From assembly GCA_039583875.1 (NCBI GenBank), contig CM077161.1, forward strand, positions 61,571,885 through 61,635,884: a stretch of DNA of 64,000 nt. Reading direction: 5' to 3'. Made by a program: the position numbers and the translations under genes. The notes beneath the pieces were generated by a model. It was not told the origin of the DNA and did not search any database. It saw only the letters and a program-made list of their open reading frames with translations. The DNA is from Platanthera guangdongensis (taxonomy: Eukaryota > Streptophyta > Magnoliopsida > Asparagales > Orchidaceae). This document shows, in pieces, positions 1 to 64,000 of the stretch; positions within the stretch are counted from its first letter, which is position 1; each line of letters begins with the position of its first letter.

Positions 1-235
1 TAGTTATTCCACGCTAAGTGCACACCAATGTCAGGGTGCAGTAGGTCACTATACACGGGTCTGCACAACGTAATCCCTCGTTGAGCAGATCAATGTGTTG
101 GCCTACGTGTACTCTCTCTATTGGAGTGCACTTACTTTCAAGTACAGGGCTGTAACTATGCAAGAGCAGACAAGGAGCAAGGATGGGTCAAGGAGCAGCT
201 CTTGGGTGGAAAGACAAAAATTCGTCTAAGTATAA

Positions 236-520
236 ATCGACGAGAATCACCAAGTGATTCTCGCCGATTCGGCGAGAATCATTAGTGATTCTCGCCGACT
301 TTATCCGGCTACCTCAAAGCGGTGCCAAGTAAGATTCGGCGAGAATCACTAGTGATTCTCGCCGAACCCATCGTTGAGCAGATCATGGCCAAGTATTATT
401 CGTCAAGAATCAACAAGTGATTCGGCGAGAATCACTAGTGATTCTCGCCGAATCGTCGAGAATCACTGGCTGATTCTCGCCGATTCGGCGGGAATCTTCT
501 TCGATTCTCGCCGATTTTGC
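236..520. repeat. U3 palindrome array of Copia-1
   Basis: Repeated inverted words CGGCGAGAATCA and TGATTCTCGCCG, often placed back to back around ACTAGT or as CGCCGATTCGGCG, so long stretches are self-complementary. The same words occur in the LTR of Copia-4. The array ends about 115 bp before the TATA box. Confidence 0.9.
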
Positions 521-635
521 CTTAGACGATTTTCTGGAACCCCCTGAACTGGATTCTGCCGTTGACACTATTTTGAACCGGATTTAGGGTTTCTACTTGT
601 GGGACCCACAACGGTCATCTTGAAGTTGTCTACAA

Positions 636-643
636 TATAAATA
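636..643 (+). promoter_or_regulatory. Probable TATA box of Copia-1 LTR
   Basis: TATAAATA lies in an AT-rich stretch between the palindrome array and a GC-rich leader, the usual layout of a plant LTR promoter. Transcription would start roughly 30 bp downstream. Confidence 0.6.
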
Positions 644-1499
644 CAGGCTTATTTTTGAACAGTATCACCACGGAATAAAATACACAAAAAGAAGCCGAGC
701 CGATCTTAACCTAAAATCACGAAACTGCTCCGCCGCCGCCGTCGCCGCTCGCGCTAGTTGGTCACCGCTTTTGATCGAGATTTCTTCCTAATCTTCCGGC
801 GACAGAAGCTTAGCCAAGCTTAGTGTCTCACGCGTCTATCCAGAGATCCCTTGTCTCTCGATTTGTTGATCGGGAAAAACTTCCCCGTTCGAATCGATCG
901 AGACGACGATCCTCGTGTGACCGTTGGTAGACCTAGCTAGCTTCGCTACGAAGTTTGGATCTCCAAAGCACAGCAGCCGCACATCGTCGTCGCCGCCAAT
1001 CCCGTGAACCTTGCCGCCGCCCATCTTGCCACCGCCGGTTCCGGGGAGATCCTCTCCAAGAGAGATCTAGGGTTGTGGACTCTTTGTGGACTTCAAGAAC
1101 ACGTCGTCAACGAAGAGGGACACCTTAGTCTCCAAACGTAGTTGTATCTCTTGTACATTCTAGTTTTACTTTTGTTGTAAAGGAACGTTTGTTCCGAGTT
1201 GTAAGGGTTGGGTGCAACCCGTGTTGTGGGAGTGTTGACTCCTACGTGTGGAAGGGTTCCTTCCGATAGTGCAAGGATTAGATTTCAATCCTGTTGGTGA
1301 AGATACCGAGTCGTCCCTTGTTGGGAGATAGGTCGAAGGGGGAAAGTGGATGTACCCAAATCGGGGAACCACTATAAATAGCTTGTGTATTCTGTGTGCT
1401 GGGCTGTTTATTTTTATTGTGCAGGTACAATTTTAAATTCCGCAAAAACGCTGCACGTCACCTATTCCCCCCCACATAGGTGAAATTAGTTGACACTAG

Positions 1500-2131
1500 G
1501 TGGACTTTCAGGGTCGACCCTTAACACAAGTATCGATGGAAGAATTCTCCCGACTCTTCTTAGCGAAGCACCTTCCTGCGGCTCAACGGATAGCCATGGA
1601 AAATAAATTCCAAAGGCTAACGCAAGGTGATGGCAGTGTTGACGTGTACCTGCATGAGTTTACACGCTTGGGGCGGTATGAGGGTTCTATTTTTGCTGAT
1701 GAGCAGAGGAAGACAAATAGGTTCTATGAAGGACTGCGGGACGGCCTGAGGTTCCTGGTTTCTAGTTCTGTGAACCAAGGCTTCCAGGCATTGGTCGACA
1801 CTACGAGCGTGCTGGAAAAAATATGAAGAGGGTGTAGGGGAAGAGGGATTTGGCTGTGACGCAACCGGAGTGGAAGGTGCCCCGACCTGGGAAACCATTT
1901 TATAAGAAGAAATGGGGCAAGAAGTCCAAGACAAGTGGACAAGCTCCTTCATCAGTTGCATCGGGAGCAACGTCGGGGAATACCTCAAGGCCGGATACTC
2001 GTACATGCTTCAATTGTGGTCGGGTGGGGCATATAGCTCGAGGGTGTCGGGTGCCGCCAAAGAATGAAAAGAAGGCGGGAGCGTCGTATGCGGAGAAGGG
2101 CAAGGCAGTAGTTGACTCCTCTGCCTCGTAG
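1500..2131 (+). pseudogene. Gypsy-A gag, C-terminal half, frameshifted
   Basis: The capsid-type segment (1500-1826) aligns residue by residue with the gag of Gypsy-B (shared MEEFSRLFL and YLHEFTRL motifs). The N-terminal half was removed by the Copia-1 insertion. A frameshift near 1826-1850 leads to the second part, which carries an intact CCHC zinc knuckle (CFNCGRVGHIARGC), the nucleic-acid-binding motif of the nucleocapsid. The knuckle is better preserved than in Gypsy-B. No functional protein is expected. Confidence 0.85.
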
Positions 2132-2225
2132 GCGCAGCCCCGGGTCTACAATCTTGGCCTGCAGGAGGCCATCAAGCAGAGTGATGTTGTCACAGGTATG
2201 AGTTTAGTTTGGAATATTATATTGC

Positions 2226-3966
2226 TTGTATGCTTTGCTTAGTGTATATGTGTTTGCGGTTTGTGTGTGTGACATGATTGTCACAGGCTTTGTGACGATT
2301 CGGGACACGCTAGCGCGAGCACTGTTTGATACGTCGCATTATTTTATGTCTAGAGAGTTCATAGCGCGGCTTGGGATACCTAGTCGTGCAAAGACAGATA
2401 GCGTCAGAGTGGTATTGCCGAATGGTTGTTGGATGCTTGCGGATCAAGCTTGCGATGTGGCGGTACAAATAGGAAGTCGGGAGTTCAGTTTGACTGCATC
2501 TGTATTGCCGATATTGGAATTCGATGTGATATTTGGTATGGATTGGCTTGCGGAGCAGCATGCCTTGATTGATTGCCAGTCCAAAGAAATCACGTTGGGC
2601 CAGAATACCGAACATGAGACAAAGTTCGCGGGTATGCGAGGAGTGGGCGGGACGTTGATGTCTGCACTCCAAGTAGTCAAGGCTGTTCGGAAGGGTGTGG
2701 AGTGTTACTTCGTACTGATTCAGGCTGTTGAGCCTAAGGCCAGTGTGTGCGAGGTTCCGATTGTGTCGGAATTTACAGATGTGTTTCCCAAGGATCTCCC
2801 TGGGCTACCACCCCAGCGGGAGATTGACTTCACGATCGAGTTGGTGCTAGGTGCGAAACCTGTGGCCCGCTCGCCATATCGCGTCGCGCCAAAGGAGATG
2901 GCTGAGTTGAAAGTCTAACTACAAGAATTGCTGGAGCAAGGTTATATACGCCCAAGCATGTCACCTTGGAGCGCTCCTGTGCCTTTTGTGAAGAATAAAG
3001 ACGGTGGCTTGCGGTTATGTATAGATTACCGCGAATTAAATAAGCTAACCGAGAAGAATAAATATCTGATACCCCGGATTGATGAGTTATTCGATCAGCT
3101 GGTGGGCTCGACCATCTATTCGAAGTTGGACTTGAAGTCTGGTTATTACCAGTTGAGAATTCGGGAAAGTGACATTCCCAAAACCGCATTTGGAATGCGT
3201 TACGGGCACTATGAGTTCACAGTCATGCCATTTGGACTGTGCAATGCGCCCTCGGTGTTTATGGATTTGATGCACCGCACGTTCCGAGAGTACCTGGATC
3301 TGTTTGTGATCATGTTCATTGATGACATCCTGGTGTACTCAAAGTCGAAAGCTGAACATGAGACTCACTTGCGGTTGGTGTTGAATACATTGATGCAAAA
3401 TCAGCTCTATGCCAAATTCTCGAAGTGCGAGTTTTGGTTATCGTCGGTGGCTTTCCTAGGCCATGTGGTGAGCGGGCATTGCAGTGGATCCGACAAAGAT
3501 AAGGGCCATACAAGATTGGCCAGTGTTGTCTTCCGTGGCCGAGGTCAGGAGTTTCCTTGGACTTGCGGGCTACTATTGAAGATTTGTTGAGAATTTCACG
3601 CGGATCGCTTTGCCGCTAACCATGCTGATGAGAAAAGAGCAGAAGTTCGTTTGGACGCCAGAGTGCGCACGAGCTTTTGAAGGGCTGAAGGTTCGGTTGA
3701 GCACGGCGCCGGTGTTGTCTTCGCCAAGTGGGACCGATGGATTTGTTATTTATAGTGATGCCTCAGGGAGCGGCTTAGGCTGCGTTCTTCTGCAGAATGG
3801 AAAGGTAATTGCTTATGGCTCACGCCAGCTGAAGGTGCACGAGCGAAATTATCCCGTCCATGACTTATAGTTGGCGGCAGTGATTTTTGCACTAAAGTTG
3901 TTGCGACACTATCTTTATGGAGTGAAGGTGGAGATCTATACAGATCACAAGAGCTTATAGTACCTA
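2226..3966 (+). pseudogene. Gypsy-A protease-RT-RNase H, decayed
   Basis: Protease segment first (ALFDT, then FDVIFGMDWL). Compared with the DTGASHSF of Gypsy-B, the active-site Gly-Ala is missing (DTSHYF), a 6-base in-frame loss that destroys the aspartic protease. TAA at 2916-2918 replaces a Gln codon present in Gypsy-B. RT follows at 2928 with the polymerase motif FIDDILVYS intact. A frameshift near 3470 moves the frame; TGA at 3577-3579 replaces an Arg codon. The RNase H part ([16 protein letters not shown]) has TAG at 3868-3870 and 3958-3960. The product would have been part of a gag-pol polyprotein. Confidence 0.88.
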
Positions 3967-5640
3967 TTGGAGCAGAAGGACTTGAACATGCGACAACGAA
4001 GGTGGTTGGAGTTTCTTGGGGACTACACTTTCGAGATACACTATACTCCCGGGAAGGGAAACATAGTCGTGGATGCCTTGAGTCGGAGAGCTCCGGCTAG
4101 AGCGAGTTGGTTACAAAAGCATGATGAACGTCTTATTCAGGAGCTAGAAGCGTTGGAGATTTATTGTGTTGACAAGAATTCTACCGCCAATGCATGTCTG
4201 AACTGGACGGAGGTGCAATGTGACCTTGCAGACCGGATTAGACGCGCAACGGGGTTAGATGAAGATCTCTTACGCTATGTGAACGAGGGGCCAGGGTGCA
4301 AATTCTCCTGGAATGACGGCCTTTTGCGAAAAGAGGGCCGTTTTTGCATCCCGAATGTTGGTACATTGAGCGAAGAACTGATGTATGACGCGCATTATAC
4401 AAAGTATTCCATTCACCCCGGGAGCACGAAGATGTTCAATGATATGAAAAAGCTATTCTGGTGGCCAGGGCTCAAGAGAGATGATGCCCTCTATGTGGCC
4501 AAATGCCAAACATGTGCGATGGTGAAGGCGGAATGCCAAAAGCCGGGTGGTTATTTGAAGTCGCTGCCGATCTCAGAGTGGAAGTTTGATGATATTTCCA
4601 TGGATTTTGTGCACGGGTTGCCGAGATCTCAACGAGAAAATGATTCCATTTGGGTGATTGTTGACCGGCTAACTAAAGTGACACATTTTCTCCCGAACAG
4701 GCGGGATGATTCGGTCGAAAGTTTGGCAAAATTATATGTTGACCAGATTGTACGGCTTCACGGTGTTCCTCGGATCATCGTAAGTGATCGAGATGGGCGA
4801 TTCACGTCAAATGACTGGAGGCTAGTTCACCCACTGTTGGGCACGAAGTTGATATTCAGTACGGCCTTTCATCCCCAAACGGATGGCCAAACTAAACGTA
4901 CCAACAGAACGATGGAGGACATGCACAGGATGTGCGCCCTCGACTTCGGAAAGAGATGGGAAGATCATCTCTACAAGGTGAAGTTTGCCTATAATAACAG
5001 CTACCAGACGAGCATTGGGATGACACCATATGAGACTCTATATGGAAGGAAGTGCCGTACTCCCTTGGCTTGGGTAGAAGCGGGCGAAGCCCGAGTGTAT
5101 AATCGAAATGAGGTCGATGAAGCAAACTCAACCATTCGGACGATTCGAGAGAAGCTACTCATTGCTCAAGATCAACAAGCGAAGTACTACAACGCCAAGC
5201 ACCGGAACGTGGAGTTCGCGGTTGGCGATTGGGTCTACTTGAAGATCAAGCCCTTCAAAGGTGTCTCCAGGATTCGACGTTTGAAAAAGTTGAGTCCAAG
5301 ATATTTGGGTCGATTTGAAGTGGTTGAGCGAGTCGGAGAAGCGGCATATCGACTAGCTCTTTCGGCAGACTTGGGTGGATTACATGATGTGTTTCACATC
5401 TCGGTGCTTCGGAAAGCCGTTAAAGATCCAGCTCAAGTGATTGCGGATGATCATGTGCCGGTGGAATATGGGCTAACAATGAGAGTTAGACCCATTCAGA
5501 TCGAGGATCGAGCCGAGAAACGGTTGCGGAACAAGACGGTCGGGATGGTTAAAGTCCGGTGGGACAACTGCGGCCATGAGGAACTTACATGGGAGCGAGA
5601 GCAAACCATGCGAGTGGAGTTTCCTGAGCGGTTTCTGTAA
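3967..5640 (+). pseudogene. Gypsy-A integrase with chromodomain-like tail
   Basis: Open for 557 residues. In order: end of RNase H, HHCC zinc-binding domain (HYTKYSIH and CQTC), catalytic core, then a C-terminal segment with KVRWDNCGHEELTWE, the chromodomain-type tail of Tekay/Del chromoviruses. The catalytic core has Asp at about residues 213 and 274, but the expected Glu (35 residues further, about 310) is Lys: GQTKRTNR where Gypsy-B has GQTERVNR. The enzyme should therefore be catalytically dead although its frame is open. The stop lies about 120 bp before the LTR. Confidence 0.88.
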
Positions 5641-5743
5641 TGAGTGGAGAGTGAAAATCTGTTGTTGTAACATGAGAATTTTAATGTTATAACCTTTTGC
5701 TTGCTGGTTGCCAACCTTTATAAGAATTTCGAGGACGAAATTT

Positions 5744-5760
5744 CTTTTAGGAGGGAGGGT
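5744..5760 (+). other. Polypurine tract of Gypsy-A
   Basis: AGGAGGGAGGGT lies immediately before the LTR start TGTAACAGCC. This is the primer site for plus-strand DNA synthesis. Confidence 0.8.
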
Positions 5761-5889
5761 TGTAACAGCCCACTTTTTCAGCAGGCAAAATTTGTTCGAC
5801 GGAAAGTGTTTGGGTGGTCACGCCCTGGATCACGGGCGTGACAGAGGGCGTGTCCCGCTCGGGTTCGACATCAGGTCGACGAAATGCTG

Positions 5890-6380
5890 TGTTCAATGAC
5901 TTGAGCTCGACGATTTAACAAAGGCTTCGTGGGCTGGCAAATCGTCGAACGGAGATCGTCGAGCGCTGGGCCAATTCAACGATCGCTGCCCGATCGTCGA
6001 ACGGAAATCATCGAACGCGCGGGATCGTCAACGGAAATTGTCGAACGTGCTATTTGACGATCGCTGGCGGGCTCGACGATCGCTGGTGAGCTCGACGATC
6101 ACTGCCTAATCGTCGAATGCAGATCGTCGAGCGCAGACCTGATACACGGGCGTGTCACATGGCATGTCTCGCTGAGCTCTCGTGTAGGGGTACTCGAGTA
6201 GTTGGTTTCCTCTCGAGTAAGTCATCTCGAGTAGGTCTCGAGTGAGGTACACGCCCCGTGTCACGGGTGTGACTTGGCCGACACGGGCGTGTACTGTGAC
6301 CGTGACCTGTTTCGGGATAAGGCGGTTTGTGCACCGCTTAGAGACACGGCCTGTGACACGGGCGTGTCACAGGGCGTGTC
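5890..6380. repeat. U3 palindrome array of Gypsy-A
   Basis: Three word families in one array: ATCGTCGAACG and relatives (about 5935-6135), CTCGAGTA (about 6180-6245) and GACACGGGCGTGTCAC-type units (about 6148-6170 and 6250-6385). Each word is found in the U3 of other, unrelated elements in this window. Confidence 0.88.
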
Positions 6381-7765
6381 GGACCCGAAAACCGATTTTG
6401 CGAGTTTTTCGTAGCCATCCATTTTTCTCAGCTTGGATCCAAGGGCTGAGATTCTTTCCTGCTTCCTTAAGGCCGAAAATAGAGAACGTATTCTCATTTT
6501 GTTTTTGCCTTCATCTTTCTAAAAGTTTAGAGAGAGAAAGGGAAAGAAAGACGGAGAAGAAGAAGAGGGGCTGTTAAGTGGTGGCGCTTGTGAGTGTCCA
6601 GCGGTGATCCGAGGCCATATTTGCGGAGAAAAAGCTCTTTCTAGCCAGCTAGGAACTTCATGGCACCAAAGAGGTCTTCAAGGGTAACGAATTTTCTTCC
6701 TAGCCATGTGAAGGCTTCCTTTTTGGCATATGTTTGTGATTCCCCCACCAAGAGGTGACTGATTTTGGGAGTCTTTTGGGTAATTCATGGAATCCCCTTT
6801 TGTTGGCATATAGATCCGGAATTGGAGTACGGAATAGGCATGCTGTGTGAAGCCCATATGGACAGGTTGGTCTGGATTGGTGATGTTGCATACGAATCAG
6901 AGAAGACTCCGTGATAAACGTGTAGTTTAAGGAGTCAACGGGTTATGCCTGTGAAGGGTAGTAGAAGGTGTTAAAATTCAACAAAACCGTAGAGGCCTCC
7001 TCAGATACCCTGTTGACACTCAACAAACCGGCGGAGAACACCCCACTTATATTGTTGAAAGTTTTCCCGGATCGTGGAGTTAGCAGGGGTTATCTCAACA
7101 AAGCAGTAACAACCAGCAACGCATGCAACACAAGCTTCTTTATTGATCAAGAGCAAACTTCTTTACAAGGCGAGACATACATGGCGAGACATGCTTCACC
7201 AAAACCCAAACCAGGAGAGCAGAGACAGTTACAAAGACAAGAAAGAAAAACAAGCCGCGCGGACTCAACCACCAAGCCGCCGGTCTACTGCTGTGGAGTC
7301 CGCTCAGTCCGCCAGGTCGCCAGACCGCAACCCAAGCCGTGCGGACTACCCCTTATTCCAATGCTTAGCTCTTCACCGCCGATATGCAGGCCGCCTGACC
7401 GCGAGGTCGCCTAGCCGCCAGACCGCACAAGCTGCGTCACCGAATGGAACAGTCCGCCTGAAGCAGGTGACTTCCTGAACCCCGAACCAAGTTGCCAAAG
7501 AGGAGACCGCCTGGTCGCTATCCGCGACCTGCTGTTTACCGCTTGTTGCTTAACCGCAGAGTCCGCACCGTCCCTGACCGCAATCAGAGCCAAGTCCTGG
7601 CTTTCCAGCGCTATCCGCACAACCTGCACAGCACAACCGAGTCAACTCTCAAACCGCGCAGACACCAAAGTCCAGACCGCAGCAACTTACGCGAGCTCAA
7701 TTACTGTTCACTTACTTCGGTTCAGGTTGCCTTCAAAAAGGTTAATCCTGATGTGACAAGGGTCC

Positions 7766-7773
7766 TATTTATA
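7766..7773 (-). promoter_or_regulatory. TATA box in Copia-2 3' LTR
   Basis: Minus strand reads CTATAAATAGG; the same site is at 11996-12003 in the 5' LTR, which would be the active promoter. The palindrome-rich part lies directly upstream on the minus strand. Confidence 0.65.
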
Positions 7774-7784
7774 GGCACGATGAT

Positions 7785-8820
7785 GAGTATGGTCACCGCC
7801 CTAGCCGATAGGATCACCGCCACAACCCGCAGCAAGAACAAGTGTCTCCGCCAGGCCGCGGACACACATTCCAGTTCGCCGCCCCTGTGCAGATAGCCAG
7901 TCCGCCTCAGCTTCTCAAAGGCTGGACTCCAATATCCAGCCCGCCTTGTCGCCAGAGGCCAAGCCAGGACCACCACAGTCGGACTCCACAACAGCTATGT
8001 CCGCCAATCCGCGGACACAACACCAGTCCGCATAACCCGAGTCCGCAGCTTCGCCATCAAGGCACCTGCTGGACTCAAGCGGACACCCGGCTTCCGTCCG
8101 CACTTCACGAGTCCATTGCCTCAATCTCCAAGGCACCGCCGGACTCAACGGACACGCCGATCCAGTCTGCTTACACAGCAAACTCCAGTCCGCATTCCTG
8201 AGTTCATAACCTCATCACAAGGCTAAACCGAACTCAGTGGACTCCAGCTCCAGTCCGCACGCTCTTGCCCAGGCAATCCTCCAGTCCGCATACCCACAAG
8301 CTTAGCAAACAAGGCAACAACACTTCTACTAGGCTTGGCGGACTGAGAAAGCAGCCCGCGCTCCACAGCGCGATTTCCCCGGACTGAGCCATCCTGGACT
8401 TGGTTCAGATCACACCAAGTCCAGTCCATTGGCCAAACGGCCAGTCCGCACTTACTGGCGGACACTGGATCTAGCCCGCCATACCGGGCGACCTCGAGCT
8501 TTAGTCCGCGCTGACCGGCGATCTCTGCGGCTTCCACTTGCCGCTTCACTAGAGCAAGACCAAGGCAACTACCAAATCGGTCTGCCGAGCTCCAGTTCAT
8601 CAGTCCGCTTCATGCCGGACTCCGCAGATAGGATTTCTATCCCCCCGGTTACTTCCTGGGAACCAACTGTCTGCTGAGTAATCCCCGGCCTGACAGACCG
8701 CCGCTGCTGTCCGCGTAGTCCGCGCGAACAGACCGCCCAGGCCGCCACAGAGCAAACCGCCTGCAACATACCTGCCGACTTAGCAGTCCGCAAACCCTGT
8801 CCGCGTAGTCCGCGCGGATA
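7785..8820. repeat. GTCCGC/GCGGAC word array in Copia-2 LTR
   Basis: Dozens of short AGTCCGC and GCGGACT words in both orientations, spaced irregularly, fill the U3; similar but weaker words continue into 7240-7700. The second copy is at about 12015-13050. This family has its own vocabulary but the same placement upstream of TATA. Confidence 0.8.
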
Positions 8821-8869
8821 GGTTGCCCAAGCCTTCCATTCACCCACTTTCACTTCACAAGTTTCAACA

Positions 8870-8884
8870 CTCCCCCTTGAAGTG
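8870..8884 (-). other. Polypurine tract of Copia-2
   Basis: Minus strand CACTTCAAGGGGGAG directly abuts the LTR start TGTTGAAACTTG. Confidence 0.85.
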
Positions 8885-9264
8885 AGAAGTGGTGAATAAC
8901 TCCAACAGCTCCCGTAACCTTGCACCTGGTCCCTCCGATAGCATCTACGAAGAAATGTCCAAGACATAGTCCTCGCCCCGCATATCATGGACCATAAGGG
9001 AGCCCTCCAGCATCTCCCAAAAGGAGCCATGCTTCCCTCTGCCTTCTTCAGCTTCAACCTCCACTCATGCATCATAGGAGTATCACCAACTTCCTTGGGC
9101 ACAAAAGCCCAAGCCTTATTACCTCTGAGAGAAGTCACCTCTTCAGCCTTGGTGTCAACCACCTCCTTGATTCTAGTGGGGTCATCACAGCCAGAAGTAC
9201 CTTGCTCGACTTGAGGGCTAACAAGGAAACACGGGACCAAGTCTGCCGTGTTCCCTTCGCTATA
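8885..9264 (-). pseudogene. Copia-2 pol remnant after large deletion
   Basis: Downstream of the stop at 9265 the minus-strand frames keep a stretch resembling the start of copia RT (an ITR-like DDPTRIKEV followed by SLRGNKAWAFVPK), then join abruptly to sequence next to the polypurine tract. The RT palm (YVDD) and RNase H are absent. This marks the deletion that made the element non-autonomous. Confidence 0.65.
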
Positions 9265-11112
9265 TCAAGCTGGTGGCTTACTGATCCTCTTCGATCTCCG
9301 AAGAACCTGATCATGGCTAACCACCTCCGCTGCTTCTGAACCAGCTCCGTTCCCGGGCAAACCCGGAACAATGCTTCCCTTGCTTCCTGAACAAGACGCC
9401 TCCTCACTGGAACCAAGAGCACCTGGAGCAACGCTCCCCCTGCTACCTGAACCAGAAGACTCCCCTCTTGAACAAGAACAACCTGGAACATCGCTCCCCT
9501 TGCTTCCTGAACCGGAAACCTCCGCCTTCGAGCCAGAAGATCCTGGAGCATCGCTCCCCCTTCTTCTCGACTCTGACGCCTTTGCCCCGGAGCTAGAACA
9601 ACCTAGAGCACCTGGTGACTCAGGTAACTCCACTTCCTTAGCAGCAGCCTCCTTCAGCCCACCATCTGACCTGCTTATCTCTAGCTCCACATGAGAGCTA
9701 CCCCAAAACGGCGTCAACTCATCGAAGACAATGTCTCTCGACACTATGAGTTTCTTCGTCGCAGAATCCATACACCTCCATCTTCTTCTCTGCTCATCAT
9801 ACCCAACAAAGACTAGCTTTGTCTTGAGAGCACCCGGAGAGTGTATATAGCAGATAGATCCAAACACCCGAAGGTGCTTCACTGAGGTCTTCACTCCGAA
9901 CATCAGCTCATAAGGAGTCTTCACTATGATCGGACTAAGAGGCATCCGGTTGATGACATGAGCAGCACAGGCCATCCCTTCCACCCAAAGGGCCTTTGGA
10001 GCGCCTTTACTCTGAAGCCAACACTTGCAGGTCTCCGTTAACCAACGGATCATCCGAGCTGCAATACTACCTTGTTGTGAAGTATGTCCAAAAGAAAGCT
10101 CCTTCCGGATTCCTTGCTTCCTGCAAAAGTGTGAAAACTCGGTTGAGCCAAACTCACCACCGATACTTGTCCTCAACACCTTGATCCTCCGGCCAAGCTG
10201 GCCTTCCACAAGCTTCTTGAACTCCACAAACAAGCGTACCATGTTGGACTTCTTCTTCATGAAGTATACCCATGTATACCTAGAATAGTCATCAACCAAT
10301 ATCAGCATGAACCTGCTGCCTCCAAGACTGGCCGTGATGGTCGGTCCCACCAGAGCACAATGGACAACCGCCAATGGTGCTTTACATCTGGATTGTGCTT
10401 TGTCAACCATGAAGCGATAGGCTCCACTTTCCTGACATCCCGCACACCCCCGACCATCGCCATAGGATGACAATCTAGGCAAGCCTCTTACGAGTCTTCT
10501 TTCCGCCATTGCTTTCAGCTTGTCCATCCCTACATGCCCCGGTCTTTCATGCAAGATAGCAGCACTATCACTGGCATTCCTCTGATCAGATCCAGAACTT
10601 GTTGATAAACCAACAAGGTTCTTCTCCTTCCTCCCTACCTGAGCAACGTTCGCCGAGAGCAAGACAACCTTGCACTCCTTCCGAAGATGACTTTGCTGCT
10701 TGCATTTATAGCACCGTGGTCCTTCCTTCCTCTTCCTATCACGCCTAGGAGAACCACTCCTTTCTTCCTGATATGAAGTAGAGGGACCATCGTCAGCAGC
10801 AACCTTCACCTTCTTCCTGAACAACCCATCAAGGGAAGTCCAAACCTCCGCAGCTGACCGACATCCACTGATGTGCTCCAAGAGCTCCGATGAGATCACC
10901 TGCTTGAGAATAGACTCCGCTTTCGCATTTGTCTCCTTCCAAGCTCTCATCGCCTCAGCATTGCCAGCAGTATCCTCTTGTCTTCCTGCTCCGCATACAA
11001 CCTCCCAAAGGTCCTCGCCAAGAAGAAAGCTCTTCATACAGGACTTCCACCTTTCAAAGTTCGTCGCTGTAAGGAGATCAATGCCAAGACAACTTGCATC
11101 CTCCACTGTCAT
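9265..11112 (-). CDS. Copia-2 gag fused to catalytically dead integrase
   Basis: One uninterrupted frame; from the Met at 11112 it gives about 615 residues. The frame is open further upstream through the primer-binding site (Met at 11199 formed at the LTR junction) and into the LTR to 11271. Order: copia gag domain, zinc knuckle CYKCKQQSHLRKEC, no protease, GAG-pre-integrase HHCC zinc site (HERPGH and CAGC), integrase core, then a Ser/Gly-rich linker with repeated GS-rich units, ending in a RRSKRISKPP motif normally found just before RT. In the core all three catalytic positions are changed: Asp to Ala (HCALVGP, codon at 10354-10356), Asp to Ser (RTSIGGEF, 10165-10167) and Glu to Ala (AARMIRW, 10057-10059). 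The last two keep the family's exact 35-residue spacing. Flanking core residues such as LVDDYSRYTWVYF are well kept. Gag could still form particles; integration activity is not expected. Confidence 0.85.
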   Translation of the reverse strand: MTVEDASCLGIDLLTATNFERWKSCMKSFLLGEDLWEVVCGAGRQEDTAGNAEAMRAWKETNAKAESILKQVISSELLEHISGCRSAAEVWTSLDGLFRKKVKVAADDGPSTSYQEERSGSPRRDRKRKEGPRCYKCKQQSHLRKECKVVLLSANVAQVGRKEKNLVGLSTSSGSDQRNASDSAAILHERPGHVGMDKLKAMAERRLVRGLPRLSSYGDGRGCAGCQESGAYRFMVDKAQSRCKAPLAVVHCALVGPTITASLGGSRFMLILVDDYSRYTWVYFMKKKSNMVRLFVEFKKLVEGQLGRRIKVLRTSIGGEFGSTEFSHFCRKQGIRKELSFGHTSQQGSIAARMIRWLTETCKCWLQSKGAPKALWVEGMACAAHVINRMPLSPIIVKTPYELMFGVKTSVKHLRVFGSICYIHSPGALKTKLVFVGYDEQRRRWRCMDSATKKLIVSRDIVFDELTPFWGSSHVELEISRSDGGLKEAAAKEVELPESPGALGCSSSGAKASESRRRGSDAPGSSGSKAEVSGSGSKGSDVPGCSCSRGESSGSGSRGSVAPGALGSSEEASCSGSKGSIVPGLPGNGAGSEAAEVVSHDQVLRRSKRISKPPA

Positions 11113-11182
11113 GGTTCTACCACTGGTTTCCTCTACAGAAGAGCAACTACTTCCGTTGAGCACTGCTTGACCACTCCAACAA

Positions 11183-11198
11183 CCTCGCTCTGATACCA
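11183..11198 (-). other. Primer-binding site of Copia-2
   Basis: Minus strand TGGTATCAGAGCGAGG directly after the LTR end, complementary to the 3' end of initiator-Met tRNA. Confidence 0.9.
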
Positions 11199-13099
11199 TG
11201 TTAAAATTCAACAAAACCGTAGAGGCCTCCTCGGATACCCTGTTGACACTCAAAAAACCGGCGGAGAACACCCCACATATATTGTTGAAAGTTTTCCCGG
11301 ATCGTGGAGTTAGCAGGGGTTATCTCAACAAAGCAGTAACAACCAGCAACGCATGCAGCACAAGCTTCTTTATTGATCAAGAGCAAACTTCTTTACAAGG
11401 CGAGACATACATGACGAGACATGCTTCACCAAAACCCAAACCAGGAGAGCAGAGACAGATACAAAGACAAGAAAGAAAAAAAAGCCACGCGGACTCAACC
11501 ACCAAGCCGCCGGTCTACTGCTGTGGAGTCCGTTCAGTCCGCCAGGTCGCCAGACCGCAACCCAAGCCGCGCGGACTACCCCTTATTACAATGCTTAGCT
11601 CTTCACTGCCGATCTGCAGGCCGCCTAACCGCGAGGTCGCCTAGCCGCCAGACCGCACAAGCTGCGTCACCGAATGGAAAAGTCCGCCTGAAGCAGGCGA
11701 CTTCCTGAACCCCGAACCAAGTTGCCAAAGAGGAGACCGCCTGGTCGCTATCCGCGACCTGCTGTTTACCGCCTGTTGCTTAACCACAGAGTCCGCACTG
11801 TCCCTGACCGCAATCAGAGCCAAGTCCTGGCTTTCCAGCGCTATCCGCACAACCTGCACAGCACAACCGAGTCAACTCTCAAACCGCGCGGACACCAAAG
11901 TCCAGACCGCAGCAACTTACGCAAGCTCAATTACTATTCACTTACTTCGGTTCAGGTTGCCTTCAAAAAGGTTAATCCTGATGTGATAAGGGTCCTATTT
12001 ATAGGCACGATGATGAGTATGGTCACCGCCCTAGCCGATAGGATCACCGCCACAACCCGCAGCAAGAACAAGTGTGTCCGCCAGGCCTCTGACACACATT
12101 CCAGTTCGCCGCCCCTGTGCAGATAGCCAGTCCGCCTCAGCTTCTCCAAGGCCGGACTCCAATATCCAGCCCGCCTTGTCGCCAGAGGCCAAGCCAGGAC
12201 CACCATAGTCGGACTCCACAACAGCTATGTCCGCCAATCCGCGGACACAGCACCAGTCCGCATAACCCGAGTCCGCAGCTTCGCCATCAAGGCACCTGCT
12301 GGACTCAAGCGGACACCCGGCTTCCGTCCACACTTCACGAGTCCATTGCCTCAATCTCCAAGGCACTGCCGGACTCAGCGGACACGCCGATCCAGTCTGC
12401 TTACACAGCAAACTCCAGTCCGCATTCCTGAGTTCATAACCTCATCACAAGGCTAAACCGAACTCAACGAACTCCAGCTCCAGTCCGCACGCTCTTGCCC
12501 AGGAAATCCTCCAGTCCGTATACCCCCAAGCTTAGCAAACAAGGCAACAACACTTCTACTAGGCTTGGCGGACTGAGAAAGCAGCCCGCGCTCCACAACG
12601 CGATTTCCCCGGACTGAGCCATCCTGGACTTGGTTCAGATCACACCAAGTCCAGTCCACTGGCCAAACGGCCAGTCTGCACTTACTGGCGGACACTGGAT
12701 CTAGCCCACCATACCGGGCGACCTCCAGCTTCAGTCCGCGCTGACCGGCGATCTCCGCGGCTTCCACTTGCCGCTTCACTAGAGCAAGACCAAGGCAACT
12801 GCCAAACCGGTCTGCCGAGCTCCAGTTCATCAGTCTGCTTCATGCCGGACTCCGCGGATAGGATTGCTATCCGCCCGGTTACTTCCTGGGAACCAACTGT
12901 CTGCTGAGTAATCCCCGGCCTGACAGACAGCCGCCGCTGTCCGCGTAGTCCGCGCGAACAGACCGCCCAGGCCGCCACAGAGCAAACCGCCTGCAACATC
13001 CTTGCCGACTTAGCAGTCCGCAAAACCTGTCCGCGTAGTCCGCGCGGATAGGTTGCCCAAGCCTTCCATTCACCCACTTTCACTTCACAAGTTTCAACA
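11199..13099 (-). mobile_element. Copia-2 5' LTR
   Basis: Same length and ends as the copy at 6969-8869. TATA box at 11996-12003 (minus strand TATAAATA). Flanked on the right by the target duplication GAAGG at 13100-13104. Confidence 0.93.
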
Positions 13100-14295
13100 G
13101 AAGGAAGTACTGGAGTGGTGGTCCAGGAAAATATCAGTGTTGTGCTTGTGCTATTGGGTCGTACCTGTGAATGAGTAACAGGAAGTACTGGTGTGCCCAG
13201 GAAACACCCCTGACATTTGTGATATTGCGGTGTCGTACCTGTGAACGAGTAATAGGAAGTACTGGTGTGCCCAGGAAAGACCCGCTGATGTTGTAAGATG
13301 AATGGGTGTAATAAATACCCAGGCTTGAATGCTAAGAACATGATTGGTGAGACCGACCCGCGCCTAAACCGCGAGTACGCCGTACTCGATGAAGGCAAGG
13401 TGATTTGAGCAACGGGCGGTGGAGGATCCGACCTGCGTTATGTCCGTCCGACGTGGACCAGAAGGTGCGATTTGTTGGAGCGCATAGCGAGAGTCTTACG
13501 CCTGCATGACATGACACAATGGGGGGGGGGGGGGCTACGGGCCATCCCGGGTTTTTAAGACTAGAACTCCGGCTGCACGCCATGGAGTAAATGCTCAAGA
13601 GAGTTGCCGTTGGGTTGTGGCCCTGATATGGTGGTGGGAAATTGGTTCGCTGGTACACCAAGGATGTGCCCTGAGTGCACGGATCGTCAGGCCGGGTGGC
13701 TGACGATTGTGATGGCATGTATGTTCGTGAGAGAACATTTGTAATTATATACATGCTTGTGAATGCTATGCCTGCAGGGAACAATACCGCTGCCCCGGGA
13801 AAGGGGTAGGGTCGTTATAATTTGGTCAGCTGAACGCTGACCACTGCTTCTGTTTGCCACCGTTGGGTGGATTGTCCCTGTACAGGTGCTGGAGAGCCAA
13901 GCGGGACGCATAAAGGTTGATGTCCCTGCTGCTGCTGCTGCGGCTAGCCCTCGAAGGCTATTTGGAATGACTGTTGTGTTTTCTTTTTTTGTGCCCGGCC
14001 TGAGCGCCAATGTTTAGGCCACTGTTTGAAAGCCATGTAAGGCCATAAGGCCAACTTTCGTGTTGTTGTAAGACATTCCTATGATATATATACAATGTGG
14101 AGTTGTTTTATATGTTGGACATTCAAGTGTGGAGTTCAAGTGTTAATATAGGCTTCCGCTAGAAGACAATGTGTTAAGGTACGCTGCGCTACTCTGGTAT
14201 CATCCCGTAACGTTTCCGCCTGTTTTGTGATATATGCTGTGGGGCCCTGGCCTGACCTTCTAGTATATACCACATGAACGGATGGGGTTGTTACA

Positions 14296-15324
14296 GAAGA
14301 CTCCGTGCTTTGGGCTTTTCGGGTTTCTATGCGGTAGATTGTAACAGGGATCCTTGGGGATTAACTCCAAGGCGCATCCGGAAAACTGAGCGGAAACGTG
14401 TTCTGCTAACTTGGCGGTCTGGGAACCGACCTTGAACATAACCGAGTTATGTGATTTTTTGGAAAAGTTTTGGGATCCGAGAGAAGCTTGGCTGATGCGT
14501 ACGTCTTAAAGTGACTACGTGGTGTGACCAACGAGCAAGTATAATTGGATCTAGGCTATGTGGTTCGGTGCGAGAGACCCGAAAAGGGGACTGGCCGTTG
14601 ACATAGTCGGGAGCCTTAGACAGTGGTCAGAAAGGCTAAATGCTCATGTGGTTGCCATCTTTGGGATGGTGGTGAAGACGCTGAAGTGTCAGGATTCACC
14701 GTTAATGTGCCCTGAGTGCACGGGGTATTTGGCCGTGCGAGCCTACACCCGTGGCGTAGTATAATTACGCTTTATTATTTTACTGGACTAATGATATGCA
14801 GGGAAAGAGCACCGCCGTCCCGAGTAAGGGGCGTGGTCGTTATAATTTGGTCGGCTTTTGGCTGACCGTTGCTTTATTTGCCACCGTGCGGTGGAATGTG
14901 CTTGCAGGTGCTGCGGAGCCGAGAACCAAATAGTGGGCTGGAGCCCATGTTGCTGTGCTGGCCCTAGAAGGCCAAAGAGAATAGTTGTAGTTTACTTTTG
15001 TCATGTGTGTCCGGCCTGCGAGCCGATGTATGAAAAACATTATTTAATTAAGTGAACCTCTGTAAGGCCATAAGGCCAAGTTTCTTTCAGTGTATTATTA
15101 TTTCATTCCAGTGGTAGTGATTGTGGACATTCATGTTATTTGGATACAAGTTTGGGTTCTTTCTACTTTTAAAAGCTTCCGCTAGAATGCTCTGTGTAGG
15201 ACGAGTAGTCTTAATTGGATAGTTTGAATATTCTTATGTAACCCTTCCTACTGTCTGTGGTATATGACGTCGGGTTCCAGCTGGACCTTCTGTTATATGC
15301 CATGCGACGGATGGGGGTGTTACA
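14296..15324 (+). mobile_element. Gypsy-B 5' LTR, 3' part only
   Basis: Collinear with 21351-22375 of the 3' LTR with a few substitutions and small indels (for example a 4-bp difference near 14690). Ends GGTGTTACA, followed by the primer-binding site. Small ORFs (14558-14764, 14858-15055) occur at equivalent positions in both LTRs but have no recognisable domain. Confidence 0.88.
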
Positions 15325-15326
15325 AT

Positions 15327-15344
15327 TTGGTATCAGGCTTCTGG
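15327..15344 (+). other. Primer-binding site of Gypsy-B
   Basis: TTGGTATCAGGCTTCTGG, two bases after the LTR end; it resembles the initiator-Met tRNA site but diverges after TATCAG. Confidence 0.75.
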
Positions 15345-15497
15345 TTACGGTCAGGCTTAAATGAATTCGTGGGCAAATTCTTTTAAGGGGTGGTGAGCAC
15401 ATGTGTGCGTCATCGTTATAACATCAAAAAGAACCCATGAATGTCCCCTTAGGAATGAAAAATACACTTGTTTTGTGGAATCTGAGTGTTACAATGA

Positions 15498-16702
15498 TTG
15501 TTTTTAGCAATTTGGTTGTCGTCTAATCGTGTGTCTTTGCTTCTATCGACAGCTAGGAGCGGTGCTGGTCAATCAGAGTGTCCGCAATCGGCGGAAAGTA
15601 GTGCACTGAGAGACATTCCTACTACACCTCCTTCAGCGGAAACCATCAGGATGGTGGCTGAAGCCGTATTTGCGATGATTAATGCCCAACCTGCTGGGCA
15701 AATGCATCACGCACCTCCTGCGAAAGAGCAAGAACCGGTTAGGGCGGCAGAGCCGAGAGTGGTGGAGCGCGCATCAGTTGATCTGGTAGAGCCAAGGAGA
15801 GCTACGGAGAAGCAGCTAAAGCATGTAATGGGCTTTAATCCTCCGAGGTTCGATGGGGTTGGAACGCCAGCTGAAGCTGAGGACTGGCTCTCTTCGATAA
15901 GAGGGTGTTGAGAGCCACGTTAACTGAGGAGTGGCAGAAGAACACCATAACGACTTTTCTTTTGGTGGGTAAAGCGAGGCTGTGGTGGGATGAATTGGAG
16001 TTTCATCTCTTAGTGGGTAGGCAGCTTGCTGATGTGCCTATGGAGGAATTTTCAAGATTGTTCCTAACCAGATTTATACCCTCTGCTCAGAAGCTTGAGA
16101 TGGAGAACCAATTTCTTGGGTTGACTCAGGGAGCCAGAAGCGTGGAAGAGTATCTCCATGAGTTCACACGGTTGGTTCATTATACTGGTGCTACGTTTAT
16201 GGAAGAAGAACGGAAGACCAACCGGTTTTATGAGGGTCTACGCGACGATCTACAGCTACTACTCGCTGGGCCTAAGCCGCAAGGCTTCCTAGCCTTGGTC
16301 AATTCGGCCCGATCGTTGGAGAATGTCGTTAAGAAGGTTCAAGAGAAGAAGGACCCAAGAGAAAAGAAGTCCGAGTTGAAGGTGCTAAATACCAAGTCAA
16401 GTTTCCGTAGGTGGAACAAGAAACAGAGGACTTTGAACTCAGCCCATCAGTCTGGTGCGTCGGGGGCAACTACAAGTCGAGTCCCAGGAGCTTGCTACAA
16501 CCGCGGGAAGACGAGGCATTTTGCTCATGAGTGTTGGAGCGGACGTGCAAAGTCCGAGAGGAAGTATGGAGCGACTTATGAGGAGAAAGGGAAGGCGGTG
16601 GAGTCAACCGCGTCCCACCATGCTCCAGCCCAGCCTAGAGTTTACAACCTTGGCCTGCAAGAGGCCATAAAGCAAGCAGACGTGGTGACAGGTATGAGTT
16701 AA
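15498..16702 (+). pseudogene. Gypsy-B gag, frameshifted, broken zinc knuckle
   Basis: The N-terminal part (15498-15911, with PPRFDGVGTPAEAEDWL) and capsid part (15905-16702, with ARLWWDEL and MEEFSRLFL) are in different frames, joined by a frameshift near 15905. In the C-terminal nucleocapsid the second Cys of the CCHC knuckle is Arg (CYNRGKTRHFAHEC where Gypsy-A has CFNCGRVGHIARGC), so zinc binding should be lost. The product would be the structural particle protein. No other start is convincing because the frame opens far upstream. Confidence 0.87.
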
Positions 16703-16746
16703 ATTACAGTGGTTTAACTTTTATAGTTGTTACCTTCGTATTTGTT

Positions 16747-17251
16747 AGCTTACTTTCATTGGTGCTAGACTTTGTGTTGATCTTTGAGTTTCCGACAAGT
16801 GCCCTGTTTGATACGGGAGCATCACACTCCTTCTTGTCCGAAAAATTCATATCGCGCATCGGGGTTCCGTCCTCGATGGCAAAAGACAAATTGGATGTGT
16901 TGTTGCCCAATGGGTGCTCAATGCGCGCGGATAGGATCTGCGTAGTGAAGATTCAGATTGGAGACTAGGAGTTTGATTTGCGAGCGTCATTTTTACTGTT
17001 GGCAGAGTATGACTTAATATTCGGTATGGATTGGCTCTCGGAGCAGGGTGCATGCATTGATTGCAACTGTAAGGAAGTTAAGTTGGGTCTGAACACTGAT
17101 CGGTAGACTACTTTTGCGGGCATGAAGGGGGTCGGGTAATATTTTGATGTCAGCCCTTCAGGTGATCAAGGCAGTTCGGTCTGGGGCAGAGCTGTTTGTC
17201 ACTCTAGTGCAGACTTCGATGCATAAGTGAAGTCTTGACAGTATTACAGTT
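16747..17251 (+). pseudogene. Gypsy-B protease, stops and frameshift
   Basis: Retroviral-type aspartic protease with an intact active-site triad context (ALFDTGASHSF) and the downstream YDLIFGMDWL motif. TAG at about 16966, TAG at about 17104 and a frameshift near 17138 separate it from RT. It normally matures the gag-pol polyprotein. Confidence 0.82.
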
Positions 17252-20176
17252 GTGTCCGAGTATCTTGATGTGTTCCCAGATGATCTCCCAGGAGCCCCTC
17301 ATCAGCGAGAGATTGATTTTACAATTGAGCTAGTACCGGGTGCCAAACCGGTGTCACACTCTCCATATCGGATAACGCCGCAAGAGATGGCAGAGTTGAA
17401 GGTGCAACTGCAAGAGTTGCTAGAGCAATGTTATGTGCGTCCAAGTTCGTCGTCTTGGAGCGCACCAGTTCTCTTTGTTAAGAAGAAAGATGGGAGCTTG
17501 CAGCTTTGTATCGACTACCGGGAATTGAACAAGCTTACGGAAAAGAATAAGTATCTGATTCCGAGGATTGACTATCTATTTGATCAGTTGGTTGGGTCAA
17601 CGGTGTATTCGAAGTTGGATCTGAAATCCGGTTACTACCAATTGAGGATAAGGGAGAGCGACATCCCAAAGACAGCATTCAGTACGCGGTTTGGGCATTA
17701 TGAGTTCACGATCATGCCGTTTGGTTTGACCAATGCGCCATCCGTGTTTATGGATCTGATGAACAAGACGTTCAGAGAGTACCTGGATCGTTTCGTGATA
17801 GTATTTATCGATGATATCCTGGTGTACTCGCAGTGCGAGGAGGATCACTACAATCATATTCACATGGTGTTGGAGACATTGAGGAGGAATCAGTTGTATG
17901 CTAAGTTCTCCAAGTGTGAATTCTGGTTATCCTCGATAGCGTTCCTTGGGCATGTTGTCAGTGGAGAAGGGATAGTTGTGGATCCGGCGAAGATAGTGGC
18001 GATACGGGAGTGGCCTACTTTGACTACAGTGGCAGAGGTCCGGAGTTTTCTGGGGCTTGCTGGCTACTACAGGCGCTTCGTAGAGAACTTCTCGCGGATA
18101 GTGCTACCACTCACGACGTTGACAAGGAAGGATCAGAAGTTTGTGTGGTCTCCGGAGTGCGAACAGGCTTTTGAAGAGTTGAAGAGGCGGTTGACCACGA
18201 CGCCTATTTTATGTTCGCCAAGTGCGACCGAAGGGTTCGAGATCTATAGTGATGCTTCGGGCAGTGGTTTGGGCTGTGTTCTGCTACAACATGGGAGAGT
18301 GATAGCCTATGGTTCACGACAACTGAAGGTTCATGATAGGAATTATCCGGTTCACGACTTAGAATTAACGGCCGTGATATTTGCTCTAAAGCAGTGGAGA
18401 CACTATCTGTACGGTTTGAAGGTTGATATTTACACCGATCATAAGAGCTTGAAGTACCTATTGGATCAAAATGATCTGAACATGAGGCAGCGGAGGTGGA
18501 TGGAGTTCTTAGGGGACTACACCTTCAAGATTCATTATGTGCCTGGGAAGGGAAATGCAATGACGGATTCGTTTAGTCGCAGGACTCCGGCGCAGGCCAA
18601 CTGGTTATCGGTACATGATGAGAGATTGGTCCATGAGTTGGAGGCTTTGGAGATATCTTGCGTTGACAAGCAGTCTAGTGCTGAGGCGAAACTGTTTTGG
18701 ACAGAGGTGCAGTGTGACCTAGCTGATAGAGTTCGGCGGGCTTTGGTTCAGGATAATAGCATGAAGCAGATCTTGGGTGAATCTTTGGATGGGTCAAATT
18801 CCCAGTTTGTCGTCGAGGATGGGTTGCTAAGGAAGGATGGTCGCCTATGCATTCCTAGTGCGGATAATCTTCGGGAGGAGTTGATGTATGAGGCTCATCA
18901 TACCAAGTACTCAATCCACCTGGGAAGCACGAAAATGTATAGAGACATGAAGAAATCTTTCTGGTGGCCAGGATTAAAGAAGGACGTAGCACTTTATATG
19001 GCCAAGTGTCGTACATGTGCATTGGTGAAGGCGGAATGCCAGAAACCCGAAGGTTTCTTGAAGTGCCTACCTATCCCAGAATGGAAATTCGACGACATAT
19101 CTATGGATTTTGTGCATGGTTTGCCGAAGTCGCAGAAGGGAAACGACGCCATTTGGGTGGTCATAGATTGATTGACAAAGGTGTCGCACTTTATTCCGAT
19201 CAAGAAGGAAGATCCGGTGGAAAAGTTAGCCAAACTATATGTGGAGAATATTGTACGATTGCACGGTGTGCCCCACAGTATTGTTAGTGATCGAGATGGA
19301 CGCTTCACGTCGAATGACTGGAGGTTGGTGCATAGTCTGTTGGGTACTAAGCTAAAGTTCAGCACAGCCTTTCATCCGCAGACGGATGGCCAAACCGAGA
19401 GGGTCAACCGGATGATGGAAGACATGCTTCGCATGTGCGTCCTAGATTTTGGAAAGCAGTGGGAAGATCACCTGTACATGGTGGAGTTTGCGTATAACAA
19501 CAGCTTTCAGGCGAATATTGGAATGGCGCCTTTCAAGGCCTTATACGGGAGAAAGTATCGCACGCCGTTGTCTTGGTTGGGGACGGGCGAGTCGAAGCTT
19601 TACAAACGTCAAGCAGTGGAAGATGCCACTTCAGTGATACAAACAATTCAAGAAAGGTTGAAGATCGCTCAGGACAGACAGTCAAAGTACTATAACACCA
19701 AACATAGGAATGTGGAGTTCAATGTTGGCGACTGGGTGTCTTTAAAAATTAAGCCGTTCAAGGGTGTCTCGCGGGTTTGATGCTTGAAGAAGTTGAGTCT
19801 GAGATACCTTGGACCATTTGAAATCCTGGAGCGTGTTGGCGAGGCGGCATATAGATTGAAGCTGTCGGCGGAATTGAGTGGGCTACATGACGTGTTCCAC
19901 TTGTCAGTGTTACGTAAGGCGATGCAAGAGCCTTCGCAGGTCATTGCAGACAATCAAGTACCGGTTGATTATGAATTAACGATAAAGGTCAAGCCTATAC
20001 GTATAGAAGACGTTGAAGTCAAGCGACTCCGCAACAAGGATATCCGAATGGTTAAGGTCCGTTGGGATAATTGCGGACGTGAGGAGCTTTCTTGGGAGCG
20101 AGAGCAAACTATGTTGGAGGAATACCTCGAGTTGTTCCATTCAGGTAACTTGAAATTTTTGTTTACCTTTACTTAA
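17252..20176 (+). pseudogene. Gypsy-B RT, RNase H, integrase, chromodomain-like tail
   Basis: A single frame broken only by TGA at 19169-19171 and 19778-19780. Both replace Arg codons at positions where Gypsy-A keeps Arg, so both fit CGA to TGA change. RT motifs are complete ([29 protein letters not shown]), as are RNase H ([11 protein letters not shown]), the integrase zinc site (HHTKYSIH and CRTC) and the catalytic residues ([23 protein letters not shown]). The tail KVRWDNCGREELSWE is the chromodomain-type end. This is the best-preserved gypsy pol in the window. Confidence 0.9.
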
Positions 20177-20195
20177 TTTCGGGACGAAATTCCTT

Positions 20196-20209
20196 AAGTG
20201 GGGGAGATT
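20196..20209 (+). other. Polypurine tract of Gypsy-B
   Basis: AAGTGGGGGAGATT immediately before the LTR start TGTAATGCCCC. Confidence 0.88.
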
Positions 20210-22375
20210 TGTAATGCCCCGAAAATTGTATTTAAGTTGGTCGCGTAAAACGGGATTTTTGGTGCCTGTATAGGGGTACACGGACTAGGACACGGGCGTG
20301 TCCAAGGCCGTGTCTGGCTGGTGTTTTGGCCATTTTCATCCCGAGAAGGACACGGCCAGAAACACGGCTGAAGGACACGGGCGTGTCCTTTGACACGGGC
20401 GTGTGCCTAACCGTGTCTGTACCCGTGTTCTCGAAAGCCGATTGAGTTCGACCAAAAGTGTTCGGGAGGAAGACGCCAGGCGACACGGGCGTGTTAGGAG
20501 GGCGTGCCCCCTGCGTTCGACGATCGGCGAACGGCACTCGACGATCGTCGAGTGACCCTCTGCGTTCGATGATCGACGATTGTCGCGTGACACGGGCGTG
20601 TTCATACCCGTGTCCATACCCATGTTCAATTGGGTCGTGTCCGTTGCTGTGGCAGTTATATGTGACACGCCCCCTGGTCACGGGCGTGTCGAGTACCCGA
20701 CACGGGCGTGTCAGGTGAGACACGGGCGTGTCTTTGAACGTGTGTATTTTCTTCGTTCGACGATTGTGCCTCGATCAAGGCACACGGCCTGGAACACGGC
20801 CGTGTGCGAGGCCGTGTTCGGCCCAGGTCTGAGGAATTTTGTGCAGATCTGAGCCGTTCATTTTCTTTAATTGAGATCCAATGGCCAAGGTGGTTTCCTG
20901 CTCTGCTAAGGCCGGGAATGGGGGAGTTAACTCTTCACTTTCTCCAAGCCATTCTCTTTCCAAGGAGTTAGAAAGAGGAGGAAGAAGGAGGAGGATTCCG
21001 GCCGCCGGCGGAGCATCGGAGCACCGTTTTGAGATCTGAGAGCGAATCCGTGGAGGAAAGATCGTTGCGAAGACTTCTATCCGTGTAGTTTTTCCATGTC
21101 GCCAAAGCGGACTACAAGTGTAACGATTCTCTACTTGAGCATGTGAAGATCTCTTCCTTTTTGCATAAGGAAACCCGCTCCCGCGAGTGTGCGGTGAGTG
21201 CGTGGTGTTCCTTGGGGTTGATGTGAATAGTCCCCCTTGTGTTGCATATAGAGTCCGGAATCGAAGTACGGGCATAGGCATTGTGTGTGAAGCCTACCCG
21301 GACGTGTATTGTCTGGATCGGTGATGTTGCATTTGATATGTTTTGTCGGAGAAGACTCCGTGCTTTGGGTTTTTCGGGTTTCTGCGAGGTAGATTGCAAC
21401 ATGGATCTTTGGGGATTAACTCCAAGGCGCACCCCGAAAACTGAGCGGAAACGTGTTCTGCTAACTTGGCGGTCAGGGAACCGGCCTTGAACATAACCGG
21501 GTTATGTGATTGTTTGGAAAAGTTTTGGGATCCGAGAGAAGCTTGGCTCGTGCGTACATCTTAAAGTGACTACGTGGTGTGAGCAACGGGCAAGTGGAAT
21601 TGGACCTAGGCTATGTGGTTTGGTGTGAGAGACCCGAAAAGGGGACTGGCCGTTGGCATAGTCGGGAGCCTTAGACAGTGGTCAGAAAGGCTAAATGCTC
21701 ACGTGGTTGCCATCTTTGGGATGGTGGTGAAGACGCTGAAGTGGATTCACCGTTAATGTGCCCTGAGTGCACGGGGTGCTTGGCCATGCGAGCCTACACC
21801 TGTGGCGTAATATAATTGCGCTTTACTGTTTTACTGGACTAATGATATGCAGAGAAAGAGCACCGCCGTCCCGAGTAAGGGCAGGGGTCGTTATAATTTG
21901 GTCAGCTTTTGGCTGACCGTTGCTTTGTTTGCCATCGTGCAGTGGAATGTGCTTGCAGGTGCTGCGGAGCCGAGTACCAAATAGCGGGCTGGAGCCCATG
22001 TTGCTGTGCTGGACCTAGAAGGCCAAAGCGAATAGTTGTTGTTTACTTTTGTCATGTGTGGCCAGCCTGCGAGCCGATGTATGGAAAACATTATTTAATT
22101 AAGTGAACCTCTGAAAGGCCATAAGACCAAGTTTCTTTCAGTGTATTATTATTTCAATCCAGTGGTAGTGATTGTGGACATTCATGTTATTTGGATACAA
22201 GTTTGGGTTCTTTCTACTTTTAAAAGCTTCCGCTAGAATGCTCTGTGTAGGACGAGTAGTCTTAATTGGATAGTTTGAATATTCTTATGTAACCCTTCCG
22301 ACTGTCTGTGGTATATGGCGTCGGGTTCCAGCTGGACCTTCTGTTATATGCCATGCGATGGATGAGGGTGTTACA
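20210..22375 (+). mobile_element. Gypsy-B 3' LTR
   Basis: 2166 bp, TGTAATGCCCC to GGTGTTACA. The U3 holds the palindrome array (20280-20825); the rest is collinear with the partial 5' LTR and with the Gypsy-A LTR. I see no clear TATA box after the array. Antisense ORFs with repeated RHTPVS-like peptides are readings of the repeats, not genes. Confidence 0.9.
20280..20825. repeat. U3 palindrome array of Gypsy-B
   Basis: By eye eight copies of CACGGGCGTGT, with half-sites such as ACACGGC and GCCGTGT, interleaved with TCGACGATCG-type words at 20515-20585. The core unit is an inverted pair ACACG-GG-CGTGT. Confidence 0.92.
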
Positions 22376-22384
22376 AGAAATCAG

Positions 22385-23205
22385 TCGAGTAGAGGACACG
22401 GGTAGAGGCACGAGCGTGCCCCTACCCGTGTGGGAGAGGCCAGCTCTCGAGTCGACGACTCGAGTATGTCCAGAGAAGGACACTGGTAGTGACACGGGCG
22501 TGTCACTACCCATGTGAAGTGACACGGGTAGAGACACGGGCGTGTCCCTACACGTGTGTGTCGAGTTGGACTCGACGAAGTGTGTCGAGATCGACGAAGT
22601 GTGTCGAGATCGACGTGGCAAGCACGGGTACACGACCTGTGACACGGACATGTCACAGGACATGTCCCGCTGTGTCAATAGGTTGACAATCTTCTCTCGA
22701 CAAGGTGTCGAGTGGGTTACACGCCCTGGGTCACGGGCGTGACTGGACCGACATGGGTAGAGACACGGGCGTGTCACTACCCGTGTGTGTCGAGTTGAAC
22801 TCGACAAAGCGTGTCGAGATCGACGAAGTGTGTCGAGATCGATGAAATGTATGACACGGGTAGAGACACGGGCGTGTCCCTACCCGTGTGTGTGTGTGTC
22901 GAGTTGAACTTGATAGAGTTTGTCGAGATGAACTCGACAGAGTGTGTCGAGATCGACGAAATGTATGACACGGGTAGAGACACGGGCGTGTCCCTACCCG
23001 TGTGTCGATGTGTCGAGTTGAGTTCGTCGAGATGTATGCAGAGAAGGACACGGCCAGGGAATACGACCGTGTCATGTGGACACCGGTCGGGACACGGGCG
23101 TGTCCCTACGCGTGTCGAGTATTGAACCGACAATAAAACCGTAGTTGACGCTTCGCCCAAGCAGGACACGGGTAAGGACACGGGCGTGTCCCTAACCGTG
23201 TCACT
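22385..23205. repeat. U3 palindrome array of Gypsy-C (5' copy)
   Basis: About eight GACACGGGCGTGTC-type units, each usually followed by CCTACCCGTGTG, alternating with GTCGAGATCGACGAA and GTCGAGTTGAACTCGAC words. The array stops six bases before the TATA box. Confidence 0.92.
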
Positions 23206-23210
23206 TTTCA

Positions 23211-23218
23211 TATATAAG
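23211..23218 (+). promoter_or_regulatory. TATA box of Gypsy-C 5' LTR
   Basis: TATATAAG followed by GGGAAGTGAAAACCC, directly after the palindrome array. The same site is at 52239-52246 in the 3' LTR. Confidence 0.78.
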
Positions 23219-25870
23219 GGGAAGTGAAAACCCTAGCCGTTTTCATGCTCATTTCATCCCCTATTTTCTGAGAGAAACTCATGTTGAGAGAAGGAAGTTG
23301 CTGGAGCTAGTTCTAAAGGAGAAGATGCCGCCGAGAAGAGTTACACGATCCATGGCCGGAAATAGTGGAAACGCCAAAAATGAGGTGAGCTTCCTACCCT
23401 CTCCCTTGGTGCTAGATCTCTAGTTATTTTCTTAGGAGAGATATCGACTATAGAGAGTCTTGATGGAGAGGAGAAGTTTTCTAGGAATGACCATGCTAGG
23501 ACTTGTGTCCTAGGTTTTAGATCTCTTCAACCTCACCTTTCTTCTATGTGATGATGGGTGGATGGTTTCGTGAGGAGAAATGGCCTCATGAGGGTGAATA
23601 TGGGAGGATGCATTTCTGGAGTGATTTGGGAAGATCGACTTGAGGAGGAAGATGAACCGATGTCGTTCATTCTCCTTTAAGATGCGTGCAGAACCTGGGT
23701 TCTGCGCGCAGCGATCTTCTTGGACATTTTCAGGTGGGATATGGCCAGATCTGGGTTTTCGACTAAACACGAAAGTTGAAGACCTTGAAAATACCTTTCC
23801 AACGAATGGATGCACGACTTCAGGCGAATACTGCAGCCACAGGAAAGTCTGAACGAAATTGACATCTGACAAACCTGCATGCAGAAATTTTTGTTTTGTG
23901 CGCATCAGACTTTGAAGCCGATTTCGAATAGGATACAGTCGAATCTGGGTTGTGGGCTGAATATGAAAGTTGTAACCCAGGGATAGACCTTTCCATCGAG
24001 TGGTTAAACGTCTTCACCAGATTCCTATAGCTTCGGGAATCTCCGGTTGAAGTTGCTATCCAGATTTATTATGAACTTAAATTCTGGGGTTTTATATAAT
24101 ATGGATTTGGATTCGGTGGAATCGATGTTGCAATTTAACTCCAGATTTTGGTGAACTATTTTATGTTAACCACCGAGTGCTATGAATGATGAAGATTACT
24201 AATTGGATTCATATAACTGAATTGTGAAGCAAGCTTACTTAAACGAAATGACTTGTTAGAAATTGGTAGACTATTATATATGCGCATTATGTTATATTAT
24301 GTTGAAATCATTTGGAATGACATATAGAAGGATAAACTATGGCCATGAGCATGTTTGATGGTGGAATGAAATTTAGTAGTCCAATACTTAGAGCGTAGTC
24401 TCCCTATGGGTAGTATTGTGAAAGGATGTAAGTGCGGTGTTGACCGTCACTAGTTGGGTTAGTGTTGAGATAAGGTATAGATGGACGGTTGGGCTTGATC
24501 CTCGGTGTTCACGTCCTGGGGCTCCTTCCGTGCCGAGTGGATGGTTGGGCTGTGTCCTCGTGCTTACTTCTGAGGCCCCTTCCATGCCACGGTGATGTGG
24601 AATTTGTATGCGGTGTGAGTCGACACGCGCTGTCGTAATCCTGGGTTAAGGATAGTGTGGCAGGTCTACGGGCTCGCCGATCGTCACACCGACGAGAGTT
24701 GAAAGTTAGAATTTGGGCGGTTGGGCTGTGTCCTCGGTGTTCACGTCCCGAGGCCCTTCCGTGCCAAGTGAGCGGTCGGGCTGTGTCCTCGTGCTTACTT
24801 CCGAGGCCCCTTCCGAGTCACACAAGGTCAGTTCGGGGTTGTGTTCTCGGTGAACATCTACCCGAGACCCCTGCTGGGCCATAGTATCCATGGGATCCGT
24901 TGTTGTGTTCTTAGCGTTGAGGCGTACGGAGGCCTATGTAAAGTAGTGTGGATGCCCGCCTAGTAATAGAGATCCCGCTATACTGTCACCGCCTGGCCAT
25001 GACGGCTGATGCGTGAGAGGTTTGCTACCTGCTCGAATAGTGGGAACTATAGTCTGTGTCGACATAGCAATTGCATGTGTGTGATCATGGGTGAGTCATT
25101 GCATAACATACATACCATTTCGTAACATTGCACAACAAGATCCACATCGTATAAGTTTGTATGGGCACACCTATACGATGAGTTACTTTATGTAAACCGA
25201 TCCTTAACTTATAAGCTTGTATAAGCATCCGTATAAGTTAAGTTACTTACCTGCTATAGTTACATGTACTTGTTGAATTACTATTACTCAAGTAGAACTG
25301 CTAGTTTATAATATTGTTATTTATGTACTATTACCACCTGCTTGTACCTGTTTAATTACTTATACATATTGTACCCTTGTTCCTTTCTCCGCCCGGTGCC
25401 GAGGAGTCGCCGAGGGAGCGGATGTGAAGCCACTTAGTCTTTTCGACTAATGGTTGTTACGTCTTACTTTTTAGGAGGTCTCCCCGCAGGTAGAGCAGCC
25501 GCAGACTTTGCAGCAGGATATCCAGGCCAGGACGACAGAGCCTGATGTGACGGTGCCATCACTACCGTTGGTTACGGATGTGAGTGTTGAGCGACTCTGA
25601 TGTAGCCCGTTTGGGCAATTTTATAGCTGTACTCTGATATTGTAGAAGCATGTTTTAGCTTCTCTTATTTGTTGTATTTGGACTATATACTTGGTGTGCA
25701 TTTGACTTCTCTTGTTTATACTTTGGTTGGGTTGGCATATGTACTTTGATATTGATTGTAGCCGGCGGAATAGGCATCTTGTGGTACAGGTTAGCCCGTG
25801 CGCTAACGCTACCGCAAGGCGGCTGTTCTGGGCATAAGATCCCCTTCGTGCCGTGTTTTGGGATTCGGGA

Positions 25871-25887
25871 GGGGGGGGGGGGGGGGG
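25871..25887 (+). repeat. 17-G homopolymer at Gypsy-C LTR end
   Basis: An uninterrupted run of G seven bases before the LTR terminus. It may be prone to length error in sequencing or replication. Confidence 0.9.
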
Positions 25888-25896
25888 TCTTACAAA

Positions 25897-25914
25897 TGGT
25901 ATCAGTCTGTCGCG
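25897..25914 (+). other. Primer-binding site of Gypsy-C
   Basis: TGGTATCAGTCTGTCGCG two bases after the LTR end TTACA; an initiator-Met-like start with a divergent 3' part. From here to the gag start at 26111 is leader without other features. Confidence 0.72.
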
Positions 25915-26110
25915 ATCCTCAACTAAAGAAGTCATTCAACAATGGTACCACCCCCGTTCGATTAGTCAGTTTGGGGACAAACTGACTTAGCGGAAGCAGT
26001 GATGTGCCCATATGTAATTCACACTAAGTTTGTCCAATTTTGACCTTAAGATTATCCAACCTGATCATACGTTTGTGTTTTACGTGTAGATTCCAGTACA
26101 CGCTGAGCCG

Positions 26111-27186
26111 ATGGGGGGCACTCCTGCCACTTCCATACCTACTCAGTTCCAACAATCTGAGTTGGGGCAGACGCTCACCGCCATCCTAGATGACTTTAGG
26201 GCGCAGCAGCCTCGGGTGCAACAACAGGCTCCGGGCTCTAACTGGTTGAGCACCTTTCGGGCTCTCTCCCCTCCCACCTACCTCGGGACAGAGTCGACCG
26301 TACGCACAGAGGAATGGCTTAACACAGTGCAGGAATTGTTGGCGGGGATCCGTTGCCCAGCCAACATGGCTGTGACGTTGGCGGTGTCCGTCTTGGAAAT
26401 ACATGCTAAGAGGTGGTGGAAGTCCCCCATGGGCTCCACCTTCCAAGGCCGGGTCTATACAGAGATAGGTTGGAGCGAGTTCTCGGATGTCTTCTTGGAG
26501 CACTTCATTCCCACATCCGCTTGAAATGAACTCGAAGAGAGGTTTCTTCTACTAGAGCAAGAATCAAAATATGTTACGGAATATCAACGAGAATTTCAGC
26601 ACCTCGCGAGGTTCGCGACTTCTTATGATTTGGATGATAGAGGATACGCCAAGCGTTTCTACAAAGGGCTGCGAGATCCCCTAAGGCGGGCCATTTTGTT
26701 TATAGCGGACGCTAGCTTGGCAAAGATAGATTGGAGGCAGATCACTTGTGTAGTGGGAAGAGACCTACGGAGGGCGTGATGGAAGCTGGCCCAAGCAATA
26801 GAAGAAGGCGAGACTTTAGAGGAGGAAGAGGACATCAAAGAGGTGGAGGACGTTTCCACCGAGATTTTAGAGTGGAGCATCCGGTCCCACAGCCACCCGC
26901 ATTGCCTCCACCGCCACAGCCTCAATAATTTCAGCAACCTGAAGGGCGTCGTGGGCTGGTGTGTTTTGAATGTAACCAGCCGGGCCACATTCGACGTTTC
27001 TGCCCACGGTTGTTTGGGAATGTCCCTCCTTCTCTACCTCCGGCAGCTCCGCGGGGGCGGGGTTATATGCGTGGTCGAGGACGAGGACCGCAAGTAGGAA
27101 ACCCCGGCCCTGCTAGGGATCAAGTGTATGCGCTGGACATGGCGCAAGAGCGGAATCCCCAAGATATGATTGTAGGTATGATTTAA
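26111..27186 (+). pseudogene. Gypsy-C gag, nonsense and frameshift
   Basis: Gag capsid domain with PPTYLG and RWWKSPMG motifs, stopped by TGA at 26522-26524 where the frame then continues (NELEERFLLLEQ), consistent with CGA to TGA. A frameshift near 26735 shifts to an Arg/Gly-rich basic stretch (RRRRDFRGGRGHQRGGGR), then TAA at 26926-26928, then an intact CCHC zinc knuckle CFECNQPGHIRRFC and an RGRG-rich tail ending at 27186. The protein normally packages the element's RNA. Confidence 0.85.
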
Positions 27187-27227
27187 GTAATTATCACGTA
27201 CGTTTTCATTGTTTAACTTAAAGTTGC

Positions 27228-27378
27228 TTGAGACATTCTAGACACCTAGCAATAAGTTTTGGTTATTGGTACTTAGGCACCGTGATAGTTGGCGGGAAGA
27301 TGGCCTATGCGCTGTTCGATACTGGTACCTCACACTCCTTTGTGTCTGAGGACTTCATTAAGGACATGGAGGGCGTAC
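27228..27378 (+). pseudogene. Gypsy-C protease, part before Copia-3
   Basis: Contains the aspartic protease active site (ALFDTGTSHSFV) and is cut by Copia-3 within a codon at 27378. With Copia-3 and one target copy removed, the same reading frame stays open into 47896 and onwards, which independently supports the insertion boundaries. Confidence 0.85.
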
Positions 27379-28985
27379 TGAAAGTGCAGCTAGATCTGAT
27401 ATACTCTAGAGGGGGGTGAATAGAGTATATGGTGCTTGAAAACATTTTACAACAATTGTTGTAATCTGAGTGAACAGGGAAGCAACTATTAAATCTAATC
27501 ACAAAATAACCTACAACAGAAATTAATCACAGATCTAAACTAATCACAAAACAATCACAGCCAGAAACAAAAGATAAAGACAAGCAAGCCAGAAGACACA
27601 AGGAGCTATAGTGGTTCCCCTAAACTTGGGTACATCGACTCTTCTACCACCCTAGGTTGGAATTCACTGTAGGATGAGTTGATCAGGTGTCCTGGGCACC
27701 AATGAGCTTTTGATAAGGTGCTCAAAAACCAAATCAGATTTTTTGATCAGGTGTCTTGCCACCAATGAGCTTTTGACAAGGTGCTCAAAAACCAAGCTCA
27801 ATCTTTTGAAGGGAGTTTTAGAAACCCTTTACAGAGATGGGGATGAGAGAGTTATGAAAGTCTTCTCTTTCTCAGAGCAGCTGAGAAGACTATGCGGATT
27901 TTATGTTGTCAAAGCTCCCCCTGAGTTCTTGAGATGTTCAGGAAATGAAGCTTTGCTGTAGGGTGATAGACCTTCAGAAGTTGATCTCCAGCAAATGATA
28001 ATTTCAGCAACAGCTGAAATGTTAGGTGTCTGGAGTCTTTGAAAGATGTTGGCCTTGAACACTTGAATCAAAGGTGATCTGAAGATTTTCAGATTTGTTG
28101 ATCTCCTTTGGTGTGTGTTCTTATATGAATTCCTTTTAGCTCTTTCTCTTGTGAACAATTGATGTTGAGAAGGATGTTGTTCAGAGAATATTGTAGTAGA
28201 GAATCCTTTTTTCTTCTTCTTCTTGTTCTGCTTGTTTTTGCTGTCTGTCTGTGTGTTGTGTGTTAGAGAGATTCAAAAAATCTTGAGTTTTATTCTCTGG
28301 TTCTGAATAGAAATTCATCTGTCAAGAATAGTCGTTGGCCTGTCATTAATTGACTTCCTTAATTGCAATTGTCTTCTAGGGGAAAGTCCAAAGAAACATT
28401 CCTTGATAATCCCTTAAAACTTGGTCCAGAATAAATGAAAACGGCTAGAAAATCTTCTGAATTAATTGCTGAATAACTCCTTAACTGTTCTGAATTTGAA
28501 TCTTGAGAATCCTTTAACTCATCAGAAAAACGTCGAACTGAGCTCTGTTATCGTCGAACTGAGCTCATCGATTTGGACTTATACAGCAACAGAGATCGTC
28601 GATCTGAGCTCAACTATCGTCGAACTGAGCTCAGAGATAGAGAATCAATACTGAGTCAAGATCGTCGAACTGAGCTCGAAGATCGTCGAATGGAGTTCGA
28701 CGATTTGTTGAAGTTGAGCTCAGCGATCGTCGAATGGAGTTCAACGATCTGTCGAAGTTGAGCTAGACGATCGTCGATTGGAGTTCGATGATTCGTCGTA
28801 CTGAGCTCGACGATATGACTTAGTCTTCAAACTGAAAATCCTTGGTCTTGAGGGCAGCTTCCAAACCTAAGTACTAACCCTTAGACTCAATTCTAATTGA
28901 CCTTTAGAGCTATACGGGAGGTGAAAAACAGGTTTCCTAAAGACATAGTGATCCTGATCCAAATTAGTAATAGGGTGTTCCAACA
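27379..28985 (-). mobile_element. Copia-3 3' LTR
   Basis: Plus strand TGAAAGTGCAGC to TGTTCCAACA; collinear with 46279-47890. On the minus strand it ends with a C-run (revcomp of 27409-27416) typical of copia LTRs. A TATA-like CATATAAG lies at 28120-28127 (minus); the equivalent site in the 5' LTR reads CATACAAG. Confidence 0.93.
28531..28815. repeat. U3 palindrome array of Copia-3 (3' copy)
   Basis: Repeats of TCGTCGAACTGAGCTC and GAGCTCGACGATC-type words with spacer variants (GGAGTTCGACGAT, GAAGTTGAGCTCAGCGAT). The second copy is at about 47436-47720. Confidence 0.9.
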
Positions 28986-28999
28986 ATCTCCCCCTATTT
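28986..28999 (-). other. Polypurine tract of Copia-3
   Basis: Minus strand AAATAGGGGGAGAT directly abutting the LTR start TGTTGGAACACC. The 150 bp from here to the end of the third ORF hold nothing else recognisable. Confidence 0.92.
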
Positions 29000-29152
29000 G
29001 GGTTAGGATTACTATTTACAGAACTTGGAAAAATTAAATAACAACATACAAAGCAACAAAACAGAAAAGCAATAAGCAGGACATAGCAGAACCACAGATA
29101 TATATCATCCCAGATAGAAATCAGAAATCAAAATGATTGTCACCTTACATAG

Positions 29153-32100
29153 TTATTTCTTCTCCTTGCTCTTTATAAGTTTGATTTCTCTATTGGGGTT
29201 AAGAGCTTCCTTTTTGGATCTTGTGTCATCTGCTGCACCTAAAGAGGTTTGCTGTTTGGGCCTTGGAACTACAGCTTCAGGATGCAGCTCCATATATCTA
29301 TCAGAATCAAAGAATTTGCTTGAAGCATATCTTTCCAATTCTTTCTTTCTCTGTTCAGACAATGTAGTGATGTTGAAGGAGTATCTGTCTTGCTCTTTAG
29401 CTTTCTTAATTTGGTCCAGTGCAGCAAGCTCTTTCATCCTGGAAGTCCAAGCAGTTGGATTATTTTCAGGATCTTCAAAGGGCACTGGTGGCTCATATCT
29501 ATTGGATGGATTATCTTGAGGAGGCCTGGATGAAACTACTTCCTTCAGCTTATAGGGAAAAGGACCTGAGGTTGTGTCTGATGAAGCTTGTCCTTCCCTG
29601 GAGTAAGGATGTTGCCTTGAATAACCTTTTGAATAAACCTGGACTTCCCTCTGGTTTCCTCTATAGTTTCCTCTTCTAGATTGAGAACCTCTAGACTGGC
29701 TTCCCCTATGATAAGATCTTGCATGTGGCTGATAGGGGGTTTGGCTTTTAGCATGAGGTTGAGCAGCTGAGCTTCCACCTGCACCTGCATCAAGAGGAGG
29801 TGGTGGAGGAGGATGAGAATGATGAAACTGGGAAGATCCTTTTTCATACTTCCTCTTTTTCTTCATGGCTTTAAGTTGGTTCTTTGAATACTGCATCCAG
29901 TGCTCAGTTATGGGGCAGTCATGAAGAATGTAATATGGAATGTCATTATTGTCCTTGACTTTGGCTGGAGGTACTCTTTTCATGGCTTTGCTCCTTGCCT
30001 TTCTCTTTCTGGAAATAGTGGCAGAGGAGTCATCAGAATCAGTCCCGAATTCATCATTTTCAGAACTTTGCTCATCATATAGAGCATCAATCTTTTTCAT
30101 GTAATCCTTCTGAAGTTGAGTTGAAGTAGATGTAGCAGCAGTGGTTGGAGCAGCAGCAGATACAACACTAGTAACAGAAGTTGAAGCAGCAGCAGCAGCA
30201 ACAGACACAGAAGTTGAGGCAGTAATAACAACAGACACAGAAAGTTCTGGAGCAGCACTCTTAGAAGGTATAACAGCAGTAATATTAGCAGCAGTAATAG
30301 CAGTAGCAGTTGGGGTAGCAACAGTTTCAGATGAAACACTTTCAGATACAACAATATCAGCAACATCAGGAATATCATCAGCAAACACAGAATGCTCAAA
30401 ATCATGTGCCTCTATCATCTGCATATCCTTAGAGATTAACTCATCAGCAGTATCAGCAATAACATCAACAAAACTTTCAGCAGGAAGGGCAGCAGCATCA
30501 GAAATATCAACATTGCTTTCAGCAGGAGTAGCAGTAGCATATACTGAGTTGACAAAAGAATAAATAATGCTGATGTCACAGCTAGAGAAGGGCACAATGG
30601 CCTTGGACAAATCCTCTGATGGGTGGACAGCAACTCTCTCTGGAAGATAACTGAAATAGGCTGAATCAAATACTGAAAGTAAGGACCTGATGTCCACTGG
30701 GAAGACTGCAACTGGAGGAGGAACTGGAGCTTGAAGAACAACATCAGTAGTAGCAACAATAACTGAAGAAACAGCAGGCAAGCTCACTTCATAAGGCATC
30801 TCCCCCTGCCTAGATTTAGATAAGGCTGGATCAAGGCACACTGATGAAGGGATTGCCTGAGGGAAGAGGGAGGATAGCCTGGCAGAAAGGGCTGCCACTG
30901 ACTCAAGTAATGGAGCCAAGGAGGTCTCCAATAGAAGAGATAGCCTGGGGGCTAGCAGTTCATATATCCTGTCAGCTAGGGCTGGAAGATCTACTTGCTA
31001 AACAGGGATGTGAGCAGAGGTAGAGGATGGAGGTGGAGCTACTGGTGATGGTGGTGGAGAGCTGGTGGATGGTAGGAGTGATGGTTGAGGTGTGGGTATA
31101 GTGGAGATGGAAGACAGTGGAATTGAGATAGAGGGTGTGAAGGTGGGTTGATCAATGATCTCTTGTAGAAGTTCCTGGTAAGATGTTGATGAGGAGGGTA
31201 GCTCAGGAGGAGATGAGGGTGAGTCATCCATGAAGGAATCATCAATAAGATTGAAGGAGGTAATGGAGGGTGATGTGGCAATGTCTGGTTGAGGGTAGGA
31301 GTATAATGGATGGAAGAGTTCTTCTGTTGTTGGTAGAGTTGGAATTGGAGATGGTATAGATGTTGGAGAAGGGCTGGAGATGATGATAGTGGATGGAGTT
31401 TGAATGGTGGATGGAACTGGAGAAGATGGAATTAGAGGAGGAGGAGAGGCAGCAGCAGGCAAGTCATCTGCAGGGGCAGAGACTTGAGGGGAAGTGACTA
31501 TTACAGTCCTGGTGCCTGAAGGTGTGCTTGAAGAGGGCCTGCTGGGCTTGGTGATCTGCCTGTCCCATTTGCCAAATAGGGCACAGGACAATCTCTTAGA
31601 TACATTAATATGTATCCTAGATGATACAAGCAGAGTAGGGTATCTGTTCTGCAGAAAGAGGCCTAGAATCCTCCCAAAATTCACAAAATTCTTATTTATT
31701 TTCTTTTTAATCAGGTCAAAGAAGACCTCTCCCCAGTTCAACTGTTTCTTGTCCACTATGGCTCCCATTAAGCATAGCTGATACCTAGAAATGGTATCAT
31801 GTGCTGAGTGCTTAGCCAACAAAACCTTCCCAACTACATTAGCCAAGAACCTGTACTCCACAGCTAGGTTCTTCTTCAGCAGCTTGCTAGGGTTAGCTTC
31901 ACAGTGACCCATTCTTGCAAGTAGATCAGCAAATTCCTCTCAAGACAGATCAGCAGAATCTCTACCAGAACTTAACTCAAAAACTTCTGTCAGAAGAGCT
32001 GGAGTCAAGGGTACCTGGGTGCCAGAAATTGAACCAATTATGGTGTTTTGATCCTGGTTGTGGGCAGTGTAGACCCACTCCTTAATCTCATCAACAACAA

Positions 32101-32257
32101 GTTTGATCCTGGTGGTCATGATTGTAGCAAGTTTCTGCTCCTTGAACAACTCCAAAATATCCTGGAAAACTTGATCAGTAGTGCTGAAGGACTCCATGTC
32201 AATGTCAAAGCCAGCATCGAATTTCATTGCGGCGAGAACATCAACAGAAACTGCCAT
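29153..32257 (-). pseudogene. Copia-3 third ORF, ~1,034 codons, two nonsense codons
   Basis: One minus-strand frame from the ATG at 32257 (context GTAACCATGGCA, close to the ideal plant start) to the stop at 29153, broken only by TGA (31940-31942, codon 106) and TAG (30998-31000, codon 420). It lies downstream of pol, where SIRE-type elements carry an envelope-like ORF. Regions: an N-terminal globular half with basic patches (about codons 1-230), a Pro/Ser-rich low-complexity linker (about 260-415), a Leu-rich segment that could be coiled coil (about 440-470), an acidic part, an Ala/Ser/Thr/Val-rich stretch, a basic Pro-rich part, a QSRG/RG-rich stretch (about 830-875), and a Lys-rich end. 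I see no signal peptide or membrane segment, so an envelope role is not supported. Function unknown. Confidence 0.75.
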
Positions 32258-32371
32258 GGTTACCTGCAAAAATCAACAAATAAAACGACCAAGTGTAGAA
32301 ATGTTTGGAGGGAAAGAGAATTTTTGCAGAGAAATCGAAAGCGCAAAAGGAGAACGACGGCGAAAAATGAA

Positions 32372-32378
32372 TTTTATA
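32372..32378 (-). promoter_or_regulatory. Candidate internal TATA box upstream of third ORF
   Basis: Minus strand AATATAAAATT about 115 bp before the ATG at 32257 and directly downstream of a palindrome array. Between TATA and ATG is a pyrimidine-rich leader ending TTTTTGCAGGTAACC, which also resembles a 3' splice site. Either an internal promoter or a spliced subgenomic RNA would fit. Confidence 0.5.
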
Positions 32379-32394
32379 TTAGGGTTCGACGCAG

Positions 32395-32665
32395 AAGAGG
32401 AAAGATCGTTGAACTCAGTTCGACGATCAGGGCTTCTAAAGGAATCTGAAGAGTCTTCAATATCGTCGATCTCCGTTCGATGATATTGGAGAGCGTCGAG
32501 CTCTGTTCGACGATCATTCAGAGAACAAAATCGTCGAGCATCGTTCGACGATCGTTGACCGAAGAGATAGTTCATACTATCTGAGAAGCACTGAACTCAA
32601 GTCGACGATTTCGGAAATCGTCGATCTCCGTTCGACGATCTGGGGGAAAATCGTTGAGCGCAGTT
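32395..32665. repeat. Internal palindrome array of Copia-3
   Basis: TCGTCGATCTCCGTTCGACGAT and relatives repeated between the end of pol and the third ORF. Same word type as in the Copia-3 LTRs but not inside an LTR. Confidence 0.88.
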
Positions 32666-32762
32666 CAGAGACCAGAAAAACACTCTAGACACTAAGAAAA
32701 ATCAAGATGTTTGCCTAGTCTTGGTCAATTTTTAAACTTTTAAAATCTTGGATATTATTTTA

Positions 32763-33909
32763 TGTTGGGTTTCTCTATAGGGGTGGCATAACGTTTGTGC
32801 GCGCAGCGGAAAAGTAAAACATCAAGAAAAACCCAAAGAGATGTGGATCGGGCCATGAACAGTTGAATCAAGAAGTTAACAAAACTAGGCAAAAATTACC
32901 TCGGTGGCGTTGAGTCACAACTCAACGGAGAAGCTCCAAACTTTATCTTCTTGCTAGCGGCGAGTTCTACGTGGAATAGTGTCCACGTTTCTGCAGAAGT
33001 CCACACAAGCGGGAGAACGCCGAGCTTTCCGTCGCACGGAAAATCGGGAAGGAGAAGACCGCACCTTTGCTTTCCCACGGACTGCTAGGTCCGCGCCAGG
33101 GATTACAGCGCCAGCGACGATCGCCGGAGAAAAAGTGGTCAACGGAGCAAACACGGCGGCGAAACTCTTCCGGCGGCGGGAACGGGATCGGCGGAGCGAA
33201 CGCGGAACTCCTTCCGTCGGGTTCGATTCGCACAGAAGGGACAGATCGCATATCTTCCCAAAACCCTAAGTGTTATATTTATACTTAAAGTATAAAATAA
33301 ACTCAGGAAAATCGCTATACGCAGACCACTCGAAATTAGGGTTCAGAATCAGCGAGTATGAATCGGTGAGAATCGGCGACAATCGGCGAGAATCACTGAG
33401 CAGGTTCGGCGAGAATTATTCGACGAGTATCACATTGGATCGGCGAGAATCAGAGTACAATACTCGATGATTCTCGCCGATCGTCGAGCTACGCTCGACG
33501 ACTCATAATGATACTCGACGATCGTCGAGCCGCGGTCGACGACAATTGTCAAGGTAGTCAATCGTCGAGAATCTACAATTGATTCTCGACGATTCTCGTC
33601 GATCGGCGAGAATCAGCAAGGTGATTCTCGTCGATCGGCGGGAATCAGAAGACCATTCTCGACTAATGTCTTTGACCCTCGGACGACGAACCTAACCAGC
33701 CCTTCAAGGCAACCTTTGCCCAACCCGATGATCCTATAAGGCAACAATTTGCCCATAACCCTATTCAGGTCGGTGATTGGTAACTTTTACCAAGACAGTC
33801 AGCCATCCAATTTCTCCACATCTCTTATGTGCGACCCTGCAGGCTCATATTGCGTTGGCAGTGAGATTACATGTTTGACCACTTCCAGATCATCATGGTA
33901 ACTCCAACA
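32763..33909 (-). mobile_element. Copia-4 3' LTR
   Basis: Plus strand TGTTGGGTTTCTC to AACTCCAACA. The GC-rich leader part is at 32930-33230, a TATA box (minus TATAAATA) at 33276-33283, and the palindrome array at 33340-33665, i.e. just upstream of TATA in minus orientation. Confidence 0.95.
33340..33665. repeat. U3 palindrome array of Copia-4 (3' copy)
   Basis: Two vocabularies together: CGGCGAGAATCA/TGATTCTCGCCG as in Copia-1, and ATCGTCGAGC/GCTCGACGA as in Copia-3 and the gypsy LTRs. The second copy is at about 40395-40710. Distance to TATA is about 55 bp. Confidence 0.9.
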
Positions 33910-33921
33910 GACTCCCACTTG
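33910..33921 (-). other. Polypurine tract of Copia-4
   Basis: Minus strand CAAGTGGGAGTC abutting the LTR start TGTTGGAGTTACC. Confidence 0.85.
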
Positions 33922-34879
33922 ATCTCGAAAGTATCAAACCAAAAACCTCACAAACAATGAGCGGCATCTAGCAATGCATCATTGCTCCCCAAGCAATAAG
34001 AGTTAATAACTCATAAGCCTTTATGACCAATGTATCAGCGTTGTCTTTGTCCCTTTGTCCCTTACATCCAGAAGGAACTAGAGGCATGGACCATGTCACC
34101 CTCGTAATAGCTCAATCCAAGTTTTCTTGATCCAGGACGGACTTCCAGAGAATGGTGAGTCCAATATCACATATTGACTCAACCAAGCATGGCCATGCAT
34201 TTCTCAGTCCAGTTCCATCAAGGGGCCCATGGATGCAACTCCTGTCATACAGGAGGACAAATTCCATATCTGCTCACACACAAACACCCAAATGATTCAT
34301 AACATGCCCAACAACCACCCTTATCATCAACCTTTCTCAAGGAGGACTTTAGATGGCATCAAAGCACGCTCTTCCTCACTTGATGAATGCTTTGACTTCA
34401 GGTCAAAGGACCACAACACCATTGTCAAATGAGACCTACTCGTGACACGATTGGATGACAATCCACAGAGTAGTCTCAGGTTGGGTCTGTCCAGTACAAC
34501 TTGTTCACTAACAAGTACCCACGTGATGACTTGATATCACAATATCATGACCTGTGAGAACCAGTCATCAGTCAACACACGTGCTAGCCTTCATGTATCA
34601 TCATCACCCTTAGCTTCTATGATGATACTTGACCAGGGACCTTTAAGAATGAAGCTTCAAATAAATCATAGGCTCTCACATTCAAGTCACGTACTTGATG
34701 TCCTATGGAAGCGAACATTCTAAGAGTATCTATTATGTTAACATTTAACTATCATATATAGAAAAACTCACAATAAAAGAATTTGCTATTAATTACAAAA
34801 GAAAAACTAGGTACACAGTTCATCATATGAACAAACAGCCAACAAAATACATATTTACATGCAATCCACAAGATCCTCG
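33922..34879 (-). other. Copia-4 3' non-coding region
   Basis: About 960 bp between the RNase H stop and the polypurine tract. No frame resembles a known retroelement protein and I see no palindrome array. It is probably 3' untranslated sequence. Confidence 0.6.
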
Positions 34880-36679
34880 CTAGAGTTGATCGTTTAGGTA
34901 TCGCATACCCATCGATCTAGTATGACCATCATGCTTTCTCTGTGCGAGAGGCTTTGTCAGCGGATCCGCAATATTTTCCTCAGTCGGCACTCTGCAAATG
35001 TTTACATCTCCTCGTTCGACAATCTCACGAATAAGATGAAACCGCCGAAGTATGTGCTTGGAGCGCTGATGAGATCTAGGTTCCTTAGATTGTGCAATTG
35101 CACCATTGTTATCACAGTAGAGAACTACGGGACCAACAATGCTAGGAACTACATCAAGCTCGCCGATGAATTTCCTAATCCATACAGCCTCCTTCGCTGC
35201 GTTAGCTGCAGCGATATACTCGGCCTCTGTCGTAGAATCAGCAACTGTCTCTTGCTTGGAACTCTTCCAGCTCACAGCTCCTCCATTCAGGCAAAACACA
35301 AAACCTAACTGAGATTTGGAGTCGTCTCTATCAGTTTGGAAGCTAGCATCCGTGTAACCGCTTACAACGAGCTCTTCCTCTCCACCATACACCAAGAACA
35401 CGTCCTTAGTCCTTCTCAAGTACTTCAGGACATTCTTGACTGCAATCCAGTGACACTCACCGGGGTCTGACTGATACCTGCTAGTCATGCTCAAAGCAAA
35501 GGAGACATCGGGTCGAGTACATAACATCGCGTACATGATTGATCCAATTGCCGAAGCATATGGAATCAACTTCATGCGGTCCTTGTCTTCACAAGACTTT
35601 GGACATTGGTCCTTAGAGAGATTCACACCATGAGACATGGGCAAAAATCCTTTCTTGGACTCAAGCATGTTGAACCGCTTCAACACCTTTTCGATGTACG
35701 TACTCTGGGTCAAACCCAGCAACTTCTTCGATCTATCTCTATAGATCTTGATACCAAGTATATAAGTCGCTTCACCCAAATCCTTCATTGAAAAGCAGTT
35801 CCCTAGGTTGTTCTTAATAACTTTCAGGATAGGAATGTCATTCCCAATCAACAGTATGTCATCTACATACAATATCAGGAAGACAACAATGCTCCCACTG
35901 ATTCGCTTGTAAACACAAGGCTCATCTTCATTCTTGATGAAACCAAACTCTTTGATTTTCTCATCAAAACGAAGATTCCAACTTCGAGAGGCCTGTTTCA
36001 GTCCATAAATGGACTTATTCAGCTTGCATATTTTAGTGGCTTCATCTGGGGATACAAAACCCTCGGGTTGTGTCATATACACTTCCTCAAGGAGGTTTCC
36101 ATTAAGGAAAGCCGTTTTGACATCCATCTGCCAGATCTCGTAGTCATAATACGCAGCAATAGCAAGCAATATCCTAATGGACTTTACCATGGCAACAGGG
36201 GAAAAGGTCTCATCATAGTCAATACCATGAATTTGCTTGAAGCCCTTAGCCACCAGTCGCCCTTTGAATGTCTGTACATTCCCATCCATGTCGGTCTTCT
36301 TCTTGAAGACCCACTTGCACCCTATGGGTCGTACCCCTTCAGGTGGTTCCACCAAGTTCCAAACTTGGTTTGCATACATGGAGTCCATTTCGGATCTCAT
36401 AGCCTCAAGCCATTTGTCGGAGTCCGGTCCATTCATAGCGTCTTGGTAGGTTGCTGGTTCATCATCATGATCCATAAGCAACACATTACCTATTTGAGAC
36501 ACGAGAAATCCATATCTCTCAGGCTCAAACCTCGGTCTACCAGATCTACGTAGGACTTGTGTTCCCTGAGCAGGTTCTCCAGCTACAACATCTTGTAGTC
36601 CTATCTCAGAATCCAATTCCGGTTCATTCACTACATGTGGCTCTTGAACTTCTTCAAGCTCTACCTTTTCAGTCTTTCT
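34880..36679 (-). pseudogene. Copia-4 reverse transcriptase and RNase H
   Basis: Starts after the TAA at 36680-36682 in the same frame as the upstream integrase. RT shows MDVKTAFLNGNL, the palm motif YVDDILLIGND and GLKQASRSW; RNase H shows SGYTDASFQTDRD and TTEAEYIAAANAAKEAVW, ending in the ADPLTKPL motif common at copia C-termini. All catalytic motifs look intact. The product would copy the RNA into DNA inside the particle. Only upstream nonsense codons prevent a full polyprotein. Confidence 0.92.
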
Positions 36680-38053
36680 TTATAAGAACTCTTTCTCCAA
36701 GAAGACACCAGTCCTTGCGACAAACACTTTGCCCTCGGATGGTAGGTAAAAGTAATACCCTTTCGTTTCCTTAGGATATCCCACCAGATAACATTTATCC
36801 GATTTGGGTTCCAGCTTGTCAGGCATTTGACGTCTCACGTATGCCTCACAGCCCCAAATTTTAATGAACGACATACTAGGACGCTTCCCAGTCCATATCT
36901 CATATGGTGTCTTCAGAACCGTTTTCGTTGGAGCGCGATTCAATGTCATTGCAGCAGTCTCTAAAGCAAAACCCCAAAAGGAAACAGGCAAATCTGCATG
37001 ACTCATCATCGAACGTACCATGTCTAACAGAGTACGATTTCTCCTCTCAGACACACCATTATGTTGTGGTGTTCTAGGTGGAGTGAGCTGTGATACAATA
37101 CCACACTCTTTCAGATGATCACGGAACTCATGACTCAGGTATTCGCCACCTCGATCAGATCGGAGTGCTTTAACCCTTTTACCCAACTGGTTTTCTACTT
37201 CATTTTTGAACTCTTTGAACTTTTTAAAGGTCTCGGATTTGCACTTCATAAGATACACATATCCGTATCTACTGAAATTATCAGTAAATGTAACAAAGTA
37301 GAAATACCCTCCTCTAGCCATGGTACTCATGGGTCCGCATACATCACTATGTACAACACCCAAGAGATCCTCAGCCCTCTCAGTATAACCAGTGAAAGGA
37401 GCTTTAGTCATCTTGCCTAACAAACAAGATTCGCATCGCTCAAATGATTCATAATCAAATGAGTCCAAAAGTCCATCTCTATGGAGCTTGGATATGCGCT
37501 TCTCGTTGATATGGCCCAAACGACAATGCCAGAGAAACGTAGGGTTCGAATCATTTGTTCTTAGTCTTTTATTATTTTCTACATTATAGATCAGATGGTC
37601 CAAGTTCAAAACGTAAAGACCATTAAACAATTGGGCTACAGCATAACAAACATCATTCTTAAATATTGAACAACAATTGTTCTTAATTATAAAAGAAAAT
37701 CCAATCATGTCCAAACATGAAATAGATATAATGTTTCTAGTTATCGCCGGAACAAAATAACAGTTATCTAGTTCTATTACAAGCCCACTGGGCAAAGAAA
37801 GACGGTAAACTCCTACGGCTACAGCAGCAACTCTTGCTCCATTGCCGACGCGGAGGTCCACCTCCCCTTTACTCAGCAATCTTCTCCTTCCCAGTTCCTG
37901 CACATTTGTACAAATGTGAGAACCACATCCGGTATCCAATACCCAAGATGAAGGAGCAGAAAGGTTTATCTCTATAACGTAAACATTAGAAGCGGAAGTC
38001 ATACCTCCCCTCAATTTCTGCAGACCCTCAATGTATGAAGGACAGTTCCTCCG
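36680..38053 (-). pseudogene. Copia-4 protease and integrase
   Basis: Follows gag in frame after a nonsense codon. Protease active site VLDTGCGSHIC, then the GAG-pre-integrase zinc site (HCRLGHINEKR and CESCLLGK), then the integrase core with HSDVCGP, RSDRGGEY and GVSERRNRTL, so Asp, Asp and Glu are all present. The C-terminal part includes VGYPKETKGYYFY. TAA at 36680-36682 ends it; one base change from a Ser codon would explain it. Confidence 0.92.
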
Positions 38054-38839
38054 CTAATGACCAGCCTTGCCACAGTGGTGGCATTTCCCTTCCTTCACCG
38101 TGCTCTTCTTCTTGATCAGTGCTGAAGACTTGGGCTCAAGATATGACTTAGGTCCTACCTTCGTCTTCTTAGAGCCCTTGGCTTTGCCCTTGCCCTTATG
38201 CACCATCAGTATGGGGCTGGCAGGCTTGGCCTTCTTCATGTTGATCTCGGCAGTTCTTAACATGCCTAGGAGTTCGGGCAGTGTCTTGTCTATCTCATTC
38301 ATATTGTAGTTCAAGACAAACTGCTCATAACTGTCCGGCAACGATTGCAGGATCAGATCCGTGGCCAACTCTTGACCAAGAGGAAAACCCAGCCTTTCAA
38401 GGTTCTCTATATACCCAATCATCTTGAGTACGTGAGTCCCTACTGAGTCTCGAACTCCCATCTTGCACTGAAACAACGCTTTCGTGATGTCGAACCTCTC
38501 TTGACGAGCCTGCCCTTGAAACATTTTCTTGAGATGCTCGTCAATCTCCTTGCACCCCATGTTCTCATGTTGCTTCTGAAGCTCAGAGTTCATGGTGGAA
38601 AGCATAAGACACTCGACATCCAAAGAATCGTCAGTATACTTCTTATAAGTATCCTTCTCAGCACGGGAAGAGTTCCCAGTCGGCACCTCGGGGGCTTCTT
38701 CTTCCAAGACATAGAGCTTTCGCTCTTGCCTGAGAACAATTCTCAGGTTCCTGTACCAGTCCATATAGTTTGTCCCGCTGAGCTTATCCTTCTCAAGGAT
38801 GGCTCTCAGAGACAGCGTGGAGTGTGAAACACTTGCCAT
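38054..38839 (-). pseudogene. Copia-4 gag
   Basis: 261 residues from Met at 38839. Copia gag domain (LSGTNYMDWYRNLRIVL near the start, LRTAEINMKK towards the end), a Lys-rich stretch, then a zinc knuckle CHHCGKAGH that is cut by TAG at 38054-38056. The downstream frame continues with RRNC, so the TAG replaces the Trp usual at this position of copia knuckles (TGG to TAG) and separates gag from pol. Confidence 0.92.
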
Positions 38840-39800
38840 GGAATTCTACAAGAATTTATGCAGAATAAAATCAGTACCTACATTTCAATTGCAATTTATT
38901 CTAATTAGGACTTCAATTAAAATACTCCCACTATTTTATTCGAAATGATAGCCCTCACTAACAATTCGGAGAGTTCATGCGAGCTACTCTCTTAGTGGAC
39001 AAGATCCGTATTTTACCAACACAATGAGTCCGCTTTGGCGTTCCTCTCACGATGCAGTTATTTAGGTAGGCAACGATTGCCAATTGCATCCTCATGCAAT
39101 TCTTGTATGGTTGGTGAATAACTCCTTATTCGCATCCATCATATGGTGCATGCCAACCCTATGCCTCTAGGCACTCAACCTTTGAGGTCACCTAGTTAAG
39201 CTGGACCCGATGTTGACAGTGGGATATCACAATTATCCGCTCGCACCCTTACCAAGATAGATTAATGCACCTTGCTTTGGCAAGCCCACATTTCATCGAT
39301 CGAGGCAGGAAGAGTGTCATCCATCAGAAGGCATCCGAACACTTAATATTAAAAGAAGGGATTTCAATTTTGGGTTAACAGTTAACCATGATCAACATTT
39401 GATCTATGTGCACATCCAAAGAAAAACAATTCTACACCACATGCATCCCTTATGTGCACATCCTTACACCATCAACAATTTGATAGAAGGAAGGGCTAAA
39501 TCTGAACATCCGGAAATTTCCAAATCCTCAAATTTACATGCATTAGACAGAAGGCAAAGACAACTCAACTTAAGCAGTAGACAAGCTCATCTCTCTACGT
39601 TGGATTCAAAATCCAAAACATACTCGAGGGATGGTTACTGCTAAGGAGACAACAATTTCTAACACTTAGAAATGCCACCGAAATTCCAATCGTTCTTGGT
39701 GAGGTGCCAAGACTAAATCTAGACATTTAGAACGCTTCTAAATCTCTAGATTTACATGCACTGGAATGACCAAACTTCCAAAACAACAGTCATGGCCGAA
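38840..39800 (-). other. Copia-4 5' leader
   Basis: About 960 bp between primer-binding site and gag start. Contains no long frame and no array; expected to hold packaging signals, none of which I can identify by sequence. Confidence 0.55.
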
Positions 39801-39816
39801 CCTCGCTCTGATACCA
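39801..39816 (-). other. Primer-binding site of Copia-4
   Basis: Minus strand TGGTATCAGAGCGAGG, one base after the LTR end CCCAACA; matches initiator-Met tRNA. Confidence 0.9.
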
Positions 39817-39817
39817 C

Positions 39818-40964
39818 TGTTGGGTTTCTCTATAGGGGTGGCACAACGTTTGTGCGCGCAGCGGAAAAGTAAAACATCAAGAAAAACCCAAAGAGATGTG
39901 GATCGGGCCATGAACAGTTGAATCAAGAAGTTAACAAAACTAGGCAAAAATTACCTCGGTGGCGTTGAGTCACAACTCAATGGAGAAGCTCCAAACTTTA
40001 TCTTCTTGCTAGCGGCGAGTTCTACGTGGAATAGTGTCCACGTTTCTGCAGAAGTCCACACGAGCAGGAGAACGCCGAGCTTTCCGTCGCACGGAAAATC
40101 GGGAAGGAGAAGACCGCACCTTTGCTTTCCCACGGACTGCTAGGTCCGCGCCAGGGATTGCAGCGCCAGCGACGATCGCCGGAGAAAAAGTGGTCAACGG
40201 AGCAAACACGGCGGCGGAACTCTTCCGGCGGCGGGATCGGGATCGGCGGAGCGAACGCGGAACTCCTTCCGCCGGGTTTGATTCGCACAGAAGGGACAGA
40301 TCGCATATCTTCTCAAAACCCTAAGTGTTATATTTATACTTAAAGTATAAAATAAACTCAGGAAAATCGCTATCCGCAGACCACTCGAAATTAGGGTTCA
40401 GAATCGGCGAGTATGAATCGGTGAGAATCGGCGACAATCGGCGAGAATCACTGAGCAGGTTCGGCGAGAATCATTCGACGAGTATCACTTTGGATCGGCG
40501 AGAATCAGAGTACAATACTCGACGATTCTCGCCGATCGTCGAGCTACGCTCGACGACTCATAATGATACTCGACGATCGTCGAGCCGCGGTCGACGACAA
40601 TTGTCAAGGTAGTCAATCGTCGAGAATCAACAATTGATTCTCGATGATTCTCGTCGATCGGCGAGAATCAGCAAAGTGATTCTCGTCGATCGGCGGGAAT
40701 CAGAAGACCATTCTCGACTAATGTCTTTGACCCTCGGACGACGAACCTAACCAGCCCTTCAAGGCAACCTTTGCCCAACCCGATGATCCTATAAGGCAAC
40801 AATTTGCCCATAACCCTATTCAGGTCGGTGATTGATAACTTTTACCAACACAGTCAGCCATCCAATTTCTCCACATCTCTTATGTGCGACCCTGCAGGCT
40901 CATATTGCGTTGGCAGTGAGATTACATGTTTGACCACTTCCAGATCATCATGGTAACTCCAACA
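39818..40964 (-). mobile_element. Copia-4 5' LTR
   Basis: Same length and ends as the 3' copy. TATA box (minus TATAAATA) at 40331-40338; palindrome array at about 40395-40710. This copy would drive transcription of the element. Confidence 0.95.
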
Positions 40965-40994
40965 TTTTAGACTTCCTCCATCTAACATTCCTAA

Positions 40995-43913
40995 CTAATT
41001 TAGGAAGAAGGTGTGTTTCTTTTCATCCAAGGGCTTGGTGAAAATATCTCCCCTTTGTAAATCAGTTGGGATATATTGCAGTTCAATTTTATTCTTCTCA
41101 ACATTATCCCTTAAGAAGTGATGCCTAATTTCTATGTGTTTTGTCCTACTATGGAGGACTGGATTTTGAGCTATAGAAATAGCACTGGTGTTATCACAAA
41201 AGATTTTAGACTTCTCTAAGTTGTAGCCATAGTCTAGGAGTTGGTTTTGAATCCACAAGATTTGTGAACAACAACTGCCTGCAGTCATATATTCAGCTTC
41301 AGCAGTTGAAGTTGACACAAAAGTTTGTTTCTTGCAAAACCAAGAGACAAGTCTGTCACCAAGGAACTGACAAGTTCCACTGGTGCTTTTCCTGTCAATT
41401 CTGCATCCAGCATAATCAGCATCAGAAAATCCAGTTAAATCAAATGCTGAATCTTTTGGATACCAGAGACCTAGATTTGGATAACTTTTAACATACCTGA
41501 GAATCCTCTTTACAAGTGTTATGTGTGACTCTCTAGGGCTTACTTGGAACCTAGCACATATACATGTAGCAAACATTATATCTGGTCTACTAGCTGTAAG
41601 GTACAGTAAAGAGCCAATCATTGCTCTATATGTTGTCTGATCAACAGGTTTCCCATGTTCATCAGCATCCAATACAACATTAGTAGGCATAGGTGTTTTC
41701 ATACAAGATGCTTAAGACATGCCAAATTTCTTAACCAATTCATTTGCATACTTTGTTTGAGAAATAAAGATGCCTTCAACATGTTGTTTGACTTGCAATC
41801 CTAGAAAGAAGGATAGCTCACCCATGCTACTCATTTCAAATTTAGAATGCATTAGGTTAGAAAACCTTCTGCATAATTTTGAATCAGTAGAACCAAAAAT
41901 AATATCATCTACATAAATCTGTACTAGTAGGGTATGCGACTTATGGGTTCTAATGAAAAGAGTTTGGTCTACTCTACCCCTTATAAATCCATTTTCCAAA
42001 AGGAAGCATGCTAGAGTCTCATACTATGCTCTAGGAGCTTGCTTGAGACCATATAATGCTTTGTTCAACTTAAAAATATAATCAGGATAAGTTGGAGAGA
42101 TAAAACCTGGAGGTTGTGTGACATATACTTCTTCTTTGATGTCTCTATTTAGAAATGCACTTTTGACATCCATCTGATATACCTTGAAGCCTTCATGTGC
42201 TGCATAAGCTAAGAAGATTCTGATGGCTTCCAATCTTGCAACTGGTGCAAAAGTCTGGTCATAGTCTATGCCTTCTTCTTGAGAATATCCTTGAGCAACT
42301 AGCCTTGCCTTGTTCCTTACAATTACTCCTTGATCATCCAGTTTGTTTCTGAACACCCACTTTGTTCCAACAATGGAGTGATCATTAGGCTTTGGCACTA
42401 GTTCTCACACATTGTTCCTTTCAAATTGATGCAGCTCTTCTTGCATTGCAATGATCCAATGTGGATCTTGCTCTGCATCTTGAATGGACTGAGGTTCAAT
42501 TTGAGATAGGAAGCAGGTGTGCAATAGGTTTTGGTTGACCTGATTTCTGGTTTGCACACCAGCTGAGATGTCTCCAATTATTTGGGAAATTGGATGGTCT
42601 CTTGATGTTACTAAATCAGCAGGGGGTGTTGATTGTTCATCAACCTGTGTTGTTGTTTCCTCTTGTGGTACAACAACTGGCTCTTCAGGTTGTTTCTCTT
42701 CAATGTGTTGAATACTTTCTTCATCTTCACTGCTTTTCTCTTTTTGAGTAACCTGTAACTTGTTCAAGTCTTCAATAAGAGAATGTTCCTGCAAAGGTGC
42801 TATGGTAGAAGTATTCTTCTCCTTGAAAGACATGTTAGATTCATCAAATGATATATGAACAGATTCCTCAATTTTTAGAGATGATTTATTATAAACCCTA
42901 TAAGCCTTACTGATCATGGAGTATCCCAGAAACACTCCTTCATCAGCTTTAGATTGAAATTTTGCTAAATATTTCTTGTCATTATTATGTATATAGCAAA
43001 TACAACCAAAAACTCTAAAATAATCAAATTTAGGTTTCTTCCCTTTGAGTAATTCATAGGGAGTCTTACCCTTTAGTTTATGTATCAAACTTCTATTCAG
43101 CACATAGTTGGAGGTGTTCACTGCCTCTGCCCAAAAGGATAGAGGAAGATGAGCATCTGACAACAATGTAGTGGCAGATTCAATAAGGGTTCTATTTTTC
43201 CTTTCTGCTACCCCATTTTGTTGAGTAGTTCTAGGAGCTGAGAAAGTATGCCTGATCCCTTCACTCTGACAGAACTCTTGCATAAGAAGAGAATCAAACT
43301 CTGTCCCATGATCACTTCTGATCAGGGCAATGTGAGTATTGAACTCAATCTGTATGCATTTGAGAAACTCTATCAAACACTTAAAGTTATCAGACTTCTT
43401 CCTAAAAAAGAACACCCATGTGAATCTAGAGAAGTCATCTACAACTACTAAGGTGTAAGATTTCCCTCCTAGGCTTTGTACTTTGATGGGTCCAAAAAGA
43501 TCCATGTGTAACAGATACAATATCCTAGGTGAATCACTCTTATTAAGTGACTTAAAACTATTTTTAGTTTGCTTGCCTAATTGACAAGCCCTGCAGAGTC
43601 CTTCCTTCTTGTAGGGGACAGAAGGTAGTCCTCTAACAAGGTTGTCCTTGGATATCCTAACAATAGTTCTAAGGTTTAAGTGTCCTAGTATCTTATGGCA
43701 TAAAATATTAGGTCTACAGACATAATTGAACAGGCAAATATCTACATCTGTTGACAGAAAATCTACTAGATAGATATTACCTTTCCTTTTACCTGTCAAC
43801 ACAGTTGTGTTGTCCTCTGACTTGATCTTGCATAATGCTTTGCTGAAGGTCACCTGGTAGCCTTCATCACACAGCTGACTAATGCTTATTAAGTTGTGTT
43901 TCAGTCCTTCCAT
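40995..43913 (-). pseudogene. Copia-3 integrase, RT and RNase H
   Basis: One minus-strand frame with nonsense codons TGA (42405-42407) and TAG (42024-42026), both at Trp positions of conserved motifs (V-W-ELVPKP and PRA-W-YETL), and TAA at 41712-41714. The integrase has its zinc site (HKILGHLN and CRACQLGK) and intact catalytic residues (HMDLFGP, RSDHGTEF, GVAERKNRTL). RT has YVDDIIFGS; RNase H has TAEAEYMTAGSC and KHIEIRHHFLRDNV. The frame ends with FTKPLDEKKHTFF, 30 bp before the Copia-4 insertion. Confidence 0.9.
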
Positions 43914-44110
43914 ATAAGCTACCTTCTTGAATGTTACTGATCCAATCTGGACTGCACCATATCCTTTAGTTTGTCAAAAGTTTGAATCACCAAAGATAAC
44001 TTTGGGTCCAAGCTTGGCTTTAAAGGATGTGAGGTTGTCCTTGTTTCCTGTCATGTTCTTAGAGCACCCACTATCCAAGTACCATTGCTGGTTTGATGTT
44101 GGATAGGTCT
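43914..44110 (-). pseudogene. Copia-3 protease
   Basis: Minus-strand frame with the copia protease active site WYLDSGCSKNMTG, in phase with the integrase, interrupted by TGA at 43974-43976. It normally releases gag, integrase and RT from the polyprotein. Confidence 0.8.
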
Positions 44111-44237
44111 TCACCTGCACATAAAACAATTCATTTGTTTTTGACCAAGTTTACCTTGGGCCTAGGTTGATAACCTTTAAACTAAGAAATAAAAGACATC
44201 CCAGGTTGACTCTTATAACCTTCAGGATGATATCTCC

Positions 44238-46147
44238 TTAGAGGTATAATCCATTCAGTATAAGGGTTAAAGATTTGGGGTGAAGGACCCCTAGGATTGG
44301 ATTTTGATTTGCCCTTGAAAGAGTTTCCAGAGCTCTGATCTCTGTTCGACGATCGTGGAGCTGTGTTCGACGATCTTGGGTCAGATCGTCGAGCTCCGTT
44401 CGACGGTCGACTGTGGCAGAGTTCAGGAACTTGAGATCGTCGACCTGAGTTCGACGATTTTGCCTGAGATCGTCGATCTGCGTTCGGCGATCGTCGAGCT
44501 CTGTTCGACGATTTCTGCTGGAACTTAGTTTTCTTAGGCAGATCAGAATTTTCCTAGCTACCTCTACAACTCCCTTTCCTTTATCAGAAATGAACTTGAT
44601 TGGAGTTGTTAGAACTATGGGTTGGCTGGATGAAGCACCCAAGCCCAATGTACTATTAAATCTGGAGTTCACTGTGCTTGTGATGTCCATCAGCTTGATA
44701 CTTCTCCCATTAAGGGATTCTTCAAGCTTTTTGGCCTCTGATAGCTCACCTTTCAGTGAAGCTATCTGCTCCCTACAACACTCTAACTCCTGAGAGAGTT
44801 TGAGGTTTTCTGACTTTAAGGTATTATGTTCAGATAAATGATTTCTGAGAGAGATAATTTATTTCTCAGATTTTAGTAAGTCTAAACATAATGCTTTAAA
44901 CTCAAATTTAAAGTCCTCTGAATTGAAATCAAAAGAACTGATTACCTGGTCCTCTTCAAGTTGAGTCTTTGAGTCTGACTCTGAGTCTTCTTCATCTAAA
45001 TTATGTTGTGAGGCATTGATTGCCATTATGCAGAACTCCTTCTCTTCTGCATCATCTTCATCATCACTAGAGCTGGATGAGGCTTCTGACTCCTCTTTAG
45101 TCTCACTCCATGATTCAGCAACAAACCCCTTTCTTGTATGTTTGTTTTTGCTTGAGGAGGGTTTTCCATTGCCATTCCTCTTGGAGTCTTTCTCCTTTCT
45201 TCTTTCTTTCTTGTCCCTTCTGTCCTTGTTTTTGTTTTCTGGATAGTGAGGTACAATGTGCCCTGGTTTCCTGCAACCAAAGCAGGCAATTTCCTTATTA
45301 TTAATTGACTTATCATACCTTGGCTTATCATGCTCCTTGTATGATCTCTTTCTGAAGTCCTTTCAGGCCATCTTGTAAAATATTTTGGCCAGCAGACTGA
45401 GCAGTTCATCATTGCCTGTGACTTTGTCTTCAGGTTGATCTTCAGTTACTTTGAAGGCTATTGTCTTCTCTTTTCTTGTGGCTGGTGAAGCAGCCTTCTG
45501 CTCTTCTTCTCTATTTTTGATTAGTAGCTCATAAGATTTGAGCTTGCCCAAAAGAGCTTCTGTGGTGATCTCATTCAAACTTCTGGCATGCTTGATTGGA
45601 CAGATTCTTGAATCCCAAGGCTAGGCAAGCACATTAGAATTTTGTCACTAAGTTCAGTCAGTGATATCTCCTTATCTAAAGTCCAGAGTTCACTGACTAT
45701 CAGATTGAGTCAATTGTACATATCTCCAACTGACTCAGCTTCTCCCTTCTTGAAATTCTCATATTGAGATATGAGGTGGGATCTCCTATCCTTTCTCTCA
45801 TCAGCTGAGCCTGAGACTATCTCAGAGAGTTTATCCCAGATTTCCTTTGCTGAATAACATTCAGCCACCTTTTGAAAGATGTAATCAGACATGGTTTGGG
45901 CTAAGATGTTCATAGCCTTTGCATCAGCTACCTTCCACTTCTTGATATCAGCATCTGTTCCTGATGGGGGTGGAACAACATTTGTACTTGAGTTCTCTGG
46001 AGGTCTTGGACAAACTGTCAAAACAGAATTAAAAATATCCTCGTCAATAGAATTCATGTATAATCTAATCCTTTCTTTCCAAAGTGCAAACTTGGATAGA
46101 TTGCACACTGGAGGTCTGGTGCTAGCATAATCTTTATTTTGGGACAT
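44238..46147 (-). pseudogene. Copia-3 gag, frameshifted, with palindrome-derived peptide repeats
   Basis: Starts MSQNKDYASTRPP at 46147, with the copia gag domain (KFALWKERIRLYMNSIDE). TGA at 45710-45712 (DMYN-stop-LN, likely CGA to TGA), a frameshift near 45610, TGA at 45363-45365. The zinc knuckle CFGCRKPGHIVPHY has its last Cys changed to Tyr. A Lys-rich and then acidic Ser/Glu/Asp-rich stretch follows, another stop near 44850, a coiled-coil-like part, and finally a Ser/Thr-rich segment with repeated DRRTELDDL-type peptides encoded by a palindrome array (44330-44515). Confidence 0.85.
44330..44515. repeat. Palindrome array inside Copia-3 gag frame
   Basis: GTTCGACGATC and GATCGTCGAGCT words as in the Copia-3 U3, but within the coding frame, where they read as NRRTELDD and DRRTQIDDL repeats on the minus strand. 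Confidence 0.87.
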
Positions 46148-46260
46148 GATTTGTGAAGAAATAATCTAATAATAAAATCTACAGCAAGCAGATCTAACTA
46201 GGGATCTTTGGGTTCAGGTGTTAGCCTGTGCAACCACCAAAGTGTGGTATGTTTAACCAA

Positions 46261-46276
46261 CCTGGCTCTGATACCA
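46261..46276 (-). other. Primer-binding site of Copia-3
   Basis: Minus strand TGGTATCAGAGCCAGG, two bases after the LTR end CACTTTCA. Full match to the common plant initiator-Met site. Confidence 0.92.
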
Positions 46277-46278
46277 AT

Positions 46279-47890
46279 TGAAAGTGCAGCTAGATCTGAT
46301 ATACTCTAGAGGGGGGGGGGTGAATAGAGTATATGGTGCTTGAATACTTTTTACAACAATTGTTGTAATCTGAGTGAACAGGGAAGCAACTATTAAATCT
46401 AATCACAAAATAATCTACAACAGAAATTAATCACAGATCTAAACTAATCACAAAACAATCACAGTCAAAAACAAAAGATAAAGACAAGCAAGCCAGAAGA
46501 CACAAGGAGCTATAGTGGTTCCCCTAAACTTGGGTACATCCACTCTTCTACCACCCTAGGTAGGAATCCACTGCAGGATGAGTTGATCAGGTGTCCTGGG
46601 CACCAATGAGCTTTTGATAAGGTGCTCAAAAACCAAATCAGATTTTTTGATCAGGTGTCTTGCCACCAATGAGCTTTTGATAAGGTGCTCAAAAACCAAT
46701 CTCAAACTTTTGAAGGGAGTTTGAGAAACTCTTTACAGAGATGCGGATGGGAGAGTTATGGAAGTCTTCTCTTTCTCAGAGCAGCTGAGAAGACTATGTG
46801 GATTTTATGTTGTCAAAGCTCCCCTGAGTTCTTGAGATGTTTAGGAAATGAAGCTTTGCTGTAGGGTGATAGGCCTTCAGAAGTTGATCTCCAGCAAATG
46901 ATAATTTCAGCAACAGCTGAAATGTTACGTGTCTGGAGTCTTTGAAAGATGTTGGCCTTGAACACTTGAATCAAAGGTGATCTGAAGATTTTCAGATTTG
47001 TTAATCTCCTTTGGTGTGTGTTCTTGTATGAATTCCTTTTAGCTCTTTCTCTTGTGAACAATTGATGTTGAGAAGGATGTTGTTCAGAGAATATTATAGT
47101 AGAGAATCCTTTCTTCTTCTTCTTCTTCTTGTTTTGCTTATTTTTGATGTCTGTCTGTGTGTTGTGTGTTAGAGAGATTCAAAAATCTTGAGTTTTATTC
47201 TCTGGTTCTGAATAGAAATTCATCTGTCAAGAATAGCCGTTGGCCTGTCATTAATTGACTTCCTTAATTGCAATTGTCTTTTGGGGGAAAGTCCAAAGAA
47301 ACATTCCTTGATAATCCCTTGAAACTTGGTCCAGAATAAATGAAAACGGCTAGAAAATCTTCTGAATTAATTGCTGAATAACTCCTTAACTATTCTGAAT
47401 TTGAATCTTGAGAATCCTTTAACTCATCAGAAAAACGTCGAACTGAGCTCTGCTATCGTCGAACTGAGCTCAGCGATTTGGACTTATACAGCAACAGAGA
47501 TCGTCGATCTGAGCTCAACTATCGTCGAACTGAGCTCAGAGATAGAGAATCAATACTAAGTCAAGATCGTCGAACTGAGCTCGAAGATCGTCGAATGGAG
47601 TTCGACGATTTGTTGAAGTTGAGCTCAGCGATTGTCGAATAGAGTTCAACGATCTGTCGAAGTTGAGCTAGACGATCGTCGATTGGAGTTCGACGATTCG
47701 TCGTACTGAGCTCGATGATATGACTTAGTCTTCAAACTGAAAATCCTTGGTCTTGAGGGCAGCTTCCAAACCTAAGTACTAATCCTTAGACTCAATTCTA
47801 ATTGACCTTTAGAGCTATATAGGAGGTCAAAAACAGGTTTCCTAAAAACATAGTGATCCTGATCCAAGTTAGTAATAGGGTGTTCCAACA
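46279..47890 (-). mobile_element. Copia-3 5' LTR
   Basis: 1612 bp, collinear with 27379-28985. Longer C-run at the terminus (46311-46320 on the plus strand are all G). Palindrome array at about 47436-47720. The TATA-like site (47023-47030) differs by one base from the other copy. Confidence 0.93.
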
Positions 47891-47895
47891 CGTAT

Positions 47896-48392
47896 AATAC
47901 TTTACTGGTATAGCCCGACGAGTGCTCCTACCGGACGACTCAGAGATGATTGCAACCGCTAAGTGCGAGTTCGAGATATTTATTGAAGGAAAGACCTTTG
48001 ATACACCTGCCACGGTCTTGAGAATGCCAGAGTTTGACATCATTTTGGGCAAGGCGTGGTTGGAATGGCAATTTGCAAGGATTGACTGTGTAGAGAAACA
48101 AATCTACTTGAGGCATGGAGACATCGACGTCATTTTTCAAGGTATTAGCTTCGCACCTCATATGATGTTATCTTCCTTTCAGTTTGTAAAAGCCCATATG
48201 AAGGGGGATGAAGTCTTCATGATCTGGTTCGAGTTGTAGGAGATAACATTGGATATAAAAGACGTATGGGTAGTGCGGGACTTCCCCGAGGTATTTCCTA
48301 AGAAACTGCCAGGATTACCCCCGCACAGAGAGGTTGACTTCCAGATTAATTTAGTACAGGGTGCCAAGCCTATATCCAAGGCCCCTTACTGA
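47896..48392 (+). pseudogene. Gypsy-C protease, part after Copia-3, to RT start
   Basis: Continues the protease of 27228-27378 (PEFDIILGKAWLEW, the second protease motif). TAG at 48237-48239 and TGA at 48390-48392 are in frame; both fit C to T changes in Gln and Arg codons. The linker [21 protein letters not shown] marks the N-terminal edge of RT. Confidence 0.85.
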
Positions 48393-49304
48393 ATGGCCCC
48401 GAAGGAACTCACAGAGTTTAGAGTTCAACTGCAAGAACTGGTGGAGTCAGGGTTCATTTGCCCCAGTTCGTCACCCTGGGGAGCCCCTGTATTGTTCGTG
48501 AAGAAGAAGGATGGAACCCTGCGTTTGTGCATAGACTATCAGGAACTCAATCGGCTGATGGTGCGGAACACTTATCTGCTACCTCAGATCGACAAGTTGT
48601 TCGATCAACTAGTGGGAGCGCATTGGTTTTCTAAGTTGGACTTGCGCTCAGGGTATTATCAGTTGAGAATACAAGAAGGGGACATCCAGAAAACGACCTT
48701 TAGTTCAAGATATGGGTTGTACGAGTTCACTGTAATGCCGTTTGGTCTCACAAATGCCCCTTCGGCTTTCATGAGCCTGATGAACAAGGTATTTGAACCG
48801 TATTTGGACATCTTCGTCATTGTTTTCATCGACGACATCTTGGTCTACTCAAAGACGGAGAAGCAGCATGTCAAGCACCTGACCTTGGTATTGAAGAAAT
48901 TGAAGGAGCACGCTTTGTTCGCCAAGTTCAACAAGTGCGAATTATGGCTTAAAGAGGTTGCTTTCTTAGGGCATGTGATCAGTGGAGCAGGGCTAGCGGT
49001 GGATCCGGCCAAGGTGCATGCTGTGAAGGAGTGGTCGCCCTTGAAGTCAGCGGCCGATGTGCGGAGCTTCCTTGGACTTGCCGGGTACTACCGTAAGTTC
49101 GTGAAAGGGTTCTCCAATATTGCCCTCCCTCTTACTTCATTGACGAAGAAAGGTGTGCCATTTGAGTGGACACCCCAATGTGAAGCGACGTTCCAGGAGA
49201 TGAAGAATAGACTTACCTCCGCCCCCATCCTTGTACTTCCGTCAGGATGGAAGGATTTCAAGTTTACACTGACGCATCATATAAAGGGATGGGAGCAGTA
49301 TTGA
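48393..49304 (+). pseudogene. Gypsy-C reverse transcriptase
   Basis: 303-residue open frame covering the whole polymerase: [39 protein letters not shown], catalytic [10 protein letters not shown] and [11 protein letters not shown], then the connection [15 protein letters not shown]. The frame is lost by a shift near 49262 at the start of RNase H. Compared with Gypsy-B it is clearly a different family. Confidence 0.9.
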
Positions 49305-51184
49305 TGCAGCATGGGCATATGATTGCTTATGCTTCAGGATAACTGAAAAAGCATGAAATCAATTACCCAGCTCACAATTTGGAGCTAGGAGCAGTGGTGT
49401 TCGCCTTGAAGGTTTGGAGCCATTATCTATATGACGTCCACTGCGAGATCTTTTCAGATCACAAAAACTTGAAGTACGTTCATACTCAGAAGGAGTTGAA
49501 CTTGAGACAACGACGGTGGTTAGAATTTCTATGCGACTATGAGTTCACCATGAACTACCACACCGGAAAGGCGAACTCGGTGGCTAATGCATTGAGTAGA
49601 AAGGTACCAGGTTCTAGCCCAGAGTCTCGCTTGATGAGTATGGAGTTGGCTCGGATGATTGAGGAGATGGATATTATATTGATATTTAAGGCTCCTTCGG
49701 CAGAGTATACAGAGTACTTGGCAAGCATGATCATAGTTTGTGATATCCGGGATCAAATCAGAGTGGAGCAAGGAATGGATGCGGCTCTAGCCCCGACAAT
49801 CAAGTCAATCGAAGATGGGACTACAGATGAGTATACGCTAAAAGATGGCCTCGTTTATTTTCGTGGCCGGCTCTACATTCCCAAGGGCGGTAAAATACGG
49901 GAGGATATCTTGAGAGAGGCTCATTGCTCTAAATATTCAGTGCACCCGAGTATTGCTAAGATGTACGCCTAATTACGGAAGACCATGTGTTGGCCGGGAA
50001 TGAAGAAAGATGTTAGATATTTTGTTACACACTGCGAAGCTTGTCAAAGGGTGAAGGAGGAATGCAAGAGTCCTGGTGGTTTGTTACAATCGTTGCCCAT
50101 CCTCGAGTTGAAGTCTGAGGATATCTCCATGGACTTTGTCCATGGGTTACCTCGTTCATGCCCAGGGAATGATTCGGTGTGGGTGATCGTTGATCGACTG
50201 ACGAAAGTAGCCCGGTTTATTCCTATGAAGAAAGAAGCTCATGTGGATGTCTTAGTACGCCTCTTTGTGGAGTAGGTCGTATGGTATCATGGCGAGTCTA
50301 AGACGATCATGTCTGATCGTGATGATCGATTTACCTCCAAGGAGTGGAAAGCGGTTCAGGCATATTTGGGTTCGCGCCTTACCTTTAGCATCGCGTTTCA
50401 TCCTCAGACGGACGGGCAATCTGAAAGGACCATCAGAACATTGGAAGATTTGTTGAGACTATGTGTGTTGGATAGAGGAATGCCGTGGGAAAGGCTCTTA
50501 CCGTTGGTAGAATTCTCCTACAACAACGGCCACCAGGCTAGCATAGGCATGGCTCCTCATGAAGCTCTTTATGGAAGGAGGTGTAGAACCCGCTTGTCTT
50601 GGGTGCAAGATGAAGACCCGAAGGCTTTGGGTGTTGAATATATTGATGATACCGATGCGGCGGTTAGACTGATACGGGATCGTATGTTGGAGGCTCAAAG
50701 TCGGCAGGCGAAGTATTATAATGCAAGGCACCAGATGGTGGAGTTTCAAGTGGGTGATAAGGTGTTCCTGAAAATCCGACCGATGCATGGAGTGTCACGT
50801 ATACGTGGTGTGAAAAAGCTCAGCCCATGGTATGTTGGGCATTATACTATATTGAAAAGGATTGGCCCGTTGGCCTATCGGTTGGAGTTACCGTCCGAGC
50901 TAGAGAACCTCCACGACGTGTTCCATGTGTCGTCGCTTCGGAAGGCGCTGTTGCAGCCCGATCAATACATCCCCACAACTGATGGTGTTGTGGTGTCTGA
51001 TAGGTCTGTGCGACTAGAGCCGGTGCGGATCGTAGATAACGAGACAAGAATGTTGCGCCGCAAAAGTGTTCCCTTGGTGAAGGTGCTATGGTCTAATCAT
51101 GCGAAGGAGGAATATACATGGGAGCCAATGGATTTGATGGAAAAACGCTATCCGGAGTTGTTTGTTCAAGGTAATTTTATTTAA
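49305..51184 (+). pseudogene. Gypsy-C RNase H, integrase, chromodomain-like tail
   Basis: Single frame with TAA (49340-49342), TAA (49970-49972) and TAG (50273-50275). RNase H end ([17 protein letters not shown]), integrase zinc site (HCSKYSVH and CEAC), catalytic residues present ([23 protein letters not shown]), and a tail with PLVKVLWSNHAKEEYTWE, the chromodomain-type end of Tekay/Del elements. The stop at 51184 is about 85 bp before the 3' LTR. Confidence 0.9.
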
Positions 51185-51392
51185 AAGCATATTTTATTTT
51201 TTGTTATGCTTCTCCCCATAACCTAAGCCTGATTTCGGGGACGAAATATTTTATTTTGTTTATAGGATTTGTAACGTCCTGAATCGCACTAGGCCCCTCG
51301 TACATGTCTTTGAGTCAGGAGAGCTCACTTGGGTTCAGGGGGAGTGCTAACAACTGGGCAGCACATGTGATAAGAGGAGAAATCAGTCGAGC

Positions 51393-52235
51393 AGAGGACA
51401 CGGGTAGAGACACGGGCGTGTCCCTACCCGTACGGGAGAGGCCAGCTCTCGAGTCGACAACTCGAGTATGTCCAGAGAAGGACACGGGTAGTGACACGGG
51501 CATGTCACTAACCGTGTGAAGTGACAAGGGTAGATACAAGGGCGTGTCCCTACCCATGTGTGTGTCGAGTTGGACTCGACGAAGTGTGACGAGTTGGACT
51601 CGACGAAGTGTGTCGAGATCGACGAAGTGTGTCGAGATCGACGTGGCAAGCAAGGGTACACGGCATGTGACACGGGCGTGTCACAGGGCGTGTCCCGCTG
51701 TGTTGAGAGGTCGACAACCTTCTCTCGACAAGGTGTCGAGTGGGTTACACGCCCTGGGTCACGGGCATGACTGGACCGACACGGGTAGAGACACGAGCGT
51801 GTCACTACCCGTGTGTGTCGAGTTGAACTCGATAGAGCGTGTCGAGATCGACGAAGTGTGTCGAGATCGACGAAATGTATGACACGGGTAGAGAAACGGG
51901 CGTGTCCCTACCCGTGTGTCTGTGTGTCGAGTTGAACTCGACAGAGTGTGTCGAGATGAACTCGACAGAGTGTGTCGAGATCGACGAAATGTATGACACG
52001 GGTAGATACACGGACGTGTCCCTACCTGTGTGTCGGTGTGTCGAGTTGAGTTCGTCGAGATGTATCCAAAGAAGGACACGGCCAGGGAACATGGCCGTGT
52101 CATGTGGACACCGATCGGGACACTGGCGTGTCCCTACACGTGTCGAGTATTGAACCGACAATAAAACCGTCGTTGACGCTTCGCCCAAGCAGGAAACGGG
52201 TAAGGACATGGGCGTGTCCCTACCCGTGTCACTTT
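51393..52235. repeat. U3 palindrome array of Gypsy-C (3' copy)
   Basis: Same units as 22385-23205 with point differences and small indels (for example an extra GACGAGTTGGACTC unit near 51587), so repeat units have been gained or lost since insertion. Confidence 0.9.
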
Positions 52236-52238
52236 TCA

Positions 52239-52246
52239 TATATAAG
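52239..52246 (+). promoter_or_regulatory. TATA box of Gypsy-C 3' LTR
   Basis: TATATAAG four bases after the array, identical to the 5' copy. Confidence 0.75.
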
Positions 52247-53076
52247 GGGAAGTGAAAACCCTAGCCATTTTCATGCTCATTTCATCCCCTATTTTCTGAT
52301 AGAAACTCCTGTTGAGAGAAGGAAGTTGCTGGAGCTTGTTCTAAAGGAGAAGGTGCCACCGAGAAGAGTTACACGATCCATGGCCGGAAGTAGCGAAAAC
52401 TCCGGAAATGAGGTGAGCTTCCTACCCTCTCCCTTGGTGCTAGATCTCTAGTTATTTTCTTAGGAGAGATATCGACTCAAAAGAGTCTTGATGGAGAGAA
52501 GAAGTTTTCTAGGAATGACCATGCTAGGACTTGTGTCCTAGGTTTTAGATCTCTTCAACCCCCCTTTCTTCTATGTGATGATGGGTGGATGGTTTCGTGA
52601 GGAGAAGTAGCCTCATGACGGTGAATAAGGGAGGAGGAATTTCTAGAGTGATTTGGGAAGATCGACTTGAGGAGGAAGATGAACCAATGTCGTTCATTCT
52701 CCTTTAATATGCGGGCAGAACCTGGGTTCTACGCGCAACGATCTTATTTGCCATTTTCAGGTGGGATATGGCCAGATCTAGGTTTTCTACTAAACACGAA
52801 AGTTGAAGACCTTGAGAATACCTTTCCAACGAATGGATGCACAACTTCAGGTGAAGTCTGTAACCACGGAAAAGTCTAAATGAAATTCACATCTGGCAAA
52901 CCTGCATGCAAAAATTTGTGTTCTGTGCGCAGTAGACTTTGAAGCCGATTTCGAATAGGATACAATCAAATCTGGGTTGTAGGCTGAATATGAAAGTTGT
53001 AACCCAGGGAAAGACCGTTCCATCGAGGGGTTACACGTCTTCACCGGATTCCTGTATCTTCAGGAATCTCCGATTG

Positions 53077-54527
53077 CGTTGCGTTGCCTTCACACCGCAC
53101 TTGCTGCAGCCGCAATTGCTCCTTCCCACCGCACTTGCGTTGCCTTCGTGGATCCGGAGTCGGCTTGCGATTCGGAGCGGCAATACCCTCTCCATGCTGT
53201 GCTCCGAAGCTCCGCAGCTCCTCATGCGTTTGGCTGTCTAGCACTGCACGGGTTCTAGTTCTCGCAGCTCCGCAATCTACCGTAGCAATTTATATAACCA
53301 TAACCATTTCATCACAGGCGTTGGCTCGCACGGCCACACGCCCCGTGCACTCAGGGCACATTCTCGGTGAACCGGTCGATGTCACGTCAATTAAAGCCAT
53401 TAACATTCCGGACTCACCACCGCCACTTAGACGGCCAAACCTATGAGCAATTTGTCTTCCTGGCCTGGGTCACGACAGTTTAAGCCATTGACCGCCGAAG
53501 ACCCTCATCTATGCCAACGGTAAGTGCCACGTAACCTTAGGTCTCTTTAACTGAACGACATAAAGCGGGTACGGTTCCATCTAACCCGTGCTCACATCGC
53601 AACGACAATTTAAGCCATTTGCGCGGGTCAAACTTCCTCCGAGTCCCATTCTACCGCAAGTCACATAACCACGTTATGTTCTAGTTGGCTCTCAGGCCAC
53701 CAAGTTGGCAAGATCTCGTATCCGCCCAGTTTTCCGGGTGCACCTTTGGGTTAGTCCCCAAGGCTCCCTGCTGCAATCTACCGCGTAGAAAACCCGAAAA
53801 ACAACCAATAGCACGGAGTCTTCTCCGGCCTTATGCAATGTAACATCACCGATCCAGACTAACACGTCCGGGTAGGCTTCACACATCATGCCTATGTCCG
53901 TTCTCGCTTACGGACGCTAAACAACGGGGACTTTACATATCTACCCGAAGGAACGCCTCCAACTCTCCGCAAACTCGCGAGAGCGGGCTTCCTATGCTAA
54001 GAAAGAGAGCTATTCGTGCTCAAGATGAGGATCGTTACCCTTGAGTTCCTCTTTGGGGCCATTGAAAAGTAATCGGATGGAAATCACCGCACTTGCATTG
54101 CCTTCGTGGATCCGGAGTCGGCTTGCGATTCGGAGCTCCGAAGCTCCTCCAATGGCGGATCTAGCTCCTCTTCCACTCTTGGCTCTCCTCTTTCTCTAAG
54201 GACTTAGAGAGATGAAAAGTGAAGGAAAGTGATGGATTTCTAAGTCAACTCACGGGTATATCCTCTCAGGAACAACCCCCAGCCGTTGGATCTCAACCTA
54301 AGAAAACGAACGGCTTTGATTCGGGGCTGAAATGCCCAATCTGGACCGAACACGGCCTGGCACACGCCCGTGTCCAGGGCCGTGTGCCGCATTCGCCGTC
54401 AAAATCGAATCTCCTGGAACCTCACACGGGTATCGAACACGCCCGTGTTCGAGCTGACACGCCCGTGTTCCACGTCACACGGCCGTGCAGCCGGCCGTGT
54501 ACCCCATGATTTTTCCCCATTTAACAT
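53077..54527 (-). mobile_element. Inverted A/B-type LTR fragment
   Basis: Minus-strand match to blocks of the Gypsy-B LTR in order: the ACTCAGGGCACA block (53345-53365), the CACGGAGTCTTCTCC block (53812), the GTAGGCTTCACAC block (53874), and a U3 array with ACACGCCCGTGT words (54345-54510). Both ends are missing. A 50-bp segment starting ACCGCACTTGC occurs twice (53128-53177 and 54086-54135), a sign of local rearrangement. No gene. Confidence 0.75.
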
Positions 54528-54825
54528 AGCTGGACAGCAGGTCCATGCACAAAATCACGTCGAAGTCTACCAAATCTAGCACCTTCAGATCCGCAAAGGC
54601 TAGAAAACCACATAGGAAGATGGGGCATTTTTGGATACCCTGACCTGACCTCACCAACTCTCCTGAAGGAAATTTAACGTTTATGGAGGTGTCTAACTGG
54701 TCGATAGCCCATCGGTGTCGGTTTACAAAACTCCCCGCCATAAAGGAGAGAGTAGCACCCAAATCGAACAAAATGTGTGCCCACTTATTCTTCACCTTAA
54801 ACTCACCTAAACACATAGCGCGCAC
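54528..54825 (-). pseudogene. Gypsy-D protease start, truncated
   Basis: Aspartic protease segment with the active site altered to LFDLGATLSF (usual DTGA) and the second motif DVILCMDLLSSY (usual GMDWL). The frame runs into palindrome repeats of the neighbouring LTR fragment and ends there. Non-functional. Confidence 0.78.
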
Positions 54826-54874
54826 AACTAAAATGCGGAAACTATAAATCTACTAAAAGAGATTACTTGCCAAG

Positions 54875-56031
54875 TCAGACTAACCTGTGATCACTTGAGT
54901 CGAGGATTGGGCTTCCTCCTTGGTCAGCACATTCAACTTTCCTTTTCCCTTGTCCACGAGAGGCGGGGGTGGCGGTAGAGTTGGCAACATGCAGTGCATG
55001 CAGACTCTGCGGGCAATTAGCCTTCATGTGCCCTTTCTGGCCGCAGAGAAAACAAGCTCCAGCCTTCTTGCGACAACGGGTTAGGTCGTGCCCACTCCTC
55101 TGGCAATAAGTACAGACAGGGCCTCCCTTTGGAGCATCCTGGATCGCGTGTACCTGAGACAGCTTCTGCACATCCAGTCTCTTCAAGCACTAATCAAAAG
55201 GGTGTCCTGGCTTACCACAGAAGCTACACGCTTCCCTTCTATCCTTCTTCGCTGTAGGGCCAGATGCCCTAGCACTTCCTCCATCGTCAGATTTCCTCTT
55301 GTCCTTCTTCGCATGCAATCACCGATTCTTTCCATTTCTATCGCCTCAACCTTTAAGACAGCTTCAACTACTTCTGCAAAGGTCTCAGACTTGTATGTGC
55401 TAGCCAACTGCTCGATGTCATACCTCAGACCACCCAGAAAATGCTTTACTCTACCATCTTCGGATGCTACCAGATCTGGGGTGAAACGACTGAGCTTGCT
55501 AAACTCAACCTCATACTCACTAACAGTGAGTTGCCTCTGCTTCAGGTGTAAAAAGTTATTCATTAGACGGTCTCGCTCAACTGATGGTAAGAACTTCTTC
55601 AGTAACAAACTCTTGAATGATTCCCACGAGCACCCATCAGAAAGGTTCTCTTTTTCTCTGATCCACCAACTCTTCGCAAGAACCTTGAGCTGATACGCCG
55701 CAATCATCACCTTATAATCGGAGGATACACTAGAGTAGGAAAACATTTCTTCCATGGCAATGATCTAGTCATCTAATGCCATAAAGTCTGCTCTTCCATC
55801 ATACGACGGAGGTCCAAGTTGCTGGAAGTGAAAAATGAAATTCATCTCAGGCGGTAGTGCGAATGGGGTAACTAGAGTAGTAGGGGGAGTAGGAACAGTT
55901 TGGTCCACAGCAGGGTCCTGCGCTCTAGTCTGCTGCCCGACGACGACAACCAACAACGATTGTATCTGAGACTGCACGTCCACCATCTGTCTTGACAGGG
56001 CCTCATTACTTTGCCGCAGCGCTTCGATCAC
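54875..56031 (-). pseudogene. Gypsy-D gag with three zinc knuckles
   Basis: N-terminal coiled-coil-like start (SNEALSRQMVDVQSQIQSL), PPSYDGRADFMALDD, then TAG at about 55763 where a Trp is expected, capsid part (KSWWIREKEN, LKQRQLTVSEYEVEF, FLGGLRYDIEQL), and a frameshift near 55250. The nucleocapsid region has three CCHC-type motifs: CSFCGKPGHPFD with its Trp changed to TAG before the last Cys, CTYCQRSGHDLTRC and CFLCGQKGHMKANC. Two to three knuckles distinguish it from the single knuckle of A, B and C. Confidence 0.82.
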
Positions 56032-56851
56032 CGCTTCGCTCTGGGAACTAGAAGACTCACGCTCTGACTAGGGAGTCGACCTCGTCGCAACGCGTTTAGG
56101 TGGCATTCTACAAAATAAACGGATATCTAGTCAAACCTTACTTAAGACATCACAAACTGGGAAGATATTGCGTTAGCAAACTGTTTCGGGTTCATATTTT
56201 ACCGATACAAACCAACGACTTATCAGGACCTAGCTTACGATACTGAAGCTAGAAAACTCGAATACCCTGACTCAGATCAGATCAGGGAAAGAACAAATAT
56301 TTGCTCTTGCTGTTACCTTGCTCTGGGAAATCATAAAATGATGCTATGCTTCTAACTTGTGCCTATAATATGAATGCATGAATGTTTAAATTTCATCTCA
56401 AATAATGGGTGTACATATGTCATCATGTAGATCTTTAACTTGGCACGCGTGCTTATGCGATGATATGTTATGTATGCAGTGCTATGCATTCTAAAAAGGC
56501 CCTAGTGCATGTTATGAGTGGCGTATACATACAATGTTATGCATCTCATACTACATAATATTGTATGTAACGAAGAAAAGTAGATGTGATAATGGGCATC
56601 CATGTGATGATGGTTATGAATCCCATACTACATAACCGTCACATGTTGTCACCTATGGTGGATCCATATATAAACACATATTATGCATCCCATACTACAT
56701 AATATGCCCCATATACCTCTTATCATGCTATGAGTGTAGTGTTCGTGCTTCCATCAAGTTCTATTGATGACATATCGGTGTGTGTATGCAATGAAATGAT
56801 ACAGTTAGAGTCTTGCTTAAGGGAAATTTGTTCGACTGGCTTGTCAAACCA
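56032..56851 (-). other. Gypsy-D 5' leader
   Basis: About 800 bp between gag start and primer-binding site, with repeated CATACTACATAA-type words at 56530-56700. No frame resembles a known protein. Confidence 0.55.
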
Positions 56852-56869
56852 ACCTCCCTCTGATACCAA
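56852..56869 (-). other. Primer-binding site of Gypsy-D
   Basis: Minus strand TTGGTATCAGAGGGAGGT, one base after the LTR end GTTGTGACA. Confidence 0.85.
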
Positions 56870-57834
56870 CTGTCACAACCCGCATTTTCTCCGTATTCTT
56901 AAATACGTCAGAGTAGAGAAAATACGCGTCGTAATACCACACCGTGCAGGGGACAACTGCAGACGCTCAGGCAACCCGTCCTCACATTTACTTTATGTAA
57001 AAGATTTATGAAATTAAGTTAAAAACAATGCATAAAAGTTATTAGAGTTAATGACCGTGTCCCCCGGACGGGTGGATCACTAGTCCATAGGTGAGAAAAT
57101 TTATAGGTTTTACGTGGCAGAAAATACTGAGTTGATTCATTTGCTAACTTATATGAGAATGATGGTTTAGTATCTCAAAATGATGATGTGTCTTCTACAT
57201 TTAATATATATAGAGGACTCTAATAGCGCTTAAAAATAGTAGATTTGGCAGTTGAAAGTCATGCCATGCTGATACTCCAGAATGCAATTTTGTATACTTT
57301 AAAATAACTAAATGCATCCTAACATAAATCCTTCCCAGAGAGCAAGTATAAACAGGTGAAAAGTAAGAGCAGTGAAAGCAGCAAGTGGTCTATCGCAGAA
57401 AGTCAAAAACTATGGGCGTCAACAACTGACAAGAACCCATAGTAAAATCTGACAAGTCTAAATAAAGTCAACTACCTCAAGCTCAGAGGTGGAAGCAAAC
57501 GGCCGCAGCAACCAGCAGCACCGAAAGCACTACGCGGTCAGCTAAACCTGCTACAGCTCTGATCCCGAGGCATTCAAAAGAAAAACACCTCAGAAGCAAG
57601 ATACAAATGGCGCAATGAGTAAAGGCAAACTACACAAACCTCAAAGTGAAGGAAATTATAAAGCGACTGCAACAAAAGGGTCAGCAACAGAGTAAAAGTA
57701 AGCAACAGTAAATCTAGCCAAACAAGAATGGCTAATCACATCATTAGGACAGCACAAAGCACCAACAACAGAAGTTCAAAATTTCATCTTTCATTAATAT
57801 TCATGTTATTCATTAATGAAAATGAGACTGATCA

Positions 57835-60368
57835 TGTAACACCTCCCCTGTAATGACCGTATAATATGGGTCCGGCCGGGGCCCCACAACATACAGACGC
57901 CACAGCTTCAGTATTATAAAATGATATAGCTACCCAAACTCAAAACTCAAAACACATCACAGCGGAAACAACCAAAGAGACTAGAAGTTATCCACGCCTA
58001 CAAGAGTAACAAAATGGCCTTAATGCCTTACAACAAGAGTAAATCCAAACTCAAATAATACATCAGTCCTGAAAGTGCATAAGCACACCTAGTCTACCTC
58101 GGCATGCAAGCCGGTCACCAAGGGCATCAAAACATACAATGTCATAAAGAGTAGAGCTACAACAAAAAGTTAACACTTCATGAGGCTTAGGCCTTTCTGG
58201 CCAGTGAGCTAGCTTCTGCTTGCGATCCTTACCCTGTAAAATTTATTAGTAACGTGGGTCAGCAAAGGCTGACCTCAAACTGTGTAACGAACACATCTCC
58301 TCCCGGCCGCCCCTAACAGACCCCGGGGTACTCCTCCAACCTGCAAGTTAGCACTTCGTATGCAATAATCATAAGAAAGAAAAGAAACTAAGGAAACAAG
58401 CTTGGATATCTCAAACATCATACATGTTTTCTATTGTTGAGTATATAATAATAGGGCCTACTATGCAACATGAATGGAACACCCGGGCTTCACCCAAGGA
58501 ACCCTATAACATATGCATCTAACACAACATCACATCAATTGGGTACTCATCATTTCCCCATTGGCATAAAGCTGCAAACAAAAGGTGAACCACAATCCCC
58601 CAATGGCATACAAACCGCCACACGGAACTCTTGCTAAGGCCAAACCCGCTCACGGTCGCAGACCCGGGCTTGCCGGCAAACTCTGACTTCTCATGTCAGG
58701 ATTCCGTCCAACACACTGACCGATTCTAAGAACCCTTGCTGGACCCCACCTGCTCATGGCCTCATTGCCCAGGCTTGTCCCATGCTCGGTGTTCTCGTCA
58801 GTCTCACACAAAGGGGACTAGTCTCGCCGGGACACTTTCCACACATGACTTGCACGTCACGGGATAGCCAGCTGACCACGGAGACACAGCCACGCCTTGG
58901 CACATCACAAACCAAGACATTTCCTCCATAATCCCTCATACGTACTGCAGCGTTCCCGCGCATCAAGGAAACCATCTACCACTCATGCGGAGCTAACCTT
59001 ATTCACCAAGGAAACCATCTACCGCCAATGAGGAGCTAACCTTGTCCGGTACCGGCAACACGTACTCATGCAAGATAAAGGGAAGAACATCACAAACAAC
59101 ACGAACATCACAAACGGCCCCTTGCTGCAGCGGATTTCTATGAATCCTTAAATCTCGTATGCAACATCACCGAGTCGGACTAACGGTCGCGACTACGGCT
59201 TCACCCACCATGCCTAATCCACTAACGGAGCGGATCTCTAATGCAAAAATCATGCCGGGGACGGACTCAATCGACCCAGAGGTTCCTCCTGAACCTTGGC
59301 GACCCAAACCCCTCTCATTTGACTGTTTGGTGCCCAAAAAATAGAAAAGAAAAGATGCTAAAACATGCATCCAAAAACCGAGAGGAGAAGTGTCGTTACC
59401 TTCCGACTCCTCTTCCTAGCCATGAAAAAATAGCTGGATGAAAACCTTCGCAACGATCTAGCCTCCACGGATCTGGACTCGGCTCGCGATTTGGATCTCC
59501 GAAGCTCCGCCGGTGACCAGATCTAGGCTTCTTCTTCTTCCTTTACTCTCCTCTCTCTCTTGACTTAGAAAGAGAACCACTCAAAAGAAATGAGGGTTTC
59601 TAAGGGTCCAATCCCGTGTATATCCTATCAGGAACAACCCCCAGCCGTTGGATCCCAAATTAAAGAAACGAACGGCCTTGATTCGGGCCTGAAATGCTAA
59701 AACTGGGCCAAACACGGCCTGCGACACGCCCGTGTCCAGGGTCGTGTCCCACATTCTCCGTCAAAATTGACGCGCCTGGAACAACACACGGGCATCCGAC
59801 ACTCCCTTGTTTGACCTGACACGCCCGTGTCCTAACTGACACGGCCGTGTGGTCGGCCGTGTGCCGCCATCGACACAACCCAGAAAATAACCCGAGACTC
59901 ACAAGGGTACTAGACACGCCCGTGTCCTTTCCCGTTTCTAACTCAACACGCCTGGGCTCCAGGCCGTGTTCACTGTCTCGACACTTCGTCGAGCAAAGTT
60001 CGTCGACTGCCTGACACGGCCTTGGACACGCCCGTGTCCTAGGTCGTGTGCCTTGTCTCGACACATCGTCGAGCGAAATTCATCGACTCCCCAGGCCGAT
60101 CGTCGACACGGGCTCGACACGCCCTGAGACACGCCCGTGTCTCAGGCTGTGTTCTCTGCTCGACGACCGTCGACTCCCAAAATTGTCGACCTCTCGACCA
60201 AATCGTCGACTGGAGCCTGACACGCCCAGGGACACGCCCGTGTCCCAGGCCGTGTGCCCCCTGCCAGAAACCAATTTTCCTTCTCGACGAACCCCGTGAG
60301 ACTCTAAGCTAAGACCCAAACTTGGCCAGAAATGCTGGTCGTCCCTCTACAAATTTTGGGGCATTACA
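57835..60368 (-). mobile_element. Solo A/B-type LTR inside Gypsy-D LTR
   Basis: Minus strand starts TGTAATGCCCC (60368), as the Gypsy-B LTR does, and ends GAGGTGTTACA (57835). Its end segment with GGGGCCCCGGCC resembles the Gypsy-A LTR end. Flanks are GATCA (57830-57834) and TATCA (60369-60373), four of five bases alike. No internal region or second LTR is present, so it fits a solo LTR left by LTR-LTR recombination. Confidence 0.83.
59705..60290. repeat. U3 palindrome array of the solo LTR
   Basis: ACACGCCCGTGTC units with ACGGCCGTGT variants, interleaved with ATCGTCGA and GTCGACGA words at 59975-60220. Same vocabulary as Gypsy-B and Gypsy-C on the opposite strand. Confidence 0.9.
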
Positions 60369-61300
60369 TATCAGCTCAACAATAAAGAGTACTGTGCCGG
60401 GGAAAAAGGTCCACAACGCGCACAAACCCAGCCAACAGGCACATGCCGAGGGAGAAAACTCAACGCGCATAGACCAAGCTAAGGTAATGTGCCGGGGATG
60501 AAAGTCCACAACGCACACAGACTCAAGCATAAGGCACTATGCCGAGGGAGAAACCCCAACGCACACAGTCCATCTGTGTTTCTTTAGTTACATAATTATG
60601 CAAGCAGTGTTCATTTTTATCCATCACGGTCTCACGGTCAACAATAATATGGACTGCATAAGGATATTTCAAGGGTCAAGCCAAGTGTAGCATAAACAAT
60701 ACAATGAGACGCACAAGGCGTCACAACGATCTACATGACTCGATAAGTAAGGTTGCAAGACAACCAAATTTGACTAGCAAATCTACAGGACAAGAATTAG
60801 GGGTAAAGGTTCAATGATTTGACTAGAAATTTATAGACGAGTTATAATGAATTTTATAGATAAGTTTCAATGAAAAAATAACATGACAACCCAACGAAAA
60901 TCTGGCAAAATAAAGAAGGAGGGAGCAAGAGAGAGGGCAAGAACACCACTTGCCTTGATTTTACCAGAAAAATTCTCGGAATCACCTCACGTCGCAGATC
61001 GGGGCAACATTAGGAGTCGAAATCTGAACGAAAATGACCGAAATAGAGGTTAGAAACGAAAAACCCTCACGAGAAAACTCAAGAAATGGGAAAAACATTA
61101 CCACGATAGCGTAGCTCTTGACGAGAGCTTTCCAGATCTATGATCGGTTGGAAATTTCGAGCACCGGAGCTCCACCGGCGGTCACCGGAAGATTCACGAC
61201 TCAGAGTTCTTCGTCACTATCGCCCTCTGGTTCGGCCAAGAGAAGAAGAAGAAGAAGAAAAAGTTCTTTATGTTTTGTTTATAACTATCCTAAGTAGAAG

Positions 61301-61302
<2 letters not shown>

Positions 61303-61361
<59 letters not shown>
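61303..61361. repeat. (AT)n microsatellite
   Basis: About 58 bp of perfect TA repeats between the U3 array and the possible TATA of the Gypsy-D LTR. Confidence 0.95.
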
Positions 61362-61365
<4 letters not shown>

Positions 61366-61562
61366 TTATAAAATTTCTTGTCTAAAACGGACGATCTACG
61401 AGCGATTGCACGGAAGATGAAATAGAGTTTTAGGATGACCTCAAATCAAAACGTGTCCAATATTAAAGTTGTAGATCTTGTCGAGATGAACAAATTTCAT
61501 GTTAATTATTTTTCGATACGACATCGTTTTGACTTTCAAAACGGCACTCGAACTCAAACTAT

Positions 61563-61912
61563 AATGAGCTACTCGGGAACAAGATAACAGGTACCCGAGA
61601 GGTAGAAAAAAATAGGCTACTCGAGTAAGTAGGAACAGTCACTCAAGTATATAAAAAGGTACTCGAGTATAAAAATATCAGTACTCGAGTATGTATAAAC
61701 AGTACTCGAGTATATAACAAATCTACTCGAGTAGATATAAAAAATATACTTGAGAGGAACCTGAGTACTCGAGAGCAGAAAAAGAAGTACTCGAGAGCTT
61801 GAACAGTGAACCCAGTCATGTATATAGAACAGATCACTCGTGTATATGGAACAGATCACTCGAGTATATGGAACAGATCACTCGAGTATATCGAACAGTA
61901 CTCGAGTATGAA
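61563..61912. repeat. ACTCGAGTA array in Gypsy-D U3
   Basis: More than a dozen ACTCGAGTAT or ACTCGAGAG units, mostly spaced 15-25 bp by A/T-rich spacers such as TATAAAAA and GAACAGATC. The unit core CTCGAG is a perfect palindrome, also present in the Gypsy-A U3. Confidence 0.9.
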
Positions 61913-62481
61913 GAACAATTCCTTTGCATACATAACAAATTTTTCGCAAATCTACCCTTATGATTAAACTATACAAATGAATAGTGTTTTTCATTTTTGA
62001 ATAGTACTTTAATAATAAAATTTTCATATTTACATATATTTGAATAAGGAAACTTCGAGATCAAAACGGAGGCCCAAACGCGTGCCGCATTAAACAAAAG
62101 TCACGCCGTAGGCGAACACAGATGCTACGAACACAATGGCAAAGTCAAAACCAAAATCCGACGAGCTATTCTTGAGATATAAATCCTCAAAATCCACGGC
62201 GAACATAAATTCTACAAAACTTCGGAAATTCGTTGAGGTTCGAATATCGCTCGGATCGCGACGAAACTTGACGAGCATGTCAGATATTAATCAATTTAAT
62301 TTTCCAATGTGAAATTTTTCATTTTTGACAAGGATTCGCGAATTTGACCGACTCGATCAAAAAGACGCGAAAACGCACTAACGGCGACGCGCCGTCAACT
62401 TTACGCTGACGTAACGCCTCTTACGTCATTATGACGTCAGCAAGAGAATTAAATAATTGCCAAAAAATCAGGGGCGTTACA

Positions 62482-64000
62482 TCAGGCCCGGTCGTCCTGG
62501 CCTGGCTGTCCTGCTGCAAAGTCTACGACTGCTCTACCTGCGGGGAGACCTCCTAAAAAGGAAGGCGTAGCAACCGTTAGTCAAAAAGACTAAGTGGCTT
62601 CACATCCGCTCCCCCGACGACTCCTCGGGACTGGGCGGAGAAAGGAACAAGAGTACAATATGTATAAGTAATTAAACAGGTACAAGCAGGTGGTATAGTA
62701 CATGAATAACAATATTATAAACTAGAAGTTCTACTTGAGCAATAGTAATTCAACAAGTAAAGGAAACTACAACAGGTAATTAACTTAACTTATAAGGATG
62801 CCCATACAAGCTTATAAGTTAAGGATCGGTTTGCATAAAGTAACTCATCGTATAGGAGTGCCCATACAAACTTATACAATGAGGATCTTGTTATGCAATG
62901 ATATGAAATGGTATGTATGCTATGCAATGACTCACCCATGATCACACACATGTAATTGCTATGTCGACACAGACTATAGTTCCCACTATTCGAGCAGGTA
63001 GCTAACCTCTCAGGCATCAACCGTTGTGGCCAGGCGGTGATAGTAGAGTGGGCATCTCTCCTACTAGGAGGGCATCCACACTACTTCACCTAGGCCTCCG
63101 TACGTCTCAATGCTAAGAACACAACAGCGGATCCCATGAGTACTATGGCCCATCGGGGGTCTCGGGTAGATGTGCACCGAGAACATAGCCCCGAACCGAC
63201 CTTATGTGACCCGGAAGGGGCCTCAAAAGAAAGCACGAGGGCACAGAACAACCGTTCACTTGGCATGGAAGGGGCCCCGGGACGTGAACACCGAGGACAC
63301 AGCCCAACCGCCCAAAGTCTAACTGTCAACTCCCATCGATGTGATGATCGGCGAGCCCGTAGACCTGCCACACTATCCTTGACCCAGGATTACGACACCG
63401 CGTGTTGACTCACACCGCATGCAAATTCCACGTCACCGTGGCATGGAAGGGGCCTCGGAAGTAAGCACGAGGACACAGCACAACCATCCACTCGGCACGG
63501 AAGGAGCCCCGGGATGTAAACACCAAGGACCAAGCCCAACCGTCCGTCTATACCTCATCTCAACACTAACCCAACTAGTGACGGTCAACATCGCACTTAC
63601 ATCGTTCCACAATACTACCCGTAGGGAGACTACGCTCTAAGTATTGGACTACTAAATTTCATTCCAACCATCAAACATACTCATGGCCATAGTTTATCCT
63701 TCTATATGTCATTCCAAATGATTTCAGCATAATATAACATAATGCGCATATATAATACTCTACCAATTTCTATCAAGTCATTTCGTTTAAGAAAGCTTGA
63801 TTCACAATTCAGTTATATGAAATCCAATTAGTAATCTTCATCATTTATAACACTACGGTGGTTAACATAAAATAGTTCACCAAAGTCTCGAGTTAGTTTG
63901 CAACATCGATTCCACCGAATCCAAATCCATATTATATAAAAACCCAAAATTTACGTGCAGAATAAATCTGGACAGCAACTTCAACCGGAGATTCCCGAAG
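62482..64000 (-). mobile_element. Inverted Gypsy-C-type LTR piece
   Basis: Reverse complement of the Gypsy-C 5' LTR from about 25548 back to about 24030, including the GGAGACCTCC block, the GAGACCCC/GAAGGGGCC blocks and the final CGGAGATTCCCGAAG. It starts next to the Gypsy-D LTR and reaches the window edge. ORFs here are frames of LTR repeats. Confidence 0.87.

Follow-up and report, generated by a model that had tools for sequence, protein, structure and literature searches.

Host factors that read LTR promoters are described for ONSEN (HSFA2), EVADE (WRKY, W-box) and PHRE1/2 (TCP20, DOF2 and GATA) (PMC12786077). The arrays of short inverted words examined here, from the orchid Platanthera guangdongensis, resemble those cases as described in that source in carrying putative host-type regulatory sites inside LTRs. 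They differ in that each LTR has many dyads, the gap is fixed, copia and gypsy elements use the same dyad, and the factor is putative. A second likeness is to VANDAL elements and VANC proteins, where short motifs also cluster in the noncoding DNA of transposable elements (TEs). The VANDALs are DNA transposons whose motifs are reported to be family-specific, to lie in one orientation and to be read by a known protein (PMC5735166), whereas the orchid arrays consist of inverted dyads common to several families, have only a putative reader and give no significant indication of CpG protection. Unlike a family-specific motif of the VANC type, ATCGTCGA words are present in both gypsy and copia arrays.

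Grande and Retand are described as having an additional gene between pol and the 3′ LTR, and transcription of the Grande accessory gene behind pol from its own promoter is reported, going by a title cited in PMC11963269. The Retand ORFs are described as antisense to gag-pol and mostly with a TRP28 domain, whereas the comparable ORFs discussed below (in Copia-3 and a second copia element, L011) are in sense orientation, weakly resemble PF20167, belong to copia elements and follow a dyad array placed before a TATA box. The ER7 and ER8 sites of AUXIN RESPONSE FACTORs (ARFs) likewise pair inverted half-sites that stand a set distance apart, and ER7 spacing is reported for AtARF1 and AtARF5 (PMC6207667). 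Dyads of Gypsy-C match the TGTC-N11-GACA pattern given in that report, but most dyads here carry CGTC.

The window, meaning the whole 64-kb stretch of the P. guangdongensis genome that was analysed, contains the following features. The copia or gypsy labels of Copia-1, Gypsy-D and the solo LTR are those of a preliminary description rather than from coding domains.

236..516 (+), Copia-1 LTR array of CGGCGAGAATC-N6/7-GATTCTCGCCG dyads; TATA at 636
5880..6382 (+), Gypsy-A 3′ LTR array with words ATCGTCGA, ACACGCCC/GGGCGTGT and CTCGAGTA; without TATA
7785..8820 (-), Copia-2 U3 with GC-rich direct words (CAGTCCGC) and no palindrome array; TATA at 7773
20280..20825 (+), Gypsy-B 3′ LTR array with words ACACGGGCGTGT and ATCGTCGA; without TATA
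22385..23205 (+), Gypsy-C 5′ LTR array of CACGGGCGTG and TGTCGA-N7-TCGAC words; TATA at 23211
28531..28815 (-), Copia-3 3′ LTR array with the CGTCGA-N7-TCGACG dyad
29153..32257 (-), Copia-3 accessory ORF, interrupted, weakly like Pfam PF20167, with a relative in L011
32405..32670 (-), internal Copia-3 array behind pol, with three N7 dyads; TATA at 32378
33340..33668 (-), Copia-4 3′ LTR array of CGAGAATC and N7 CGTCGA dyads; TATA at 33283
40395..40720 (-), Copia-4 5′ LTR array; TATA at 40338
44330..44515 (-), internal Copia-3 array within the gag-pol region, with three N7 dyads
47436..47720 (-), Copia-3 5′ LTR array
51393..52235 (+), Gypsy-C 3′ LTR array; TATA at 52239
54350..54505 (-), array in a partial LTR, kin of the solo LTR; without TATA
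59705..60290 (-), solo gypsy LTR array of ACACGGGCGTGT-type words, CTCGACGA and one N7 dyad; without TATA
61563..61912 (-), TACTCGAGTA array in the Gypsy-D LTR, followed after 193 bp by a TATA match on the edge of a TA run

Three of these arrays (32405-32670, 44330-44515 and 54350-54505) were absent from the preliminary description, which listed the other twelve and held that all are made of short inverted words. At eleven of the twelve, reverse-complement 8-mer pairs do indeed peak, at counts that far exceed those of dinucleotide shuffles (for example, 384 versus 7.5 at 201-600, 200 versus 13.8 at 40401-40800 and 84 versus 9.7 at 22601-23000), and Copia-1 includes perfect palindromes as long as 36 bp. 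The exception is Copia-2 (7785-8820), where no interval has at least 20 such pairs, only 1.9-2.8% of U3 8-mers are partnered, CpG o/e is 0.90, and the commonest word, CAGTCCGC, is non-palindromic. CpG o/e is 1.15-2.02 in the palindromic arrays and 0.68 outside masked arrays. Inverted-word peaks also occur in other stretches, in 17 of a first 20 and 3 of the next 4. By eye, the peaks in L019, L024, L026 and L030, and those in L027 (3501-4100) and L017 (1801-2400), resemble tandem or single long inverted repeats. Six array words sought as strings in a library of papers gave no match.

Inverted words are concentrated in U3, as had been proposed: with the ends of the LTRs and the border between U3 and R in Copia-3 placed by eye, 8.5% of U3 8-mers have a reverse-complement partner within 250 bp (local shuffles 1.5%), compared with 1.7% in R-U5 (shuffles 1.2%) and 1.3% in internal and other DNA (shuffles 1.1%). 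LTRs lacking a TATA call stand at 2.9% (shuffles 0.9%), and the R-U5 of Copia-3 is slightly high at 3.8-3.9%. The assignment of all arrays to U3 was too narrow, since two are internal to Copia-3.

A sense-strand TATA box (TATAWAD, at most 600 bp downstream) accompanies seven of the twelve arrays, at 120 bp in Copia-1, 12 bp in Copia-2, 6 and 4 bp in Gypsy-C, 57 bp in both LTRs of Copia-4 and 193 bp in Gypsy-D. None lies within that distance for Gypsy-A, Gypsy-B, both Copia-3 LTRs and the solo LTR, so that a place upstream of TATA serves as a landmark for part of the set. In 304 kb, 20 of 32 word arrays have a TATA pointing away within 300 bp (random placement mean 9.5, maximum 16 of 500), a count restricted to clusters from five named classes of words and made without regard to element strand; outside the window the figure is 11 of 20. 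TATA matches pointing toward arrays are also somewhat common in this placement test (13 versus 9.6). Some of the “away” matches in the window are on the side that does not fit the strand of the element.

Contrary to what had been supposed, not all of the families are unrelated: Gypsy-A, Gypsy-B and the solo LTR have a common LTR backbone, and the LTR at 54 kb is similar to the solo LTR. Between copia and gypsy the claim stands, and in the two pairs compared next BLAST found no match between the LTR backbones. The arrays of Gypsy-A and Copia-3 have 28 9-mers in common (shuffle mean 2.3, maximum 10 of 200), and those of Gypsy-B and Copia-4 have 14 (mean 1.7, maximum 7), which bears out the sharing of words between copia and gypsy. 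Either an exchange of promoter modules between families or convergence may account for it. These observations suggest that several unrelated retrotransposon families share one way of switching on.

One dyad, (C/T)GTCGA-N7-TCGAC(G/A), is common to Copia-3, Copia-4, Gypsy-C and the gypsy solo LTR. Genome-wide, ATCGTCGA-N7-TCGACGAT occurs at 120,524 places, compared with 230 for N6 and 352 for N8, and its reversed control at 0 for all three gaps; it is for this form only that the genome-wide preference for N7 is established. These 120,524 dyads are non-independent copies from amplified families, and spacer diversity alone points to repeated use. In 304 kb, TCGTCGA-Nk-TCGACGA is found 23 times at k=7 and never at any other k from 0 to 15, and the 23 dyads have 16 distinct spacers as read (14 with reverse complements merged). 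Likewise, the gypsy and copia arrays contain GTCGA-N7-TCGAC 38 times, compared with 3 cases for a gap of 6 and none for a gap of 8.

Other arrangements of these words are less regular. Direct repeats TCGTCGA-N7-TCGTCGA are also present (8 cases), gaps other than 7 occur among direct and everted pairs, and CGAGAATC dyads have gaps of 6, 7 and 8. GTCGA-TCGAC pairs are common at 9, 10, 15-18 and 30, mostly within GTGTCGACAC arrays, where spacings cluster at 18-23 bp and a Rayleigh scan for helical phasing favoured no period. Gypsy-A and Gypsy-B have half-sites and lack the exact N7 dyad. Between two Copia-3 LTR copies, half-sites show no clear gain in conservation over spacers (13/118 versus 21/170), and the same comparison outside the array gives 56/295.

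On balance we consider it likely that the arrays are homotypic clusters of dimer sites, acting as upstream promoter elements of the LTRs and probably also of an internal promoter behind pol. The sites would be bound by dimeric sequence-specific DNA-binding proteins, and a trans-acting factor, probably the host's, would be used by gypsy and copia alike, with selection presumably acting on active master copies. Since the dyad is identical in form in Copia-3, Copia-4, Gypsy-C and the solo LTR, these elements probably use the same putative factor, most likely a host protein. The other words (GTGTCGACAC, CGGCGAGAATC-N6-8-GATTCTCGCCG, ACACGGGCGTGT and TACTCGAGTA) may serve as sites for other factors or variants. 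The host factor that had been envisaged as binding palindromes is putative here too, and the fixed 7-bp gap refines what it would recognize. Variable spacers at a fixed gap are better accounted for by a protein that binds as a dimer than by hairpins, by satellites or by mutation that creates palindromes, which is why we prefer the first.

The internal arrays extend this pattern beyond the LTR. The array at 32405-32670 lies behind pol and upstream of the Copia-3 accessory ORF, 27 bp before a TATA box that is in turn 121 bp before the ATG (32257). L011, whose 3′ LTR was identified by eye, has the same layout with a different word: after the end of pol comes an array, with a TATA box 48 bp beyond it and, a further 110 bp downstream, an ATG. 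In both elements the internal array word is that of the element's own LTR array, and the two accessory ORFs are related (35% over 115 residues, 5.6e-17). The array design may thereby serve an internal promoter too. However, a sequence resembling a 3′ splice site (TTTTTGCAGG), spotted by eye, stands before the accessory ORF ATG, and for that reason the ORF may come from a spliced LTR transcript rather than its own promoter. We rejected an antisense TRP28 gene of the Retand/Grande type, because the Copia-3 ORF is on the gag and pol strand and, in the one piece scanned against Pfam, the sole listed match was a weak one to PF20167, below cut-off; an AlphaFold2 model of the protein (mean pLDDT 39) was discarded. 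L012, in which pol ends near 8050 and an accessory-like ORF is present (26% over 110 residues), may contain a third internal promoter, but with a TA run as its TATA and no exact words it lends the array rule no support. The array at 44330-44515 lies inside the gag-pol reading frame, without TATA, and is also present in another copy (L025).

Palindromes might instead be retained for structure, as RNA hairpins in the transcript 3′ end or as DNA cruciforms. Flanks of ACACGGGCGTGT covary at positions 1-6 (3.19 versus 2.20 ± 0.18 re-paired, 0 of 2000, 37 sites kept) in a re-pairing test that ignores kinship among sites, as they do unfiltered at positions 1-8 (4.69 versus 3.66, 62 sites), and this counts against a plain dimer site, which needs no such covariation. 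The long Copia-1 palindromes and weak covariation of CGAGAATC dyads (4.89 versus 4.36, 30 of 2000, 9 sites) point the same way. However, covariation is absent from TGTCGACA (2.03 versus 2.09, 95 sites), from the N7 dyad (1.50 versus 1.98, 10 sites) and from CTCGAG overall (351 of 2000, 59 sites; position 2 alone is high), and the ACACGGGCGTGT sense strand has no excess of G.T over A.C (18 versus 17 filtered, 23 versus 38 unfiltered). Since hairpins also give no reason for a loop of exactly 7, we regard structure as an unlikely explanation.

The putative factor could also be an ARF or related B3 protein acting on TGTC everted repeats. The dyad (Y)GTCGA-N7-TCGAC separates (T)GTC from GAC(A) by 11 bp, as in ER7, and the Gypsy-C form TGTCGA-N7-TCGACA, which has TGTC and GACA at this distance, occurs at 25,150 places genome-wide (reversed control 283). 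However, a TGTC core on both sides is found in only 5 of the 38 N7 dyads (four in Gypsy-C and one in L022), whereas 26 have CGTC on both sides and 7 are mixed, making an ARF improbable.

It is similarly doubtful that the arrays counter silencing through a TE-encoded, VANC-like protein, with the Copia-3/L011 accessory ORF as reader and other families exploiting it. Dense short motifs in noncoding DNA are reported for VANC21 (PMC5735166), Copia-3 and L011 repeat their LTR word before the accessory ORF, and Gypsy-C, taken by itself, has less CpG decay in the array (16/91) than elsewhere in the LTR (12/34). Yet VANC21 motifs are described as rare in other TEs and of one orientation (PMC5735166), whereas those here are shared and inverted; when Copia-3, Copia-4 and Gypsy-C are pooled, CpG decay between paired LTRs, an indirect measure, shows no significant slowing in arrays (22/164 versus 17/98 elsewhere, p 0.47); and the accessory protein offers sub-cut-off PF20167 similarity and no usable fold. 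A long shot, in our estimation, is a promoter code of 7-bp-gap dyad arrays, shared by gypsy and copia and read by one dimeric factor, in which the accessory protein of one copia branch would bind the dyads, the same array driving a second promoter for that protein, so that the element would run its own transcription switch and others would exploit it.

Neutral expansion, in which reverse transcription creates and spreads palindromes in noncoding DNA by slippage or template switching, appears equally hard to sustain. Some arrays are partly tandem, and tandem repeats in L019 and L024 contain inverted words, but, taken as classes, R-U5 and internal DNA both stay close to shuffles, the same words turn up in families whose LTR backbones have no BLAST match to each other, one array is within the gag-pol frame, and a single inverted gap of 7 accompanies 16 spacers. 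Ordinary satellites (long tandem arrays with no TE link) do not fit, since the Copia-3 and Copia-4 arrays lie within LTR pairs flanked by target-site duplications (one mismatch in Copia-3), in keeping with the proposed association with TE promoters.

LTR elements are reported to make up 73% of this genome (PMC9023349). If, as under the dimer-site reading, unrelated families rely on one dimer site present in more than 120,000 copies, one host factor could govern much of the retrotransposon load, and a retrotransposon burst might then be traceable to a single regulator.

The arrays of short inverted words were sought again with a scan for reverse-complement 8-mer pairs, which recovered 11 of the 12 listed in the preliminary description but not that of Copia-2. 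Additional peaks lie at 32401-32800, 44001-44600 and 54201-54600, and the scan also picked up a (TA)n run (61303-61370) and some weak windows. Placement in U3 was borne out: 8.5% of U3 8-mers have an inverted partner within 250 bp, compared with 1.5% in shuffles, and R-U5 and internal DNA lie near the shuffle level. Observed/expected CpG ratios are 1.15-2.02 in the arrays (0.90 for Copia-2) versus 0.68 outside the masked arrays.

The window (G000:C15:61571885-61635884, from a 4.25 Gb assembly) belongs to a leafless orchid whose LTR elements are put at 73.24% in the genome paper (PMC9023349). The types of Gypsy-A, -B and -C and of Copia-2, -3 and -4 are confirmed by gag, integrase or RT domains. 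LTR pairs are 97.0% identical in Copia-2, 96.6% in Copia-3, 98.3% in Copia-4, which is nested in Copia-3, and 91.4% over the aligned part in Gypsy-C. Target-site duplications are GAAGG (Copia-2), TTTTA (Copia-4) and CGTAC/CGTAT (Copia-3). A third Gypsy-C-type LTR part (62475-64000, minus strand, matching 24031-25552, plus strand) lies in inverted orientation and adjoins Gypsy-D. When nine LTR backbones were compared by BLAST, Gypsy-A, Gypsy-B and the solo LTR proved to share one, and the pol of Gypsy-B matches that of Gypsy-A at 70.9%; all remaining pairs lacked a match at 0.01. The families said to be unrelated are thus distinct between copia and gypsy, but not among these three.

Several words recur across elements. 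ACACGGGCGTGT-type words occur in Gypsy-A, -B and -C, the solo LTR and an LTR at 54 kb; ATCGTCGA in Gypsy-A, Gypsy-B, Copia-3, Copia-4 and both arrays internal to Copia-3; CGAGAATC in Copia-1 and Copia-4; and CTCGAGTA in Gypsy-D and Gypsy-A. The proposed sharing between gypsy and copia holds for some pairs, with shared 9-mers above the maximum of 200 shuffles for Gypsy-A/Copia-3 (28 versus 10), Gypsy-B/Copia-4 (14 versus 7) and Gypsy-B/Copia-3 (12 versus 5), but several other pairs fall within their shuffles. Copia-1/Copia-4 reaches 35 (maximum 11 in 200 shuffles). Pairs not exceeding 200 shuffles include Copia-3/Copia-4 (13, maximum 16), and the three listed Copia-2 pairs are likewise not above the shuffle maximum. 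Backbones share 9-mers too, for example 21 in Gypsy-B/Copia-3, given as raw counts from longer sequences. The word CACGGGCGTG has the same orientation relative to the element in all 31 cases from six window LTR stretches.

Sampling outside the window was blind and took one 10-kb stretch from a round position on each of C1-C20, twenty in all, plus four drawn at random. Arrays of five named word classes are present in 13 of the 24; the classes include a further word, GTGTCGACAC, whose core reaches 31 copies per array. Genome-wide counts of ACACGGGCGTGT on the two strands are 246,983 and 247,384, against 78 and 114 for its reversed control. The sample also holds satellite-looking tandem repeats with inverted GC-rich words (L019 1-400 and L024 1-900; CCGAGCTCGG and GGGCGAGACCGGCCGG), an array of a further word class with inverted CGTTGAGTGAA and TTCACTCAACG (L017 8501-9400), one around CGAATTCG/ATTCGTCG next to CTATTTATACC sequence that is possibly another class (L028 7501-8100), and MITE-like single long inverted repeats (L026 2701-3300, L030 2301-2900).

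Spacing is the most constrained feature. The dyad ATCGTCGA-N7-TCGACGAT occurs at at least 120,524 places in the genome, most copies descending from a few amplified families, against at least 230 for N6 and 352 for N8; controls gave 0. In the 304 kb formed by the window and sampled stretches, gaps of 0 to 15 were scanned for the inverted TCGTCGA dyad, and all 23 cases have a gap of 7, with 16 different spacers as read, or 14 once reverse complements are merged. Relaxed GTCGA-N7-TCGAC gave 38 cases (3 at a gap of 6, 0 at 8), spread over Gypsy-C, the solo LTR, Copia-3, Copia-4, both internal arrays and several sample loci. The looser GTCGA/TCGAC pair is also frequent at gaps of 9, 10, 15-18 and 30, mainly in GTGTCGACAC arrays. 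Direct TCGTCGA repeats at gap 7 number 8, and direct and everted pairs exist at other gaps too. Gypsy-A and Gypsy-B carry half-sites, with no exact N7 dyad found, and CGAGAATC dyads have gaps of 6 (11 cases), 7 (9) and 8 (4). Neither loops nor slippage nor satellites would be expected to produce a fixed 7-bp gap with variable spacers; judged from the sequence, it is the signature that a protein dimer would impose, an argument limited by the descent of most copies from so few families. The half-site spacing of ARF (PMC6207667) served for comparison.

RNA structure was assessed separately by covariation. Flanks of ACACGGGCGTGT covary beyond the core (0 of 2000 re-pairings as high; 37 sites after removal of near-identical ones), and CGAGAATC dyads do so weakly (30 of 2000; 9 sites). 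Sums for TGTCGACA (95 sites), the N7 dyad (10) and CTCGAG (59) are unremarkable. Sense-strand mismatches at ACACGGGCGTGT, the word to which this test was applied since strand is undefined for the others, are G.T in 18 cases and A.C in 17, and the lack of a G.T excess argues against RNA structure. The ACACGGGCGTGT covariation is partly unexplained, because the re-pairing control leaves the relatedness of sites in.

Between LTR pairs, Copia-2 excluded, CpG sites decayed alike in arrays (22/164) and elsewhere (17/98; p 0.47); Gypsy-C alone gave 16/91 and 12/34, and non-CpG sites changed at 41/1107 and 89/2784. Inserted copies are therefore not clearly protected, so the high CpG content of arrays must be either kept in active lineages or young.

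Some arrays lie outside LTRs, and two precede an ORF that follows pol:
Copia-3, 32405-32670: internal array, placed past the end of pol, which Copia-4 interrupts at that point, with a TATA (32378) and then an ATG (32257) downstream.
Copia-3, 29153-32257, minus strand: accessory ORF of about 1000 codons, interrupted, between pol and the 3' LTR.
L011, a sampled stretch: pol, then a GTGTCGACAC array at 3982-4292; a TATA follows after 48 bp, and an ATG after a further 110 bp.
Within each of the two elements the internal and LTR arrays share their word, and the ORFs behind the internal arrays are related (35% over 115 residues, 5.6e-17). A piece of the Copia-3 ORF and some relatives weakly resemble PF20167, below cut-off. 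Proteins resembling the accessory ORF (four of six from Platanthera guangdongensis) are Platanthera hypothetical proteins or seemingly fused gene models. Since a sequence resembling a 3' splice site, identified by eye, precedes the Copia-3 accessory ATG, splicing could replace an internal promoter there. The internal layout is the best sign that the arrays would belong to promoters as such, not to LTRs. The second internal array of Copia-3 (44330-44515) sits within the gag-pol frame and has no TATA; it recurs in a second copy (L025 6985-7130).

The association with TATA stands in part. With element strand ignored and some window matches on the wrong side, a TATA within 300 bp points away from 20 of the 32 word arrays in the 304 kb (mean 9.5 and maximum 16 over 500 random placements) and toward 13 of them (random mean 9.6). 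Outside the window the former figure is 11 of 20. Clusters holding ACACGGGCG words mostly lack a TATA. In a further element (L013 2301-2900), another palindrome, GGGGCTGAACCGATCCGGTTCAGCCCC, closely precedes GGGTATATTTATACC, beside a TATA.

Among the literature matches listed, judged by title and start of abstract and with subscription literature thinly covered, none describes U3 palindrome arrays shared across families, and the stem 'palindrom' is absent from the main text of the genome paper (PMC9023349). Jedlicka and co-workers discuss palindromes as weak insertion targets (PMC6911290). The function of the arrays, the factor concerned and the origin of the sharing are matters that we infer. 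As read from sequence, the promoter-like design common to gypsy and copia elements is real, widespread and testable, with the strict 7-bp dyad its clearest part.
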